A stretch of 64,000 bases of DNA, taken from contig OX344749.2 of the NCBI GenBank assembly GCA_947034885.2, positions 21,405,501 to 21,469,500 of the forward strand, in the 5' to 3' direction. Shown piece by piece: positions 1-64,000 of this stretch. Position 1 is the stretch's first letter. The number at the start of each line of letters is the position of its first letter. Under the pieces are notes generated by a model. The model searched no databases and was not told where the DNA came from. It saw only the letters and a program-made list of their open reading frames with translations. The DNA is from Thuidium tamariscinum. Lineage: Eukaryota; Streptophyta; Bryopsida; Hypnales; Thuidiaceae. The translations under genes and the position numbers were made by a program.

Positions 1-769
1 CCACTTAATGGATGCAAATTCTCTTAGGGGCTAGGGCGTAAGCATGGAAATATAAAATAATTGTATAAAATCACCAAATTTGTTTGTAAAGAGAAATTAG
101 ACCTTTATTTTAATATTGTCATGATAAGATTGGGATACTTGGATTTTGGAAATTTCACAATTATATTGCAACTATATGTTTATAGATTTTCTTGTATCTA
201 TTAGAACCAGAGTAATCAAAGTACTATACCCTTCCATTAGGATTGTAAAGTGCCTTTTTGAATGTCCTTGCATGTGATTCCTTTAGTGTTGGAAGTTGAC
301 AAAGACATCATATACTAGTGGATTTGCAATTTAGGGGAGTTTCACTTCTTAAATATTTCTCAATAAATTCCCTTGAAAGACTAATGGAATTGGCATCTAA
401 TACAAGTGTTGCTATGTTTTGAGGACCTCCATGAAATTTGATAAGAATTTTCAAGCTAAAATCATGTAAGGGTCATAAGGCTCATGTTGCCCATCAAAAA
501 GCATCCATCCCTTGATATGTTTAACTTTGGTACATTGGTAAATGCAATCTAAAAACAAAATACACACTTATATCTTATTAGAGAGTGCTTTTTGAACCTG
601 GCTATTCTTCTTACTTTACTTACTTACTTAGGATTTTCAGGGTAGACTTCTTTTTTGTGCGTTCATGCCAAATTAGATAGAAGAGTCAACTTAGGGATCA
701 ATCTTCAAATCAAGGCTAGCAAGAATCACTTGAGATGCTTTGTATTTAACATTAATACAATTGATATGT
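1..769. other. Left flank, AT-rich, no gene seen
   Basis: AT-rich sequence outside the CACTA element that starts at 773. I see no convincing coding frame, no RNA gene and no inverted repeat. A short TACT/TTAC microsatellite-like run lies near 610-630. Confidence 0.5.
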
Positions 770-772
770 AAC
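770..772. repeat. Target-site duplication AAC, left copy
   Basis: AAC lies directly before CACTACAAG at 773 and is matched by AAC directly after the closing CTTGTAGTG at 23085-23087. Three-base duplications are the known signature of CACTA insertion. Confidence 0.85.
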
Positions 773-803
773 CACTACAAGAAATCAGGGGTATATATGA
801 CTG
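773..803 (+). repeat. CACTA terminal inverted repeat, left
   Basis: 31 bp from CACTACAAGAAATC through ATATATGACTG, identical to the reverse complement of 23054-23084. Confidence 0.92.
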
Positions 804-2035
804 GGCTCTAATGACTGCTTGTCCGGTTTGAGTAAACAATGACTTCCTACTCTGTAATTGCACCGTCTCCGCGGTATTCAGACTACCTAAGTCATTTGGT
901 AGTCATCGATACGACTGCAGGATGATGGCCCGATGAAGAACCAACTTCATCATAAGGGTTTCATTGATGTCAATAGTGGCTTGGACGTAGTTCAGGCGGT
1001 TAAGGTGACGTGGCCATCGGAGTCATTACGAAGTTGTTGTGATGTTGAACGTTGCCACTGCTGATGACTCCTTCGGAACTAATAAATGACTTCGGGCTGG
1101 TTTTCTACGTATGACTCAAATTTTTTGTTCTAAGACGGGCAGGGCAGTATCTTAACGTTCACAGCAGTCATTGACGTTGCCACTACACTATGACTGCGGG
1201 AAGAAAAGTATTGTTCGACAGTTATTGTACTCGACTTAGAGTAGCACCTAAGTTGTAGAAATTCATTGTACATATAGATGTCAGTTTACTTTAGTACGAT
1301 TCCATTGTCCTGTACACCTGATCCTTTGGTCCATTGATGTCATTGTTAATCTCCAAATTCAGTCTTGAAGAAGCAATGCATTGGAAGGCTATTGTGTTCG
1401 GAGGCCATGCATGTCAAATTTTAAACCACTTATCCCTCCGAAAAAAGAAGGGTTCTTTTCGAATGAGGCAATGCCCTATAGGCTTCTTGGCAGTTGTAAA
1501 TGCCACTTCCTTTCACATTCTATCAACACTTGAGAATGGAAAGGACCTAGTCAATACTTTTGACTAGATCAAAGTCGTCACCTATTTCATGATGATCTGC
1601 TACAAATGACTATGTACCAATAAAGTTGTTACAAGTATACCGTCTCCACCGTAGAACGCACCTTCATCGCTTTAGAGTGGATTTTAGGCTCATTGCAGCA
1701 TTGTGTAACATTACGACCGGGGAGTCATATATGATGAGTGACGGTGGAATCTACAAGAAACATAGGTTTAGGATGAAGGAGCCACTTTCAATACAAACTA
1801 GCTAGGCCGTGAAAGTCTCAAACTGACTAGTTTCTCCTTCTATTCATTTAATTCTAAGTGCATAGTTCTCTGTACACTTCTTTAGAGGCAACACACAGAA
1901 CTCATATTCAACTACTTCTTCACTCTCCTGCTACTTTTTTGCAACTGAAATTCAACTCCGACTCAACTCCTCAATGACACACACTTAATTCAGATACAAC
2001 TCCCGTGTGTGAAGTTCCCAAACAACTGACATGAA
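804..2035. repeat. Left subterminal region with AATGACTT motifs
   Basis: Non-coding sequence rich in short motifs of the type AATGACT, AGTCATT and GACTTC in both orientations. The same motif recurs in every spacer of the element (3000-3250, 6200-6430, 7440-7960, 12660-12760, 15130-15320, 18360-18640, 22560-23060). In known CACTA elements such repeats bind the TnpA protein. A 77-codon open frame at 1334-1567 is not recognisable and is not claimed as a gene. Confidence 0.7.
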
Positions 2036-5000
2036 TCATGGACATAATTTCAATTCAACTTGTTCTGAAATTCTTTTACATTGTGGTTTGAGAATGGTCA
2101 CAATGTTGAGCGCATTTCCACCTACTAAATGTAGAAAATTCAAGCACCAGGTGGAACTCCCACTCACATCGTAGTACGCTTCCTGAGCTAATAAATTCTC
2201 CTCGGGTGTCAACTCTATGGCCCCGACTAGATTCACAGTTTGTGATGGAATCGGCAAACTCCTGGGAGCTGTAAGTCCGGTGGTCTCCACGGTAGTACTA
2301 ATAAACGCATTCGTGGTGTCCACAACTTCCCGTCTTGCTCTGGCTTCTTTTCTTAGGACAACTTTCCATCCAGGTCTTTCAACAGCATCTGAGAAAAACA
2401 CTTGAGTAGCTTGGCTTGGAAATATGAAAGGCTCTGACATGCGAGGCAATTTGTGTCTGAAGTTCACCATAAGGAAACCAGACTCATCTCTGATATAAGT
2501 AGCATTACCACGATTGTCGGACGGCTTTATCCACTCGCAGCGTAGTAAAATGATCCGTGAATTCAGAGCGCCGTAATCAAGCTCCAAGACGTCTTTCAGT
2601 ACTCCTACATAGTTCACTGATGACTCTTCAGAATTTGTTGTGGACTCCTGAAAAACGGAAGCTACTCCGCTATTGTAGCTCAATAATCGCATTGTGGTGT
2701 CGTCTTCCACTCGAAAGTGGTTACCAAATGCAAGAACCCGTGCATACCGATTAGACCTCTGTGAAGGTTTTTTGCTTAGTAGAAAGATATCCATATCCTC
2801 TGGCTTTCCCAAATCCAAATCCAGCTCTCGCATTGTGCTTTGCATCCACTCTGCCAATGCTGGAGTGGTTAAATTTTCTTCTGATTCCAGTTTCCATTTC
2901 CTGGAGGTGCCACAGAATTCTGTAATTAGTACAATACAAAAAAATGACAGCAAATCATATCCTACGCATACTACTGCGGTGGTCTACACCGGCAATGACT
3001 CTTCTATTTCTCTCCGGCTTCCTTGTGACTTCCCTCGATGAACATTAAGTCATTCTGAAGTCATTCCTTTTGGACATGACTTCCAAAATACTGTGTAACA
3101 TCTTCTATGCGACTGCACTGTCAACTTCAACGCTACTTCAAAGTCGACTTCAATGCTACTGCTGGGTTAGTGCATGATTTCAGCCATCATGACTTGCATT
3201 GTCCTTGGAGGTGAATACTGTTCCCTTTCACAATCCATGACATGAGTTTGGCATACAACTTACGCTACTAGATTTTGCATAGCAACGACATTAGACAGCA
3301 CATATTGGTGTGCCACATCTCTGAGATCCGCTGTCATCACATACGGCCTTCTTGCACCTTGTAGAACCTCCTCTGCATCACCATACTCCTCATCTTCGTC
3401 CCACACACGTCTTTGAGTGGGCTCAAATTTATGCAAGTACTCAGTGACGAAGCCGATACATTCATCTTTCAAATACCCTTCCGCCATACAAGCCTCTGGT
3501 CGTGCTTGATTTCGAACATGATTCTTCAAGATTTTTATGTACCGCTCCACTGGATACATCCACCTTGTGCTAACAGGTCCATACAAGTCCAGTTCCTTAG
3601 CAAGATGGTAGGGAAGGTGCGTCATGATGTCAAAAAAAGAGGGTGGGAATTCAATTTCTATCAATGCCAAGCTCTCTGCCATGTTGGCTTCTAGTGAAGC
3701 AAAATCCACTGGATTGTACACCTTTGTACAAAGGCGTCTGAAGACTTTGCACATCCTCATGACAGCCATTCGAGGCCCGGGTTGCATGAGCCCACGAAGA
3801 GCTAGAGGCATCACCTGTTGCATAAGTACGTGGTAATCGTGGGACTTGAGTCCCTGAAAGTTTTTCTTGCGGATGCACTTCCCTAGATCAGACGAATATC
3901 CACTAGGTGTCTTCAAGTTCTCTATGCACTTGGCAAACTTCTCGAACTCCTCTTCCGTCAAAACATACGATGCTGTAGGTTTCACCATTTTCCCTGCTTT
4001 CTTTGGATGTGCTGTCAGCCACAAATGTGGCCTGACATTCTGCCTTTGCAAGTCCCTACGGACCTTGACAATGTCCTTTTTCCCAATGATTGTTTTGAGA
4101 AAGTTCTTCGCTAGATTCATTTCGCAGTGCATGGTGTCCAGTGTGTAGCGAATGAGAAGATACTGTCAAGAAAGCTAGGAGTTGCATATTAGTTACCATT
4201 GCAACGGTACAGTTATATAATTGTGCCATAGAAGTTAACATCTATTACTGGGTCTCTTTGAGTAGTATTAAATGACTAATTAGCGACTTCATGTACCATA
4301 CAAGTTGTAAGAAAGTGCCCTCCAACTCATTTTTTTCAACTATGGCCAGAAGTTCTGATACTCACCCTCCAATATGGCAATTTGAAAAGGATGCATAGGC
4401 GCTTTAAACCATATATCTTTGATGGGTCCCCAGCAGCGCCGTCTCTGTGTCCAGCTGCTCTCCAAGCTTCGCAGTCCAATGCGTGCTGGATCTGCTCCTC
4501 AATAGTTACCACAGCAGGTTTACCGCGAGTCTCCATGAAGCCATCAAAGTGGTCTTTCATTTCTACTGATCGATATGGGTGATCTTCAGGGAGCCAACGA
4601 CGAGTCCCCTCGTAAGTCTGCTTACTGAGCTCTGTGGAATGCTCGGACCCTAAGTCCTTGCCACACCATGGACAAGCTGCATAGCCTTGATGAGAGAATC
4701 CTCCAACAGTACTATAACTTGGAAAATCATGGGTAGTCCTTAGTAACATAGCACGTAACTAGAAAGCCCTGCTCCCAACATCTTTTGATACATCATGCGT
4801 TGGAATTCCAGCCCATAGCTCTAGCAACTCATCGACAAGTGGTTCCAAATAAACATCGAAAACATCACCTGTGACCGATTCTCTTCCGGGAATCAATAGA
4901 GCTAGCATCATGAAAAACTTTTTGGTGCTCAACCATGGTGGCAAGTTGTAATACAATAATAAGACTGGCCACGTTGACCACGATGATTGATTTTGCTTGA

Positions 5001-6129
5001 AAGGATTGACACCATCCGCTGCCAATACAAAATGAACATTACGTGCATCATTTGCAAAAGATGGATCTACATTGTCTTCAAAGTGGTTCCAAGCTTTGGA
5101 ATCGCAAGGATGCCTCACAAGGCCATCACCACCTTCTTAGTTGCTTCGGTTTGCCGCATGCCACACCATGAGCTTGGAGATGGTAGGACTCATAAACATC
5201 CTCTGCAGGCGCGGAATGATCGGAAAGTGACGAAGCACCTTCACAGGGAAGGCGCGCCTCTCTTCGTCCCTGTACCTGCGCCCATTACACTTTGGACAGC
5301 GCATGGCATTCGCATGATCTCCACGGAATAGCACGCATCCCCGCTCGCACGCATGAATGGTGTTGTACATTAATCCCAGTTTCTTGGTCAAGCTATTTGC
5401 TGCATGATAGGTCTTAGGCAAAGTATTGTTCTGTGGCAGGAGATGCGCATGCAAAATGCGGAAGAGTTCGTTGGCACAGTGGTTACTGACCCCATGCACC
5501 GTGCACAAGTTCATGAGGAGTACCGTAGCTGCAAGTTTGCTGGCCTGAGCTCCATCATATAAATGCTCCAACGACTCTTCAAGCACCCTCCCATCAAAAT
5601 TAGAATTCTCTTGGCCTCTATCCACGGTCTCAGTTCCACCAAGGTTATCATCGCGACATTCTTCATTGTCTGCACCGTCCGCTACAAATTCTTCCATGCA
5701 CTCTTCGTGGATGGAGTCCGTAGTGGCGAAGGCATCCCTGATTTCTTCTTGCAGTCTCTCTACAGAAAAAGGTTCCTCCGGTACTACAACTGTTGCTTGG
5801 TCTACCATCCCCCTAGTGTCAACTGCTGCATCTAATTCTTCGGGCTCATCGGCACAAGGGCCCCAAAATTGCTCCTTCCATTCTTCATCGGAGGAGTCGT
5901 GGATGCCTGGACCTCTCCAAATCTGGGAGTCTGCATCTCTGCCATACCGAATAAGGTGCTCGCGAACGTTACGTATGGCCAATCTCTTCCGGCCTCGACA
6001 TTTTGTACATGGGCAGTGTAACTTCTTGACGTTGTACTCAATAGCCCTCTGTAGTTCACGACTCCATAATCGGTCATCTCGTAGCCTTTGCCTACGAATG
6101 TCAGTAAGTGGAAGCCTGGTTGGTATCAT
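2036..6129 (-). pseudogene. CACTA transposase, TnpD/Tnp2 type, interrupted
   Basis: The catalytic protein of the CACTA element, read right to left. The order of parts is as in the family. The transposase-associated domain comes first, at the start codon near 6129 (CPCTKCRGRK, REHLIRYG, then DSSDEEW). The Tnp2 core runs from about 5560 to 4340 (YHAANSLTKKLGL, IHACERGCVLFR, CPKCNGRRY, RNVHFVLAADGVNPF, DFPSYSTVGGFSHQG, FKLPYW). DUF4218 is at 3260-4160 and a DUF4216-like C-terminus at 2036-2919 (YVGVLKDVLELDYG, EPFIFPSQATQVFF). An intron at 4161-4365 with GTGAGT donor and CAG acceptor joins LPYWR to YLLIRYTLDTMHC exactly in frame. A second intron is likely at about 2920-3265 (GTAAGT donor, TTACAG acceptor), but its phase does not fit, so boundaries or frame there are uncertain. 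In-frame stops at 5137-5139 (TAA) and 4759-4761 (TAG) interrupt conserved Tnp2 sequence, so this copy should not make full-length transposase. Confidence 0.9.
4161..4365 (-). other. Intron within the Tnp2-type transposase gene
   Basis: On the minus strand the exon ends TTGCCATATTGGAGG before GTGAGT, and the next exon follows TTTCTTGACAG with TATCTTCTCATTCGC. Joining them gives W-R-Y-L-L-I-R-Y-T-L-D, which matches the conserved region of Tnp2 proteins where L-D-x-M-H follows. Confidence 0.8.
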
Positions 6130-6655
6130 CTCTGAAATGTAGTCACAATTGGAGCATTTGATAAACTAGAATATGTTCTAGTGTCTAAGAAGTAGGGGTC
6201 GCCAACGCCACAATGTTTGTAGTAGAAACTTAGTATGTCACGAGATGAACTTCATTCCCATGTGTACGTGCCTAACGTCACTTTCGAGCAACTTATATAT
6301 GTCTTCGGTGACTCTCTAATGACAGCAAAATATCTTCTTCCACTTCAAAATAACTGCAAGATGACAGGAATCCACTACTCTATGACAGCATCATATAAGT
6401 CACTGAAGAACATTTCAGCGACCCATTAATGAAGTACAAGAATTTCTAGCCTGTCCGTGATTATGCTTCACCATGAATTGATGTACACATTCAGGAACAT
6501 TGAATTCAAACTATATAAAACCTATCATAAACATTCACACAAAGAACAATTGACAAAGGAAGGAACTAGGACTAGAAGAAGTCTTCAATATACACATTAA
6601 AAAGAAATGAAAAGGATTTCAGACATCCTCTAAGTGTCAAGAAGTTGTCATGTCT
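6130..6655. other. Spacer upstream of the transposase gene
   Basis: Non-coding, with several AATGACT-type motifs between 6200 and 6430. It probably contains the 5' leader of the minus-strand transposase gene: TTTCAG directly before the start codon could be a splice acceptor. Confidence 0.4.
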
Positions 6656-7099
6656 TTACAAGATTGTCTCTAGAACTTCCTGTCTCTCAGGAGAAGATGC
6701 ATGCTTCGAGGAAGTGGACGGTTTCATTGATCCTCCTTTGAAGTTTGATGTATTGTAGGCATTTCTATCTTCTACTTTTGACGTTGTAGTATGACCTAGT
6801 GCCAAATGAAACCAGGATTCAAAACGACGATCTAGTTCTCCATTGCTGGGAGACGTAGCCCGATTCGCAATACCCGGTTCACTGGAGCACGCTGTCAAGG
6901 ATCTTGTACTACCATGAGCACTAGGTGGTAGTATAGTTTTTGTAGGCAGCACCTGTGCTAAGTTGGCCTTTGGAGACAACGTTGTAGACAAACATTTTGT
7001 ATCCCTTGAACTCATATTGTCACTAATATCAGGGCTCATCACCCTCTGTCTTTGACGACGATGCAGAGGAGTAGCTCTGAGTACTCTTTGCTTTGGCAT
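6656..7099 (-). CDS. Unrecognised 147-aa basic, Ser/Thr-rich frame
   Basis: An open frame of 147 codons on the same strand as the transposase gene and just upstream of it. The product starts MPKQRVLRATPLHRRQRQRV and is rich in Ser, Thr and Arg, with no domain that I recognise. It could be a 5' exon of the element's minus-strand transcript or an accidental frame. The length is unusual for this AT-rich setting and there is one clear ATG, but there is no homology support. Confidence 0.3.
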   Translation of the reverse strand: MPKQRVLRATPLHRRQRQRVMSPDISDNMSSRDTKCLSTTLSPKANLAQVLPTKTILPPSAHGSTRSLTACSSEPGIANRATSPSNGELDRRFESWFHLALGHTTTSKVEDRNAYNTSNFKGGSMKPSTSSKHASSPERQEVLETIL

Positions 7100-8699
7100 T
7101 CTGCACCCTGATCAAATATACATCAACTTCTGCATATATAAGTTCTAACACACATACAAGCATAGATGTAGGACTTGCAATTTCATACCTGGGAGCTTCT
7201 ATCAGGGTTGACCACTACAGAGGCGTTTTCTTCAGAGAGGTTTTTGTGCGTAGAGATGTGGTGATGACAAAGTGCAGTCGGGAACCCTTCCACGAGAAAT
7301 ATTGCCTGCAAAATCAATCCGAACAGGATGAATAAACTCACTTCTGTATTTCACAAAGAAGTAGAGCACAAAGACTCCTATATACTTCAATGTTTGAGGT
7401 GTATGTATGGTACCCTAACCCTAATGGATCCACCTTTTCAATGAATAAAAATGACTAATATACCTATGTAAGCAAGTTCAAGTAAAATGACGCCTAGTAC
7501 AATTGAAGCAGGAGTCCCCTGCAAATACAAAGAGAAAAATAACTTCGTAATGACAAGGTGGTAGTTGTTTAGAAGTCATTTACTTCACTGCAGTGACCGA
7601 AATGACTTTAGTATGACAGATGACCAGTCATTTTTAAGTCATTTTCACAAGTGCTTTCCCTCTCCACTATGAACCTTGCAACCATGTTTTTCTGGAATTG
7701 ATGTAGGTCGGGACCCTTTCATTTCATATCCTAATAAGGCGACGATGCAAAGAAGGCAAACTTAGGGATTATTTTGCGATCAGAATCCGGTCATATTGCC
7801 TAAATCTCTATGAAATACACTTGTTTAATGATAGGTACTACTGATGCCTTAGTCATTGCATGGAACTTCAGACTTCAACATGACTGAAATTTGACTTCAG
7901 TGAGTTATACAGTTCGACTTGTGAGTGCACTGTACGGACTTAGAAGGAAGGAAGTGAGCTTTCGTTAATTTGCCACTAAGTGGCAGCAATTCTGATCACA
8001 AGTCTGAACCCGTCATTTCCGAATGATTAGCCTAGTACCTAGTAGTCTTCTTTGTTGTAATTAGTGCACTCAAATACTAATCAAGGGAACATCAAGCCTA
8101 AGCAAGTTTTCTAGCCCATGAGATGTCGATCAATAATTGCATGAATCAGTAATTAATAACGAGCCACCAAAATACAGTTCCTCCATCATGCACTGGTCCT
8201 TCCTCACACACCTCCGTCAACCTCTTCCAGGCTCCACTTTCCATTTCCATTGTGTTCTACCTTGTGAAACACTTGTTTGGGATAGACTTTAGATCGCGCT
8301 ACAACAGTGCGCTACGGCGCCGTCAAAACTTGACCAGTCGCGCGAGTATACTTGAACTCACAGTTCTAAGCGAAATCAGGCAGAGGGAGGACTTATCATG
8401 ACATCAAAGCGGAGGTGTTGGCAACTGGAACTTACCAATGTCTACCGGGCCTGCAATGCAAAGTCCGCCACATGAAAAGAGCGAGTATGAGCTTCAACGG
8501 GACTGCAACGTTGCATGGCTGGCGACAGTGATTCGGTCCGCTTTAGAAGCGAGAGCGGAACTGTAGATTTCCTCCCTTCCCATGCTCTCAATTCATTAGG
8601 TGCTAACACCACTAAGTTGCATTCATGAGAAACAAGTGGAAAACTACTTAGAATAGACCAGACTAGACGTGCGTGGTTCTCAACGTGCACTACTTACAC
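7100..8699. other. CACTA internal spacer, no gene supported
   Basis: Contains AAGTCATT-type motifs at 7560-7640 and 7850-7960. A minus-strand frame at 8442-8690 (82 codons) has no recognisable content. The composition changes sharply near 8700-8740, where the CCGGAT-rich module starts. Confidence 0.4.
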
Positions 8700-9130
8700 G
8701 ACACTTGGGAGGTAATTGTATTAGGGTCTGTCGCAGTCCGGAAATATCATGTAAGTAAAATAGGAAGATAATATATAGAGTAGTTCAAATTTTCAAAATT
8801 TTAAGGTTAAATATGGGGAAATGAAGACAATTAGGGTCTATTTCCCCTTGAGATCCGTCTGCACCGGATTGAGCAAAGAAGTTTTCCGGACTATGGGTTT
8901 CCGGATCCGGATTTCTCAGTATCCGGAACGGAACTTTCCGGGAGACGGAACTTGCTAAGGACGGATCCGATATTGACAGAGACGGATCCGATCCGCCTAA
9001 TGACGGATCCGAGACAATTCCGGAAGGTCGGCACCTACGGGTCTACACCGCCGACCTACGGAAACTAGCTTGACGGCCGGAGAACGTCGCGCCGTTCCGA
9101 GGGGAACTGGGAACGCAGGGTACCGACTCG

Positions 9131-9138
9131 TATATAAA
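9131..9138 (+). promoter_or_regulatory. TATA box of the CCGGAT-rich module
   Basis: TATATAAA lies about 140 bp before the first start codon of the 9274-11298 coding region. Upstream (8880-9060) is an array of CGGATCCG / TCCGGA words. Confidence 0.55.
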
Positions 9139-9273
9139 CCCTTCCTCTCCACTTCATTTTTCCTTTTCGATTTGGCAAATCGAGGTACGGCTTGTGTGCA
9201 GGTTTTGGAGCGCGTATAGAGAGAGAAAGAGTGGTGAGCAGTAGAGATCGGTTCCGGGTTTAGTTCAGGGTCG

Positions 9274-11298
9274 GTGCCGACCGCACCGACAAGTTCCGAC
9301 TCGGGCGGAGAGATGGCGAGTTCCTCCAATCCGAAGCGAGCGGTAGTGACGGCCAAGGCAATTTCGCCAGTCATCCCTTCCGATCCGCAGCATCGAAAGG
9401 AGTTAGAAGATGATCTAGTCTTCCTAGGGTGTCATGGGTTGATTCGGCGCCCTTGGAGTGTGAAGAGTGACGAGATAGTACAAGAAATCCTCTCAGGAGT
9501 CCCGAATCAGTACGAACTCACAGTGAGGGGTAGACCGAGTGCCTGGACGCCGGATATCTGGGCGAATGTATACGGTTTTGATAAAACCGGATTAGGTCTA
9601 GCTCCCCGGACGGACAAGTTTGGTGTTAACAAGTTCCGGAATCCGCCCCACCCTAAGGACGGATACTCAGTTCCGGATTGCACCAACGACCGGCATAGAC
9701 GGATGTTGGAATTCTTGATTCCCATCCTCTATCCGGAAAAGCCTACCCGTGTCACCGTAACGGTAGCGAACACCATCTTCGGGTGTTTTGAGAAACGGAT
9801 AGTCAACTGGGGTATAGTCCTCCAGTGGGTAGTTAACCGGCTAGCCGAGCATGTGGGACGGGAGAAGACCAGCACTATCAGCGGCTATCTCTTCCACCTG
9901 TACCACCACCATGATGTACTGAGTGGCCCGGAACTCCTCCGCTATGAGATGGGAGTTCAGATCCTCAAGTATGGCTTGACGGATGAGTTGGAGAAGGAGC
10001 CGGAGGACCCGGAAGACGAGCCGATGGACGAGGACCCGGAAGAGCAGAAGCCGGTCAGCCAGCCGGAACGGAAGAAGTCCACAACGCCGGATAAGAGAGG
10101 ACACCCAGACCCGGATCCACCCGGATCAACCCTAGGGAAGAAGAAGCGGAACCACTTCGACACCATCATCCGTCACGCCATGATGGCGCACGCAGACAAC
10201 AACCAATATGAGGCGGTACTCGAACAGATTGTCACGAAGCTGGGCGCAGTGAAGATCGAAGACATTCCGGAAATCCTCAACCGTCTTCCGACTCAAGAGG
10301 TGTTGCGGAAGAAAGACGAAGAGATCCAGAAGTAGGAAGACGTGGCCCGGAATCAGACGGATAAAATCCGACAGGCGGAAGATCTGGCCCGGATAGCTGA
10401 AGAGGGACGACGGAAGGCGGAAGAGGAGCGGAATGGGCTCCAGAGCACGGTGACGTACCTGGAGAGTGATCTCAGTGTCGCCAACGGGAAGATCGTGGAG
10501 GCCACCTCCTTGGTTCGAAACCTGCAGGAGTTGGTGGCCCAGCCGGCGGATACGGTGATCAGAGCGAAACTGTTTTCCGCCCGGCTGATGACGGAAGGGC
10601 ACGTCACCGGATCGAAAGTCATCACCATCTTGGTGGATTATCAGGCCAAGATGGAAGGGGTGTTGAAGGAGATGAGGGCCTTAATTGGGGCTCTCAATCC
10701 GGAGTTGGGGGAAGGACTGTCGAGCTTGCTCAACCAGCAGGTGTTTACGGACTTCAGCCCCGGTGCGCAAGGACGGATGTCGACGGATCGGAAACTACTC
10801 GAAAACTCGCCGGTCGTGAAGAACCTCGGCGAGCTCGGATCGGATCCGAATGCGGCCGGACCGTCCAACACACCTACGGATCCGCAAGAGAAGAGGGCAT
10901 CACCACGGCTCGACCTGGAGATCCGGATGAAGGCCCTAGCTAATCCGGCCAGGGAGAATCCGGAGAAGTTCGCCCACATGAACGAGCCAGACAGGGTTCC
11001 GGGTAAGGATCCGCGCAGCAAGACAGTCATCTTGGATGACTCGGACAGGGAAGATAATCCGCCCTTCACCATCCGTGATGAAGTTAGGGGTCAGGGCGGA
11101 TTTCAGGGAATAGAGCATTCAGAAAGCTCCGAGGCGGATTCGGAGGAGACTTCGACGGAAGACAGCGGAACCCCACCAGTTCCGATTCAGCCAAGGCAGA
11201 CTCGATCCGCCACCAAGAAGGCCCCTCCTCCCCAGGCAGCGACTCAGAGGAGCTCAGTCCCGCCCAAGGGTACTACATCGAAGCGGGCACGTAAATAG
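9274..11298 (+). pseudogene. Gag-like or coiled-coil protein, broken
   Basis: A coding region of about 670 codons that looks broken by about one interruption. The N-terminal 230 residues form a globular-looking domain (motifs SAWTPDIWANVYGF, FGCFEKRIVNWG, LHHHHD-like tail) resembling the capsid-like or 'putative plant transposon protein' accessory domains. I do not recognise it firmly. A Glu/Asp/Pro-rich linker follows, then a Lys/Glu/Arg-rich coiled coil, and then a Ser/Pro/Thr-rich basic tail ending KGTTSKRARK. An internal start at 9313 (MASSSNPKR) is a plausible alternative beginning. No reverse transcriptase, integrase or protease is present in the module. Function is unknown, and a nucleic-acid-binding or structural role is only a guess from the basic tail and coiled coil. 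Confidence 0.5.
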
Positions 11299-12460
11299 GG
11301 CATAGTTAGGATTTTTGGTTTTTGGACGGAAGTTTCCTGGACGGATTTCCAGGGTGTGGGCCCCGATCCGGAACTTTAGGATCAACTGATCGGACCTTTC
11401 CGGATAATCCGGTTGGGCTCCGATTGGTTGTTGCGGATTTTCTGTTGCCTTGTTGGCATTCCGTTTCTGTTTTTAGGCTTTGACTTTTGTTTCGATTTGT
11501 GCTTTTAAGGGGCAGGCAAGTTAGTTGGCCTGTCATTCCCTCCTAGTGCATATTCCATTGTATTTCATTCCCTTCTTTAATCTGAGCCGGCGGATGGACA
11601 TTCTAGCTCTGACTTATGTTTGAGTTTATCTTGGGGTGTTTGTTGAGGTGTTGAGAGTCAAGAAGGACGGGTGAGGAGGAATCCGGATTCCGAGGCACTT
11701 GAAATCTGAACTGAGTGACCAACTTCCGAGAGTTAGGACCTTGAATCGTGAGTTTGAGCGTAGAGCCTTGAATTCACCGGAATGGTGATCCGGTGTGAGT
11801 CCAGGAGTGACGAGGAGGAGGTTCCGGAACCGCAGGGGCGGATCCGTGCGGAGTTTAGCAGCCGCCATAGGAAAGTTCCGTCCATCGGAAGGCCGCCAAC
11901 CACTGAGTCGATCCGAAGAACTGGGAAAGTACGTCCTTTCGGGTCTAGGGGTTTTAGAATCTGTCGTTGTAGTAAGGGCAAGCGAACTTAGTCCTGAGTG
12001 ACCTGCTAACCGGATTGGCCTAGAGCTATCCGGGAAGTTGTGAGGATCCGGTTCCGGCCTTAAGGCAACACCGGATATATTTTGGTGTTTTCGTGTGTTT
12101 TGTTTGAGAGGAGAGAACATGAGGTTTACGAGTGGTAAGTCCCTACCCCTCTAAAGATCAAGAGAGGACTCCCTGAGGGTAAAACAGGGGTATCAAAAAC
12201 CGATTATTGAGTGACGGAACCAGATTCCGGATTGAGACGAATCCGAGTGAAGGTGAGATCCGGATCCGAGAAAGCGATCCAGTCATAGTTGAGAGGCGGA
12301 TTCGGAAAGGTAAGACGGATCCGGAAAAAGAGTCCGGGAGACAAGTGGTATTCCGGATTAAGAGTAGTAACTTGGGGTGTTTTGATCCGAGAAACCTAGA
12401 AACCGGAAAACGCAACTATTAGTAACGTCTGGAATCTCCTGGGACGATATTCCGTGTCAT
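11299..12460 (+). other. 3' part of the CCGGAT-rich module, non-coding
   Basis: Keeps the CCGGAT-rich composition up to about 12405 but shows no convincing frame. It ends in ordinary AT-richer CACTA spacer. A GGGGTATCAAAAACCG stretch near 12188 faintly resembles a tRNA-Met primer site, but no neighbouring LTR supports that reading. Confidence 0.4.
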
Positions 12461-12992
12461 ATTATCACGTTTGGGTGTGATAAAGGTGCTTTCTGCTAGA
12501 CTGCGCGCACGACAGTGTCTGCTTAGAGCGCACATTTTATTGACCGTTTCTTTTTCAATTTCTCATGGCACGCACTTCGATGCCTGTAGGCACCGTTATT
12601 CTAGGGTTTCTTCACTGAGTGAATGACAGATTGCTCTCTGTACCATCCCAGATCTGAAGCAATTATATAGTAGTGACTTTCAAGTCACGATTAATGACAG
12701 GCGGGAACGCAACTGTACTTTAGTCATTCTGAAGTTGCATGTAAGTGAAGCCACAGTTGTGTGGGAAGAACAGCCTAGAAGGCGGTTGTAATAATTACTC
12801 CCGCCACGTGGAAGCTTTGTATTCTATCCGTTTCAAGCGTTGTACACCCCCTTTCCTCCTAAACCCTAAACATTGTTGTAGTTCACGTGAGGACCAAGGG
12901 AATGCTCCCAATTGATCAGTGAATCAGTTTCGTTGCGGTTAGTTCATGGCATGTGCAATGCGGGAGTACTGCTTTTGAAATGAGGAAACCGT
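12461..12992. other. CACTA spacer upstream of the TnpA-like gene
   Basis: Non-coding, with AAGTCA / AATGAC motifs at 12660-12760. It presumably holds the promoter of the plus-strand gene that starts near 12993. No clear TATA box can be singled out. Confidence 0.4.
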
Positions 12993-14659
12993 GTGTGGCA
13001 TCGTAGGGACAAGGAAAAAGCTCCACCAAAGCAGCGTAGGACTAGCGCGATACATCGACAGGAGTCGGAGCCTTTACGTCGTAGTTCCAAACGCAAGGAG
13101 ATCAACGGAGGTGAAACTCCCAAGACAATTGGAGATCAACGCAGTGGAGGAGTGCCACACGGGAAGACAGCCATGAGCAGCGAGCACGATTCATCGTCTG
13201 AGGCGACGGAGTCCAATGAGGAGGAACTCGCCAAAGGTATGAAGAATCTAGCTATAGCTTGTAAACTAGTACAGCGGCAATGCAACTTGGAAGCAGCTGC
13301 AACAGGTACATTAGCATCGCGCTTCCAAGTAGTTACAATCGTATTAGGGTATGCGCTAAGATCGACCATTCCGCCCGGTACTGCACTATCCGATGCCCTG
13401 TCATTTAGCCTTGTTCTCTGGGTTCTAAGTTTTAGATTCATTATATGATTCATTTTCAAATCATGTTTATGTTGTGAATGTCTTGCCTTACAGTCTGAAT
13501 TTTGTAATTCAAACCCGCACCTTGTGGGAATGTGTTCGTAGCAACTGCAGATAATGCGCTTGTAGACTCCTCAAACGATGAACTACATGTAGAAGAGGAG
13601 GAACCAGTGCCTGATCTAAGGGCAAAGCGCCGGAAACCCCTTCCAGTCGCGCCATCTGCAATTCAACCTTTCGAACCGCCACGCATAGCACCACCTCCGA
13701 CAGGGCTACCACCACCACCAGCAGAGAGGGGCTCCTATGGGCAACCATCATGGTCTTGGGTCCCTGGACACTATGTGCCTAGTCAAGCACCCCATACTAA
13801 TCAGTGGAGCACTGGACCAGCCACAACACCTGTAGGTTCTTGGCATGAGACGACTCCAGGGGCCCAGGACTTGTATCCAATTCCCATGTCCCAAGAAAGC
13901 GAAGAGCAGGTGTCCCGGCGCAAAAGGAAGACTGCCTATGACCTGGGCAGTCGACAGCGTGCCTCAATTGGAGTCAAACCAAACAGAGTAACTGTGTTGC
14001 CAGGTGGCGAAGTGGATCCTAGCTGCGAGGGGAAAAATGCATGGATGAAGCTCTTCGGGACTTGATACCAAAGACCCTAGACGTTAGTGTGGTGGAATGG
14101 AAACAACACGCGCCTCACACTCTGAAGAAACTGAAGGAAGCCCTTGATGCAGAGTTTGATTATGGAGAGACTCCCCTAAGCATGGCTGGCTTCTGAACAA
14201 CTGTGATACGATATCTCAAGTCCGAGAGGTCTTGACTGAAAGCCCGGTACCTGAAAGGAGTAGCAAGAAGGGTAACTGTGAAGGCTCCTCTTCGTGTGGA
14301 TCCAAATCAATGGGATCGACTGGTTGAATATTGGAATACAGATGCGCAAAAGGAGAAGGCACAGAAGATGGCCATAGCACGGCAGAATGTCAAGAATTAC
14401 GACTTAGTGGGAAGGAAAGGCAAAGCAAGCAAGGAAGCCCAAGCAGTAAGTATTCACTCCGAATTTGGTACCTTCCATGAATTCTGCAATCATGGTGTGA
14501 ACGTGGTTAGGGAGCACAATGTCACCATGTGCTTCTTTCGGTGCCCTTCTTGTCTGACTTTTGTGTAATGTGCAGAGACTAGGTCGGGATGTGAGCCCAG
14601 GAATCACGGACATAGATGAGGGGAGGCGATTAAGAATAACAGATGATTCTTCTCCCACG
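12993..14659 (+). pseudogene. TnpA-like gene, 5' part with Transposase_24 domain
   Basis: The first half of the second CACTA gene. Exon 1 (12993-13236) is basic and Ser-rich, ending ...EEELAK. An intron at 13237-13550 (GTATGA donor, ACTGCAG acceptor) joins in phase to exon 2, which encodes a Pro-rich linker and then a Transposase_24 (Ptta/En/Spm) domain: ALRDLIPKTLDVSVVEW, LDAEFDYGETPLS, WDRLVEYWNTDAQKEKAQKM, NVKNYDLVGRKGKA. A second intron, 14446-14575 (GTAAGT donor, TGCAG acceptor), leads to a short exon 14576-14659 (RLGRDVSPGITDIDEG). The frame shifts near 14041, and two TGA stops (14194-14196, 14233-14235) lie in the domain where arginine would fit. The family is thought to bind the subterminal repeats of CACTA ends. 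Confidence 0.82.
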
Positions 14660-15378
14660 GTATAGTCGTTCACCAAACTTATGTCTTCATTTAAAAGTAA
14701 TAGCGGTCTGTCAATTATCGTAGCCTTCAATTATTTTGTTATGCTATGAAGGTCATATTTGAAACCCTTGATTACTTACTGTTCCATGTTTTTTGCTAAA
14801 CCGCCTTTGCACGAAGAAGGCATTCGCAGAATTTGTGGGAGGGTTTCCGGAACCTTAAACACCCACTAGGAAAATACATTAAGTGTGTACTTCATAGAAT
14901 TAGCTTGTTAGTGTGTAAGTAACTCGTAGGTCTAAATTCTTTTAGATTCTGGAACTAGATTAGAATTTTTCACTCATCCCGTCTTTGAATTGGAGCATGC
15001 TGTCAATTAAGTATCAAAGTCCTATCATGAGTACGCTAATCTGTAACCACAACCGCCATGGCTCATCACCTCCTTTGGAAGTTGAAGAGCCATTTAGAGG
15101 CATTGCATAGAGTAACATTCTACGAGTCATGTTAGACTTCTTGTGCTAACAAAGTGACATTTCAGTCGTGATGTACTCATACATCACTGTGGAAGTCATT
15201 TTCTAATTGTGAAGTATGACTTCTAGTCAATGGGAGTTTCATATTAGTTGTATCACAGTCGCAATGGGGTGGTGAAGTCGTATTACATTACTATTAAATG
15301 ACAGAAGAATGACTGACGCCCACTGATGTGTGTACATGTGCATGAGAAGGTCGGGGGGGGGATTCTCTTCGTTGGCAG
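14660..15378. other. Intron-like spacer within the TnpA-like gene
   Basis: Starts GTATAG after ...DDSSPT and ends TTGGCAG before AAGATGGAATCC. Both sides are phase 0, so it can be spliced cleanly. AATGACT/AAGTCAT motifs occur at 15160-15310, so binding-site-like repeats also lie inside this transcript. Confidence 0.55.
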
Positions 15379-17167
15379 AAGATGGAATCCTGGAAGGAAG
15401 AGGTGGACAACAAGTTTGACAAGGTTTTAGCCACAAGTACATCCCAGGCCGAGGCATTAGAGGAGATTCGGTCCATGGTGCAGTCCTTAGTGGGGAAGAA
15501 AAAAGAAGCAAATGATGCAACTCCCTCCATCACACAATCAACGTTGGAAAAGAATGGGGTACGGGTACATCAAGAGCCTAGAACTGCAGGTGTTCTGCCG
15601 CACTCCAAGAAGAAAGTTCAAGCCATTGATGCCATCATGAAAACAGATGGTGGAGCACCAAAGGAGAAAAAAGTGGGCAGTAAAGCAGGTGGGAAGAAGC
15701 AAGATGAAGACACCCTTGCACCAATCGCAGAGAAGAAGTATTACTCATCAGACTCGGACGTGCAAGAGGTAGTGGTAGACCCAAAAGAATCTGTGAAGCA
15801 GCAGTGGAAGGTGGTTCCCAATAAGCCCGCTCATGAAGTCTCGAAGCCTTTGACTCCTGAGGTGAGGCCTACTTTGCCAATTTCTCACGACCCTGTGCCT
15901 ACGGCCGCCCCTACAAAAGCTCCATTAGAATCTGCACCTGCGACAGAGGAAGTGCCGAGACTTGTAAGCACTTCGTTGGAAGCGCAGGGTGTACCAGAGG
16001 GCAACAACAACGAAGACATCTCCAAGTCCCTCGACGGGACCTGCATTCCTTCTCCGACTTCCCCGAATAATACGGGTAAGAACGAGAGCGTAGTGCAGAA
16101 GGAAGAGGCAGAACCAGAAGTTCTAGCGAAGGACCCTACAGAGCCTGTCGCCAACGACTCCAAACCAATCGATGAAGAAGTTGGTGCAGGGGAGGCCGTA
16201 CAGAGGAAGGCTCGAAAACCTCCGAAGTCTCCGTTGAAGGTAAATTCAGCGTCCGAGGTTTGTCCTTACACGTCGTGTGAGGTGAGTCCTTCCGGTGTAT
16301 TGAAGAGTATCAGTCCACTTGAGAAAGTAAGCCCACGAAAACTAGTTATTTTTAATATCCATGGTACACTATTGGACTGCAGTTTACTAAGTGACGTGAA
16401 TCCAAACAGTAAGATCCGTAGTAGCACCAACACTGAGTGTAGAAGAGTGATTTTCAGACCTTGGTTGAAACCATTTCTGTATAGATGCTTCAAAAACTTT
16501 TCGGTTGCATTCTGGGGTAGCAAGAGCCGTTCTTATATGGACGATGTAGTACCGGCAATGCTTGGAGGGTTGAAGGGCGTTGATACAACACCACTGTTTA
16601 CTTGGTCAGGAAAACATTGTGAGTGGCGTGATAGCCTAGATGGGTCTAGAAGTGAGCTTGGGAAGAACCTAGCGGCAGTGTATGCAGCATGGCCTGGTGT
16701 TACTGCAGAAAACACTGTAATAGTAGATAACCAGTACAATAGGGTGGCCATGAATCCGGAGGCAAATATTATCAGCACCACTCCTTTCTATGTGAAGTGG
16801 ATTTGCTCTTTGACAGATGACAAAGAATATTTGAAACGGTACTTATGGCCGTTGTTGGAGGCTTTTAACGATTGCTCAACAATTGCTGCCTTCCGATCCA
16901 AATTTCCGGAAATTGTAAACGAATCTATGTCGGAGATGCTACAAAGACGCCGAAGTGGAAAAGCTTATGAGTTTCTGGACGTTGTGGAAGGTGAGGGGAT
17001 TGTCCAACGACGGACTTGCATATGGCATGGCATCCCCTTGCCTTCTGTTGCGCTTCATGTCTAACAGATTGTTCCTCTATGTACAGGGAAAAGGGCAGAA
17101 GCGAGAGCCGAAGACGAAGGGAACTTCAGTAGCGGAGAAAAAAGGCTTGGGACCATCATCAAAGAAG
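15379..17167 (+). CDS. TnpA-like gene, middle: coiled coil plus FCP1-like pseudo-phosphatase
   Basis: A long open exon (15379-16990) and a short one (17087-17167), with GTGAGG donor and GTACAG acceptor. The start MESWKEEVDNKFDKVL is a coiled coil of the kind found at the end of Transposase_24 proteins. A Lys/Glu/Pro-rich linker of about 280 residues follows. Then, from about 16340, comes a domain with the layout of plant FCP1/SCP-type HAD phosphatases: KLVIFNIHGTLLDC, FRPWLKPFLYRCF, FSVAFWGSKSR, PLFTWSGKHCEW, NTVIVDNQYNRVAMNPEANI, FYVKWICS. The catalytic D-x-D-G-T is N-x-H-G-T here and the IDD motif reads VDN, so activity is unlikely. No stop interrupts the large exon. The domain was probably captured from a host FCP1-like gene without introns. 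Confidence 0.78.
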
Positions 17168-17711
17168 GTGAATTGACGTCACTCATGTGAACCCATGGCT
17201 TTCTAGTCACTAATTGCCTCAATTGTCATCTTCAAATTGTTTAGTAGGTATTGAGAAGTATAGGAAGAGTGCAGTAGTCTTTACAAAGTTGTAGAAGTCA
17301 TGCGTGAGTCACGTTTGTGTTCTAAATCTTCACTGTTGTATTACTCAGGCTTCCTTGCAAGTCATGCGTGAGTCACGTTTGTGTTCTAAATGTGCATTGT
17401 TATATTACTCAGGCTTCCTTGGAAGTCATATGTTAGTGAAGGTGCTTTCCTAAGAACTACTATTGAAAGACAGCCCTCCACAATCTGTATTGGAGGTCGT
17501 CACCGTTTTATGAAAGTGATTTTGTTGTGCTTAGTGGCTTAGCCCCTCATTAGAACTGTATTTTCCATCAAAACGGTAAGTCTCTATAGGAATACAAAGT
17601 TCATGGGTTTATTTTTTAAATGACTTTGGGCTGAATACGTAAGGCTCTATATAGGAAAAGCCTGAAATGTCATTAGTCCAATGTCTGAACAAAATCGTGC
17701 CATTTTTGTAG
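17168..17711. other. Last intron or spacer of the TnpA-like gene
   Basis: Starts GTGAAT after ...GTIIKE and ends TTTGTAG before TACAAGCTCGGAGAC. The phases of the two sides do not match, so either another splice site is used or a frameshift exists. It contains the 64-bp tandem repeat at 17295-17422. Confidence 0.45.
17295..17422 (+). repeat. 64-bp tandem duplication
   Basis: Two adjacent 64-bp units (17295-17358 and 17359-17422) share AAGTCATGCGTGAGTCACGT and ATTACTCAGGCTTCCTTG with only a few differences. A third unit starts but breaks off after AAGTCAT. Confidence 0.85.
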
Positions 17712-17978
17712 TACAAGCTCGGAGACGAAGTCTTCTTGATGAATCCACGAGCAATAAGGCAGAAAGTGGCGGTCGGGAAGATTAGTGGACTGCCTGGACA
17801 GGCGAAATTCCACTTCATTGACATTCCGGAGATGTGGGTGAAGGTGGACGTCACAGAAATTCTGCAAGCAGGGTCATTCTTGATGTATCCCAATGAAGCC
17901 AATGAGCACGAGAAAATTGAAGATGTGAAGGGGTCATCTACAATATGGGACCAGAAATACGTAAAGCTAACTACCTAA
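17712..17978 (+). CDS. TnpA-like gene, last exon: TNP1/EN/SPM domain
   Basis: The terminal exon reads YKLGDEVFLMNPRAI, KVAVGKISGLPGQ, VKVDVTEILQ, then MYPNEAN and WDQKYVKL before the stop at 17976-17978. This matches the layout of the TNP1/EN/SPM (Transposase_23) domain: a small beta-rich module found at the C-terminus of CACTA TnpA-type and related proteins, ending with a gs-x-I-x-W-D-x-x-Y motif. It completes the second gene of the element. Its position downstream of the FCP1-like domain means that domain lies between two standard TnpA modules. Confidence 0.72.
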   Translation, partial: YKLGDEVFLMNPRAIRQKVAVGKISGLPGQAKFHFIDIPEMWVKVDVTEILQAGSFLMYPNEANEHEKIEDVKGSSTIWDQKYVKLTT

Positions 17979-18650
17979 GTTGGTGTTGTAGGCCTAAATG
18001 TAGGCAAAGCTTTAGCATAAAGGATCCCAATTTCTGGATTTCTTGGAAGTCTTGCATGAGAACTTCACTTCCATAACTTGTGGAGAGGAAATGCTGTACT
18101 GGTTGCAGGCATCAACGAACGTCCATTCGGTATCCATTTTGCGTACAGGTACCGAAGTTGTTTTTAGTAGGTACTTGTATGTTTACAGATCATACTGATC
18201 TGTAGTTCGAAAAGCATACTGAAGTGACTGAAACATTTACAAAGCGTCTTTATGTCAATATAGTTTGTAAACTAATTGCATAATAATTCTTTTATTGGCC
18301 ATGCCTTGTTCTCCATGCAAATGATGGCTTCCTCATGCATGGTCGGGGTAGTATTTGTTGCACTGAGGAGGAAGTCACTAGGAAGTCACAAACTACAATA
18401 CGTGAAATGAAGACAGGAAAACAACTATAAAATGACTGTCCATTAGTTATAGCCGTGTTGTAGCCCTGCCATGTAATTCATCAGGAACTGCAATTTCACT
18501 TTTAAATGACTTCAGACGGGTACTACAACACTCTTTGAGCACTACTCTTTTTTCACTGGAAAATGACTATCACATGAAGTAGTCTGGGATGTCCACGTAA
18601 GCACATTTAGAACAGCATGGTCACTAAAATATGACTTCTTAATTGGCCTA
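17979..18650. other. CACTA spacer after the TnpA-like gene
   Basis: Non-coding 3' flank with AATGACT / AAGTCAC motifs at 18360-18640, interrupted at 18656 by the LTR-like insertion. Confidence 0.5.
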
Positions 18651-18655
18651 GCTGG
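18651..18655. repeat. Target duplication GCTGG, left copy
   Basis: GCTGG directly before TGTGAGC; matched at 22539-22543. Confidence 0.65.
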
Positions 18656-19417
18656 TGTGAGCGCTCCTAACTCCACCCTCGAGCTAAGAGTTTTTCACAC
18701 GGGTCCTGTGTCTAATTGAGTTTTCTTTCTAATTGGGTGAAAAAGAAAGCCTTCCAAGCAATGAACTCTTTTAGTCACGTGTTTTGGATGTTTCTAATCT
18801 AATTTCGTGGTTATTATTCTATCTATTCTATTCTAAAATGCAACCAAGTGACCCTACTCTATTCTATAGTTTTGCCTAAATCTAATTCCAAGCATTTGGT
18901 AAAAAGAAACTTAACAGTAAAACAATTAGAATGAAAATCAAATGTGAGCGGTTTACCTCCTCTGCGTAAATCTCCATGGTCCCATCGTCAAACATCATCA
19001 TGTGTAAATATTCCCCTACGACCTCGCCATCGAAATCATCCCGGTTCTCCATCTAATCCATAGTAATTTTCCACAATTGTTGGTAAATTTTCTCCTAATT
19101 AAAATAAGCCACTGAAAGTTACGTAGGTTCGAATTAATTGCACATTTTCTCTTCAATTCCTAATTTATTGGTAATTGGAAAATGTCACAATATTTTGAAT
19201 CTACTAAATAGTTCGAATGATCAATGAAAATCCTATCTAATTGTTATTATTATTATTCTTTGATTAATTGAATTACGAATTTATCTAATTTTAAGAATTA
19301 AATTTCACCTAATTTCGACGTAATGAGTTGTTCTTCTTTCTTAGAATTAAAATGTCATCACCAATCCTAACTAATTCAATTTCTTGGTAATTCCTAACGA
19401 AATTGGTTGTCAATTGG

Positions 19418-19647
19418 TTTGGTTTTTTAGAATTAATTTAAATGAAGAATTGCAACCAAATCTTTTATAATCTAATTAATTTTAATTTCTTTTAAATCCT
19501 TAAGAAATTGGTTGTCAATTTGTCTTTTTTAATTTGGCTTATTAGGATTAATTTGAATAAAGAATTGCAACCAAATCTTTTATAATCCAATTAATTTTAA
19601 TTTCCTTAAAATTCTTCAAGAAATTGGTTGTCAATTTGTTGTTTTTC
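19418..19647 (+). repeat. 115-bp tandem repeat, two units
   Basis: GAATTGCAACCAAATCTTTT starts at 19447 and again at 19562, 115 bp apart, followed each time by TAATTAATTTTAATTTC and AAGAAATTGGTTGTCAATTT. It lies inside the LTR-type segment. Confidence 0.75.
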
Positions 19648-20119
19648 TTTTGGCTTATTAGGCCTAATAAAACAAAACTAGCAAAATCCAAACCTTCTAA
19701 GAATCTAATAGCCAAAGAATGTAGAACATTCCAAAAGACCGAGAACAATTTCAATAGTGTTATTCCAAATAAATGGATTTTTTATTCCCAAAGGTCAACC
19801 CCCAAGAATAAAGAATCCCAATCTATAGTGTTATTCCAAAGAAATTAGTTTTTTAATCTAATTTGTCACGGTTAGGAATCTCCTCACCTTAATCTCCCCC
19901 CTAGTTCTCTTCCTTTCTCATTTGGTTTTTTGTTGCAATGTTTCATGAGAGAGACGACGGCTATGGAGTTTGAGTGTTGAGATTTTGGTGAGAAATGTGA
20001 AACTCTAAGATTTAGATTTTCAAATGAAATCAAAAAAAGGGGTTGTGGCGCCAACTGCCAACCCTTGATTTTGTTAAAAAATCAATTTTTTTGTGTTTCA
20101 AAGTCTCACTTGTGAGTGA

Positions 20120-20360
20120 GTGGCCTCTCCACCCAGCCTGCTGGCTCTCTCCGCCCAGCCTCTAGCCTCTCCGCTCAGCCTCTGGCTCTCTTCGCCCAGC
20201 CTTTAGCTCCCTGCTCAGCCTCTGGCTCCCCGCTCAGCCTCTGGCTCCGGTCCGCCCCGGCCACGCTGGCTCTGGTCCGCCCGATCCGCTGGCTCTGGTC
20301 CGCCCGGTCATGCTGGCTCTGGTCCGCTCCGACCTCTGGCTCTGGTCCGCCGGTTGCTGG
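20120..20360 (+). repeat. GC-rich minisatellite with CTCTGGCTC / GGTCCGCC words
   Basis: Irregular short repeats of the type GCCTCTGGCTCC, then CTGGCTCTGGTCCGCC, interrupt otherwise AT-rich sequence. The open frames on both strands here are by-products of the repeat and are not claimed as genes. Confidence 0.7.
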
Positions 20361-20604
20361 ATCACAACTTTGATTTTTTTCTCTTTTTTGGTTTAAGTAC
20401 TTTTGGATTTTGGGTCTAACACACCTTAATTCTAATACTAGAAAATGTGGCAAGGTTTAACTGGGTATGAGATATAATCCCACTTGGTTTTCAACCCTTT
20501 TGACTTCCAATCCAAGGTTTCTTAAGGTTATAACCTTGGGGTATTATAAGTTCAAAGCTTCGCCGTGAAAATGTTGAATCGTATTTTAAGAGTTTTATTC
20601 GCAA

Positions 20605-20745
20605 AAGGCGGTACACATGACAGTGTTTAACCTAACTTTCACTTTAAATTCTTAAAATGTCTTAGTATTTTGGGATTTTGCAACCAAAGGAGGTACACAT
20701 GACAGTGTTTAAATTGAACTTTGGCACTCAATGCTCAAAATTTCC
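20605..20745 (+). repeat. Direct repeat GGTACACATGACAGTGTTTAA
   Basis: GGCGGTACACATGACAGTGT (about 20609) and GGAGGTACACATGACAGTGT (about 20690) are about 81 bp apart, with weaker similarity continuing to CTCAAAAT / CTTAAAAT. Confidence 0.65.
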
Positions 20746-22538
20746 GTGAATTAGTGACAAAGGAAGCGTCGAGGTCTTGCCTCTGGAGTATGTATGACAA
20801 AGGAATAAAAGTTGAAGGGGCCCTAAGCCTTCAAATTCAAAGAACAGAATGCAAACAAGACTTGGCCAAGATCTTTGGTCCAAGAGGTGCTCCAACCACG
20901 TTGGTAACACAGAAGAGTAGCGAAATGTCGGTGCAAGAAATAAGGGTACTGGCAACCTCGAGGGGGGCCCTTATATACCCGTGGCCGGGCCCCTCTCGGT
21001 AATTGCCGATGAAAACACTTTGTTACTTTCTATCCTAAACTACCCTAATGTAATTCCAAAATATTAGTTGTTTAATGGTGAAAATTTCTAAAAACATCCC
21101 CATTTTGTCAAAGAAATCTTGGCCAAATCAAATCCAAGATCTTAACCAAAAATATTTTGGAATTAACCCTAATCTACCTAGATATTTTGCAAATTAATCC
21201 AAAGTCATTTCGAAAATTGTCTTTCTTTAGCCCAAAGATGGCTTTTTACGCAAGAAAGAGATCTTGACCAAATCCAATCTTTGATTTTCCAAGAGATATA
21301 CCCAAAATCACTTTTAATTAACCGCAATTAACGATTAAAAAGTCAAACTAAGAGCTGACCCTCTCTATCTTTTAGGGAACAACTCGAAACGGAAAACCGT
21401 CTGCGCCATTGTCTTCAGAAGACCCCAATTAGCTTAAGGGACCCCTTACCCCTCACTCCTAGGCCATTTGCGCGCCCAAATTGGAATTACATTAACTCCA
21501 ATTAAAAGTCAAAAATCTAACTTTTAGGATTTGCGCAATTTGATGAATCTGTCAGGCCAGGGTCGTTAGGAATGTCCGTGAGAGTAAGGAATGACTCCTT
21601 ATTTGCGACAATCGGACATCATTCGCTCCTGATACGCCAGTCAACCCGCCGCCAACTTGTAACTTCCAGTGAATTTCAATGTCGATGCCGGTTTTGGTAG
21701 TTGGGAATGTTGGAATGTCTTCAAACTTGACCGGGCGCTTATTAAGCACACAAAAACCTATCCTAATTTTTAGTGAGATTTTACCGCATCATACGTAATT
21801 TCTATGATTTTACGAACATTTCTATGTGCGGTTGACTTCCCATGGAGTCAACGTGGAATTTCGGAAAAATACGAAATAAATTGGGTAACATCTAGGGCAC
21901 TCCTAGATTCTTGGTGTAAGTCCCACGCAACCTTGCACCTTTCTAATTTTAGTAATTTGGAATTACTTTGCCCAATTGGACAATTTAATTCCCGATGCCC
22001 GGGAATCTTAGACAATTGTTTGATTCTCGTTCGCTCCTGGCATGCTCCTACCCTTGGAACACCTCTCTGTAGTCTTCAATCTCCAATCCTCCATCTTTTG
22101 TCTCGTGAAATTCGAATTCTCCAAATCCATTGTAGTGGTTTTACCCTTAAATCCAATTTATTTCCAAAATTGAACTTAAGCCCTGGTAACTTCCCCACGC
22201 TCGTAGTAGACTCTTTTAGCTTAGTCAGTATGTCATGCATCCTTAAAAGGTTGATTTGCACAGACATTCGCTAGGACTGACTAACTCTCTATTCCTTATT
22301 TCTCTCGGAATTACTAATTCTTCACATATACTTGCTTTGGAGACTTAGAATGATTCCAATTTCTAGTATTAGGGATTTTCCACCATCTAAGTTGGTTTTC
22401 CACCATTTTGGCATAGACTGACACCAAAACTCCCTCAACACTCTTTTTATGTCTTTTTCTTGAATATTTTGACTAATTTTCGCTATTTAATTGCGAAAAA
22501 TGGACCCAGAGTCCTGCGTGCCATCTCGAGGGCTCACA

Positions 22539-22543
22539 GCTGG
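22539..22543. repeat. Target duplication GCTGG, right copy
   Basis: GCTGG directly after GGCTCACA; matched at 18651-18655. Confidence 0.65.
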
Positions 22544-23053
22544 ACACCCACGTCATGACATTTGCGACACCTCTGTGACTTGTAAATGACTTCGTCAATG
22601 ACACACTATCCCAAGCACATCATCACATTGGATACAGCAGCACGACTGAAGAATGACTTAGTAACATACGCTGTTGGAAGTCCACGTCATCACCCAGGAG
22701 ACAAAATAATGACAGAATAATGACTTCGTAATTAGTTGAGGTGGACACACAAAAGAAAAAAGTCGTGAGTTAGAAATAACTGGAAAATGACAGAGTAAAT
22801 GACTGGAAAATGACATCCATGCCCCCCGATTTTCTGCCAAAAAGCTTCCCCTGCCCGGCCCAAAACAAAAATTTCCTATACAGCTCAGCCTCCACGTAGA
22901 CACTATCATCCATTTGTTCATCCAAGACCTCAGTTGATGGTGATAATACAATCGCAGTCATTCAAAGAATGACTTGTCCACTATGACTGCAGGGACCAGA
23001 AGTCATTGTTAACTCATTGTGGTCCTGAATGACTGTTTTACTGTCATTTAGGA
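22544..23053. repeat. Right subterminal region with AATGACTT motifs
   Basis: Dense AATGACTT, AATGACAGA and GTCATT motifs up to the right terminal inverted repeat, the counterpart of 804-2035. No gene. Confidence 0.75.
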
Positions 23054-23084
23054 CAGTCATATATACCCCTGATTTCTTGTAGTG
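23054..23084 (-). repeat. CACTA terminal inverted repeat, right
   Basis: Reverse complement of 773-803, identical over 31 bp and ending CTTGTAGTG. Confidence 0.92.
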
Positions 23085-23087
23085 AAC
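23085..23087. repeat. Target-site duplication AAC, right copy
   Basis: AAC follows CTTGTAGTG and matches 770-772. Confidence 0.85.
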
Positions 23088-24460
23088 AAGGATTCTTAAA
23101 GTGTGCTTTATATTTGGAGCCAAATTGAAGGCAAGTCAGGACTCTTTAACTTTGAATCAATAGGAGCATTCAATTTCTTCAAATTTGGCCAAGGACTTTA
23201 TACTTGAAGTTGATTGGAACTACAACTCATCCTACATGTTGCCTTAGATGACATGGTTTTGATGCGAAAGCTTCCAACTAGATTGAAGGCAAATCACAAC
23301 TAGATTTGCCTTCAATTACAGTCTTACGTAAAATATCAAGTTTTGAAAACAAGGAGCTATCATATGGATCAAGTTTTAAAATCCCTGAGCAAATGCACCC
23401 AAGATTCTCATTTCAAGACGAGCAACCTCACTACATAGTAAATTAAAATTTATCACGTGCTAGTCTCTAGTTTAGAATTTTAGAAAACTAATTATAAATT
23501 TAAAAAAATTTATGATTATTTAATTTTCTCATGTGATTATTTTCAAACCTCTAAAGTGACAACTTAAAAATTTGAGAGAGTTTTTAAATTTTTGATTCTT
23601 TTAAATTAAAAAATGTTACATTGGCTTTCAATTCCATTATAGTTTTTTGGGGGGTAAAAGCATTATTCATCTTTTCATAATTTTTCTCTAGAAGTTGCAA
23701 ATTTAGCTTGCAAAGTTCATCATCCAAAAGTGTTATACAACCTAGTTTTTACAGTAGTTCTTACATTTGTATAGCTAAAAGTTAAAATTTCATTCACATT
23801 CATGTGTAAAAAGATATTAAAGTAGGACGTTTCATTGAAAAAAATCCATTGTAGAAAAGTTGCTCAGGTTTGAGGGATGAAAAAAAATAACCAAAAAATA
23901 AAATGAAAGTTTCAAGTAAAACAAAAAAAATCCAATAGAAAAATAAGAAGAGAATTGAAAAGACTCAGTCTGAAAAGGAAAATAAAGAATTAAAAAAATT
24001 CTATCTTCTAATTTTGAAATAGGAAAGAAAAGAATTGGAAAATAAAGTTAATTTTTTAAAAATAAAATAAATATTCAAAAATATCTTTTTCAAAAGTAGA
24101 AAAGAATGAAGCAAAAGGAAAGAATGTGTTTAAAAATTTATTTATTTATTTGAACATTATTTTTTGAAATTAGAAAAAAATAATAAAAAGGATAAAATGC
24201 ATTTTTTTTTAAATTAATAAAAAATACAAGAATACATGAATTGAAAATTGGGCCTTAGAATCCAATCCAAGGGCTTTACATGAACTTGAGCCGGATGGAA
24301 AAACTAAGGCTGGATTGAAGGCTTGGAATGAAGGCAAATCTAGCCAATCTTTCATATGGCCCCAAGCCCAATATAAATCCATGATTCTAGTGTAACAAAT
24401 ATTATATAATTATTCAAATGTTTATTAAACTAGGATCCTAAATTGCAGAAGAAAATTCTT
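23088..24460. other. AT-rich spacer, no gene seen
   Basis: Very AT-rich with many A and T runs (for example 23880-24230). No convincing frame, RNA gene or element end. Confidence 0.5.
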
Positions 24461-24461
24461 C

Positions 24462-25195
24462 TTCTAAAACATTAGAAGATTTTTAAGGCCATTAGAAGAC
24501 TGCAAGTTCCCGGACTGCGGGAACGTAGTTTTGGCCTTGTGAACAAAAATATGACGTGGTCGAGAGAGTTCCACATCATTGATTTTTTTTAAAATTTTTT
24601 TTGGGGCTTTTTTCATATTTAAGGACCCCCAATTTTTTATTTTTTATTTTTTGGTAAATGCTAGCCTGACAGCAGCTAGTAGTTACGGGAATAGTTTTGG
24701 AGAATAGCCCCGAAACGGCCCTTTGGAGGCCTCAAATCCCCTCTAATGTAGGTGGTTGTTTCTTATACATGATTCAAAAGTTTTTTGCTTTAGGTTAAGT
24801 ATTATAGTTTTACCTAAATTTTTTTCTACGGTCATAAATCTTATATTTACCCCCCAAAGGACAGCTTGGTAAATTTGGCAACACAATAGATGAGATTTGA
24901 GGCCTTTGGAAGACTATGAGTTATCAAACTATGAGAATGCAATAATTGTTGCGAGAACGTATTAACTACTGTAGAAATGCAAAACACTGGAAGTTGACGT
25001 GGCCGAGACTATACTATGTCATTTTTTTTTGAATTTTTTTTCTGCATTTCAAGACCCAAATTTTAAAAATTTTAAAATTTTAAAAATTTTAAAATCATAA
25101 TTGTTGGTTGATAGCATCCAACAATTTCGGGAACTATTTTGGAATCAGATGCGAAAATGGCCCTCCCAAAGCCTCAAATCTCATCTAATGTAGTA
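24462..25195 (+). repeat. Diverged direct duplication of about 300 bp
   Basis: Two related units (about 24462-24760 and 24890-25195) follow the same order: TTAGAAGACT / TTGGAAGACTATGAGTT, GACGTGGTCGAGA / GACGTGGCCGAGA, a T-rich run, CGGGAA-TAGTTTTGG / CGGGAACTATTTTGG, GGCCTCAAATCCCCTCTAATG / GCCTCAAATCTCATCTAATG. The divergence suggests an old duplication or two copies of one repeat family side by side. Confidence 0.7.
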
Positions 25196-25305
25196 ATTTT
25201 GAGTAGGTATTTGCAGATTTCTATATTTCATGCCCAAATTTTGCTAGAAGGTGGGACAAGGAATATATTCCATGTGTACTAAAAATCAAGACATTTGAAA
25301 ATATG

Positions 25306-25625
25306 AGTCAAAAGTTCTAGGGGAGGACACTTCCCATTTTTTAATAACCTATGTGCGGCGGAATATAGGGTACATTTAAATAATCTTAGGTAAAATTTAT
25401 AAGACATTTACATATAAAATAGGGGACATTAAAAAGGCAAAGTGTTTTAAAAATAAAATAGGGATGATAATATGGCTGATTTTTCCGCTTTATGAGAAAA
25501 TAGGGGCTCTTTTAATGTTGCCAAGTAATGATTACAAGTAATTGATAGCCCCCCTAAAAATACCCCACCGCCGCACGTGGGTCCCCCAAATATACAAGAA
25601 GTGTCCTCCCCAGACAAAAGTTATA
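25306..25625. mobile_element. Small inverted-repeat element (MITE) with 14-bp flanking repeats
   Basis: Element 25320-25611 (292 bp) begins GGGGAGGACACTTC and ends GAAGTGTCCTCCCC. Weaker inverted similarity continues to GTGCGGCGG / CCGCCGCAC. Direct repeats AGTCAAAAGTTCTA (25306-25319) and AGACAAAAGTTATA (25612-25625) abut the ends, 12 of 14 identical. The interior is AT-rich and codes for nothing. Confidence 0.75.
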
Positions 25626-26960
25626 GCCTAATATGTTACTTTTTTTCATAACAGGGCAATTCAAGAAAATTCAAAAAAATAAAAATTTCAAAAATAAAAA
25701 TTTGAAATTGGTTTTCTTCATTTATGTATGTGGAAAGCTTTGAATCATTCCATCTTGATGAAAGAGCCAAAAGTTATGAGGTTTTTTGCTTGGAGGCAAT
25801 TATAGATTCTCTATTCTAAAATAAACTTTGAAGTTCTTTATTTTACTCAATATTCAACATTTCTTGAAAAAAATAAATTCATAGGATGTAAGCTATTTAT
25901 TATAACATTGCAATAATTGAAATTGACATTTTTCAATTATATAAATAAATTATTAACAATTTTGTATTTTGAATCATTTGCTACTTCTTTTTATATACTA
26001 TTTTTTTCCTTTATGTTGTACAATTCCAAATAGTTTGAAATTTCTTAGGCAAGTAGCCTACTTGGCCTCAACAATGGATCCAAAGAAGCACATTTCTTTT
26101 GGACCATTTTTCATATGATTGTCACCTTCTGAAGTGTAGCTGCCGTGTTTTTTTGTTAGGTAAAAAAAATTATGTTTAAGCATTCAAATGCTAATATCTT
26201 GCAATCTATATAGTGGAAAACTTTGAAAAATTTTCTATATGTTTTGAAACCAATTTTCTACAAGATCCTACACTTACAAATTTCAAAAAATATTTAAGAA
26301 GAATAAATTGATATTGGTACTAGAAGTGGCAGTTTTTGACTATTTTTACTATATACATAGTCAAAGAACCTAATGGATTAACCTTGAAGCACTCCGACTT
26401 TCAATTTTTGGACACTGTACAAATTAAAAAAATATATCTTTCTCATTACAACTTGGATGAAAGTCATCCTAATTTTTAATGATACATTAGGAAGTTATTG
26501 TCCTATTCAAGGGTTGGATTTGGTGACACTAGAGTACATATTTTTCTAAAATGACAAATGTGAAAGTATGTCAAGTAGTTGACGAAACCAAAATTGCATT
26601 GACTCTAGTTCAAAATGTCATTTGCAAAAATGAGATCATAGAATCTTAGAATACAAAAATTTCAAGAAATCAACATATCAAGAGAAACTCATTTCAAATC
26701 CATTCCAACCAAATTTATTCCAAAAATGACAATATTTTCCCTGTAATTGAATTTAGAAAGAATTTTGAGCTCTCCTTTCAAAATTTATAGAAAAATATTG
26801 GTGATAGCATTGATGATTCTAACTGCATGAATAGAATCTACAACTCAAACTCTACAACTTTTTATTTGCATCTCAACTCCAAAATACTCTTTCAAATAGT
26901 ACTTTATGGTGATTTTTTTGAAGTCGTCAACTCTGCAGATGAGTTTGGAGTCCGGACACT
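25626..26960. other. AT-rich spacer, no gene seen
   Basis: No convincing frame. Phrases such as AAAAGTTATG and GAATCATTCCAT near 25740 recur in other repeats of this window (37.3, 40.3, 44.7 and 58.2 kb), so this is likely decayed repeat sequence. Confidence 0.45.
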
Positions 26961-27095
26961 TACATAACATTCAGTAGCATGCCATGCCTCTACACCCAAC
27001 CAATTAGTTACTGATAAACATTGTTGGATGTGGCATATTCCACAACATCATTGTAGAGCCAAGGCAATGCCAACCTTGCTACTGAATGTTATGTA
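26961..27095. mobile_element. MITE family A, copy 1
   Basis: CATAACATTCAGTAGCA (26963-26979) is repeated inverted as TGCTACTGAATGTTATG (27077-27093), and inverted similarity extends inward to a CTCTACA / TGTAGAG pair. TA lies on both sides and may be the target duplication. The interior has ATATTCCACA, shared with copy 2 at 39001-39234. Confidence 0.8.
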
Positions 27096-29215
27096 CGAGT
27101 TAAGAGAAAAAGCTTGATCGCAATTCCTTCTTTGCCTAGTTTGTACTTCAGAGTTCGTACTTCAGAGTCCCGAGAAGGAAAATCGAAGGAAAATCGAGCT
27201 ACTGTAGGTTACCTCAATTCTTTCAGACCCGCATGCTTTCTCTCCTGCCATGTAGTTTGACACTGAAATTTTGGAGTCTGTCTCCACTACGATGATCCTG
27301 CTTTCGCTCTTTATTCACAGTGCCCCAATCCAGCCTTTGCAGATCTTCATATGTCGCAACACACGTATCTCATTATTAATTGCTAAACAATGTTTTGGCG
27401 ATTGTGTAGGTAGTCACCAAGGCAAAGTGTTCTTTGAACAAGAATGGAACAAAAGATGGCGAATTACTAGTCAGTGTATTCCCCACTTCTCTTAGCATAC
27501 TAGCTTCTGTTTCCGAGAACACATTTACTGACATGTATTTTATTAGTTTCTATGCTTGCTTTCTCGTCATACCACATTCTTCTTCTGGTTCTGCAGCTAC
27601 GACGGATGCAACCAATGTCTGAATCTCAGCGACAAGTTTTATACCCACCTAACGGATACTTCAACGCTGGTAATGAAGGCACACTGTCAATCTCGCTCTG
27701 CGATTGATAAGACGGAGTTTTTTTCCAGAAAGAGCAGACGCAATGCTTCCCATTCTTTGAGACGCTAGATAACGTACTGGGGCATTCAAAGACGATGCAC
27801 CAAGTTGGTGAGCGTTGCATGTGGGAAACGGTTGGGCTACGATTAATACGGCGGTGCTTACGTTGACGCTGGGATTGGGCAAGGTAAGTGGGTTTGGGCA
27901 CTCGCAAATGATTCCTCGTCTCCCTCGTTTTCGTTTAAAGCGCCAAGCTCTTCTTGTTTCTGGTTCCTATGAGAAAGGCATCTGAATGGAGGTAGAGACG
28001 AGCTATGGCTAATAGATTTCTTATTTTGGGGGAGGATCACGAAAAAGTATCTGAACGGTTGTAGACCAGCTAAGGGAGAGGTGTTCACAATCCTTGACTT
28101 TGAGCCCTGGAGTTACCTGAATACCTTCAGAACTTTCACATAAAATTATTTGACAACTTTAACAGGCGCAAGAATGCATGAATAGATACTGTATAACAAA
28201 ATTATGAGAGTTCATTGTTGTTTGGTGGATGACCTATTTCCAATTCATATCATTCTCACAACCAATATGTTATCCTTGCCCTGAAGTGAGACTTCGGGTG
28301 CTGAAATTGAAGAGCTCATTTCTAAGCTCCTCTTCCTTTTGCTAATAGTTTTGCCCCATGTATCAATCATGTATGTTTAGAAGTTATTTCTAGGAACCTG
28401 TATGAATTGACCTCCTGTGAATTATATGAATAACTTCAAATTTGTGACATTGTAAGTGCATGTATCGGTATCTTATAAATCACAACATTTGCTTAAGATC
28501 AAGGTTTGTGTGAAGCACTCTGAGCACTTAGTTCTTGCTAGTTAACTGGGAGTTTGGTTTGAGTGGTTGTGGGAATCCTAGTTCTTGGACAGATAATTCT
28601 ACATTGTGACCGACTGTGGGTCACTCATGAGCTTTAAGTATTGTGATGACTGAACTTGTGTGCATTTAAGAGATAGCCTGTGTCATGAATTTCCACATGG
28701 CGAGGACTTTGGCATTGCCCATGTCAATGCTAAGTTAGAGCATCTCTTGCACCCCTCCAATTATTTAAGTCCCGTCAATTGAGATCTATCCAATTTAGAG
28801 GGGATGACCACTTGTATCCCCAATAATACAATTCACTAAAATATACTTCCAATCAATCACAAGTCACATAACTTACAAAAGCAATAAAGTAAGCTATCAT
28901 TTATTATGTTGACTTGGTAATCCTAGAAGAAAATATAGCTTGCCAAGAGATTAGTGACCTTTTCAAATATGGCTCATTTGATGTACCAAAGAGAAGGTAG
29001 AGGTTGTCCGAACACGCTAAAATTGATTGCTTATCATCCAAAAATGAGAGGGATTGGGGCATTTGAAGAGGTCTAGGATTTGCTCTTAACTAGGTTGTGT
29101 GACTCTACAATGTCTCTCTCTCACTCAATTAAAACATGCTATTTGGAGTAAACTCAACTAAAGTGCCAAAAAAACAACATATAGATATGTAAATGGATGT
29201 ATTTTAAATGGACAG
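27096..29215. other. Spacer, slightly less AT-rich, no gene supported
   Basis: Open frames at 27271-27768 (plus) and 27626-28088 (minus) overlap and show no recognisable protein. The composition at 27150-27950 is closer to coding than its surroundings, so a decayed gene fragment is possible but unproven. Confidence 0.4.
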
Positions 29216-29873
29216 ATTACATTAGAGAGAATATGGACTCTGTGGAGGGCCGTCAGACTTTGACAAACCAATCTATTACTGCACCTCTACTAAGCTACAA
29301 AAAGGACGAAATTACTGACAGAGATGCCTTTCAGCTTATGTGAATATCTTAAGCATCTTTCTTTTTTAATTCTAGATCTGTTAGGGAGAGATGACAAGTT
29401 CCCTCTTTCGCAATCTACTTGAAAGATGGAAGTTGCAACTTGAATTTTTTTTGTATTTCCTTTACGATTAAATGCTCTGACAACAGCAAAACTCAGGGTT
29501 GTCATATCGGACAGAATCTTACTGTTCACAGACGAATCGGACGAATTAGGGTTGACTGGCTGCAAACTTCGGAGGCCAATAACTTTTGGAAAAATTGTCC
29601 AAATTGTCCATATAATATGTTTTTCGACATCTATAGAAAATTTGGACAATTTTTCCAAAAGTTATTGGCCTCCAAAGTTTGCAGCCAGTCAACCCTAATT
29701 CGTCCGATATGTCCGTGAACAGTAAGATTCTGTCCGATATGACAACCCTGGCAAAACTGACACGAACGTCAATAGGGGAAAAAAATTGTCGAAATGAAAA
29801 TAAATCTTTGCGATGGGTCTCTCTGGCAGCGTTTAGCGGCCCTCCGGAGAGTCCATATTTTCTCTAATGATTA
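29216..29873. mobile_element. Inverted-repeat element with about 37-bp ends, host of a nested element
   Basis: CATTAGAGAGAATATGGACT at 29220 is matched inverted by AGTCCATATTTTCTCTAATG ending at 29869. The similarity continues into GGAGGGCCG / CGGCCCTCC. ATTA flanks both ends (29216-29219, 29870-29873). The interior holds the hAT-type element at 29494-29750. Confidence 0.75.
29494..29750. mobile_element. hAT-type fold-back MITE, 257 bp
   Basis: Begins CAGGGTTGTCATATCGGACA and ends with the matching inverse, TGTCCGATATGACAACCCTG. The arms are about 115-125 bp each, so nearly the whole element folds into one hairpin. GCAAAACT flanks it perfectly on both sides (29486-29493 and 29751-29758). An 8-bp duplication and CAGGG ends identify a hAT-superfamily non-autonomous element. 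Confidence 0.9.
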
Positions 29874-30584
29874 TGCTAATTGAATGAACTCCTACATTCA
29901 ATTGCATATTTTCTCTTTAATTTTATTTGTTCTTCCTTTAGGTTTGTAACTGGACCATATTCTCTTAATAAAGTCTCGTGATGTTTGACCGAATGGGAAT
30001 GGCTTGTGGGAGTTTTCCGAATGCTGGAGATAACATGCAGAAAAGCAGCAATGCAGGCTCAGAACCTTTAGGAAAAGCGTGATATATACACGGCCGTGAA
30101 TGGAGTACTGTAGTGCAGACAGGGACACAAGAAAGCTGTGACAAGCCCCGTGTTGCAACTTTGTGTTGCAATGGCGGAATGAAGTTACAAGAAGATGCAC
30201 GGCACGTAAAGGAAATAGGTGCGAGAAACTGAAGAAACTCAATGTGATGAGTACAATTGATAAGTAATTGGCCTCAGACATTCAATGACTACAATCTGAA
30301 GCAGGAGTTTCCTCTCATGCTTGCTGCAAGTGACAGTCGCATGAAAATTGCCAAGTTCCAGGATACATGAAGCCGGCCACATTGAGGATTCAATGTCAAT
30401 TTCACCAGCGTGAGCCCAAACCTCCAATCTAGAAAAATGGTGTCATCACTGTGAAGTCACTCCTTCACGGCCAGGGAGGATTGACCACCTCTGAATTCTG
30501 AACTTAGACTAGCAATTAGAGGTCCCAAATTAGAGATTCTTTCTCTTTGCATCCGCCCATGGAAATCAAACAATGTTAGAAGGA
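29874..30584. other. 3' flank of the DUF247 gene
   Basis: Contains overlapping minus-strand frames (29898-30281, 30239-30427) without recognisable content. It probably holds the 3' untranslated region of the minus-strand gene that ends at 30585. Confidence 0.4.
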
Positions 30585-32078
30585 TCAACCTTTAAGCTTA
30601 GTATCCTTGGGTGGAAACGCAGTGAGCCATGTCTGCACAGCAGTGAGAAACAACAATAGGATCCCTGCTAGCACGCTCACCAACCTCCAAGGCTTTGCAA
30701 AGAACAACACCCAACATTCTTGCCGCAATCGCTTGAACTTTGAGTTTCGATGTCTATGAATGCAATCATAGCATTCCTCCCATGCTCTTGAAGGAAATGG
30801 TGTGAACACCCCCCGCAAACTTCGATCCCACATTCCTACAAGAACGTCATTCCCCATATGGTTGTTGATCACTCCTTCCTCAACCAAAAGTTGTATGTCA
30901 TCTACATCGATGCACAAAGAGGCCATACACTGGAGGTAGCATCTGAAATCTCCACACAAGCCCCCAGAAATTTGTTGTTCATGAAGTGCCAAGTTTAAGA
31001 ATGCCAACTCAGTATAATCATACAATCCTACACTAGGCAATTGCAACTTTGCACTTCTGACGTACCCTCTACCACTGAGTCTGATGTCGTTTATAGTTGG
31101 AATAGTCCCTACAATGCGAATTCCAATTGCTTTAAGGTGAGAGGCAGAGGGGATGCTCACTAGAGGAGGATTCGATTCTACACCAAGATCCACATGGAAA
31201 GGGAGGGAATGGCCGCAGAGGACTCTATAAATACAATCTAAAAGATGCTGGCAGTTGATTAGGGATTTTTCCACGGGGTCGATAGGGTAGGTCTTGATCA
31301 AGTGATTGTAAAGTCCGGCTTTGCTGTTATGAGAACGTGGAACGCCATTTCCAGTGTTCTCTGGGTACTTGAAAGGATTGAGGATAAGAATAGCTCGGTT
31401 GAGTACCTTCTCCAACTCATCTTCTATTAGCTCCTCAATTTTGAAAGTAGGGTCATTTCGAGCTCTCTCTTGTGTTTCTTCATTGTTCTTGTACAATTGC
31501 TTGATGGTGGATTGGAGTAGATACATCGGCACTTGATTTTCTATGAGAAAGAAGTCTGACTTTTCTATCAGTGCAAAGATCCCATTCAACCGTTCGGCCA
31601 AGACTCGAAATTCTTCCCAGAAGAATTTCTGCTCATTCTTCTGCTCATTGAGATACTTGAACATCACAACTAGGAACAGGGCGTCCGATGCCAAGAGGGT
31701 CTGCACATCCTCATCGGTGAATTTGTCAGAGCTTGATGGATATGCACGTCTCGCTTTGCTCACATCGCCGACGACATCAGCGGCGAAATGGTACCAAGAA
31801 CTAGGGCTGGTGGCACTCCGGCTGGCAAGCTTCAACTGTACAACGCGAGCTAGTTCATATTTGAAGGTTTCAATCTGAGATCCCTGCAAAGTGCGACAGT
31901 GGAGGCCAAGCTCCAACCCCTTATTCTGAAAACTTGCCGGGGCCTGCACTCGCAAGGATGCTGGGACCTCAAAAACGGCCCATTCTGGCATATCCACTTC
32001 CTGAGCCGAATCAAGATGGTTTCCATCTTTCAGCAGCTGAACCATCTCCAATATGCTTCCCGCCATAAGAACTGACAT
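30585..32078 (-). CDS. DUF247 plant membrane protein
   Basis: A single-exon gene of 497 residues with the full DUF247 layout: WAVFEVPASLR at the start, SDALFLVVMFKYLNE, FFLIENQVPMYLLQSTIKQL (the conserved ENQ-P motif), a central HLLDCIYRVL segment, SASHLKAIGIRIVG, LPSVGLYDYTELAFLNLALHEQ, CYLQCMASLCIDVDDIQLLVEEGVINNHMG, and a C-terminal membrane span WRLVSVLAGILLLFLTAVQTWL followed by a short tail. The length is typical for the family. Members are anchored at the plasma membrane or endomembranes by this C-terminal helix. Their biochemical role is mostly unknown, though grass members act in self-incompatibility. The frame is uninterrupted, so this is probably a working host gene. The ATG at 32078 is supported by the promoter features upstream. 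Confidence 0.92.
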   Translation of the reverse strand: MSVLMAGSILEMVQLLKDGNHLDSAQEVDMPEWAVFEVPASLRVQAPASFQNKGLELGLHCRTLQGSQIETFKYELARVVQLKLASRSATSPSSWYHFAADVVGDVSKARRAYPSSSDKFTDEDVQTLLASDALFLVVMFKYLNEQKNEQKFFWEEFRVLAERLNGIFALIEKSDFFLIENQVPMYLLQSTIKQLYKNNEETQERARNDPTFKIEELIEDELEKVLNRAILILNPFKYPENTGNGVPRSHNSKAGLYNHLIKTYPIDPVEKSLINCQHLLDCIYRVLCGHSLPFHVDLGVESNPPLVSIPSASHLKAIGIRIVGTIPTINDIRLSGRGYVRSAKLQLPSVGLYDYTELAFLNLALHEQQISGGLCGDFRCYLQCMASLCIDVDDIQLLVEEGVINNHMGNDVLVGMWDRSLRGVFTPFPSRAWEECYDCIHRHRNSKFKRLRQECWVLFFAKPWRLVSVLAGILLLFLTAVQTWLTAFPPKDTKLKG

Positions 32079-32394
32079 CTAACGTGAATTTATGAGTCCC
32101 CACGAATCTCTAAGGTCCTCCCGCTACTTCGCACCAAAACTCTAACAAATCTGCCGTCAGGTCGTACGCTTGGTCACTCCTTTGAAAAGCCCGACCAGAA
32201 GGTGAAGTGTACTTGAGGGAGTTGGGAATGACTCACTCTTGTGCTCTCTGAATAACGACCCTTAGGAGCTCTCTGTGTCTGAGTGAGGGTCTGGTGTAGA
32301 ATCACTGCCAACGAACTTCGTCTCCGCACATGGCTCTTAATTTTTAGTCCCACCTCTCGAACCGTCAGAAGTGTTAACGGTAGGAGGAGGGGGA

Positions 32395-32455
32395 GGCCTA
32401 ATGGTACCGGGAGGAGGGAGAGGGGGAGGGGGAGGGTTAAATAGTGGTTGACCAC
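32395..32455 (-). promoter_or_regulatory. Core promoter of the DUF247 gene (TATA-like box and pyrimidine patch)
   Basis: On the minus strand CTATTTAA (32444-32437) is followed by a C/T-only run of more than 20 bases, which resembles a plant Y patch near a transcription start. The start codon lies about 360 bp downstream, leaving a 5' leader of plausible length. Position and composition only; no other evidence. Confidence 0.5.
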
Positions 32456-33536
32456 GACCGTCGTTCTCTCCCAAGTTGTGATCCCTCATCTCCTTGGTGG
32501 GCCGCATCTGCACTAGTGGCGCAGCTTAAATTCACCCGGACGTAACTAGCCTTCCCTTCACTCGCGAGATCTTGGGAATAGCGTCCTCGTGTGAATATTG
32601 GTGGCCTGAGCAGTGAACAAATTCGATCAAACAATCAGCGATCATTTGGAACGAGACGACTACCCTTTGCGGCAAAAGCAATTCCAGTATTGCAGCAACG
32701 CAAAAGAACGTAGACAAGTACGTACTTGAGAAGGAACTGACTTCATCCATACATGCTTTCAGGTGTGTTCAATATTGGCGCTATTGAACATAAACAACTA
32801 CCCCTAACGTGCCATAACTGAACTAGCTTCACGAGATCTTGGGTGCAAGTACGTGACCTGGCGGTCCACAAATAATTAAGATCGCACTATACTTGTAGAG
32901 ACGAAGTCTGTGCCATTGATCGAAGGGAGCTAGCTAGTGCAAAACCAAAATGCCAGGAGTAAAGATCGACAGCCAAGTCAGGTTTGAAACATTACAGGAG
33001 GGCAGCGCGAGGAGTCAGGTGGAGAGCCGGCTAATTTCCTCAATGAAATCTTGAAAACATGCAGATCGATCGAAAAGCACCAGAGCTGACGACAAAGCTC
33101 CGACACATGCACCGCACCGACTTTGTGAGTTTGCTCGCCAGTGAGGATGTCGTCGCAACAGACGGATAATCGTTCAGATATGACCAATCGAGTTACTAGG
33201 AATCTGGCCGGGTGAGCACAGCAGTACGTACAGCCAAGTCCTCAAGTGCAGATCGAGTGGCTTGGGGAAGGGACTAAACTGTGGATCATCAAATCAATCT
33301 AAACAAAAAGACAATCCATGTGTTGCATCGATGTTGACACAAACTGACTGGCAAACACAGCAGCTAAGCTCAAACGGAGCAAATACGTACATTGATCAAA
33401 GACAAGTCGTCACAAGTGCCGAGCAGGGAAATAAATACTCGGAGTGAGAGACCGAGGATGATGAGAATCAGGCCGGATGACTGAGAAAGTAACGAGCTGT
33501 GAATCAATGGATAGAGCAAGGGCTGAGGCGGAATAA
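32456..33536. other. Upstream region of the DUF247 gene, no gene supported
   Basis: Mixed composition with short frames on both strands (for example 32532-32750, 32978-33187, 33262-33447) that have no recognisable content. It may include distal regulatory sequence of the DUF247 gene. Confidence 0.4.
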
Positions 33537-33955
33537 TGGTGGAACAGCCAGGGGCAAACAGGCAGTGAGCGGAGTTTTTCAACAATCGGTACTGTAGCTT
33601 ACTTTGGTGGTAAACTGAAGAGGCCCGTTTCTCAGGAACATCGCTGCTTTGGAATCTCTCCCTGTTCCCGTCAGGCCACTTGTGGCTGACGGGTTCGTAT
33701 TCGACTCCTCGGCAATGAAATCCGTTTCATTTGTTAACGCATTAAAAAATCTCTCTCTGTGGATTGAGATGGGGGCTGCTAATTACCGACAGTTTGTCCA
33801 CCACCGTCCAAGCCTGTGCAATTAATTGCGATTGATTGTTGTGCACAGTAAGTAACTACGTTCATCTCAGTGCCTCACTGTCAATTCAGTTGGTCCCGAC
33901 TGCACTCTTGAATAACTTAGTCAAATGTCTTCAAGAACTGTCTATACTTTATACA
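33537..33955 (+). repeat. Long direct repeat, copy 1 (without MITE)
   Basis: About 420 bp nearly identical to 38258-38808 minus the 128-bp MITE there. The shared part starts at ATGGTG...AACAGCCAGGGGCAAACAGG and ends near AAGAACTGTCTATAC. At 33849-33855 it reads TAAGTAA, exactly where copy 2 carries the MITE. Confidence 0.9.
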
Positions 33956-35689
33956 TTTGTGTTGCCACTGGACCTGTCTGTAACTTAGAAGCCACTTTGG
34001 GGGAGTTCAGGGATGTGGCTAATGCCGTGAGAGCATCCCAATACTCGAAGGCAGCCTAGGGAAGAGTGAGTTGAAAATGTGGAAGCCGCCACTTGCATCC
34101 CTGCCCTGCTTTAACTTTGAAAGGACACGCTGATCTCTGTGCAAATCATCCTTTTTGAAACAGGGCAAATCATGTACCTTAAGAAGTTCAAAAATAAATA
34201 TAAGGTAGGATGACTCAAAATGGACTAGAGTCCAATTGAAAGTTTTTCTTTTGGATCTTGGTTTTGAACCTAATGTATCATAGAGTAGGCTATTTCAAAA
34301 TCATTCTATGCCTTGAGTCTTTGCTTTATGAGATGCTGAGGTTGTGTACATGATCCTTAAAATCAATATGTATTCATTATTTTATAAATGGTTTTAGAAC
34401 ATCTATCTATTAAAAAATTTGTTATCTTTTATAACTTTCAAATACAATATTCAAAATAATGATGTGTTCTTTTATGCATTGAAATCTCCTATCACTTTCC
34501 AAATGGCAAATTTTGTTAAAATGGTGGTATTCCATTCATTTGACACTTTTTACAATTTTAACCACGTAATCTAAAATCTAAACTTATCGTAGATTTTTTT
34601 AAATCTATACATGTTGTAGGTGTTTGAAGTTTGCACTTGTCTAAGATGTTTGAGACCACACACTCTAAAGTCTAAATCAATCATAGATTTTGAAAATCTA
34701 CATATGTCCTAGATATTTGAAAATCTAAAGGAATCCTAGATGTCATTTTTCAATTTAGATCGTGCAGCTTGAAAAATGGCACATGGGAATATAGGATACC
34801 GCCATTTTAATGGAATTTGCCATCCAATAAGAAAATATAGAATTTGTGTTAGTCTAATAATCAAAATGGTCCACTATAATAATAGAAAAGCATCATCTTT
34901 GAATATACCTACTTTACCTACACATCAAGTTTTTAATTTTTTAGACTTGGCATTGATGTAACCATCTAATACCGTTGTGCCACTATTTTAACTCCGCTAT
35001 AGATAGTAAGTGTCTAATGGATATGACCAATATTGATGAGCCATGTAAGTCAAAAGTATAATTGTTCATCTTTGAAAATTAGTATAAAAAGAGAGAAGTC
35101 CTACATAGTAATTTGACTTCCAACAAAAACTTTTGATTTTTTTAAAAGTGACTCATATCGTTTCAAAGAGGATGATTTCCACAATGACCAACTCATCCTT
35201 ATAGGGTTAATCATGTTCTACACATGTGATATCAAGTACCCCCTCTAGCTAACCTATTGCGCCTCAAAACTATTTTTCTTTGGAATGACATTTTGAAACT
35301 CAATCTTGTAGGAGAGGGCTCCAAAATGGTGCAGGCTTTTCGAACTGTGTAGTAGGAGGTTGTGAAATAAATATGAGATTGTCGGAAAATGGATTCTTGA
35401 TCATGAGAATTGGGAGGTAAAAATGATTGCAACGAATGACTAAAGAATGATTACTTGTCTAGCTTGACTCAAAAATGACTATAAATTCTATAATTGCACC
35501 AAATCTACACTATCCAAATGTTCAAGTCATTTTTTAGTCACTCTTACCACAACTTGTAGATGATGTAGTGGCAAAGCAAGACATTCAGTACAAGTAGTGG
35601 ATGAAAATGCCATTGACAATATTATAGGGAATGCAAGAGTATATAACGTGGACACTGAAGTCATTAAGAACTACTTGGCTATCATTAAT
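33956..35689. other. AT-rich spacer, no gene seen
   Basis: No convincing frame. ATAGATTTT / TAAAATCTA phrases repeat around 34560-34730 (for example TAAACTTATCGTAGATTTT and TAAATCAATCATAGATTTT). AATGACT motifs begin near 35440. Confidence 0.4.
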
Positions 35690-36800
35690 TGTAATTGTGC
35701 ATCACTACTACACAACTACAAAATGACTTAAATGGCCCTTTTTCAACCAAACCAAAATTCTATGTGCGAAAGGCAGACAAGGCAATTTGTTGATGTGGAC
35801 TAGAGTCATTCTTGTATGACTGCAATGTGACTCCACATCACTACTGTGCAACTCTAAAATGACTCAAGTGTCTTTTTTGAAGCCTAGCCAAGATTTTTTG
35901 TACAAAAGGTGGACAAGGCAATTTGTTGATGTGGACTTCAATCATTCTTGTATGATTGCAATGCAACTCCACATCACTAATGCTCGCAACTCGAAAATGA
36001 CGCAGTTTTTTTTTTTAATTTAGCCAAGATTTTTTGTACAAAGGGTGCATAGGACAATTTGTTAATGTAGACTTTAGTCATTCTTGCGTGATTGTAGTGA
36101 AATTCCACATTACTATTGTACAACTCTAAAATGACTCACGTTTTTTTTTAAGCTTAGCCAAGATTTTTGTAGAAAAGGTGGATAGGGCAATTTGCTAGCG
36201 TGGACTTTAGTCATTCTTGTATGATTGCAATGTGATTGCATATCACTACCGCCCAACTCCAAAATGACTTGGTGTTCTTTTTTGAGCAAAGCCAAGATTT
36301 TTTTGTATAAAAGGTGGGCATAATATTTTGCTAACATTGACTTCAGTTAGTCTTGTGTGACTACAATGTGATTGCACATCACTAGTGTACAACTCTAAAA
36401 TGACTTAGGCATCTTTTTGTAAGCCAAACTAAGATTTTTGGTACAAATATGGGCAAGGTAATTTGTTGACTTGGACTTCAATTATTCTTGTGTGACTGTG
36501 ATGTTATTGTACTTCACTACTATACAACTCCAAAATGACTTAGGTGTTCTTTTTTAAGCTAAACCAAGATTTTTTTGCACCAAAGATGGATAGGATAGTT
36601 TGTTGACATAGTGTGCAGCCATTCTTGTATGATTGCAATGTGACTATGCGTCACTAGTGCACATCACTAGTGCACAACTTTAAAATGATTTAAATGTCCC
36701 ATTTTAAGCCAAGTCAATTGGCTAAGATTTTATGTACAAAAGATGGGTAGGTTAGTTTGTTTATATCGACTTTAGTCACTTTTGAATGACTGTGGTGCAA
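35690..36800 (+). repeat. Array of about eight 136-bp tandem repeats
   Basis: The unit runs CATCACTACT-CAACTCTAAAATGACT, a T-rich stretch, AGCCAAGATTTTTTGTACAA, AAGGTGGACAAGGCAATTTG, TTGATGTGGACTTCAATCAT, TCTTGTATGATTGCAATG. Units start near 35702, 35838, 35973, 36108, 36242, 36378, 36516 and 36653, about 135-137 bp apart and clearly diverged. The AAAATGACT core is similar to the subterminal motif of the CACTA element. Confidence 0.88.
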
Positions 36801-37046
36801 CTATAAAGGTAGAAAAAATTGATACAAAATAGTGGAGCCTTACAAGTAGGTGTCACTTGCCATCAATGCAATGCTTCTATAAATGCAGTAACTCTATGCT
36901 TTTCACAATATGCAAGTTATTTTGTAGTCATAAATGTGACTCATAGATGAATATATGACAAAGTGAGAGATTCATCTATGGTCAAAGATTTGTATGCATT
37001 ATGCAAGATGCACCAAATATCCAAATTTCTCACTTCAAATAATATA
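36801..37046. other. AT-rich spacer
   Basis: Nothing recognisable; lies between the 136-bp array and the left inverted arm. Confidence 0.35.
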
Positions 37047-37367
37047 TAACCCCTAAAGCCCTAAACAACATTTTTTGAGATTATAAATCTTTGGGGCAAC
37101 TCACTACAGATGGAGTTTTTATTTCTTCTCTTCGAAATTTTGATACAATGTGTGCCCAAAGAGTAGCTTTAAGGCCCAACAATTTTCATAACTTTTGACT
37201 TCATGGTTAAAAAGTTATGGCAGGATATGTTGTTTTCTTTACTCGGTGGGTAGACCGGGTAGCTGAAAAACTTCTTCAAAATTTTATTTTTCTTAAAAGT
37301 GAAATTTCAAATTGATTCTTTAGGTTTTTACTGGCATGGGATGCTTTGAATCATTCCATTTGGATTA
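37047..37367 (+). repeat. Long inverted repeat, left arm
   Basis: About 320 bp that match the reverse complement of 40304-40626: ACCCCTAAAGCCCTAAACAA, TTTTTTGAGATTATAAAT, CATAACTTTTGACTTCA, AAAAAGTTATGGC, TTTGAATCATTCCATTTGGA. Similarity is good but not perfect. Confidence 0.8.
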
Positions 37368-38257
37368 TAGGAGAGGGCTTGAAAACAGTTCAGGCATTAA
37401 GAATTGCCCCTACAAAGGCATTTAAAATCGTACACATAATTCTTAATATAAAGCAATCTGTAAATGGTGGTAAATGAGGCTTATATGTGCATGGTTTAAG
37501 GATACTAAGGCAGTGAAATATGAGACTTTGACATTCCATCTCATACCTTAAGTAATTTTGGAGTTATTATAAGATAGAATGAATGTACAAAAAATAATGC
37601 ATTAAAGTTTCATTAGCAGTGGCCAATGAATGTTCAATTCTGTACAACTTTTTTCTAGGAAAATGGTGCTCTTTGTTGGCTATGTCCATGGGCTGATTTT
37701 GAATTCACATGCATGATTATTCACTATGATTTCACCATTTTCAGCATGTTTGTTAAGCAAGTCTTGGATTGGCTTGGTTGGTTCATAGCTTCATCACGTC
37801 CATTATTGATGCACCCTCTGATCAACTTTGCCTCCCTACTACACCTTCACTTCATAAAATCATAAGTAATTGAAACTAGGGTACAAAATTCTGGAAAAAT
37901 AAGACTTCCTACAGTTTGTAATTTGCCTTCCAATGAAAATTATCCTCATATTTTTCTAGCTCTTACATTTTTGTGCAGACCTTTATTTCTTGTTAGATGG
38001 TCCATTTCAGAGCCCCTTACCTTAATGAGTAAAAAGTTAAGGACTAGCGGTAACCTTAAAGCCGCCGGGAGGCGGCGAGAAGGGTTACCGGACGTAATCA
38101 GCTCTGTCCGCAAATGAAAAATCCCGTAACTGCTGCCTTCATGGATGAATCTTGCATGATTATGAACAAATTGTGCTGCTTGTGGATGAAACAAGTTCAA
38201 GCAGACACTTGCGCTCAATCAGAGCTGGTTACGAGGTCTTTTAGTTTGCGAGTAGGT
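37368..38257. other. Spacer between inverted arm and direct repeat
   Basis: No gene supported. A short GC-richer stretch (38040-38110, CCGCCGGGAGGCGGCGAGAA) stands out but has no recognisable identity. Confidence 0.4.
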
Positions 38258-38808
38258 ATGGTGAACAGCCAGGGGCAAACAGGCAGTGAGCGGAGTTTTT
38301 CAACAATCGGTACTGTAGCTTACTTTGGTGGTAAACTGAAGAGGCCCGTTTCTCAGGAACATCGCTGCTTTGGAATCTCTCCCTGTTCCCGTCAGGCCAC
38401 TTGTGGCTGACGGGTTCGTATTCGACTCCTCGGCAATGAAATCCGTTTCATTTGTTAACGCATTAAAAAATCTCTCTCTGTGGATTGAGATGGGGACTGC
38501 TAATTACCGACAGTTTGTCCACCACCGTCCAAGCCTGTGCAATTAATTGCGATTGATTGTTGTGTACAGTAAGAGGCGTTTCCCATGGGGGACCTGGACC
38601 TCCAGGAGGGGTCCAGCCTCCAGGTCCTGCGACCCCTGCCTCGCACGACCTGGAGGCTGGACCCCTCCTGGACGTCCAGGCCCCCCATGGGAACCGGCCC
38701 TAACTACGTTCATCTGAGTGCCTCACTGTCAATTCAGTTGGTCCCGACTGCACACTTGAATAGTCAAATGTCTGCAAGAACTGTCTGCAAGAACTGTCTA
38801 TACCTTAC
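38258..38808 (+). repeat. Long direct repeat, copy 2 (with MITE insertion)
   Basis: Nearly identical to 33537-33955 but interrupted by the 128-bp element at 38573-38700. Differences elsewhere are few (for example GGGACTGC for GGGGCTGC, and a small duplication of CTGCAAGAACTGT near 38775). Confidence 0.9.
38573..38700. mobile_element. Tourist-like MITE, 128 bp, GC-rich hairpin
   Basis: Inverted arms of about 52 bp (GTTTCCCATGGGGGACCTGG ... and inverse ending CCCCCCATGGGAACCGGCCC) surround a short loop. TAA flanks both sides (38570-38572, 38701-38703). TAA duplications and GGGCC-type ends point to the PIF/Harbinger (Tourist) group. Confidence 0.85.
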
Positions 38809-38971
38809 TTTTCGGTGGGTAAACCCAAAAGCGCCACTATTGGAGTTGGCACTGTGCCTCTAAGTCACTGTTATGAAACTACTCAGATTTTCATATTGTC
38901 TCTGTGGGAAGTGAGAGCATGTTCCAAGGCACAAAAAAACAAGGCATTTGGATATAAAACACAAAAAGTTA

Positions 38972-39000
38972 TTAACCCCCAAAGTCCCGAGGCCATTTTC
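38972..39000 (+). repeat. End fragment of repeat family R
   Basis: TTAACCCCCAAAGTCCCGAG followed by GCCATTTTC resembles the left ends at 44047 and 46616. The MITE at 39001 begins directly after it, which suggests insertion into an R copy. Confidence 0.5.
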
Positions 39001-39234
39001 CATAACATTCAATAGCAAGAAGAGACTCTGCCTTTTCCAAGCAGGCAGAGTCATCCAGGAATTCCAAGCTGAAACTCTGACGTGTTGCTTCTTTGCCTTG
39101 CTACTGAATAAAGGTTGCTGATTTGGTGTAGAATATTCCACACCATTTCATCCTTTTGGATGGAATGATGTGGGATATTCCACACCATTCCGTCCTTGGG
39201 AAGGCAGTCCTGCAAAGTGCTACTGAATGTTATG
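39001..39234. mobile_element. MITE family A, copy 2
   Basis: CATAACATTCAATAGCA at the left and TGCTACTGAATGTTATG at the right are near-perfect inverted repeats. The interior carries ATATTCCACACCATT and an inner hairpin GACTCTGCC / GGCAGAGTC. It shares its ends and ATATTCCACA with 26961-27095. Confidence 0.8.
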
Positions 39235-40303
39235 TCTTGTCAAAACTAACAACTGAAAATGTCCTTTTTTCTACTTCAATCTAATAAAGAAAAAAGAAAC
39301 AAATCATTTTTTGAAGAAGTTTGATTCAGTCAAATGACTCCATATTTCAGTCAAATGACTCCACTAATTAACCCTTAAGCACATACGCATCCAAAAAGTG
39401 GATGTGTCTTGGTCAACCTTGATTTAAACTTTAATTATAACTGTTTTTGGAATTTGACTTTGACTAAGAAAATGAAGCTTGACAAGTTTTCTTTCAATTT
39501 CAACTTGAAATTTTGAAAAAATTGAAAAATTGAAAAAGTTATTGGAATTGCAAGCTCTATGTGTTAAAATCCAAAAAACACAATTTGTTGTATTTTTCAC
39601 TCATATTTTTTTCTTTTAAAATAAATTTTCAATTTAAATTACAAAATTAAATTTTCCATGGTTATCTTCATTAATGGTAAAATTTTTAGATTATTCTAAT
39701 ATATATTCTAGTTGATATAATTATTTTCTATCTTTAACTTTTAAAAATAACAATAATTTGTAGTTTTCATCAAAAATTTTGAAAAAAATTGAGTAAATAG
39801 GAAGTTCAATTTTCTATTAGGTAAAAACATCAAATATATATACTTCTATTTAATAAAGTATTAAAAGTGGTTTAATAGGCAAATATTACTTCAAGGTTTT
39901 TGTTGGGGTTGTTTGGGGTTTTAAAAATAGAATAATCAATTGAAAATTTTGTAGAATAATCTTCATTGCTACTTTTAACTCTTGAGAAAATTTCAAATAA
40001 TTTGGATTATTTCTTCTATTTTTACTTATTTATTTCTAATTTTTGGAACAAAAATGATAACAATTATAATTTTTTACTAAATCAATTGAAATTTCTCCTA
40101 ATATTACATTCTCCATAGTTTGAAGTAATAAAAATATGAGATCAATATTTGAAGGCCATCTAATATGCTTAATTCACCTTAGACATAATGTTTGACTAGA
40201 TGGCAATGGATCTTGTCGTTTAAGAGTTAACAACTCGTTACTTTCTCAATCATTTGACTCTATACCTACCTGCAAACTAAAAGACCTCATAACTTTTGAC
40301 TCA
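39235..40303. other. AT-rich spacer, no gene seen
   Basis: A/T runs dominate; no frame, RNA gene or element end recognised. Confidence 0.45.
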
Positions 40304-40626
40304 TTAATCCAAATAGAATGATTCAAAGCTTCCCATGCCTGTATAAATCTAAAGAATCAATTTAAAATTTCACTTTCAAAAAAAATAAAAATTTGAAGAA
40401 GTTTTTTCAGTTGCCTTGTCTGCCCGCCTAGTAAAGAAAACAACATATCCGGCCATAACTTTTTAACCGTGAAGTCAAAAGTTATGAAAATTGTTGAGCC
40501 TTAAAACTACTCCTCGGGCACACATCATATCAAATTTTTGAAGAAAAAAAATTAAAAAATCCATCCGTAGTGAGCTGCCCAAAAAATTTATAATCTCAAA
40601 AAACGTTGTTTAGGGCTTTAGGGGAT
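40304..40626 (-). repeat. Long inverted repeat, right arm
   Basis: Reverse-complement partner of 37047-37367 (ends TTTAGGGCTTTAGGGGAT). The pair may be the ends of one composite element of about 3.6 kb or two copies of one repeat in opposite orientation. Confidence 0.8.
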
Positions 40627-41961
40627 AATATGACTTTTAGAATAGATTGAAAAATAAACTCAAATGACATGTATTCCAACTCAATCATTTATAAAAAATA
40701 CAATTTGATGACCATTGCATCAATATTTAAGAAGTAAAGGGTCCAAAATCTTTATCGTACATGGTTGACAATGTAAATATATGAAATGCTCACCTAAGGT
40801 TTATCTTTTAATAATTAAAAAAAAATTCTAATAGAATACCTCTTTGTCTTATTCTTTACAGTGATGCATTGTTGATGGCTTGTCTTTATTGGTGTATAAT
40901 TTTTTTTTTCATAGTGTTCACCTGTATAATTTGTTTAAATTCCTATTAATATGCCATCAATACTTTTGAAAATGTGTACCATTGTTGTTACCCTACTTTT
41001 GAACACTTCATATGATTCACATTTAAATTAGTAGGAGTCACAATAAACATATACTAAGATATTTAGAAAGGATCCAATAGCAATCATTAAATCCATTACA
41101 ATAATGACAACATCACCACTTCAATTCAACTACAAAATGACTTTTTGTGATTGCCAAACAACTAGATGACTCTTATATTCTTCCCATGCCAATCCTCATT
41201 AAACCTTTTAACAAATTTGTCTATAACTTTTGATTTGAAGCTCAAATTTTTTTTTAAAGATTTGAAGATGAAATTGAGAATGATTCTTCAACTTTGATTA
41301 GTACAAAGTTTTTTGAAAAAAGTTAATATACTATACTTTAAGGAGGTTTGAAATATTATTTGTAATAAAATTCTTGCATTCTACATATCCCATAAGCTTT
41401 GTCTTGTCTACCACCATCCTATTCCTATAAAGAGCTTGTCATTGCATTCATTTATATTCACACACTAAGTCACTTTGGAATGATGAATGGTATATGGTGT
41501 ATTATATATAATGTATTGTGTATTGCATATGGCATAATTATAATGTATGGAGTATCATTGTGAAACTTTGAATGTTTTAATATATGATTGCAAAATGACT
41601 ACTCCCCATACAATTGTCAATAATTATAATCATTTTAGCACACATAGCCACAAATTAAAAATGACAAGAAAATGACTTTCTATGTCTTTAGAGAGTGACT
41701 TGAATCCTAATTCCACATCACTTCAAAATGACTATAAAATGATTTGCCCCATGGAAGTCCATCTTGATAGTGTAAAAATACCTTTACAATTCCTGAATGA
41801 TTATATGATGATTTCACAATGATTTCCATGTGACCTTGACATGGATGTCCACGTCAACAGTACTCCAACTATGTCACGACTGTAGAATGACTATAAAATT
41901 GGCTGACATGGACATCCACATCAATATTAATCACTTTTCCTAAAAATTTGCTTGTCTACAT
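40627..41961. other. AT-rich spacer with AATGACT motifs
   Basis: AAAATGACT and ATGACTATAAAATGA motifs recur from 41090 to 41930, as in a CACTA subterminal region, but no CACTA terminal repeat is visible. It probably belongs with 35440-36800 to a decayed element. Confidence 0.45.
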
Positions 41962-42470
41962 ACAGGGATGACGGGACGTCCGGACGTCCACGAGACGTAG
42001 ACGCTAACCCATGGACGTCCATTGACATTTGAAATTCTGTTTCCGTACGTCCAGCGGACGGACGACCAGACACTTCCGCGGACGGCATTTCGGACGGACA
42101 GAGTGCGGTCACGCGGACGGGTTGCGGACGCACGGACGGCCCCGATCGCGCGGACGGGTTGCAGCTGGCTTGCGGACGCGCTGTCGGGTTGCAGGCGGAC
42201 TGCGGACAGGCGGATGGTGCGGAGAGCGTCCGCACTCTGTCCACTTGTCCGCAGGCTGTCCGCACTGTATCCGCCCGTCCGCAGTCCGTCGACACAGCGT
42301 CCGCAATCCGTCCGCAGTCCGTCAGCCCGTCCGCAGTCCGTCCACACTCCGTCCGTAGTCCATCCACACCACCGAATCCGACTAGCGATCAATCCTGGCC
42401 GCACGATCTTCCGTAAGTCCGTCCGCGCTGAATGCTGTCCGATTTTGATGGAGACGTCGCCCGCCGTCCG
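41962..42470 (+). promoter_or_regulatory. CGGAC/GTCCG array 1, upstream of the Gly/Tyr-rich protein gene
   Basis: A GC-rich block of irregular 7- to 12-bp repeats in AT-rich DNA. CGGACGG-type words dominate up to about 42220 and GTCCGCA / GTCCGTCC words after that, so the block is roughly symmetrical. It ends just before the TATAAG box at 42475. The long open frames on both strands here come from the repeats and are not genes. Related blocks lie upstream of three other genes and at the right edge. Confidence 0.8.
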
Positions 42471-42474
42471 CGAA

Positions 42475-42480
42475 TATAAG
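42475..42480 (+). promoter_or_regulatory. TATA box (TATAAG) of the 42694 gene
   Basis: TATAAG lies at the end of array 1, 214 bp before the start codon. The three sister genes have the same hexamer in the same setting. Confidence 0.65.
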
Positions 42481-42693
42481 TAGCATCGCGGACGGCTCAT
42501 TGAGGCACAATCGTCCACCTTCCGAAGTGGGTAATCCAGTGCCTCGAGCTCTGTGAGCCCCTTTCAACTTGGTGAGATGGTTGTGATTAAAACTTGAATA
42601 CTTTCATAGTATTGAGTTTTAATTATTATTTGCTTTTGCGGGCCCCGAAATTCCCATCACCCTAATTTTGAACTTTGGGGTAATTTTATTACC

Positions 42694-43770
42694 ATGCCTC
42701 GCAACGATAAACCAAAATCCAGTTCCAAGGGCAAATCCCAAAACATGAATTGGGAGGATTGGGCAAACCCTTTGTGTGTAGCAAAACCTGGATGGAAGGA
42801 GGAGCCGAAGAAATCTTGGGATTGCACAACATGCAAGAAGTACGTCAAAATGACGCACCTCTCAAAAATGTGGTCAAGAGAACGTGCTGAACAGCAAGTT
42901 CGTCGTTGGGAGGGACAAATTTCGACGTGCCTAAGCAAGCACTTTGTCCACCGGTATGAGGAAGTCACATGGTCAGCTGAAATACGTGATTCCAAACCAA
43001 ATGTGATGAACTACTCCAACATGGCCATGGTCTGGGCTGAGATTGTGCTCCACAAATATGTGGATTGGCGCACAATTTACGGTAAAAATGTCCACGAACT
43101 GCATCGTACTGATGCTGTTATTTGTACGAGTTGGACTGGTATAAGTGATTGTATGCCAGAGTGGTCTAACCGAGGCCAACTTGGATATGCACCGGTTGTA
43201 TTGCCGGATGCTGAGGATGATTGGTCGGAGGAGGAGGAGGAGGAGAAGGATGCTTCAACGCCTGTGTCATTTGGAGAGATACCTGGGCGTAGACAAGAAC
43301 GCGAAGACATCCAATACCAACAAGAAATGCGAGATGCAATGCAACGAAGTCTCGAGGATCGTGGTCGACCACATGGGCATCATAGATCGTATCAACATGA
43401 CCATGGTGTTTATGGGACACAAAATCGCCAAACTGATCCACACTATAGTAATGACCCTTGAGGTGGCTATGGCAACTACCAAGGCAGCCAAGGAACCACA
43501 CATGATTATGGTTCCAACCAAGGTAGTTCTCAGTACTATCCTGGATTCTCTGGAAGTAGTTCTTATAATGATACACGGCACAGGGGATCTCAGCGTGATG
43601 ATTCAATTCCTCCTCCAACTTTTGGAGGACCTTACTATGGAAATTATGGGCATGGAGGTGCATCAAGTGGATCTGGAGACATGTGGGGTGGTGGACCATT
43701 TCTCGGGACTTTTGGATCTGGTTCAACTGGCTCAACTCGCAAAGATGACACCGATTCGGAATCTGAGTGA
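42694..43770 (+). pseudogene. CKKYVKM-domain protein with Gly/Tyr/Ser-rich tail
   Basis: Unrecognised family. From MPRNDKPKSSSKGKS the first 30 residues are basic. Residues of about 18-135 form a domain shared with the RING protein at 53685: WKEEP..SWDCTTCKKYVKM, H..K.W.RE, KHFVHRYEEV, NYSNMAMVWAEIVL..YVDW. The paired cysteines and HFVH suggest metal binding. An acidic run (SEEEEEEKD) and a Gln/Arg-rich stretch follow. A TGA at 43459-43461 interrupts, and the same frame then continues for about 100 codons of GGYGNYQGSQG-type sequence rich in Gly, Tyr and Ser, to a stop at 43768-43770. Arginine (CGA) at the TGA would give a natural RGG context. Either the gene has decayed by one mutation or two products exist. 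The nuclear or RNA-related role suggested by the tail is a guess. Confidence 0.65.
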
Positions 43771-44046
43771 GGGAAAAAAATTTGGAAGATTGTAGCGAAA
43801 CAATGCTTGCTTTAAAATAGAAATATAGTAATTAGCAATCGATTTTTGTATATTCTTGCCATAGGATATAGATTGGCATAAGGACGATATGAGGATGTTC
43901 GCCATTTTTTGAATACAAATTTTGAGTACACCTATTTGTAAATTCCGATCCAATTATGTCCCATTTTCTTTGTGAAGCTTCTATGCTGCCTCCTTATTTA
44001 CAAAGCTGTGAGTTTGTGTGTTCATTATGTTTGCCCCAAAAACAAA
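43771..44046. other. 3' flank of the 42694 gene
   Basis: AT-rich non-coding sequence, presumably 3' untranslated region, ending at the R-family repeat. Confidence 0.4.
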
Positions 44047-44720
44047 TTAACCCCTAAGTTACCAAGGCATTTTCTGGCTGTGAAACCATTGAAAACTGCC
44101 ATTTCTGCTGCAATCACTCAAGAAACCTAAAAACACTTTTTTTCTTAGAATCTAACCGTACGATCTTGTACTTCACTTCTCTAACAACATGTGGTAAAAA
44201 TTTCATGAAGTTTGACTGTACGGATTGGAAGATATGAGCATTCAAAGTTGGAAAACAAAGTTTTTTTCAACTACGTCCTGCAATTTCAGGTGACTTTCAT
44301 GGCCATTTCTGGATTTGTTTTGCACTACACACCATGAGGTCAAAATTTTTTATCTTGAACATTTGAGTTGAGAGTTGGGGATAAAAATTTTACAATGCCT
44401 GAACTTGATTTTCACATAAAAAAAAATTGTTAAGTAGAAGTAGGTCCAAAGTTGAACAAAATACTGAATTCTTAATAGCCCTTATATTGAATTAAAAAAT
44501 CATAATCCCAACGGTGGGATTGTTCTTGAAAACAAACTTAAGCTTTTAAAAAAAAAATTGGTAAAAATTTAAAATTGCATTCAAAAATGAATTCTACAAG
44601 TTGTTTTCTGAAGAAGATGCGTAGATTGCCCAAAAAACAAGACTGTCCATAACTTTTTCATTTTTAGTCCAAATAGGATGAATCAAAGCTTCAAATGTAC
44701 ACAAAAACTAAATTGGTGAT
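44047..44720 (-). repeat. Repeat family R, truncated copy
   Basis: Starts TTAACCCCTAAGTTACCAAG and matches the reverse complement of the right end of 46616-47403 (TCTAACCGTACGATCTTGTA, TTTCATGAAGTTTGACTGTA, GGAAGATATGAGCATTCAAA). It also shares GAATCAAAGCTTCA with 57576-58484. The other end is not found. Confidence 0.75.
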
Positions 44721-46615
44721 AGGTCTTGCATCAAATTGAAACACATTAATTCCAATGGTGAAACCGTTTTGAAAAAACTAAACTAAACCTTATGCAATTA
44801 TCTATTCAACTATTAAAATGGATGTAATGCATCTCCTTCTCAAAATTTTACTGTGATTGCTTGAAAAACAAGAAAATTCATAGCCGTCACAGCGTCTTAT
44901 CCAATGAAAATAAATTAAGTTTCTCTACGTAGAAAAAAATGTTATTTTAAAAAAAAAAGGAATTTTAAAAATCATTCATGTTTTTCTTTCTATTGCCTAC
45001 ATTGGGCCTTAGGGGGAATAAATTTTCTCTCAAAATACAATTGAAACAAAATTATATTACCAAAAAGGCAAAAACCCAATCAATTTTTCCATACAGAAAA
45101 AAGGCCCAAAATTTGTTGCCACAAACTTAGTTGAAGTGTACTTCTTCAATACTTCAATACCCCAAACCTTCAAAAGTCCTTGAATATATAGGACTCCTCA
45201 GACTCATGGAATTAGTACTTTAGTAGATCTTCACATTTAAAAAAAAAAAAAATAATGAACAAGTTCAAAAGGCCGATGCATTTTGAACCCCTATAACCCC
45301 AACGGGTTAGGACAAAACACAAATGTGTTATAAAATATAAACATTACGATTGTTTTGAAGTTAGTATCAAAGAAGAATGAGAAGATAATGTAAAGCACAA
45401 AAAATAGACACTATCCATCCAGTCGAAGTAAAAAAAAATTCAGATTATTTTTAAATGAATGTTGAATATAAATTTTCAATAACTCACCAAAAATTCAATT
45501 TCTATTTTTATGGTTTGAAATTCTTTTTGATTGGTCTAAATTCTGTTTTTTATTGACTTATAAAGAAATGCAAAATATTCAACCTCTAATAGCACAAGGT
45601 ATTAAGACAAAATACGAATGTGTCATGAAATATAAGATTTACAACATTTTTGAAGTTAGCATCAAAGAAGACAATGTACAACACAAAAAGTAGAAAGTAC
45701 CCATATGATCAAAATCAAAAAATATTTATAGATTCTCTTCAAATGAATTTTCAAGATAGAACTTCAAAAACTCACCAAAAATACAATTCCTATTTTTAGA
45801 GTTTGAAATTCTTTTTCATTGGTCAAAATTATGTTTTTCATTGATTTATAAAGAAATGCTAGAAATTCAACCTCTACAAGCCCAACGTATTAAGACAAAA
45901 TACAAATGCGTTATGAAATATAAGATTTACAACATTTTTGAAGTTAGCATCAAAGAAGACAATGTAAAGCACAAAAGTAGAAAGTACCCATATGGTCAAA
46001 ATTAAAAAATATTCATACATTCTCTTTAAATGATTTTTGAAGATATAACTTCAAAAATTCACCAAAAATACAATTTCCATTCTTAGGGTTTGAAATTTTT
46101 TTACTTTGGTCAAAACTGTGGTTCTTATTGCTTTGTTGAAAAATAAATAGTGTTTATCAATGAGAGCCTTAGTACTTCTTCCAAATAGTACGTTCCTCAA
46201 CACTAAGCAATTTTAGACACTTTGTACTATTTCTCCTTTTTTTGGCTATACCTTTTGTTTGATCGTACTGATCTTAGTTTTCAATATCAATGTTCAAATG
46301 AAACCTAATTTTTTCAAAACCGGGAAGAAAAAAGGTCAAAAAAGTTTTTTTTGGGTTTAGTAAATTTTCCCAAAGTAAAGAAGAACTTTCGGAAAATGAT
46401 CGTTTCAGCAATTAGGGGTTAATGTAGAAGATAGTTCCAAAGTTTTAAAACCTGTCCTCTTCAATGTATTGAAGAAATAAATAAATAAATATTTTTTTTC
46501 CAATGTATTTCACAATTTCGAAGGAATTTCAAAGAAGAAACCTTATGAACATTATGAACATTCAATCTATTATCAATCCATTTGTTTCAAAAAAAAAAAA
46601 AAATCTATAATCAAT
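44721..46615. other. AT-rich spacer containing a tandem array
   Basis: No gene. The main structure is the three-unit repeat at 45300-46140. The right part has A-runs up to 46605. Confidence 0.45.
45300..46140 (+). repeat. Three tandem units of about 290 bp
   Basis: Units at about 45300-45594, 45595-45882 and 45883-46140 share TTAAGACAAAATAC, GAAGTTAGCATCAAAGAAGA, AGTAGAAAGTACCCATATG, ACTCACCAAAAATACAATT and TTTGAAATTCTTTTT. Units 2 and 3 are closer to each other than to unit 1. Confidence 0.85.
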
Positions 46616-47403
46616 TTAACCCCTAAAGGACCATTGTCCCCTCGGGGGACAATTTGGAGTTCGGGCAGGGTCCGTAGACCTCAATTTTTAATGAATCTTT
46701 TTGAAACTTTCTCATAAGATAGGAAAACTGATTAGCTTCATGGGAATGTAAATTTGATTTCAATTGGTGACCGGGAGAAAAAGTTATACCACAAAAAGGC
46801 CAAATTTTCATTTGGTGGGCCGAACTTTACAATTTTTTGAAAAAATAACTTATAGGATTCATTTTTTAATGCAGTTTTCAGAATTTTTCAAAACAAATTG
46901 TTGGACAAGGTTATGTTTACTTTCTAAAACAATCTCACCATTGGGATTATTGTATTTCGATCCCATCTTAGAGTTATTAACCATTTAGTTTTTCTTTCAA
47001 TCTTGGACCTACATCTACTTAACAATTTTTTAAAGAATGAAAATCAAGTGTTTTTTGTGTGAAATTTTTTGCCTAGACTCTCAACTCAATTTCTTAACAC
47101 AAGAAATTATAAATTCAAAGTCTATAGTGCAATTTTTTAATACAAATTCCAGTCAAAGTCATCTGAAATTGCAAACCACAGTTCAAGAAAACTTGTATTT
47201 CCAACCTTGAATGCTCATATCTTCCAATCTGTACGGTCAAACTTCATGAAATTTTTACCACTTCATCTCAACCAAGTTAAGTACAAGATCCTACGGTTAG
47301 ATTCTTAAATTTTGTTTTGTTTTGTTTTCTTGGATGAATGCAACAGAATTAGCAATTTTGAGAGTTTTTTGACAGAAAAAGGCCTTGGTCCTTTAGGGGT
47401 TAA
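46616..47403 (+). mobile_element. Repeat family R, full copy (788 bp, non-coding DNA element)
   Basis: TTAACCCCTAAAGGACCA at the left is matched inverted by TGGTCCTTTAGGGGTTAA at the right. The interior has no coding capacity and includes CAATTGGTGACC and GAATGCTCATATCTTCCAAT. The copy at 57576-58484 has the same order in reverse. The terminal inverted repeat and non-coding interior fit a non-autonomous DNA transposon. I cannot assign its superfamily because no target duplication is clear. Confidence 0.72.
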
Positions 47404-47956
47404 GAAGGATTTCCCAATTATTAATGTTCAATTTTTTTCTTAAATGTAATTGATATAGCAATAGAGTTATCGATATGGCTGTAACCATGGGTCATGCTTC
47501 AAAATTTTTAACTAGAAGTGACACATGTAACCCTAAGATCTTCTAGTGCACAAATTGGGGTCTTGGGGAAGATGTACACAAAATTTTAGAAAAATTAGTA
47601 AGTCCCATAAGGCCATAACGTTCATCTTACAAATCAAAATGGAATTATTCAAAACTTTCCAAGTAGATCAAAATCTAAAGAACCAATACTTCAAGGCTTC
47701 AAGGGTCAACTCATCATGACAGGTTCAAAAACACCAAATCTCGTAGAAATACTTCAAGGTGTGAACTCATCATGAGGGGTTCCAAAAGACCAAAACATGC
47801 AAAAACAAATGTGAGATAGAAGTGAATTGCACATATATTTGGGAAAATTTGTGATGCACACATCTTTTTATGACATAGTTGAGGTACATAGGGATATATT
47901 TCCTTGCCGGTACATCTATTCAATACTTCAATACTTCTACGTATAACACTAAAATA
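47404..47956. other. Spacer, 3' flank of the kinase-like gene
   Basis: AT-rich and non-coding. GGTCAACTCATCATGACAGG and GGTGTGAACTCATCATGAGG (about 47703 and 47759) form a short direct repeat. The 3' untranslated region of the minus-strand gene probably lies here. Confidence 0.4.
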
Positions 47957-49453
47957 CTAATATGAATGGCGGAAATGTTCATCTGGGATAGGCCAATTGT
48001 AACCTGGGCCAGTAAATCGTTGGACGATTTTAGTCAAACTTACTGCCCTCTCTACATCTGTAGAACACAGAAGTTCCAAATAATTATGAAACACAAGTCC
48101 TAACTGATGGTGGCTCCACTTTGTATGTCCTCTGTTATCACGATGAAGCGTTGTGTACTCCTTGGACATGCATTGCCTGTTGATCTGTTGAGCTAGTTTA
48201 CCAACCGCAAACTCCTCTGATTTACGTGATAAATGTGGAATCGTTTCCACATCTGCATCTTTTCTATGCACATACACAATAGACGGATCTACCCACCATC
48301 TTCTTTGTAAAGCTTCTTTCTTCTTACTTTCAGATGTGAAAGTGTACAAGGATTTGGGTGGATTACTATATATGGTAGTCATGCCCCAATCGCAAACCCC
48401 AATATATACACGTGACTCATCATCCGGAAAGTGAAACATGATGTTGTCCGGCGAGAGATCGTTGTGTAGATGCCCAACTTGATGCACCGCATGCAAAATG
48501 TGCACCAATGCCCATGCGAGCTCCGTACGTTTCTTTCTCCATCGACCTAGAAAGAATGCTCGATTCACCTCTTCAGGTGATGGCTTGGAATAAGCCAATC
48601 GAATGTGAATGTCATCTGGATAGTCCCTATCCATATTCAACATTTGCCTCAACGTTCCGCCATTCCACCAATACATGTACCCTTCATTATTTGTTGCATG
48701 TACAGCTGCAAATCGTATAACTCCGTCATGTGGAATCCGCACTGCCATTGACTCGTTCTGGTATTCCAACTTTGCGAGTTGAGGCCTCATACGTTGTTGA
48801 TGCGATACCTTCGCTGCAAACTCCTAAGATGCTTGTATCTCAGCACATCCTTCAATTCGCACCCTCTGGATTGTTGCATAGCCCCCCTTCAACACTGTAC
48901 TGTCTTGTGGAATCACCCTTGCGGTAATGGGCAATGCCATGAGATGCCGCCGCCCACGTTGCAATTCTACAGCTCCTTCATCCGTGTTCCACCAACCCAA
49001 TGATCCTTGTCCCTTCCGTTTCCTTGCATTCTTTGTAAACGGAGCACATCGTTTTACAAACAAATCCGCCTTCAAAATGACTTCTTCAAATGTAGGATCA
49101 TTCTCACGATGTTCCCTCCCGTACTTTGCCAAAACCACTTTGGCATTCCACAATGAATCTTGCACCCTGTTCTTTAGAAACTGTTGAAAGCCCCTTTTCT
49201 CCGTTTCATGAATCCATCCTGGAACGTGGAGAGCATCTGTCATTCTCTTCGTCATATCCGATTTGAACTTCTCAATGCACTCCTCTTCATATCGGATGTA
49301 CTTGCTATCAAGGGATGCAGTGCTCTCCTCCTCATAAAACTGCACTATGATACGGATGAGATATGCCTTGCAATCATCTGAGGGCATGTCCTCAATGTCT
49401 AGCGACTCTAGCACCACAGGTCTTGCCTTTGCTACCTTCTTTCCTTTCGGCAT
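47957..49453 (-). pseudogene. Protein kinase-like protein with novel N-terminal region
   Basis: One frame of 499 codons from MPKGKKVAKARPVV, interrupted by a single TAG (48824-48826). The first 170 or so residues are unrecognised, charged and alpha-helical in character. The rest is a protein kinase-like fold: glycine loop KGGYATIQRV, the lysine motif FAAKV just after the TAG, VHATNNEGYMYWWNGGTLRQML as the hinge, catalytic loop HLHNDLSPDNIMF (H-N-D where H-R-D is usual), VCDWGMTT (D-W-G for D-F-G), and a plausible helical C-lobe with WWVDPSIVYVHRK. The lysine and both aspartates are kept, so the ancestor could have been active. CAG to TAG is a possible cause of the stop. ATG 49453 is chosen because the longer frame upstream runs into the leader. 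The promoter resembles those of the three sister genes. Confidence 0.7.
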
Positions 49454-49639
49454 CGTGATCAAATCAATGATAAGAGTTTTAAAACTCTTGATTTCAAGCA
49501 CAAAGCAAAAAAGACGTACAAAAAAAGGGCAACAACTTGGCCCCAAATCCCACTCCTAACTTCCCTTAGAAAGGAGCCAATGGAGGATTAACCACCAAGC
49601 TCTCCGCTCTCTCTTGTGAAACACAAGGGGGAAGATAGG

Positions 49640-49915
49640 AATGCGGTTGCGGATGGGCCGTCCGCCTATCTTATACCTTGCGGACGGACCGACCCGTCCG
49701 CAACCTCGTCGGGTCCGTCCGCCTCGAAGTGGCCGTCCGATCCGTCCGCCGCGCCTCGTTGGGGCCATCCGATCGTGGCCGTCCGCCTCGCCTCGCCTCG
49801 TCGGGGCCGTCCGATCGCGCTGGCCGTCCGATCGTAGCCGTCCGCCTCACCTAGTCGGGGCCGTCCGCCTCGTCGTCCTCGGGGCCGTCCGATCAGTGTG
49901 GCCGTCTGATCGGGG
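49640..49915 (-). promoter_or_regulatory. CGGAC/GTCCG array 2, upstream of the kinase-like gene
   Basis: GC-rich block of GGCCGTCCGATC, GTCCGCCTCG and TCGGGGCCGTCCG words (plus strand), so CGGAC-oriented with respect to the gene. It resembles array 4, which has CGTCCGCCTCGTCGGGG. Confidence 0.8.
49670..49675 (-). promoter_or_regulatory. TATA box (TATAAG) of the kinase-like gene
   Basis: On the minus strand AAGGTATAAGATAGG lies within the gene-proximal edge of array 2, 217 bp before the start codon. Confidence 0.65.
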
Positions 49916-51305
49916 CCTTATGGCATTTCAACTTCAAAATTTCATAACTAATTCTACAGAGCTTTAAAAAATACAAAACCAAATGGGGTACACATCAATT
50001 CCACTTGTCTTTTAAGGGAATATTTTTGAGAACTACTTCAAGAAGTTTTACCTACCTATTATTTACTTTTAATCCTTCAATGGTCAATTGTCCCTGAAAG
50101 ATATGTGCAATTAGCATGTAAACCAAGTTCTTTGGAACTTTGTGGAACTATGTCAAATTAGTTATGATTTATTGGAGTTGAAATGGCATGGGGACCTAAA
50201 ATCGCCCACCTCCTAAAATGTACATTGTTTGCACATTGCTCAAGGGTACAGAAAAACAACATGTTTAAATAACCTACATTTGAAGAAGTGGGTGGTCTTG
50301 GATCTTGAGCACTTTTAGGACCTCCTCTCATTTAGTGATTGCACAACATGTTTGTACGAGCATTTTTGAGTCTTTAGAATTGTGAATAAAACATTTGTTA
50401 TGATAAAAACAGGAGTACTTATTATATTCCTAATATCTTAGTTTCTTATATATAATATTTTATTTGTAGAATTTGGAAAAAATTGTAGTGTAATAGTATT
50501 TATTACTCTAAAAAAATTAACCTTTAAATTGTATGACTATGCGTAGAATATGTTTGAAAAAAAATATCAATACACAAATCCATTATGAACACTTCTGTTT
50601 TCATGTGTAAAATAAAACAATGTGGTCTCATTAGTCCTTTATTATGTTTATTTTGAAAATGTCAATTCAAATATTATTATGTCTACAAATTTCAATCTAT
50701 AACCTTTAAACAACGGCAAAAAAATTGAAACAACTTATAAAAATTTGAACATAAATTAGTGCGAACTTCATGGATGGAGTGATTGACTAAAACTTATTTC
50801 ACTTTCTTTTGATGTAGATGGGATTCTAATTCATGACAACTTGAACATAAAATAGTGCAACGATGCTAGTAAATGAGCATGAACACGAGCATGTGAACTC
50901 CTAATATGTATATAAGTACTTATACTTCCACCTAAGAAGGTGTTTATAGTCCTAATACCTATAATATAGGGCCCTATAATATAAATACACTCTTATTATA
51001 AAAGGTTTCTATAGTATAAACAACTACATTATAGGTGCATCATCTTTGAGGCTTAGAAGCTCACACTCAAGGCATAAATTAGATACCCTAGCCAAATTTC
51101 TAGGGGACACCCTGGTCAAAATTTTGGGTGTCAAAAGGACACCCTTGTCCAATTTTTGGGTGTCCCTAATTTTCCATACATTTTTTTTGGTGAGTTAGAA
51201 TATTCTGATTATTCTCAATTTTGAAAAATTTGTAATATCAATATGAATTTTTTGTTACAAATGAAAAGAGTCATTATATACCATAGCGTACAAAAGAAAA
51301 CAAAC
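49916..51305. other. AT-rich spacer, no gene seen
   Basis: Non-coding. A short direct repeat GGACACCCT...TTTTGGGTGTC occurs near 51111-51165. Nothing else recognisable. Confidence 0.45.
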
Positions 51306-51804
51306 CTACAAGCCGCGACCTTTCATGGCACACCATTTCACCCAAACTTGTTCAAAGTCAATGGCTTCTATAGGAATTTTTGCCATTGCAACTCTCATTT
51401 CTCCTTCCAAAGTCTCCAATACTAAACTAGAACGTAAATTAGACTTAATATGATTTTGAGTAGAAAATCCCCTCTCACAAGAAGCTGTGCTAGAGGGAAT
51501 TACAAGAATACTTTGCCACAGCTTGGACATGTGAGGCTACCAAAATCTGCTGAAAAAGAAATGGGGCTAAATAGATTGTAGTTGCATTGAAGATCTTCAA
51601 ATCTGGAAATCGTTGTCGCAACGTCTCTAACACTTTGAGCACATAAGCCTGTGCAATCACTATACACCCGTGTAAGGTGCCATCACCACCAAATTCAACT
51701 ACATGCGGCAATGGTGCATAATGCAATATATTTGAATTTACAACTCCTGTGGAGTCTTGGAACTGAATTTTACCACCTCGAGAAATCTCCAAGAAATGTG
51801 CCAC
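51306..51804 (-). pseudogene. hAT transposase C-terminal fragment, decayed
   Basis: Two overlapping minus-strand frames carry the end of a hAT transposase: LETLRQRFPDLKIFNAT (51490-51804), then, after a frameshift near 51500-51530, SKLWQSILVIPSSTASCERGFSTQNHIKSNLRSSL. The SxA-CERGFS...IK...RSxL signature is the hAT dimerisation domain. It is unlike the domain of the 59383 gene (SSSSCERNWSSYSFVHNKSRNKL), so it belongs to another hAT lineage. No N-terminal or catalytic part is present nearby. Confidence 0.78.
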
Positions 51805-53299
51805 AAATTTTGTATCTGCACCAAACTCCTCATTATTTTCTAGTAATCCCTTATTTAAACATTTATAATCTTCTCAAAAATAGAAGATTGGAAAAAAATC
51901 ATCATCTCATATTATTTGGAAAAATATTTTAGAATTGATGAATGTACAAATTAAAGTTCTAGACTTTGAATTTTAGATTCCGTTTGCATATTAGTATATT
52001 ACCTATACCAACATTGTCACCATTCTCTTTTTCTAAAAATAAAAACATATATATAATTATCTTTTCATACATTAATGCTCTATTGGATATTTGATCCATT
52101 AATACCAATTTTTGAAAGCAAAAATCTACAGTTCAAAATCCAATGTTTGAGCAAAGGACTTTCAATTTTTGAACAAATGGATAGTGTAATATAGATAAGA
52201 CCTAGACATCACGGTAGATGGGGTCTTTCGCTCTTGGTGGATGGAGTCAGGTAAGACAAGAGCTTGGACGGTGAAGGAAATCCGGTTAAATAGGTGAGTG
52301 GAAGGGTGCTTCAATAATTAAGGTTTTGACAAACAGACAGACATGATTGCGTCAGATAAGATTGAAGTGTATAGGGTTGGTATACATGGGGTTGGGGTAC
52401 AAATACTTTAGGAGGTTTGTTTGGATATAACTAATGTGTTTTACATCCCTTGGGGGCATGAGTGCTAGTAGTCATAGTGAAACAAATTTGCCAAAACTTT
52501 ATATGGGCAAGTAAAATTTCCTAAAAATTTCACGTATGTTCTATATTATGTATTTATATAAGACCCTTTGGGTACAATCGTACGAACAGAGGCTAAACAT
52601 GTGTACTGTAGACCTAGTGAAGTCAAACATGAATGACTACGAATTACCTTGTGTCCAACAATGGCTTTTGTCAAACATAAGTTAGAGGACATTGTGGACT
52701 AAGTAGTAAAAGTATTGGATGTTGTAAATCCTATAGTTCCACCTAATCCTTGAAATTTTATTTATTTTGCTTATTGCTCAATTTTAGAATTAGCTTGGTA
52801 AAAAACAACAAAAAAGAGTATTCATAGAATGCTTGAAGGGATTCCCTATAATGATGAAAAATTAGTTAGAATAGACCAAGAATTGCCCAATATATACATG
52901 TAAAGTTCAAATCATTCTATTTTGATTAGTGACATGAGTACATGACAATATAAAAGTAGTGCATTCGAAAGCAAATTCATAAATGTGTCGTTGTGTCTCT
53001 CTTCTAAATGATTGGATATTCACTTTAATCATTTATATAATGATGAAATTTGGCATACAAATTTCTTTTTCAATAGAATGTCATGAAATATGAAAATTGC
53101 CACTAAACAATAAACCCTAAACCCTGAACCCTACAAACCCTAAACCCTAAACCCTTGACCTTCAGAAAGTCTCAGAAATATTAAAAAATTGCACATATTA
53201 CCATTGCTTGCTTTAAATTCCTTGAATAATTTTACAAGAACTAAATTTAAATAACTTCAACATTGGATCCCTATCCTGAATTCCTCTTTGCGCACTGCT
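51805..53299. other. Spacer, no gene seen
   Basis: AT-rich, no recognisable frame. Includes the telomere-type motif at 53110-53154. Confidence 0.45.
53110..53154 (-). repeat. Short interstitial telomere-type repeat
   Basis: About five CCCTAAA-like units, some degenerate (AAACCCTAAACCCTGAACCC, then AAACCCTAAACCCTAAACCC). CCCTAAA is the common plant telomere unit. This is far too short to be a telomere. Confidence 0.7.
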
Positions 53300-53518
53300 T
53301 ACTTTGCTGGCGGACTTCGAATCCGAGGACACACGTAGAGGAGAATCCCAGACTTTAACGCGCGGACAGAGCCATCGGACGCGTGGACGGCACCTGCGGA
53401 CACGCGGACGGACTAAGTTTGGGCTCGCGGACGGGAGCTTTGGCGGCGCTTTTAAGGTCGGGAGCGGACGGCGGCGGACGGTCGGTGCCGACCCTAGTTA
53501 GGTTCGGGGTCGGACGGG
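53300..53518 (+). promoter_or_regulatory. CGGAC/GTCCG array 3, upstream of the RING gene
   Basis: GC-rich block of GCGGACACGCGGACGGAC, CGGACGCGTGGACGG and GGCGGACGGTCGG words, CGGAC-oriented with respect to the gene. It also covers the start of the long frame, so the frame's first part is leader. Confidence 0.8.
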
Positions 53519-53524
53519 TATAAG
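53519..53524 (+). promoter_or_regulatory. TATA box (TATAAG) of the RING gene
   Basis: GGGTATAAGGGCGGACGG lies at the gene-proximal end of array 3, 161 bp before the chosen start codon. Confidence 0.65.
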
Positions 53525-53684
53525 GGCGGACGGCGGACGGATTTCTTTCACTCCTTTCTCCATTATTGGGTTCAACCTTGTCGGAGGTTCTACTGTTGCT
53601 TCATTGTGCCAGTTGCTCCTACGAGGTAGAGAGTTGGGTGATCAAATTGATTGTTTATTTCACGACACTCGTGGACTCGAAGTC

Positions 53685-56600
53685 ATGGCAAGTGAGGGTG
53701 ATGAACGTGGTGGGGGAATAAATGCAGCGGGTGGTGGCAATCGAAGGCATAAGCCAAAGGGCGCCAGCCACGAATTACATTATGAGATTCTGGATGACCC
53801 AAACATCAAAGCGGAAAACGGATGGGAGGAGGAGGCAGCACCGTATTGGTCTTCGAAAATGTGCAAAAAATACGTGAAAATGTACCACATTGACAAGTTG
53901 TGGCCTAGAGAGGCCCATGAACTTCATACACGTGGTTTTGCTTGCAAATCCACCAACTGCAATAACGCTCATTTTGTGCATTGCGCTTTGGAGGTTTGGC
54001 GGGCCCTCTTTGGAAAGAAAGCAATGAGTAAAGGGTACATAAACTACAGCTTGGCTTCTATGGTGTATGCAGAATTGATATTGGAACGCAAGGTGGATTG
54101 GAGCACGTATCCGACGACAGCACAAACTCCATTTGTACAAGAAATGAATGGAAAAGACATTCCTGATTTGTACAATCCTCAAGGAGGGCCAAGTGAGGTA
54201 CCGAAGCCCAAAAGAGTATTAAAAAATACTAGAAAAATTGAAACAAAAGTCTCAGAGGTACCAAGTGATGGACCACGCTTGCAGCCTACACACACTTTGA
54301 GGACAATGGAAGATACTGAAGGTGAAGGTGTGGAAGGAGAAGTGTTTGCAACTCCTCCTACAGATTTAATATGCACACCAAATGTTACGACGGTGGCTGA
54401 ACAGGGCATTCTTGAAGATATACAGAGTGGGAAGAAAGAAGGTGGGCCTCCATTGGCTCGATGTGAAGGTAGTGAAGATACGGAAGAGGTAGCCGAGGGA
54501 GAAATTGCAGAGGTCAATGCTACAATTCATGATATTATTGACAGTAATGCTCTCGACATCTTCGAGCTTGTACATTCGAAACCATCATGTTTGAGCAAAC
54601 CGAGGGTTTCCAGCCCCGTACAGAGCGCAACAATTGAAGCAGCTATTGCCAAAAAAAATGGAGAGGCATCTCAGGGAAAAGGAAAAGAAGTAGTCATCGA
54701 TGTTGAAGTCATCGATGTTGAAGTCATCCCCAACCAATACCCGCATTTGTCCACCTTGAACACATCACAATTGGAGGCTCTTTCGAACATGCCGAATGCC
54801 GTAGAGCTGGAACGGTTGTTGGAGGCTTCAGTTATGTTTCGGTCTCACCTTCTTGACCTAAACCGGTCGGAAGAGACAAGTGAGGCTACCACAAGCAATG
54901 CAACCCAAGGTGAAGCCAATCGTCGCAGTTGGGCAAGTGTTGCTGAAATCCAAGTGACATTGGCAAATCTAGGTCGATTTGTAGCTGAAGTATCTCCGCA
55001 ACTTACAGAGGTGGCACAGGACTTTGCAAAATTGTCACCTGAATTGTTGGCAAGTGCATTGACGTTTCATAAATTCACGGAGTCCTTGTTTCCATTTTTG
55101 GACGAGCGCTTCGAGGATAAGCGCCAATTGGTGGCTTTCTTGGAAGAAAATACGAAGTTCGTGGCGTTGCAGGAAGAATTCAAGGAAACCTCAGACAAAA
55201 TGGTAGAGCAATTGAGGATTTCCAAGAATGAGGCACACTTTCAGGTTGCAACAATGAAATGGCAAACTGAGCGTATTGAAGCTTTGGAGTCAGAAGTTGG
55301 GACATTGAAGGACGTAATCAAAAAAGTTGAGTTTCCCAAAGCTAAGCAAAAAGATGGAGCTAAGCATTTCAGTGGCAATGAGAAAAACAAGATACAAGAA
55401 GTGACACCTGTAGTCGCCATTGAAAATCGCGCATCTTCATTTCAAGATGCTTCCATTCAAACAGAGTGCCATGAAGTTGATGAATTGAAGCAGAAAGTGG
55501 ATAAGCTCACCGAAGAGAACGCGTCTTTGCAGAGTGAATTGCAACGACTAGAGCATGTTGTTCGATTGGATGACTACCTTCCAAAGAGTAGCAAAGACGA
55601 TCAATGGTTGGCATGGATTCAAAAACTAGAAGACAAACCAACCATAGTTTCGCGAGCAATGAAAGGGCTTCTCAAATTGGCAGGAAAATCGGATGAGCAA
55701 CAGCAAATAGTAGAATCTTCACTGATGAGTTTGAGGAAGAGGTTTGAAACACATCCAAAGGGGACTACAGAAATCACGTGTTGGGGAGACATGGATGCGA
55801 TGTTCGAGCGGTTGAACCACACAAAGAAAGAAGAATCACCCCACATCAATTGGGCCTTGGAGGTAGAAGAAGGTTGGGTTCCGTACAACACTCTTTCCGC
55901 ACACATCAAGGACAATGAGAAGACAGTGGTGCATGCTTCTCACACTTCTCGAGGGATCTTGGAAGGTAAATGCAGCATTTGTCAAGGTCCATTTGGTCCC
56001 GAGGGAGCCCTAACTATGGGCCAATGTCGTCACACTTTCCATGTGACGTGCATAATCAAAGCCTCACTCGTTCGCTCGGTTTGTCCGGAGTGTCGTTCTC
56101 TTTTGAGTTCCAGGTTCTACGAAATGGTTGGGACCTTGGAATGTATGCCCCCTAGTTATGAATACAATCGATGGACCCTTCCACTTGATCAAGCCCCGTT
56201 TTACTTCCAAAATTATATGCATTGGGGAAAACCTCTCACGTGGGATTCATTGGAAGACAAGCATGGGTTGTATGAAGACTCAATGGTGCCGTTGGATCCC
56301 TTTGTGTGGATGACCAGAGATCGACACGTGGAATTGCGAGCAAGGGGTATTGAAGATGCCGAAGCTCGCGAATTGTTTTGCCGCGGCATGGGTGGACATT
56401 GGAGCATAGACCATCACAAGTTCTTTCGATTTCCAGAGAAGGAAGTGAAGAAAGGACCAGATGGCAATTGGGTGGATGTGGAGCATACAAAAGAGTTGCA
56501 AGAGCGATACGGGGCGTACAATCACACATTGATAGGGAGGGCCCTCTTCCTGTCAAAGTTGGAAGAAGCTGCTAAGGTTCGAGCTCTTGTAGAGTTAGAC

Positions 56601-57011
56601 GGGGATTCCAACTCCTCACAGTCAATTGTGGAGGTGGCAGGGGCTTTTGACAGGAGGATGAGCGAGGCCGTAATGTCTTTTCGAAAATTTTTAGTGGGAG
56701 GAGATGGCCCCGGCCCGCACTGGTTTTCCGTTGGAGATGTCAATGTAACACTGAACTTGATGGTATCTTCAGTAGATGATGCCTTGGAAGCATTAAAGGC
56801 ACATGAAGTGGATCTGCCTCAGAAGCGAAAGAATAAGCGGAGGGTGGAAGATGAGGATGACTTCTCTCCAGAAACAAAAAGACAATTCAGTGCGGTTGAC
56901 ATGGCAGTGGCTTCGAGAGGGTCCACTGGTGAAGGAAGCCCCGGTCCTCACACTCGCCGTACAAGTGCAAGACTTAGGGATAGAGAGGGTCCATCTCATG
57001 TTACACCGTAG
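53685..57011 (+). CDS. RING protein with CKKYVKM domain and SIM-like repeats (1108 aa)
   Basis: A single open frame with no stop. I choose the ATG at 53685 (MASEGDERGG) over 53604 because of promoter spacing and because the upstream part reads like leader. Residues 47-142 form the domain shared with the 42694 protein (WEEEAAPYWSSKMCKKYVKM, HIDKLWPRE, CKSTNCNNAHFVH, NYSLASMVYAELIL, KVDWSTY). At about 336-348 VVIDVEVIDVEVI is a repeated V-I-D-V motif like SUMO-interacting motifs. Coiled coils lie at about 460-550 and 590-632. A RING finger at about 763-812 reads CSIC...CRHTFHVTC...CPEC, typical of E3 ubiquitin ligases. The remaining 300 residues are a globular part without known domain and a basic Ser/Arg-rich tail. 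RING plus SIM-like repeats suggests a SUMO-targeted ubiquitin ligase. The family itself is unrecognised. It is the only intact member of the four-gene set. Confidence 0.8.
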   Translation: MASEGDERGGGINAAGGGNRRHKPKGASHELHYEILDDPNIKAENGWEEEAAPYWSSKMCKKYVKMYHIDKLWPREAHELHTRGFACKSTNCNNAHFVHCALEVWRALFGKKAMSKGYINYSLASMVYAELILERKVDWSTYPTTAQTPFVQEMNGKDIPDLYNPQGGPSEVPKPKRVLKNTRKIETKVSEVPSDGPRLQPTHTLRTMEDTEGEGVEGEVFATPPTDLICTPNVTTVAEQGILEDIQSGKKEGGPPLARCEGSEDTEEVAEGEIAEVNATIHDIIDSNALDIFELVHSKPSCLSKPRVSSPVQSATIEAAIAKKNGEASQGKGKEVVIDVEVIDVEVIPNQYPHLSTLNTSQLEALSNMPNAVELERLLEASVMFRSHLLDLNRSEETSEATTSNATQGEANRRSWASVAEIQVTLANLGRFVAEVSPQLTEVAQDFAKLSPELLASALTFHKFTESLFPFLDERFEDKRQLVAFLEENTKFVALQEEFKETSDKMVEQLRISKNEAHFQVATMKWQTERIEALESEVGTLKDVIKKVEFPKAKQKDGAKHFSGNEKNKIQEVTPVVAIENRASSFQDASIQTECHEVDELKQKVDKLTEENASLQSELQRLEHVVRLDDYLPKSSKDDQWLAWIQKLEDKPTIVSRAMKGLLKLAGKSDEQQQIVESSLMSLRKRFETHPKGTTEITCWGDMDAMFERLNHTKKEESPHINWALEVEEGWVPYNTLSAHIKDNEKTVVHASHTSRGILEGKCSICQGPFGPEGALTMGQCRHTFHVTCIIKASLVRSVCPECRSLLSSRFYEMVGTLECMPPSYEYNRWTLPLDQAPFYFQNYMHWGKPLTWDSLEDKHGLYEDSMVPLDPFVWMTRDRHVELRARGIEDAEARELFCRGMGGHWSIDHHKFFRFPEKEVKKGPDGNWVDVEHTKELQERYGAYNHTLIGRALFLSKLEEAAKVRALVELDGDSNSSQSIVEVAGAFDRRMSEAVMSFRKFLVGGDGPGPHWFSVGDVNVTLNLMVSSVDDALEALKAHEVDLPQKRKNKRRVEDEDDFSPETKRQFSAVDMAVASRGSTGEGSPGPHTRRTSARLRDREGPSHVTP

Positions 57012-57575
57012 GGTATTCGTGAAAAGATATAGTAGAAGTGGATCTTTTATTAGCTGTTAGATATTATATTACGGAGGATTTGTTTTAACTTTGAATCTTT
57101 CGGAGATTCATTGCAAATCATTCATAGTAGCTATAGTATGGTTTTTATTTTTTTTATCAATACGAAAATATATGTGAAATACAGAGTTGCAAATGTGTAT
57201 ACATTTCAAGAATTTTATTTTAGTTGAAGTCTGACATGCACCATCATATGATCAATTGATCATATATGAAGATGTTTTTGTTTGATGATGCAAAAGGCTA
57301 ATTTTAATTCCAGAAGAGAATGGGATATGTGAATCAAGGTTTTCTTCTATGCAGGGAAAAAAATAAAATTATTGTGTTCACTGCAAAACTTTATAAATTC
57401 ATTTTTGATCATTCCATATTTTTTTCCAAATCTTTTTGAAATTACCATGATCTTGAAGAGTTTAAAGAAACCAAGTTCAATTTAATCTACAAGAAAGTCA
57501 TTTGTGATTTGTTGTCTCTAAAACAAAGTTTTAGATGTTTGAAGTCCAGTTGTAATAACAATTTCAGTATAATTG
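57012..57575. other. 3' flank of the RING gene
   Basis: AT-rich and non-coding, presumably including the 3' untranslated region. Ends at an R-family repeat. Confidence 0.4.
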
Positions 57576-58484
57576 TAAGCCCTGAAAGACCAAACTCGGT
57601 TTTTTGGAACATAGCAATATCGAGCAGCTCATTATGAATGGGTTTTTTTTAGGGTTTGTCTTTCAGATTTTCACACAAGATGTGTCCAATGTGGTGGAAA
57701 TTTCATGAAGTTTGACCGTATAGATAGGAAGATATGAGCATTCAAAGTTGGAAAACAATGTTTTTTTAAACTTGAGTTTGCAACTTCAAATGACTTTGTC
57801 CTCCATTTCTGTAATTTTTTTGCACTACAGTCTACAGACTTTGAATTTAAACTTTTTTCTATTGAGAAATTGGGGTAACAGCTTAGGAAAAGAAATTTAG
57901 AAAATAAAGTTTTTTTTTTCATTCTTTAGAAAATTGTGAAGTAGATGTAGGTTCAAGATTGAAAGAGAAAGTGAATTGCAAATATCTCATACATTGAATT
58001 GAAACATTATAATCCCAATGGTGAAATTGTTTTAGCAAGCAAAACCAACCTTGTCCAACAACTTTTTATTGAAAATTGTGGAAATTGCATTCACAAATTA
58101 ATCCTAAATTTTTTTTTTCCAAAAACATGTTTACATTGTCCAAAAAACAAGATTGTTCATGACTTTCACATCACTAATCCAAATGGAATGAATCAAAGCT
58201 TCACTTGTAGACAAAAATAAAATCAATAAAAAATTAAAAAAAATTTAATTCTGAAGTTTTTTATGATTTTTTTTCTTCCCGGCGACATGAAAATGATATT
58301 AAAGATGGCATAACTTTGGCTCATGGTCACCAATTGGAAAAGAATAATATTCCTACAAAGCTAATGAAGTTTTTTATCTGAGTTATGTGAAAATTTCAAG
58401 CAAATTCATTCAAAATTGAAGTGACAAGTACCTGCCCAAATTCTTGAAGTCCCCCAAGTGGACTCTTGGTCCTTTGGGGGTTAA
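57576..58484 (-). mobile_element. Repeat family R, second full-length copy
   Basis: Starts near TTGTAAGCCCTGAAAGACCA and ends CTTGGTCCTTTGGGGGTTAA. Read in reverse it follows 46616-47403: CAATTGGTGACCATG near the CCCAAAGGACC end, and TATCTTCCTATC-type sequence with AAACTTCATGAAATTTCCAC at the other. Non-coding. Confidence 0.72.
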
Positions 58485-58784
58485 AGTATTGAAACCGGTA
58501 ATTTTCACTTGCGAAAATGAATTGTTCACATTTCATTATTTTGAAGCACTTCATACTTCTTTCTATTTATTATTTTTTTCCTATTATTTGTACAATTCCA
58601 AATGATTTGAAGTTCTTCAATCACATAAGTAACTTCCATTGCGAAATAAATGTAAAGAGTAACCAACATTTTCAACATTTTTTCATACAAATGTGACATC
58701 GTGAAGTGGAGGTATTTGAATTTGTCAGTGTAAAAAAAAGGATATATGTCCATTGAAATGGTAGAAATTACTAATTTGGAATTG
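58485..58784. other. AT-rich spacer
   Basis: Nothing recognisable. Lies between the R repeat and array 4. Confidence 0.4.
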
Positions 58785-59080
58785 TGGATGCGTCCGCCTC
58801 GTCGGGGCTGTCCGATCTAGGCCATCTGCCAGTCGCCGTTGTCTGCGCAATTCTTCCGCTACGGAAGGCCGTCCGATTGGGGGCCGTTCGCCTCGTGGTG
58901 GCTGTCCGCCAGACCCGTCCGCCTCTTGCTGGCGTCCGACTGGGGGTCCGTTCGCGACCGTTGGCCGTCTGCCTCTCGCCGTCCGCTGCTCGCCGTCCGC
59001 CGATCGGAGTACCCTGTCGGGCCGTTCGCAGTTCGGTCCGCTGTTTCGTCCGCACTATCAATCGGGATTGTCTCCCGTCC
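58785..59080 (+). promoter_or_regulatory. CGGAC/GTCCG array 4, upstream of the hAT transposase gene
   Basis: GC-rich block of CGTCCGCCTCGTCGGGG, GGCCGTCCGATTGGGG and CCGTCCGCTGCTCGCCGTCCG words, GTCCG-oriented with respect to the gene, the opposite of arrays 2 and 3. Confidence 0.8.
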
Positions 59081-59119
59081 GTTGCAACGGTCACGAAGAG
59101 CAACCTTAGAACTGAGGAG

Positions 59120-59125
59120 TATAAG
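59120..59125 (+). promoter_or_regulatory. TATA box (TATAAG) of the hAT transposase gene
   Basis: GAGTATAAGTCTCC lies just after array 4, 258 bp before the start codon. Confidence 0.6.
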
Positions 59126-59382
59126 TCTCCAGAAATTGTCATTTGCAAGCACTCCTGTAAAGCTGAACGCTAAGATTTCCAAGGGCTAGGCGCTGCAATT
59201 TCGGTTGTGTCCCTTGCTTGGTAATGCATAGTTCAGTGGTCAGGGGGGCTTTGGTTTCCAAGGCTTCATTCTAACTGTATCGGTTACTTTATTGACGATT
59301 TTTATTCCTGCGGAGATCTTCACCCTTTTTGTGGTTACACTTGGAATTTGAAGTTCCAAAGAAGCACTAAAAATTCATCATT

Positions 59383-62300
59383 ATGAGCAAGGATTGGTCT
59401 TCTTGGTATGGCGCCCCTTCAGTTGGGAAAGTACAATGCAAAGCCTGCAACCTAGTGTTTGCCAAAAAAACATGCCGTATGTTTAGCCATCTTGGTTATG
59501 AAGGTGCATCAGGGTCTCGTGATCGAGGAATCAGTCTATGTCCACGACTCACATCCCAAGTTCAGAAGCTATTTCGTCAGTGCAAGGGGGTAATCCCACG
59601 AAGAGGTGAAAACGAGAATTTGGGTGGAAACGGGACAGTGGAGGCCACGGTTGTAAATGATGCAGCAAATGAGAGACCCTTGACACCGTCAATATGTCTT
59701 ACACTGGAAGATTCTTGTACAATACCAAAAGAAATTGTCCACGTGTCTTCTGGAGCACTTGCAAGTACTCAAGCATCTGATGAAGGAGACACAGCGATAG
59801 GATCAACTAGTAGGCCTTTGGTGCAGAGGTGGATAGGAGATGGCTTTGAAGAAGCGAATAGACGGAAATTGCATGCAGTGTGGGCTAATTTTTTTTATGC
59901 TGTGAACATACCATTTTCGGTGGCACGGAATGCAGCATTTAAAGAAGCGGTGAAGAAAATGGCTGAGTTTCACAAACCCTAGACCCCACCATCGTACCAT
60001 GAATTACGACATAAGTTGTTTGATCAAGCGAAGGCAGACATTAAAGTGAATATCAACAAGCAAACAGAAGACAGCATCAGGAAGTTTGGAGCAACATTGT
60101 CTATTGATGGGTGGACTTCGGCAGCAAATCGCCCATTGGTAAATGCAATGCTCATGTCTTTTGCGGGCGAGCAATTCCTAGGATCGGAGGATACAACAGG
60201 AAAAGAGAAGAATGCCGCCTATTTGGCCTCCATTTTGGAAAAATTCATAAAAGAAGTAGGTCCTTCCAAAATAGTACAAATAAGCGCAGATAATGCGCCT
60301 GTGAATGAAGTCGCATACAAGTTGATATCTCCAAAGTACCCTCATATATTTTTCCAGGGTTGCGTGGTCCATGCCCTGAATTTATTACTGAAAGATTGGG
60401 GCAACGAACGGTGGATTGAGGAGGTCGTGGGCAATGCCCATAACGTAGTGAAATTCTTCAAAAAGAGGCACATGCCTCTTGCAATATTTTGAAGGTACTC
60501 GCCGGACTGCATGTTGTTGATGGCGGTGGAAACTCGGTTTGCTTCGAATTACAACATGGTGGACCGTATGTTGAAGGGGAAGGGGAAGTTACAGCAAACG
60601 GTGACAGACCCACAGTGGGAACAATACGTGAAAACATTAGGGCGGAATACTAATGCTCGCAGTGTGTGCCGAAGGGTGAAGGACATCATTTTGAACGAGC
60701 ATTTTTGGCGGCGTTGTCAAAATTTCAAGGATTTATCGGCTCCAGTGGTACATGGTCTACGCGATTTGGATGCAAAAAGGCCATGTATGGGGAAGGTGCT
60801 ACATATCATGAAGAAAATACAGAAGCACGTTTTGTCGTTGGATGAAGCACCTTTTAGTTTGTCCTTGGATTTAGCCATCCAACTACAAGAAGCCTTTCAC
60901 GAACGGCGAGCGATGGTAGAGACAGATCTACATTATGCAGGGGCTTTGTTGAATCCCTATCTTCTTCACGACAAAGAGCTTGCTGATGATCAAGATGCAA
61001 TGGATGCATGCAAGCGTGTTTTAATGATGAGAAGAAGTATGTATCACAGAAGAGTATGCCGCTGTTGTGAAGGAATTTGTAGCCTTTTGACATAGGGACC
61101 CCCCTTTCCACAATATGTTGAACCCCGACGAACAACAATTGTCGGCGGATGCTTGGTGGGATTTTGAGGGCGCGTGCGGGAAGTTCATTGCTCCAATTGC
61201 CAAGCGTATTTTGGCCCAACCGGTATCTTCCTCTTCATGTGAACGAAATTGGAGTAGCTATTCATTTGTTCACAACAAATCTCGAAACAAGTTGACGCCA
61301 CAGAGAGCACAAGATTTGGTGTATGTGTACATCAATACTAAAGTCCTTTCCGCATCTCAAGAAAATGATGAGAAGAAGTGGTACGAAGAGCAATTCGAGA
61401 ATGTGGATATGGAAGAGTCCATGTCAGAGGATGAAGGTGGTGAAGATCATGGTGATGGTGAAGAGAGAGATCCCCTATTTGATGATGAATATGATGCGGA
61501 ATACAATGTGACTAATTTGGTTGATGAACCATCCCAAGACCCTCATCATAATGATGAAGACTTTGAAGACAATCCATTGGATGTCTTCAATTTTGAAGTG
61601 GACGAGGAGAATTACGACTATGATGAGGGTGTCCCATCAAAAGCTAAATTTATGGATGGAACTACAGTATTGAGTAGTGAGAATGTTCGAGCACATAGCC
61701 GGGACACTAATGTGGCAATGGAAGAGAGAAATGGGGCAACGATGAACATCGGTGGGACTTCGACCCCGGATGAATTGATTCCAATTTCTAAATGTCCATC
61801 GCCAGTAGGGGTCGAAGCAGAAGAACTTGGCAAACAGAACGACTTGGGAGACAGTGGAGTGAAGGTGGACAAAAATGTAGGTGATACAAGTGTTGCATTC
61901 GTTGAAGTATTGGCGTGTAAGAAAAGCTGTCTTGCGAGTACCGAGAAAGGTAAAGCAAGGGGAGTAGCAACACATGTAGATGTAGGTATGATGGAGTCTG
62001 GGAGCCCCATGTCATTTGAGAATGGCAAAGGCAAGAAGCCCCTCGCACGAGATCCAACTAAACCCCCACGTAGCGGTCCTCCACGCATACTGTTCAAAAG
62101 CGGCAATGCAAGTTTAGGTGGTCTCGGTAGTTTACGCTACCGAGATAAGGATCCAGAAGAAGATGAAACGTTGGAGTCCATGTTTGGTCCACGTTCGCTG
62201 AAGTCATCAAATCGATCACTTTCTTTGGGCGCAAATGAGATCATCATTCCAAGCGGATCAAAAGCAAGACAACCAGCAATGAAAGAGTCCAAGAAAGCTA

Positions 62301-62655
62301 AAATAAAAGAATACCGGAGGCCTTTGCAAGATCACCATCGAAGCGGCAAAGTCTAGGTCGAACCCCCCTTGATGTATGTGAACCTTTTTCACAAAGCAAA
62401 GTGAAACCGGTTAATGGTCTCGAAAAAGGGATTGGGAAGTCTACATTAGGAGTTAGAGACATGGTGAAAGAGCAAAAGAAGGGTAGACGCAAGAGATCGC
62501 TTGCATCAAAGCAAATATCCGGAAGAAAAGAGCGAGTTCTACAGTCTTCATCCGATAGTATGGAAAGCACAAGTGATGAAGAAGACTCAGAATGGGATTC
62601 AAGAGGTCATAGTAGTGGAGCTGAGGTGAGAGGAGACGTTGATTACAAGCCTTAG
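59383..62655 (+). pseudogene. hAT transposase with BED-like finger, DUF659 and dimerisation domain, interrupted
   Basis: About 1,090 codons from MSKDWSSWYGAPSVGK. A BED-like finger comes first (VQCKACNLVF...SHLGYEG...GISLC), then a linker, then the DUF659 region of the hAT core (RWIGDGFEEANRRKL, SIDGWTSAANRPLVNAM, IVQISADNAPVNEVAYKLI, GCVVHALNLLLKDWG, VETRFASNYNMV). The dimerisation domain follows (DAWWDFEG, IAKRILAQPVSSSSCERNWS, HNKSRNKLTPQRAQDLVYVY). A long acidic tail ends in a basic Ser-rich stretch. This tail is unusual for hAT transposases, which are commonly 600-800 residues. Interruptions: TAG at 59980-59982, TGA at 60490-60492 and 61088-61090, a frameshift near 61030-61045 and another near 62290-62310. 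Arginine fits at least one TGA. The gene is therefore inactive in this copy. No hAT terminal repeats with an 8-bp duplication were found around it. Confidence 0.85.
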
Positions 62656-63689
62656 AAATTAAAGGAATGTAGACTTAGGTGTTTAGATATTCATGGTACA
62701 TGGTAATATGGAGCTTATAAGTTGTAATGGAAATGGTTTGTTTGAACCTTTGAAAGTAATATAAGTTTTCATGCGCATGTTGGAAACGTCACTATGATTT
62801 ATTGATTTTTGATTTTTTGGTTTCATGGTATTCAAAAATAATGAACAAAAATTAAATTGTGACAATGTTTGGTTCGTGGATATGGTCACATGGACGAAAC
62901 ATGATAAGGTAGGTGGCTCGAATTGCGACAGTCTATTTAGAAGCATCCCTATAAAAAGCTCAAAAATTTGTTTCAAAAATAAATAAATCCATAAAATTTT
63001 ACGACAATAATTAGGCTTCAAGGAAAACATAACCCAACACATTTTTTTGAAAACTAACATTTGATGAAAAAGATACAGGCCCCTGAAGTTGAAGCCATCT
63101 CAATGTAGTTTGGTGAATTCAAATTGAATTTGTGAACTTTGATTGACTCCCAAGAAATCAGTATAAGTGTATAACTGAGATTGTTCTAAAAATTTTATCA
63201 CACAAACTAGAAGAGAGTGTGCAAATTTTCCAACAAGTTTTGTTGAATTTGGAAATCGGATACAAAAGTTATAGCACTTTCAATTGGACTTAAAAGTATA
63301 TGAAGACAATGTTGGTTTTAGGGCTTAATTTTAGTAAAGGTCACATTTAGGAACCTAAAGTATTACTTTTTCAGCGCTTCATTGCTTGTTTTTGGTCAAG
63401 CTATGGTTTTTTCCAGACTGCGCATGTGTGGGTTTTGCAACTTGCAAGACCTAGAATCACAAATACATACCTATGCTAGAATTCTTTGAAAACATAAGTA
63501 ATTTATAAATGCTTGGAAAAATATGAAACCATTTGGTTTAGATTTCGCATCAATGGTTCTTTAAACGAAAAATAAGGGGAAATATTTTTGGGCATCTTCA
63601 ACCCATCAAAAAAACCAAAGAGCCCTTAAAGGGTCGCTTTTCAAGCCATCTACTTTACATGTTATTTGAAAACCCTAAATCCAGAAATG
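62656..63689. other. 3' flank of the hAT gene, AT-rich
   Basis: No gene supported. A minus-strand frame at 62683-63060 reads as random AT-rich sequence. Confidence 0.4.
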
Positions 63690-64000
63690 CAATCGACCGC
63701 CCGCTCATCCGTCCTCCCGTCCGCAGTCCTGTCCGCCCGTCCACAGGTCGACCGCCCGTCTGGCCGTCTGCAGTCCCGTCTGGCCGTCCGCAGTCCTGTC
63801 CGCCCGTCCACAGGTCGACCGCCCGTCTGGCCGTCTGCAGTCCCGTCTGGCCGTCCGCAGTCCCGTCCGCCCATCCGCAGTTCGGTCCGCCCGTCCGTAG
63901 GCCGACCGCTCGTCTGGCCGTCCGCAGTTCCGTCCGTTGCTCCGTCCGCCGGTCGCCGAGGACAGCGTCCACTACGTCCACTAAGTCCGGACATCTGGAT
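63690..64000. promoter_or_regulatory. CGGAC/GTCCG array 5, at the window edge
   Basis: GC-rich block with longer internal repeats: GTCCGCCCGTCCACAGGTCG followed by ACCGCCCGTCTGGCCGTC occurs twice (about 63736 and 63796, 60-66 bp apart). No TATAAG box or gene is visible before the window ends, so its partner gene, if any, lies to the right. Confidence 0.7.

Follow-up and report, generated by a model that had tools for sequence, protein, structure and literature searches.

A 22-kb hAT transposon carrying four genes and a recurrent CGGAC/GTCCG array in the moss Thuidium tamariscinum

Analysis of a 64,000-nucleotide stretch of the Thuidium tamariscinum genome (contig OX344749.2, positions 21,405,501 to 21,469,500; hereafter, the window) revealed a giant hAT transposon of 22,082 bp at 41963-64044, which carries a CKKYVKM-domain protein gene (A), a protein-kinase-like gene (K), a RING finger gene (R), and a transposase gene (T). 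An initial annotation had described these as a co-regulated mobile set of genes under one promoter type, spanning 41962-64000. The mobility was upheld and the extent is corrected here, whereas a promoter type linking separate genes was not retained, since all four lie in one hAT with its own ends and target site duplications (TSDs); four independent mobile genes with a common promoter are ruled out on the same grounds. We favor, with a probability of roughly 80%, the reading that this is a single four-gene element in which the array would act both as an end signal and as a shared promoter word, and in which K, A, and R would serve the element.

The element edges were obtained from genome matches. 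Many matches to 41500-44100 start at 41963 (query position 464) or a few bases off, and some begin further inside the element; on the right, many stop at 64044 (query position 1545) and others stop earlier. The left terminal inverted repeat (TIR) is CAGGGATGACG (41963-41973, plus strand), as is also supported by other copies, and the right TIR, CAGGGTTGACG, ends at 64044 on the other strand. The 8-bp TSD TCTACATA is found at 41955-41962 and, as an exact match, at 64045-64052, beyond the window (in locus L001). These TIRs and the TSD on both sides indicate an hAT-type insertion of the full 22,082 bp, the plus-strand part inside the window being 41963-64000. Short, CAGGG-type TIRs, as in hAT elements, occur both in the family of the window copy (family 1) and in a second one (family 2), and the TSD has the 8-bp length of hAT elements. 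Among 15 further family-1 copies, chosen from those with both ends mapped, the TSD was exact in 11, had one mismatch in three, and was lacking in one; the script used for this purpose needed CAGGG, and two loci (L050 and L054) were judged by eye from their flanks. One copy, on C2, is 22,518 bp long with the TSD AGGTCCAC at both sides and retains four open frames of 359 (A), 495 (K), 1,105 (R), and 1,089 (T) codons.

Gene T (59383-62356, plus strand) was identified by its open reading frames and Pfam domains as the hAT transposase. In the window, stops and a frame change split it into four pieces. The open C2 protein matched Dimer_Tnp_hAT with 38.4 bits (cut-off 21.4) and DUF659 with 121.3 bits (cut-off 34.7), and the family-2 transposase gave 31.9 and 121 bits, respectively. 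The DGWT, CVVH, ADN, and SSCER motifs are visible in the open-copy transposase; they may contain the hAT DDE catalytic residues of the RNase H fold. None of the scanned element proteins matched a tyrosine recombinase (DUF3435) in Pfam. Gene R (53685-57011, plus strand) is open in the window with 1,108 codons and combines a CKKYVKM domain with a RING-H2 finger; its matches to zf-RING_2 (30.4 bits, cut-off 27.3) and zf-RING_11 (32 bits, cut-off 27) mark it as a RING-H2 finger protein and a putative E3 ligase. Weak coiled-coil-type matches were also obtained for this protein.

Gene K (47957-49453, minus strand), delimited by its open reading frame, Pfam matches, and motifs, has an in-frame stop near 48824 that separates the pieces 48824-49453 and 47957-48823. 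Its Pkinase scores, 29.3 bits for the window C-terminal piece and 25.8 bits for the open copy minus its first codon, fall below the Pfam cut-off of 31.7. The motifs KGGYATI, AAK, HND(L/I)S.DN, and CDWG, which presumably are nucleotide-binding and catalytic, are conserved between the two families, and a PDB sequence search with the C-terminal piece returned 68 weak matches from several kinase families (best E 0.0006). On the sub-threshold Pfam matches together with these motifs, we describe K as kinase-like.

Gene A (42694-43461, plus strand), delimited by its open reading frame and domain comparison, is stopped at 43459 after 255 codons, versus 359 in the open C2 copy, whose protein has a Gly/Tyr/Ser-rich tail. 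No family match for A was found above the cut-off. The zf-C3HC/NuBaID assignment was rejected, the window score being 19.6 bits versus a cut-off of 22.2, and neither the C2 copy nor family-2 copy X (see below) matched zf-C3HC at E 0.01. The PDB sequence search with A gave a single match at E 0.47, and the NCBIfam scan gave nothing above its cut-off. A and R have a Cys/His-containing domain in common (CKKYVKM, HFVH), 39% identical over about 130 residues; with this common domain, the initial description of four unrelated genes is not right. Structure prediction for the CKKYVKM domain, starting from two sequences of the window, gave a model with a mean pLDDT of 36, which was unusable. The accompanying statement that all but one of the genes are decayed agrees with our reading of A (early stop), K (in-frame stop), T (four pieces), and R (open).

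The CGGAC/GTCCG words of the window are concentrated in five arrays. The left subterminal array (41978-42493, 30 words) is also the gene A promoter array; further arrays precede K (49660-49891, 14 words), R (53311-53538, 12 words), and T (58792-59081, 12 words). The right subterminal array (63719-63992, 13 words) has no element gene behind it and was missing from the initial annotation, which had correctly listed the four promoter arrays. Together, the five arrays (1,540 bp) hold 81 of the 131 words in the window, at a density of 52.6 per kb compared to 0.80 per kb elsewhere; outside the element, the window shows two weak clusters, of five words at 20250-20349 and three at 29702-29736. Word scans placed a TATAAG hexamer at 42475-42480 for A (plus strand), 49675-49670 for K (minus strand), 53519-53524 for R, and 59120-59125 for T. 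Measured at its first base, the hexamer lies 219 (A), 222 (K), 166 (R), and 263 (T) bp from the ATG; the distances of 214, 217, 161, and 258 bp given initially point to about the same places, counted from the end of the hexamer. The proposed promoter plan is thus confirmed: all four genes are preceded by an array and by a TATAAG hexamer whose distance to the ATG is 166-263 bp.

The same layout was found in other copies. In the C2 copy, an array and a TATAAG precede each gene, the hexamer lying at 220, 222, 165, and 263 bp. For gene R, TATAAG is positioned 158-169 bp from the ATG in all 30 fetched copies, and 10-22 array words occur within 600 bp in 29 of the 30, with two words in the remaining one (L007). 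A shuffle test was applied to 14 arrays, taken from other copies and elements and not from the window's own five arrays (11 from two giant copies, two from short elements, and one from an end of a 3.8-kb element); every one of the 14 contained more words than any of 300 dinucleotide shuffles of its sequence. CGGACG ranked first or second among the listed hexamers in 12 of these arrays; it tied for second in the T array of the C2 copy and was outside the six commonest hexamers in the T array of copy X. A pattern search for TATAAG with CGGACGTC within five bases gave no match (control, 3 + 4). Telomere-like AAACCCTA words occur at 53112-53142, just upstream of the R array, and the same words are present upstream of the R array in the C2 copy.

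Several other features were seen in the window. Diverged inverted repeats, 72-82% complementary, occupy 44147-47305 (between A and K) and 57691-58130 (between R and T) and may derive from an old nested element or a foldback. Frames with DUF4218 and Transpos_assoc domains at 3260-6165 (minus strand) are probably a decayed CACTA-type element. An open gene of 497 codons at 30585-32078 (minus strand) encodes DUF247, a plant family according to Pfam, and a 572-codon open frame at 15346-17061 encodes a NIF-type phosphatase domain (E 2.3e-12). No cluster of three or more array words lies near the start of the DUF247 gene, and no array-word cluster lies near the start of the phosphatase frame.

To assess recurrence, we searched the genome, which comprises 19 contigs with a total of 363 Mb, about 362.9 Mb of it in the 11 largest. 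The protein searches yielded at least 42 R, 149 A, 136 K, and 150 T matches, numbers that are lower bounds because only the best candidates were scored. By identity, about 80 copies can be assigned to family 1, and another 54-70 form a more distant group; all 42 scored R matches belong to family 1. In family 1, K follows A on the opposite strand at 3-9 kb in 73 of 80 cases (median, 5,272 bp), compared to a mean of 0.043 and a maximum of two A-to-K pairs in 1,000 runs of random placement. A occurs with K and T in order in 70 of 80 cases, as the initial idea of a recurring gene set had anticipated, and R with A, K, and T in order in 37 of 42. In the distant group, K was in order on the same strand at 2-12 kb from A in 37 of 69 cases, a lower figure that counts against the favored reading and to which decay, best-candidate scoring, and mixed families may contribute.

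Median mutual identity among the 30 R loci is 99.4% within a set of 13 copies and 97.3% within the remaining 17, which suggests one recent burst and one older. Family-1 transposase matches lie in stop-to-stop frames of at least 1,081 codons in 25 of 80 cases, as counted by eye. The existence of nearly identical copies whose frames are open suggests that the element was active recently. Kinase matches of 62-66% identity with several stops were also seen at C11:12187923, C11:3373522, C11:2628005, and C11:1025202, with transposase matches 11-15 kb away; these sites probably represent a third, decayed family.

Family 2 is exemplified by copy X (C1:21379247-21404757; loci L034, L035, and L003), the right end of which lies 0.7 kb to the left of the window. 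Copy X carries K, A, R, and T, and arrays lie at its two ends and ahead of every gene; compared with family 1, K and A differ in order and orientation, and R is split by an inserted stretch. TATAAG lies at 302 (A), 187 (K), and 234 (T) bp, so the spacing in copy X is looser than in family 1, and an exact TATAAG ahead of R was looked for in copy X and was absent; we count both observations against the favored reading. The family-2 TIR patterns CAGGGYTGTRCGGACKYC and CAGGGTTGTRCGGACTCTACG (at most one mismatch) were found at 83 and 115 places, respectively, short elements included, and their reversed-pattern controls at none. Of 10 further long family-2 copies, seven have an exact TSD and two have one mismatch; the copy without a matching TSD exchanges duplications with an inverted neighbor.

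Between the two families, protein identity is 62% for A, 58% for K, 53% for both parts of T, and 47% and 42% for the N and C parts of R, respectively. The dN/dS ratios are 0.21 (A), 0.19 (K), 0.35 (R, C part), and 0.28 (T, C part), with the N parts of R and T saturated; these ratios are rough because dS is 1.2-1.8 or saturated. Within family 1, comparison of the C2 copy with the window pieces gave 0.18-0.36. At the between-family distance, the ratios show constraint at the protein level on A, on K, and on the greater part of both R and T. On the other side of the balance, a McDonald-Kreitman-like count for R in two family-1 subgroups (13 + 14 loci, leaving out L007, L025, and L030 of the 30) gave 18 synonymous to 41 nonsynonymous fixed differences and 136 to 251 private ones (P = 0.56), that is, no excess constraint on R between these subgroups, which counts against the favored reading.

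Copy X and a family-2 copy lying inverted on the right of the window, Y, carry each other's TSDs, GCTGACTC exactly and the other with one mismatch, and the entire window is inside the X/Y inverted segment C1:21404758-21485413. Such swaps were found in five of six chosen inverted pairs of giant copies, including C11:11.97/12.12 Mb and C7:26.81/26.91 Mb (both TSDs exact), C3:10.12/10.20 Mb (exact for the one of two that was checked), and C7:28.33/28.36 Mb (one exact, the other with one mismatch). The pair at C2:8.0 Mb showed no swap, and one of its copies has matching flanks. The swaps reflect either segments flipped by recombination between inverted copies or assembly orientation errors, the latter being possible because 22-kb repeats are hard to span; the inverted copies would thereby indicate sites at which the chromosome, or its assembly, is flipped. 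Two family-1 copies, at C6:19.855 Mb (L048/L049) and C6:19.71 Mb (L116/L117), have non-matching TSDs, with neither a mutual swap nor another partner found.

The array is not specific to the four promoters: it also occurs at both ends of the giant element, in gene-free short elements, and at the ends of a 3.8-kb hAT-like element. Seven short gene-free elements with family-2 TIRs, 744-1,164 bp in length, carry 19-33 words per fetched locus, and all seven lack TATAAG; their 8-bp TSD is exact in six and has one mismatch in the seventh (L074, by eye). A 586-bp element with family-1 TIRs and the TSD CTTACTTT contains 25 words and likewise has no TATAAG. The larger element of about 3.84 kb (C1:1003091-1006927; L105 and L106) has CAGGGTTGTCATA CAGGG-type TIRs, array words at its ends, and the TSD ATATAGGC, read by eye; judged from its ends, it is a further hAT-like family. 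The words thus accompany hAT ends in all of these and are not restricted to promoters. We therefore read the array as a transposition signal first, and the dense arrays kept by gene-free elements without TATAAG point in the same direction: most likely, the array is primarily a predicted transposase-binding end repeat, comparable to AAACGG in Ac, which is also placed at each promoter. A subterminal site of the transposase, repeated at the promoters of the giant element, would be the simplest reading.

The possibility that the array is an ordinary promoter element of the plant's genes, merely used by these four, might draw on the thousands of genome-wide pattern matches (2,724 + 2,614 overlapping matches, versus 79 + 88 for the reversed control). 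However, CAGGG-type sequence adjoins the array in four of the five C1 array sites that we read at no listed giant copy, two of these four are element ends by their matching 8-bp duplications, and, outside the element, the window contains just the two weak clusters of five and three words. A housekeeping promoter motif is thus unlikely, and we regard the ordinary-promoter possibility as highly improbable. No element end was seen at the fifth site (L104, 601 bp), and five sites read out of thousands of matches is a sample that we count against the favored reading.

Under the favored reading, each of T, K, R, and A would have its own TATA-type promoter inside one hAT. T would bind the CGGACG word, probably through an N-terminal zinc finger, and this binding would bring the array-filled ends together for cut-and-paste movement. 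CGGACG at each promoter would also allow joint adjustment of the four genes, either by T or by the A/R domain. The initial proposals of co-regulation and of array binding by one of the set's own products fit such a scheme. Less firmly, K, A, and R may work for the element, because they are kept with it across both families; their role would most likely be countering host silencing or controlling transposase activity or stability. An extended form of this scheme, to which we lend somewhat less than even credence, would make CGGACG both the transposition signal and the operator of every gene, with an element-encoded DNA-binding protein sensing copy number and setting the expression of the four genes, and with the kinase, RING, and CKKYVKM proteins forming a module against host control. 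If this is true, gene-free satellites would also titrate the regulator.

Two alternatives concern the accessory genes. DNA transposons often capture pieces of host genes, and host kinase-like, RING, and CKKYVKM genes could have been captured by an hAT as passengers, the arrays having reached their promoters by chance duplication. Such capture would suit the R gene, given its lack of extra constraint between family-1 subgroups, but it sits poorly with the presence of all four genes in both families at dN/dS of 0.19-0.35 where estimable, with ratios for K and A below that of the transposase, and with the same array at every gene, which would not be expected from random capture; we consider it improbable. 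Somewhat more plausible, yet still doubtful, is that A or R, through the CKKYVKM domain, and not the transposase, binds the words and keeps the element unmethylated, an anti-silencing role like that described for VANC proteins at VANDAL elements. The Cys/His-containing domain common to A and R would be consistent with this role, as would the arrays at both ends and all four genes in two whole-read copies besides the window's. Against it, the unusable model of the domain offers no help, and the array kept by gene-free short elements fits a transposase site at least equally well.

hAT elements are usually described as transposons with one gene. An hAT whose transposase has stayed together with three further proteins (kinase-like, RING, and one other) in two divergent families, every gene lying behind the same repeated word, would offer a compact natural example, in a plant, of a cut-and-paste transposon equipped with its own regulatory circuit. 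It makes testable what accessory genes do in DNA transposons. In the titles and abstract beginnings covered by a literature search, no multi-gene hAT in a plant was found, which is weak evidence of absence. VANC proteins keep Arabidopsis VANDAL elements unmethylated, and the two systems are alike in combining short-word arrays and an accessory protein in one DNA transposon; however, VANDAL elements belong to the Mutator-like superfamily, have longer TSDs, and are not known to carry a kinase or RING gene. Teratorn, the piggyBac-herpesvirus fusion of medaka, is likewise a giant DNA transposon with many further genes, but it is a 180-kb piggyBac element with viral genes, in contrast to the hAT transposase and four genes here.

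Fungal Starships are also large multi-gene transposons, and their defining feature is a DUF3435 tyrosine recombinase (PMC12506042), whereas the element described here has an hAT transposase and its cargo is a recurring four-gene set. ToxhAT/ToxTA of fungal wheat pathogens is a class II element of 14 kb that was formerly classified among hAT elements carrying genes. It has a 2-bp TA duplication and 74-bp TIRs, and its authors reclassify it away from hAT (PMC12506042); in contrast, our element has an 8-bp TSD and an hAT transposase. A further likeness is to maize Ac/Ds. Ac is a 4.6-kb element with a TIR of C/TAGGGATGAAA, an 8-bp TSD, and one transcript; its 807-residue transposase recognizes AAACGG repeats that lie within the terminal 200 bp (PMC3260210). 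The element described here resembles Ac/Ds in the 8-bp TSD, the 11-bp TIR (starting C/TAGGGATGA in Ac and CAGGGATGACG here), the short subterminal repeat words, the short non-autonomous relatives (PMC3260210), and the hAT dimerization domain found by Pfam. It differs from Ac/Ds in its 22-kb length, its four genes, its 1,089-residue transposase, and the occurrence of the repeated word also at internal promoters.
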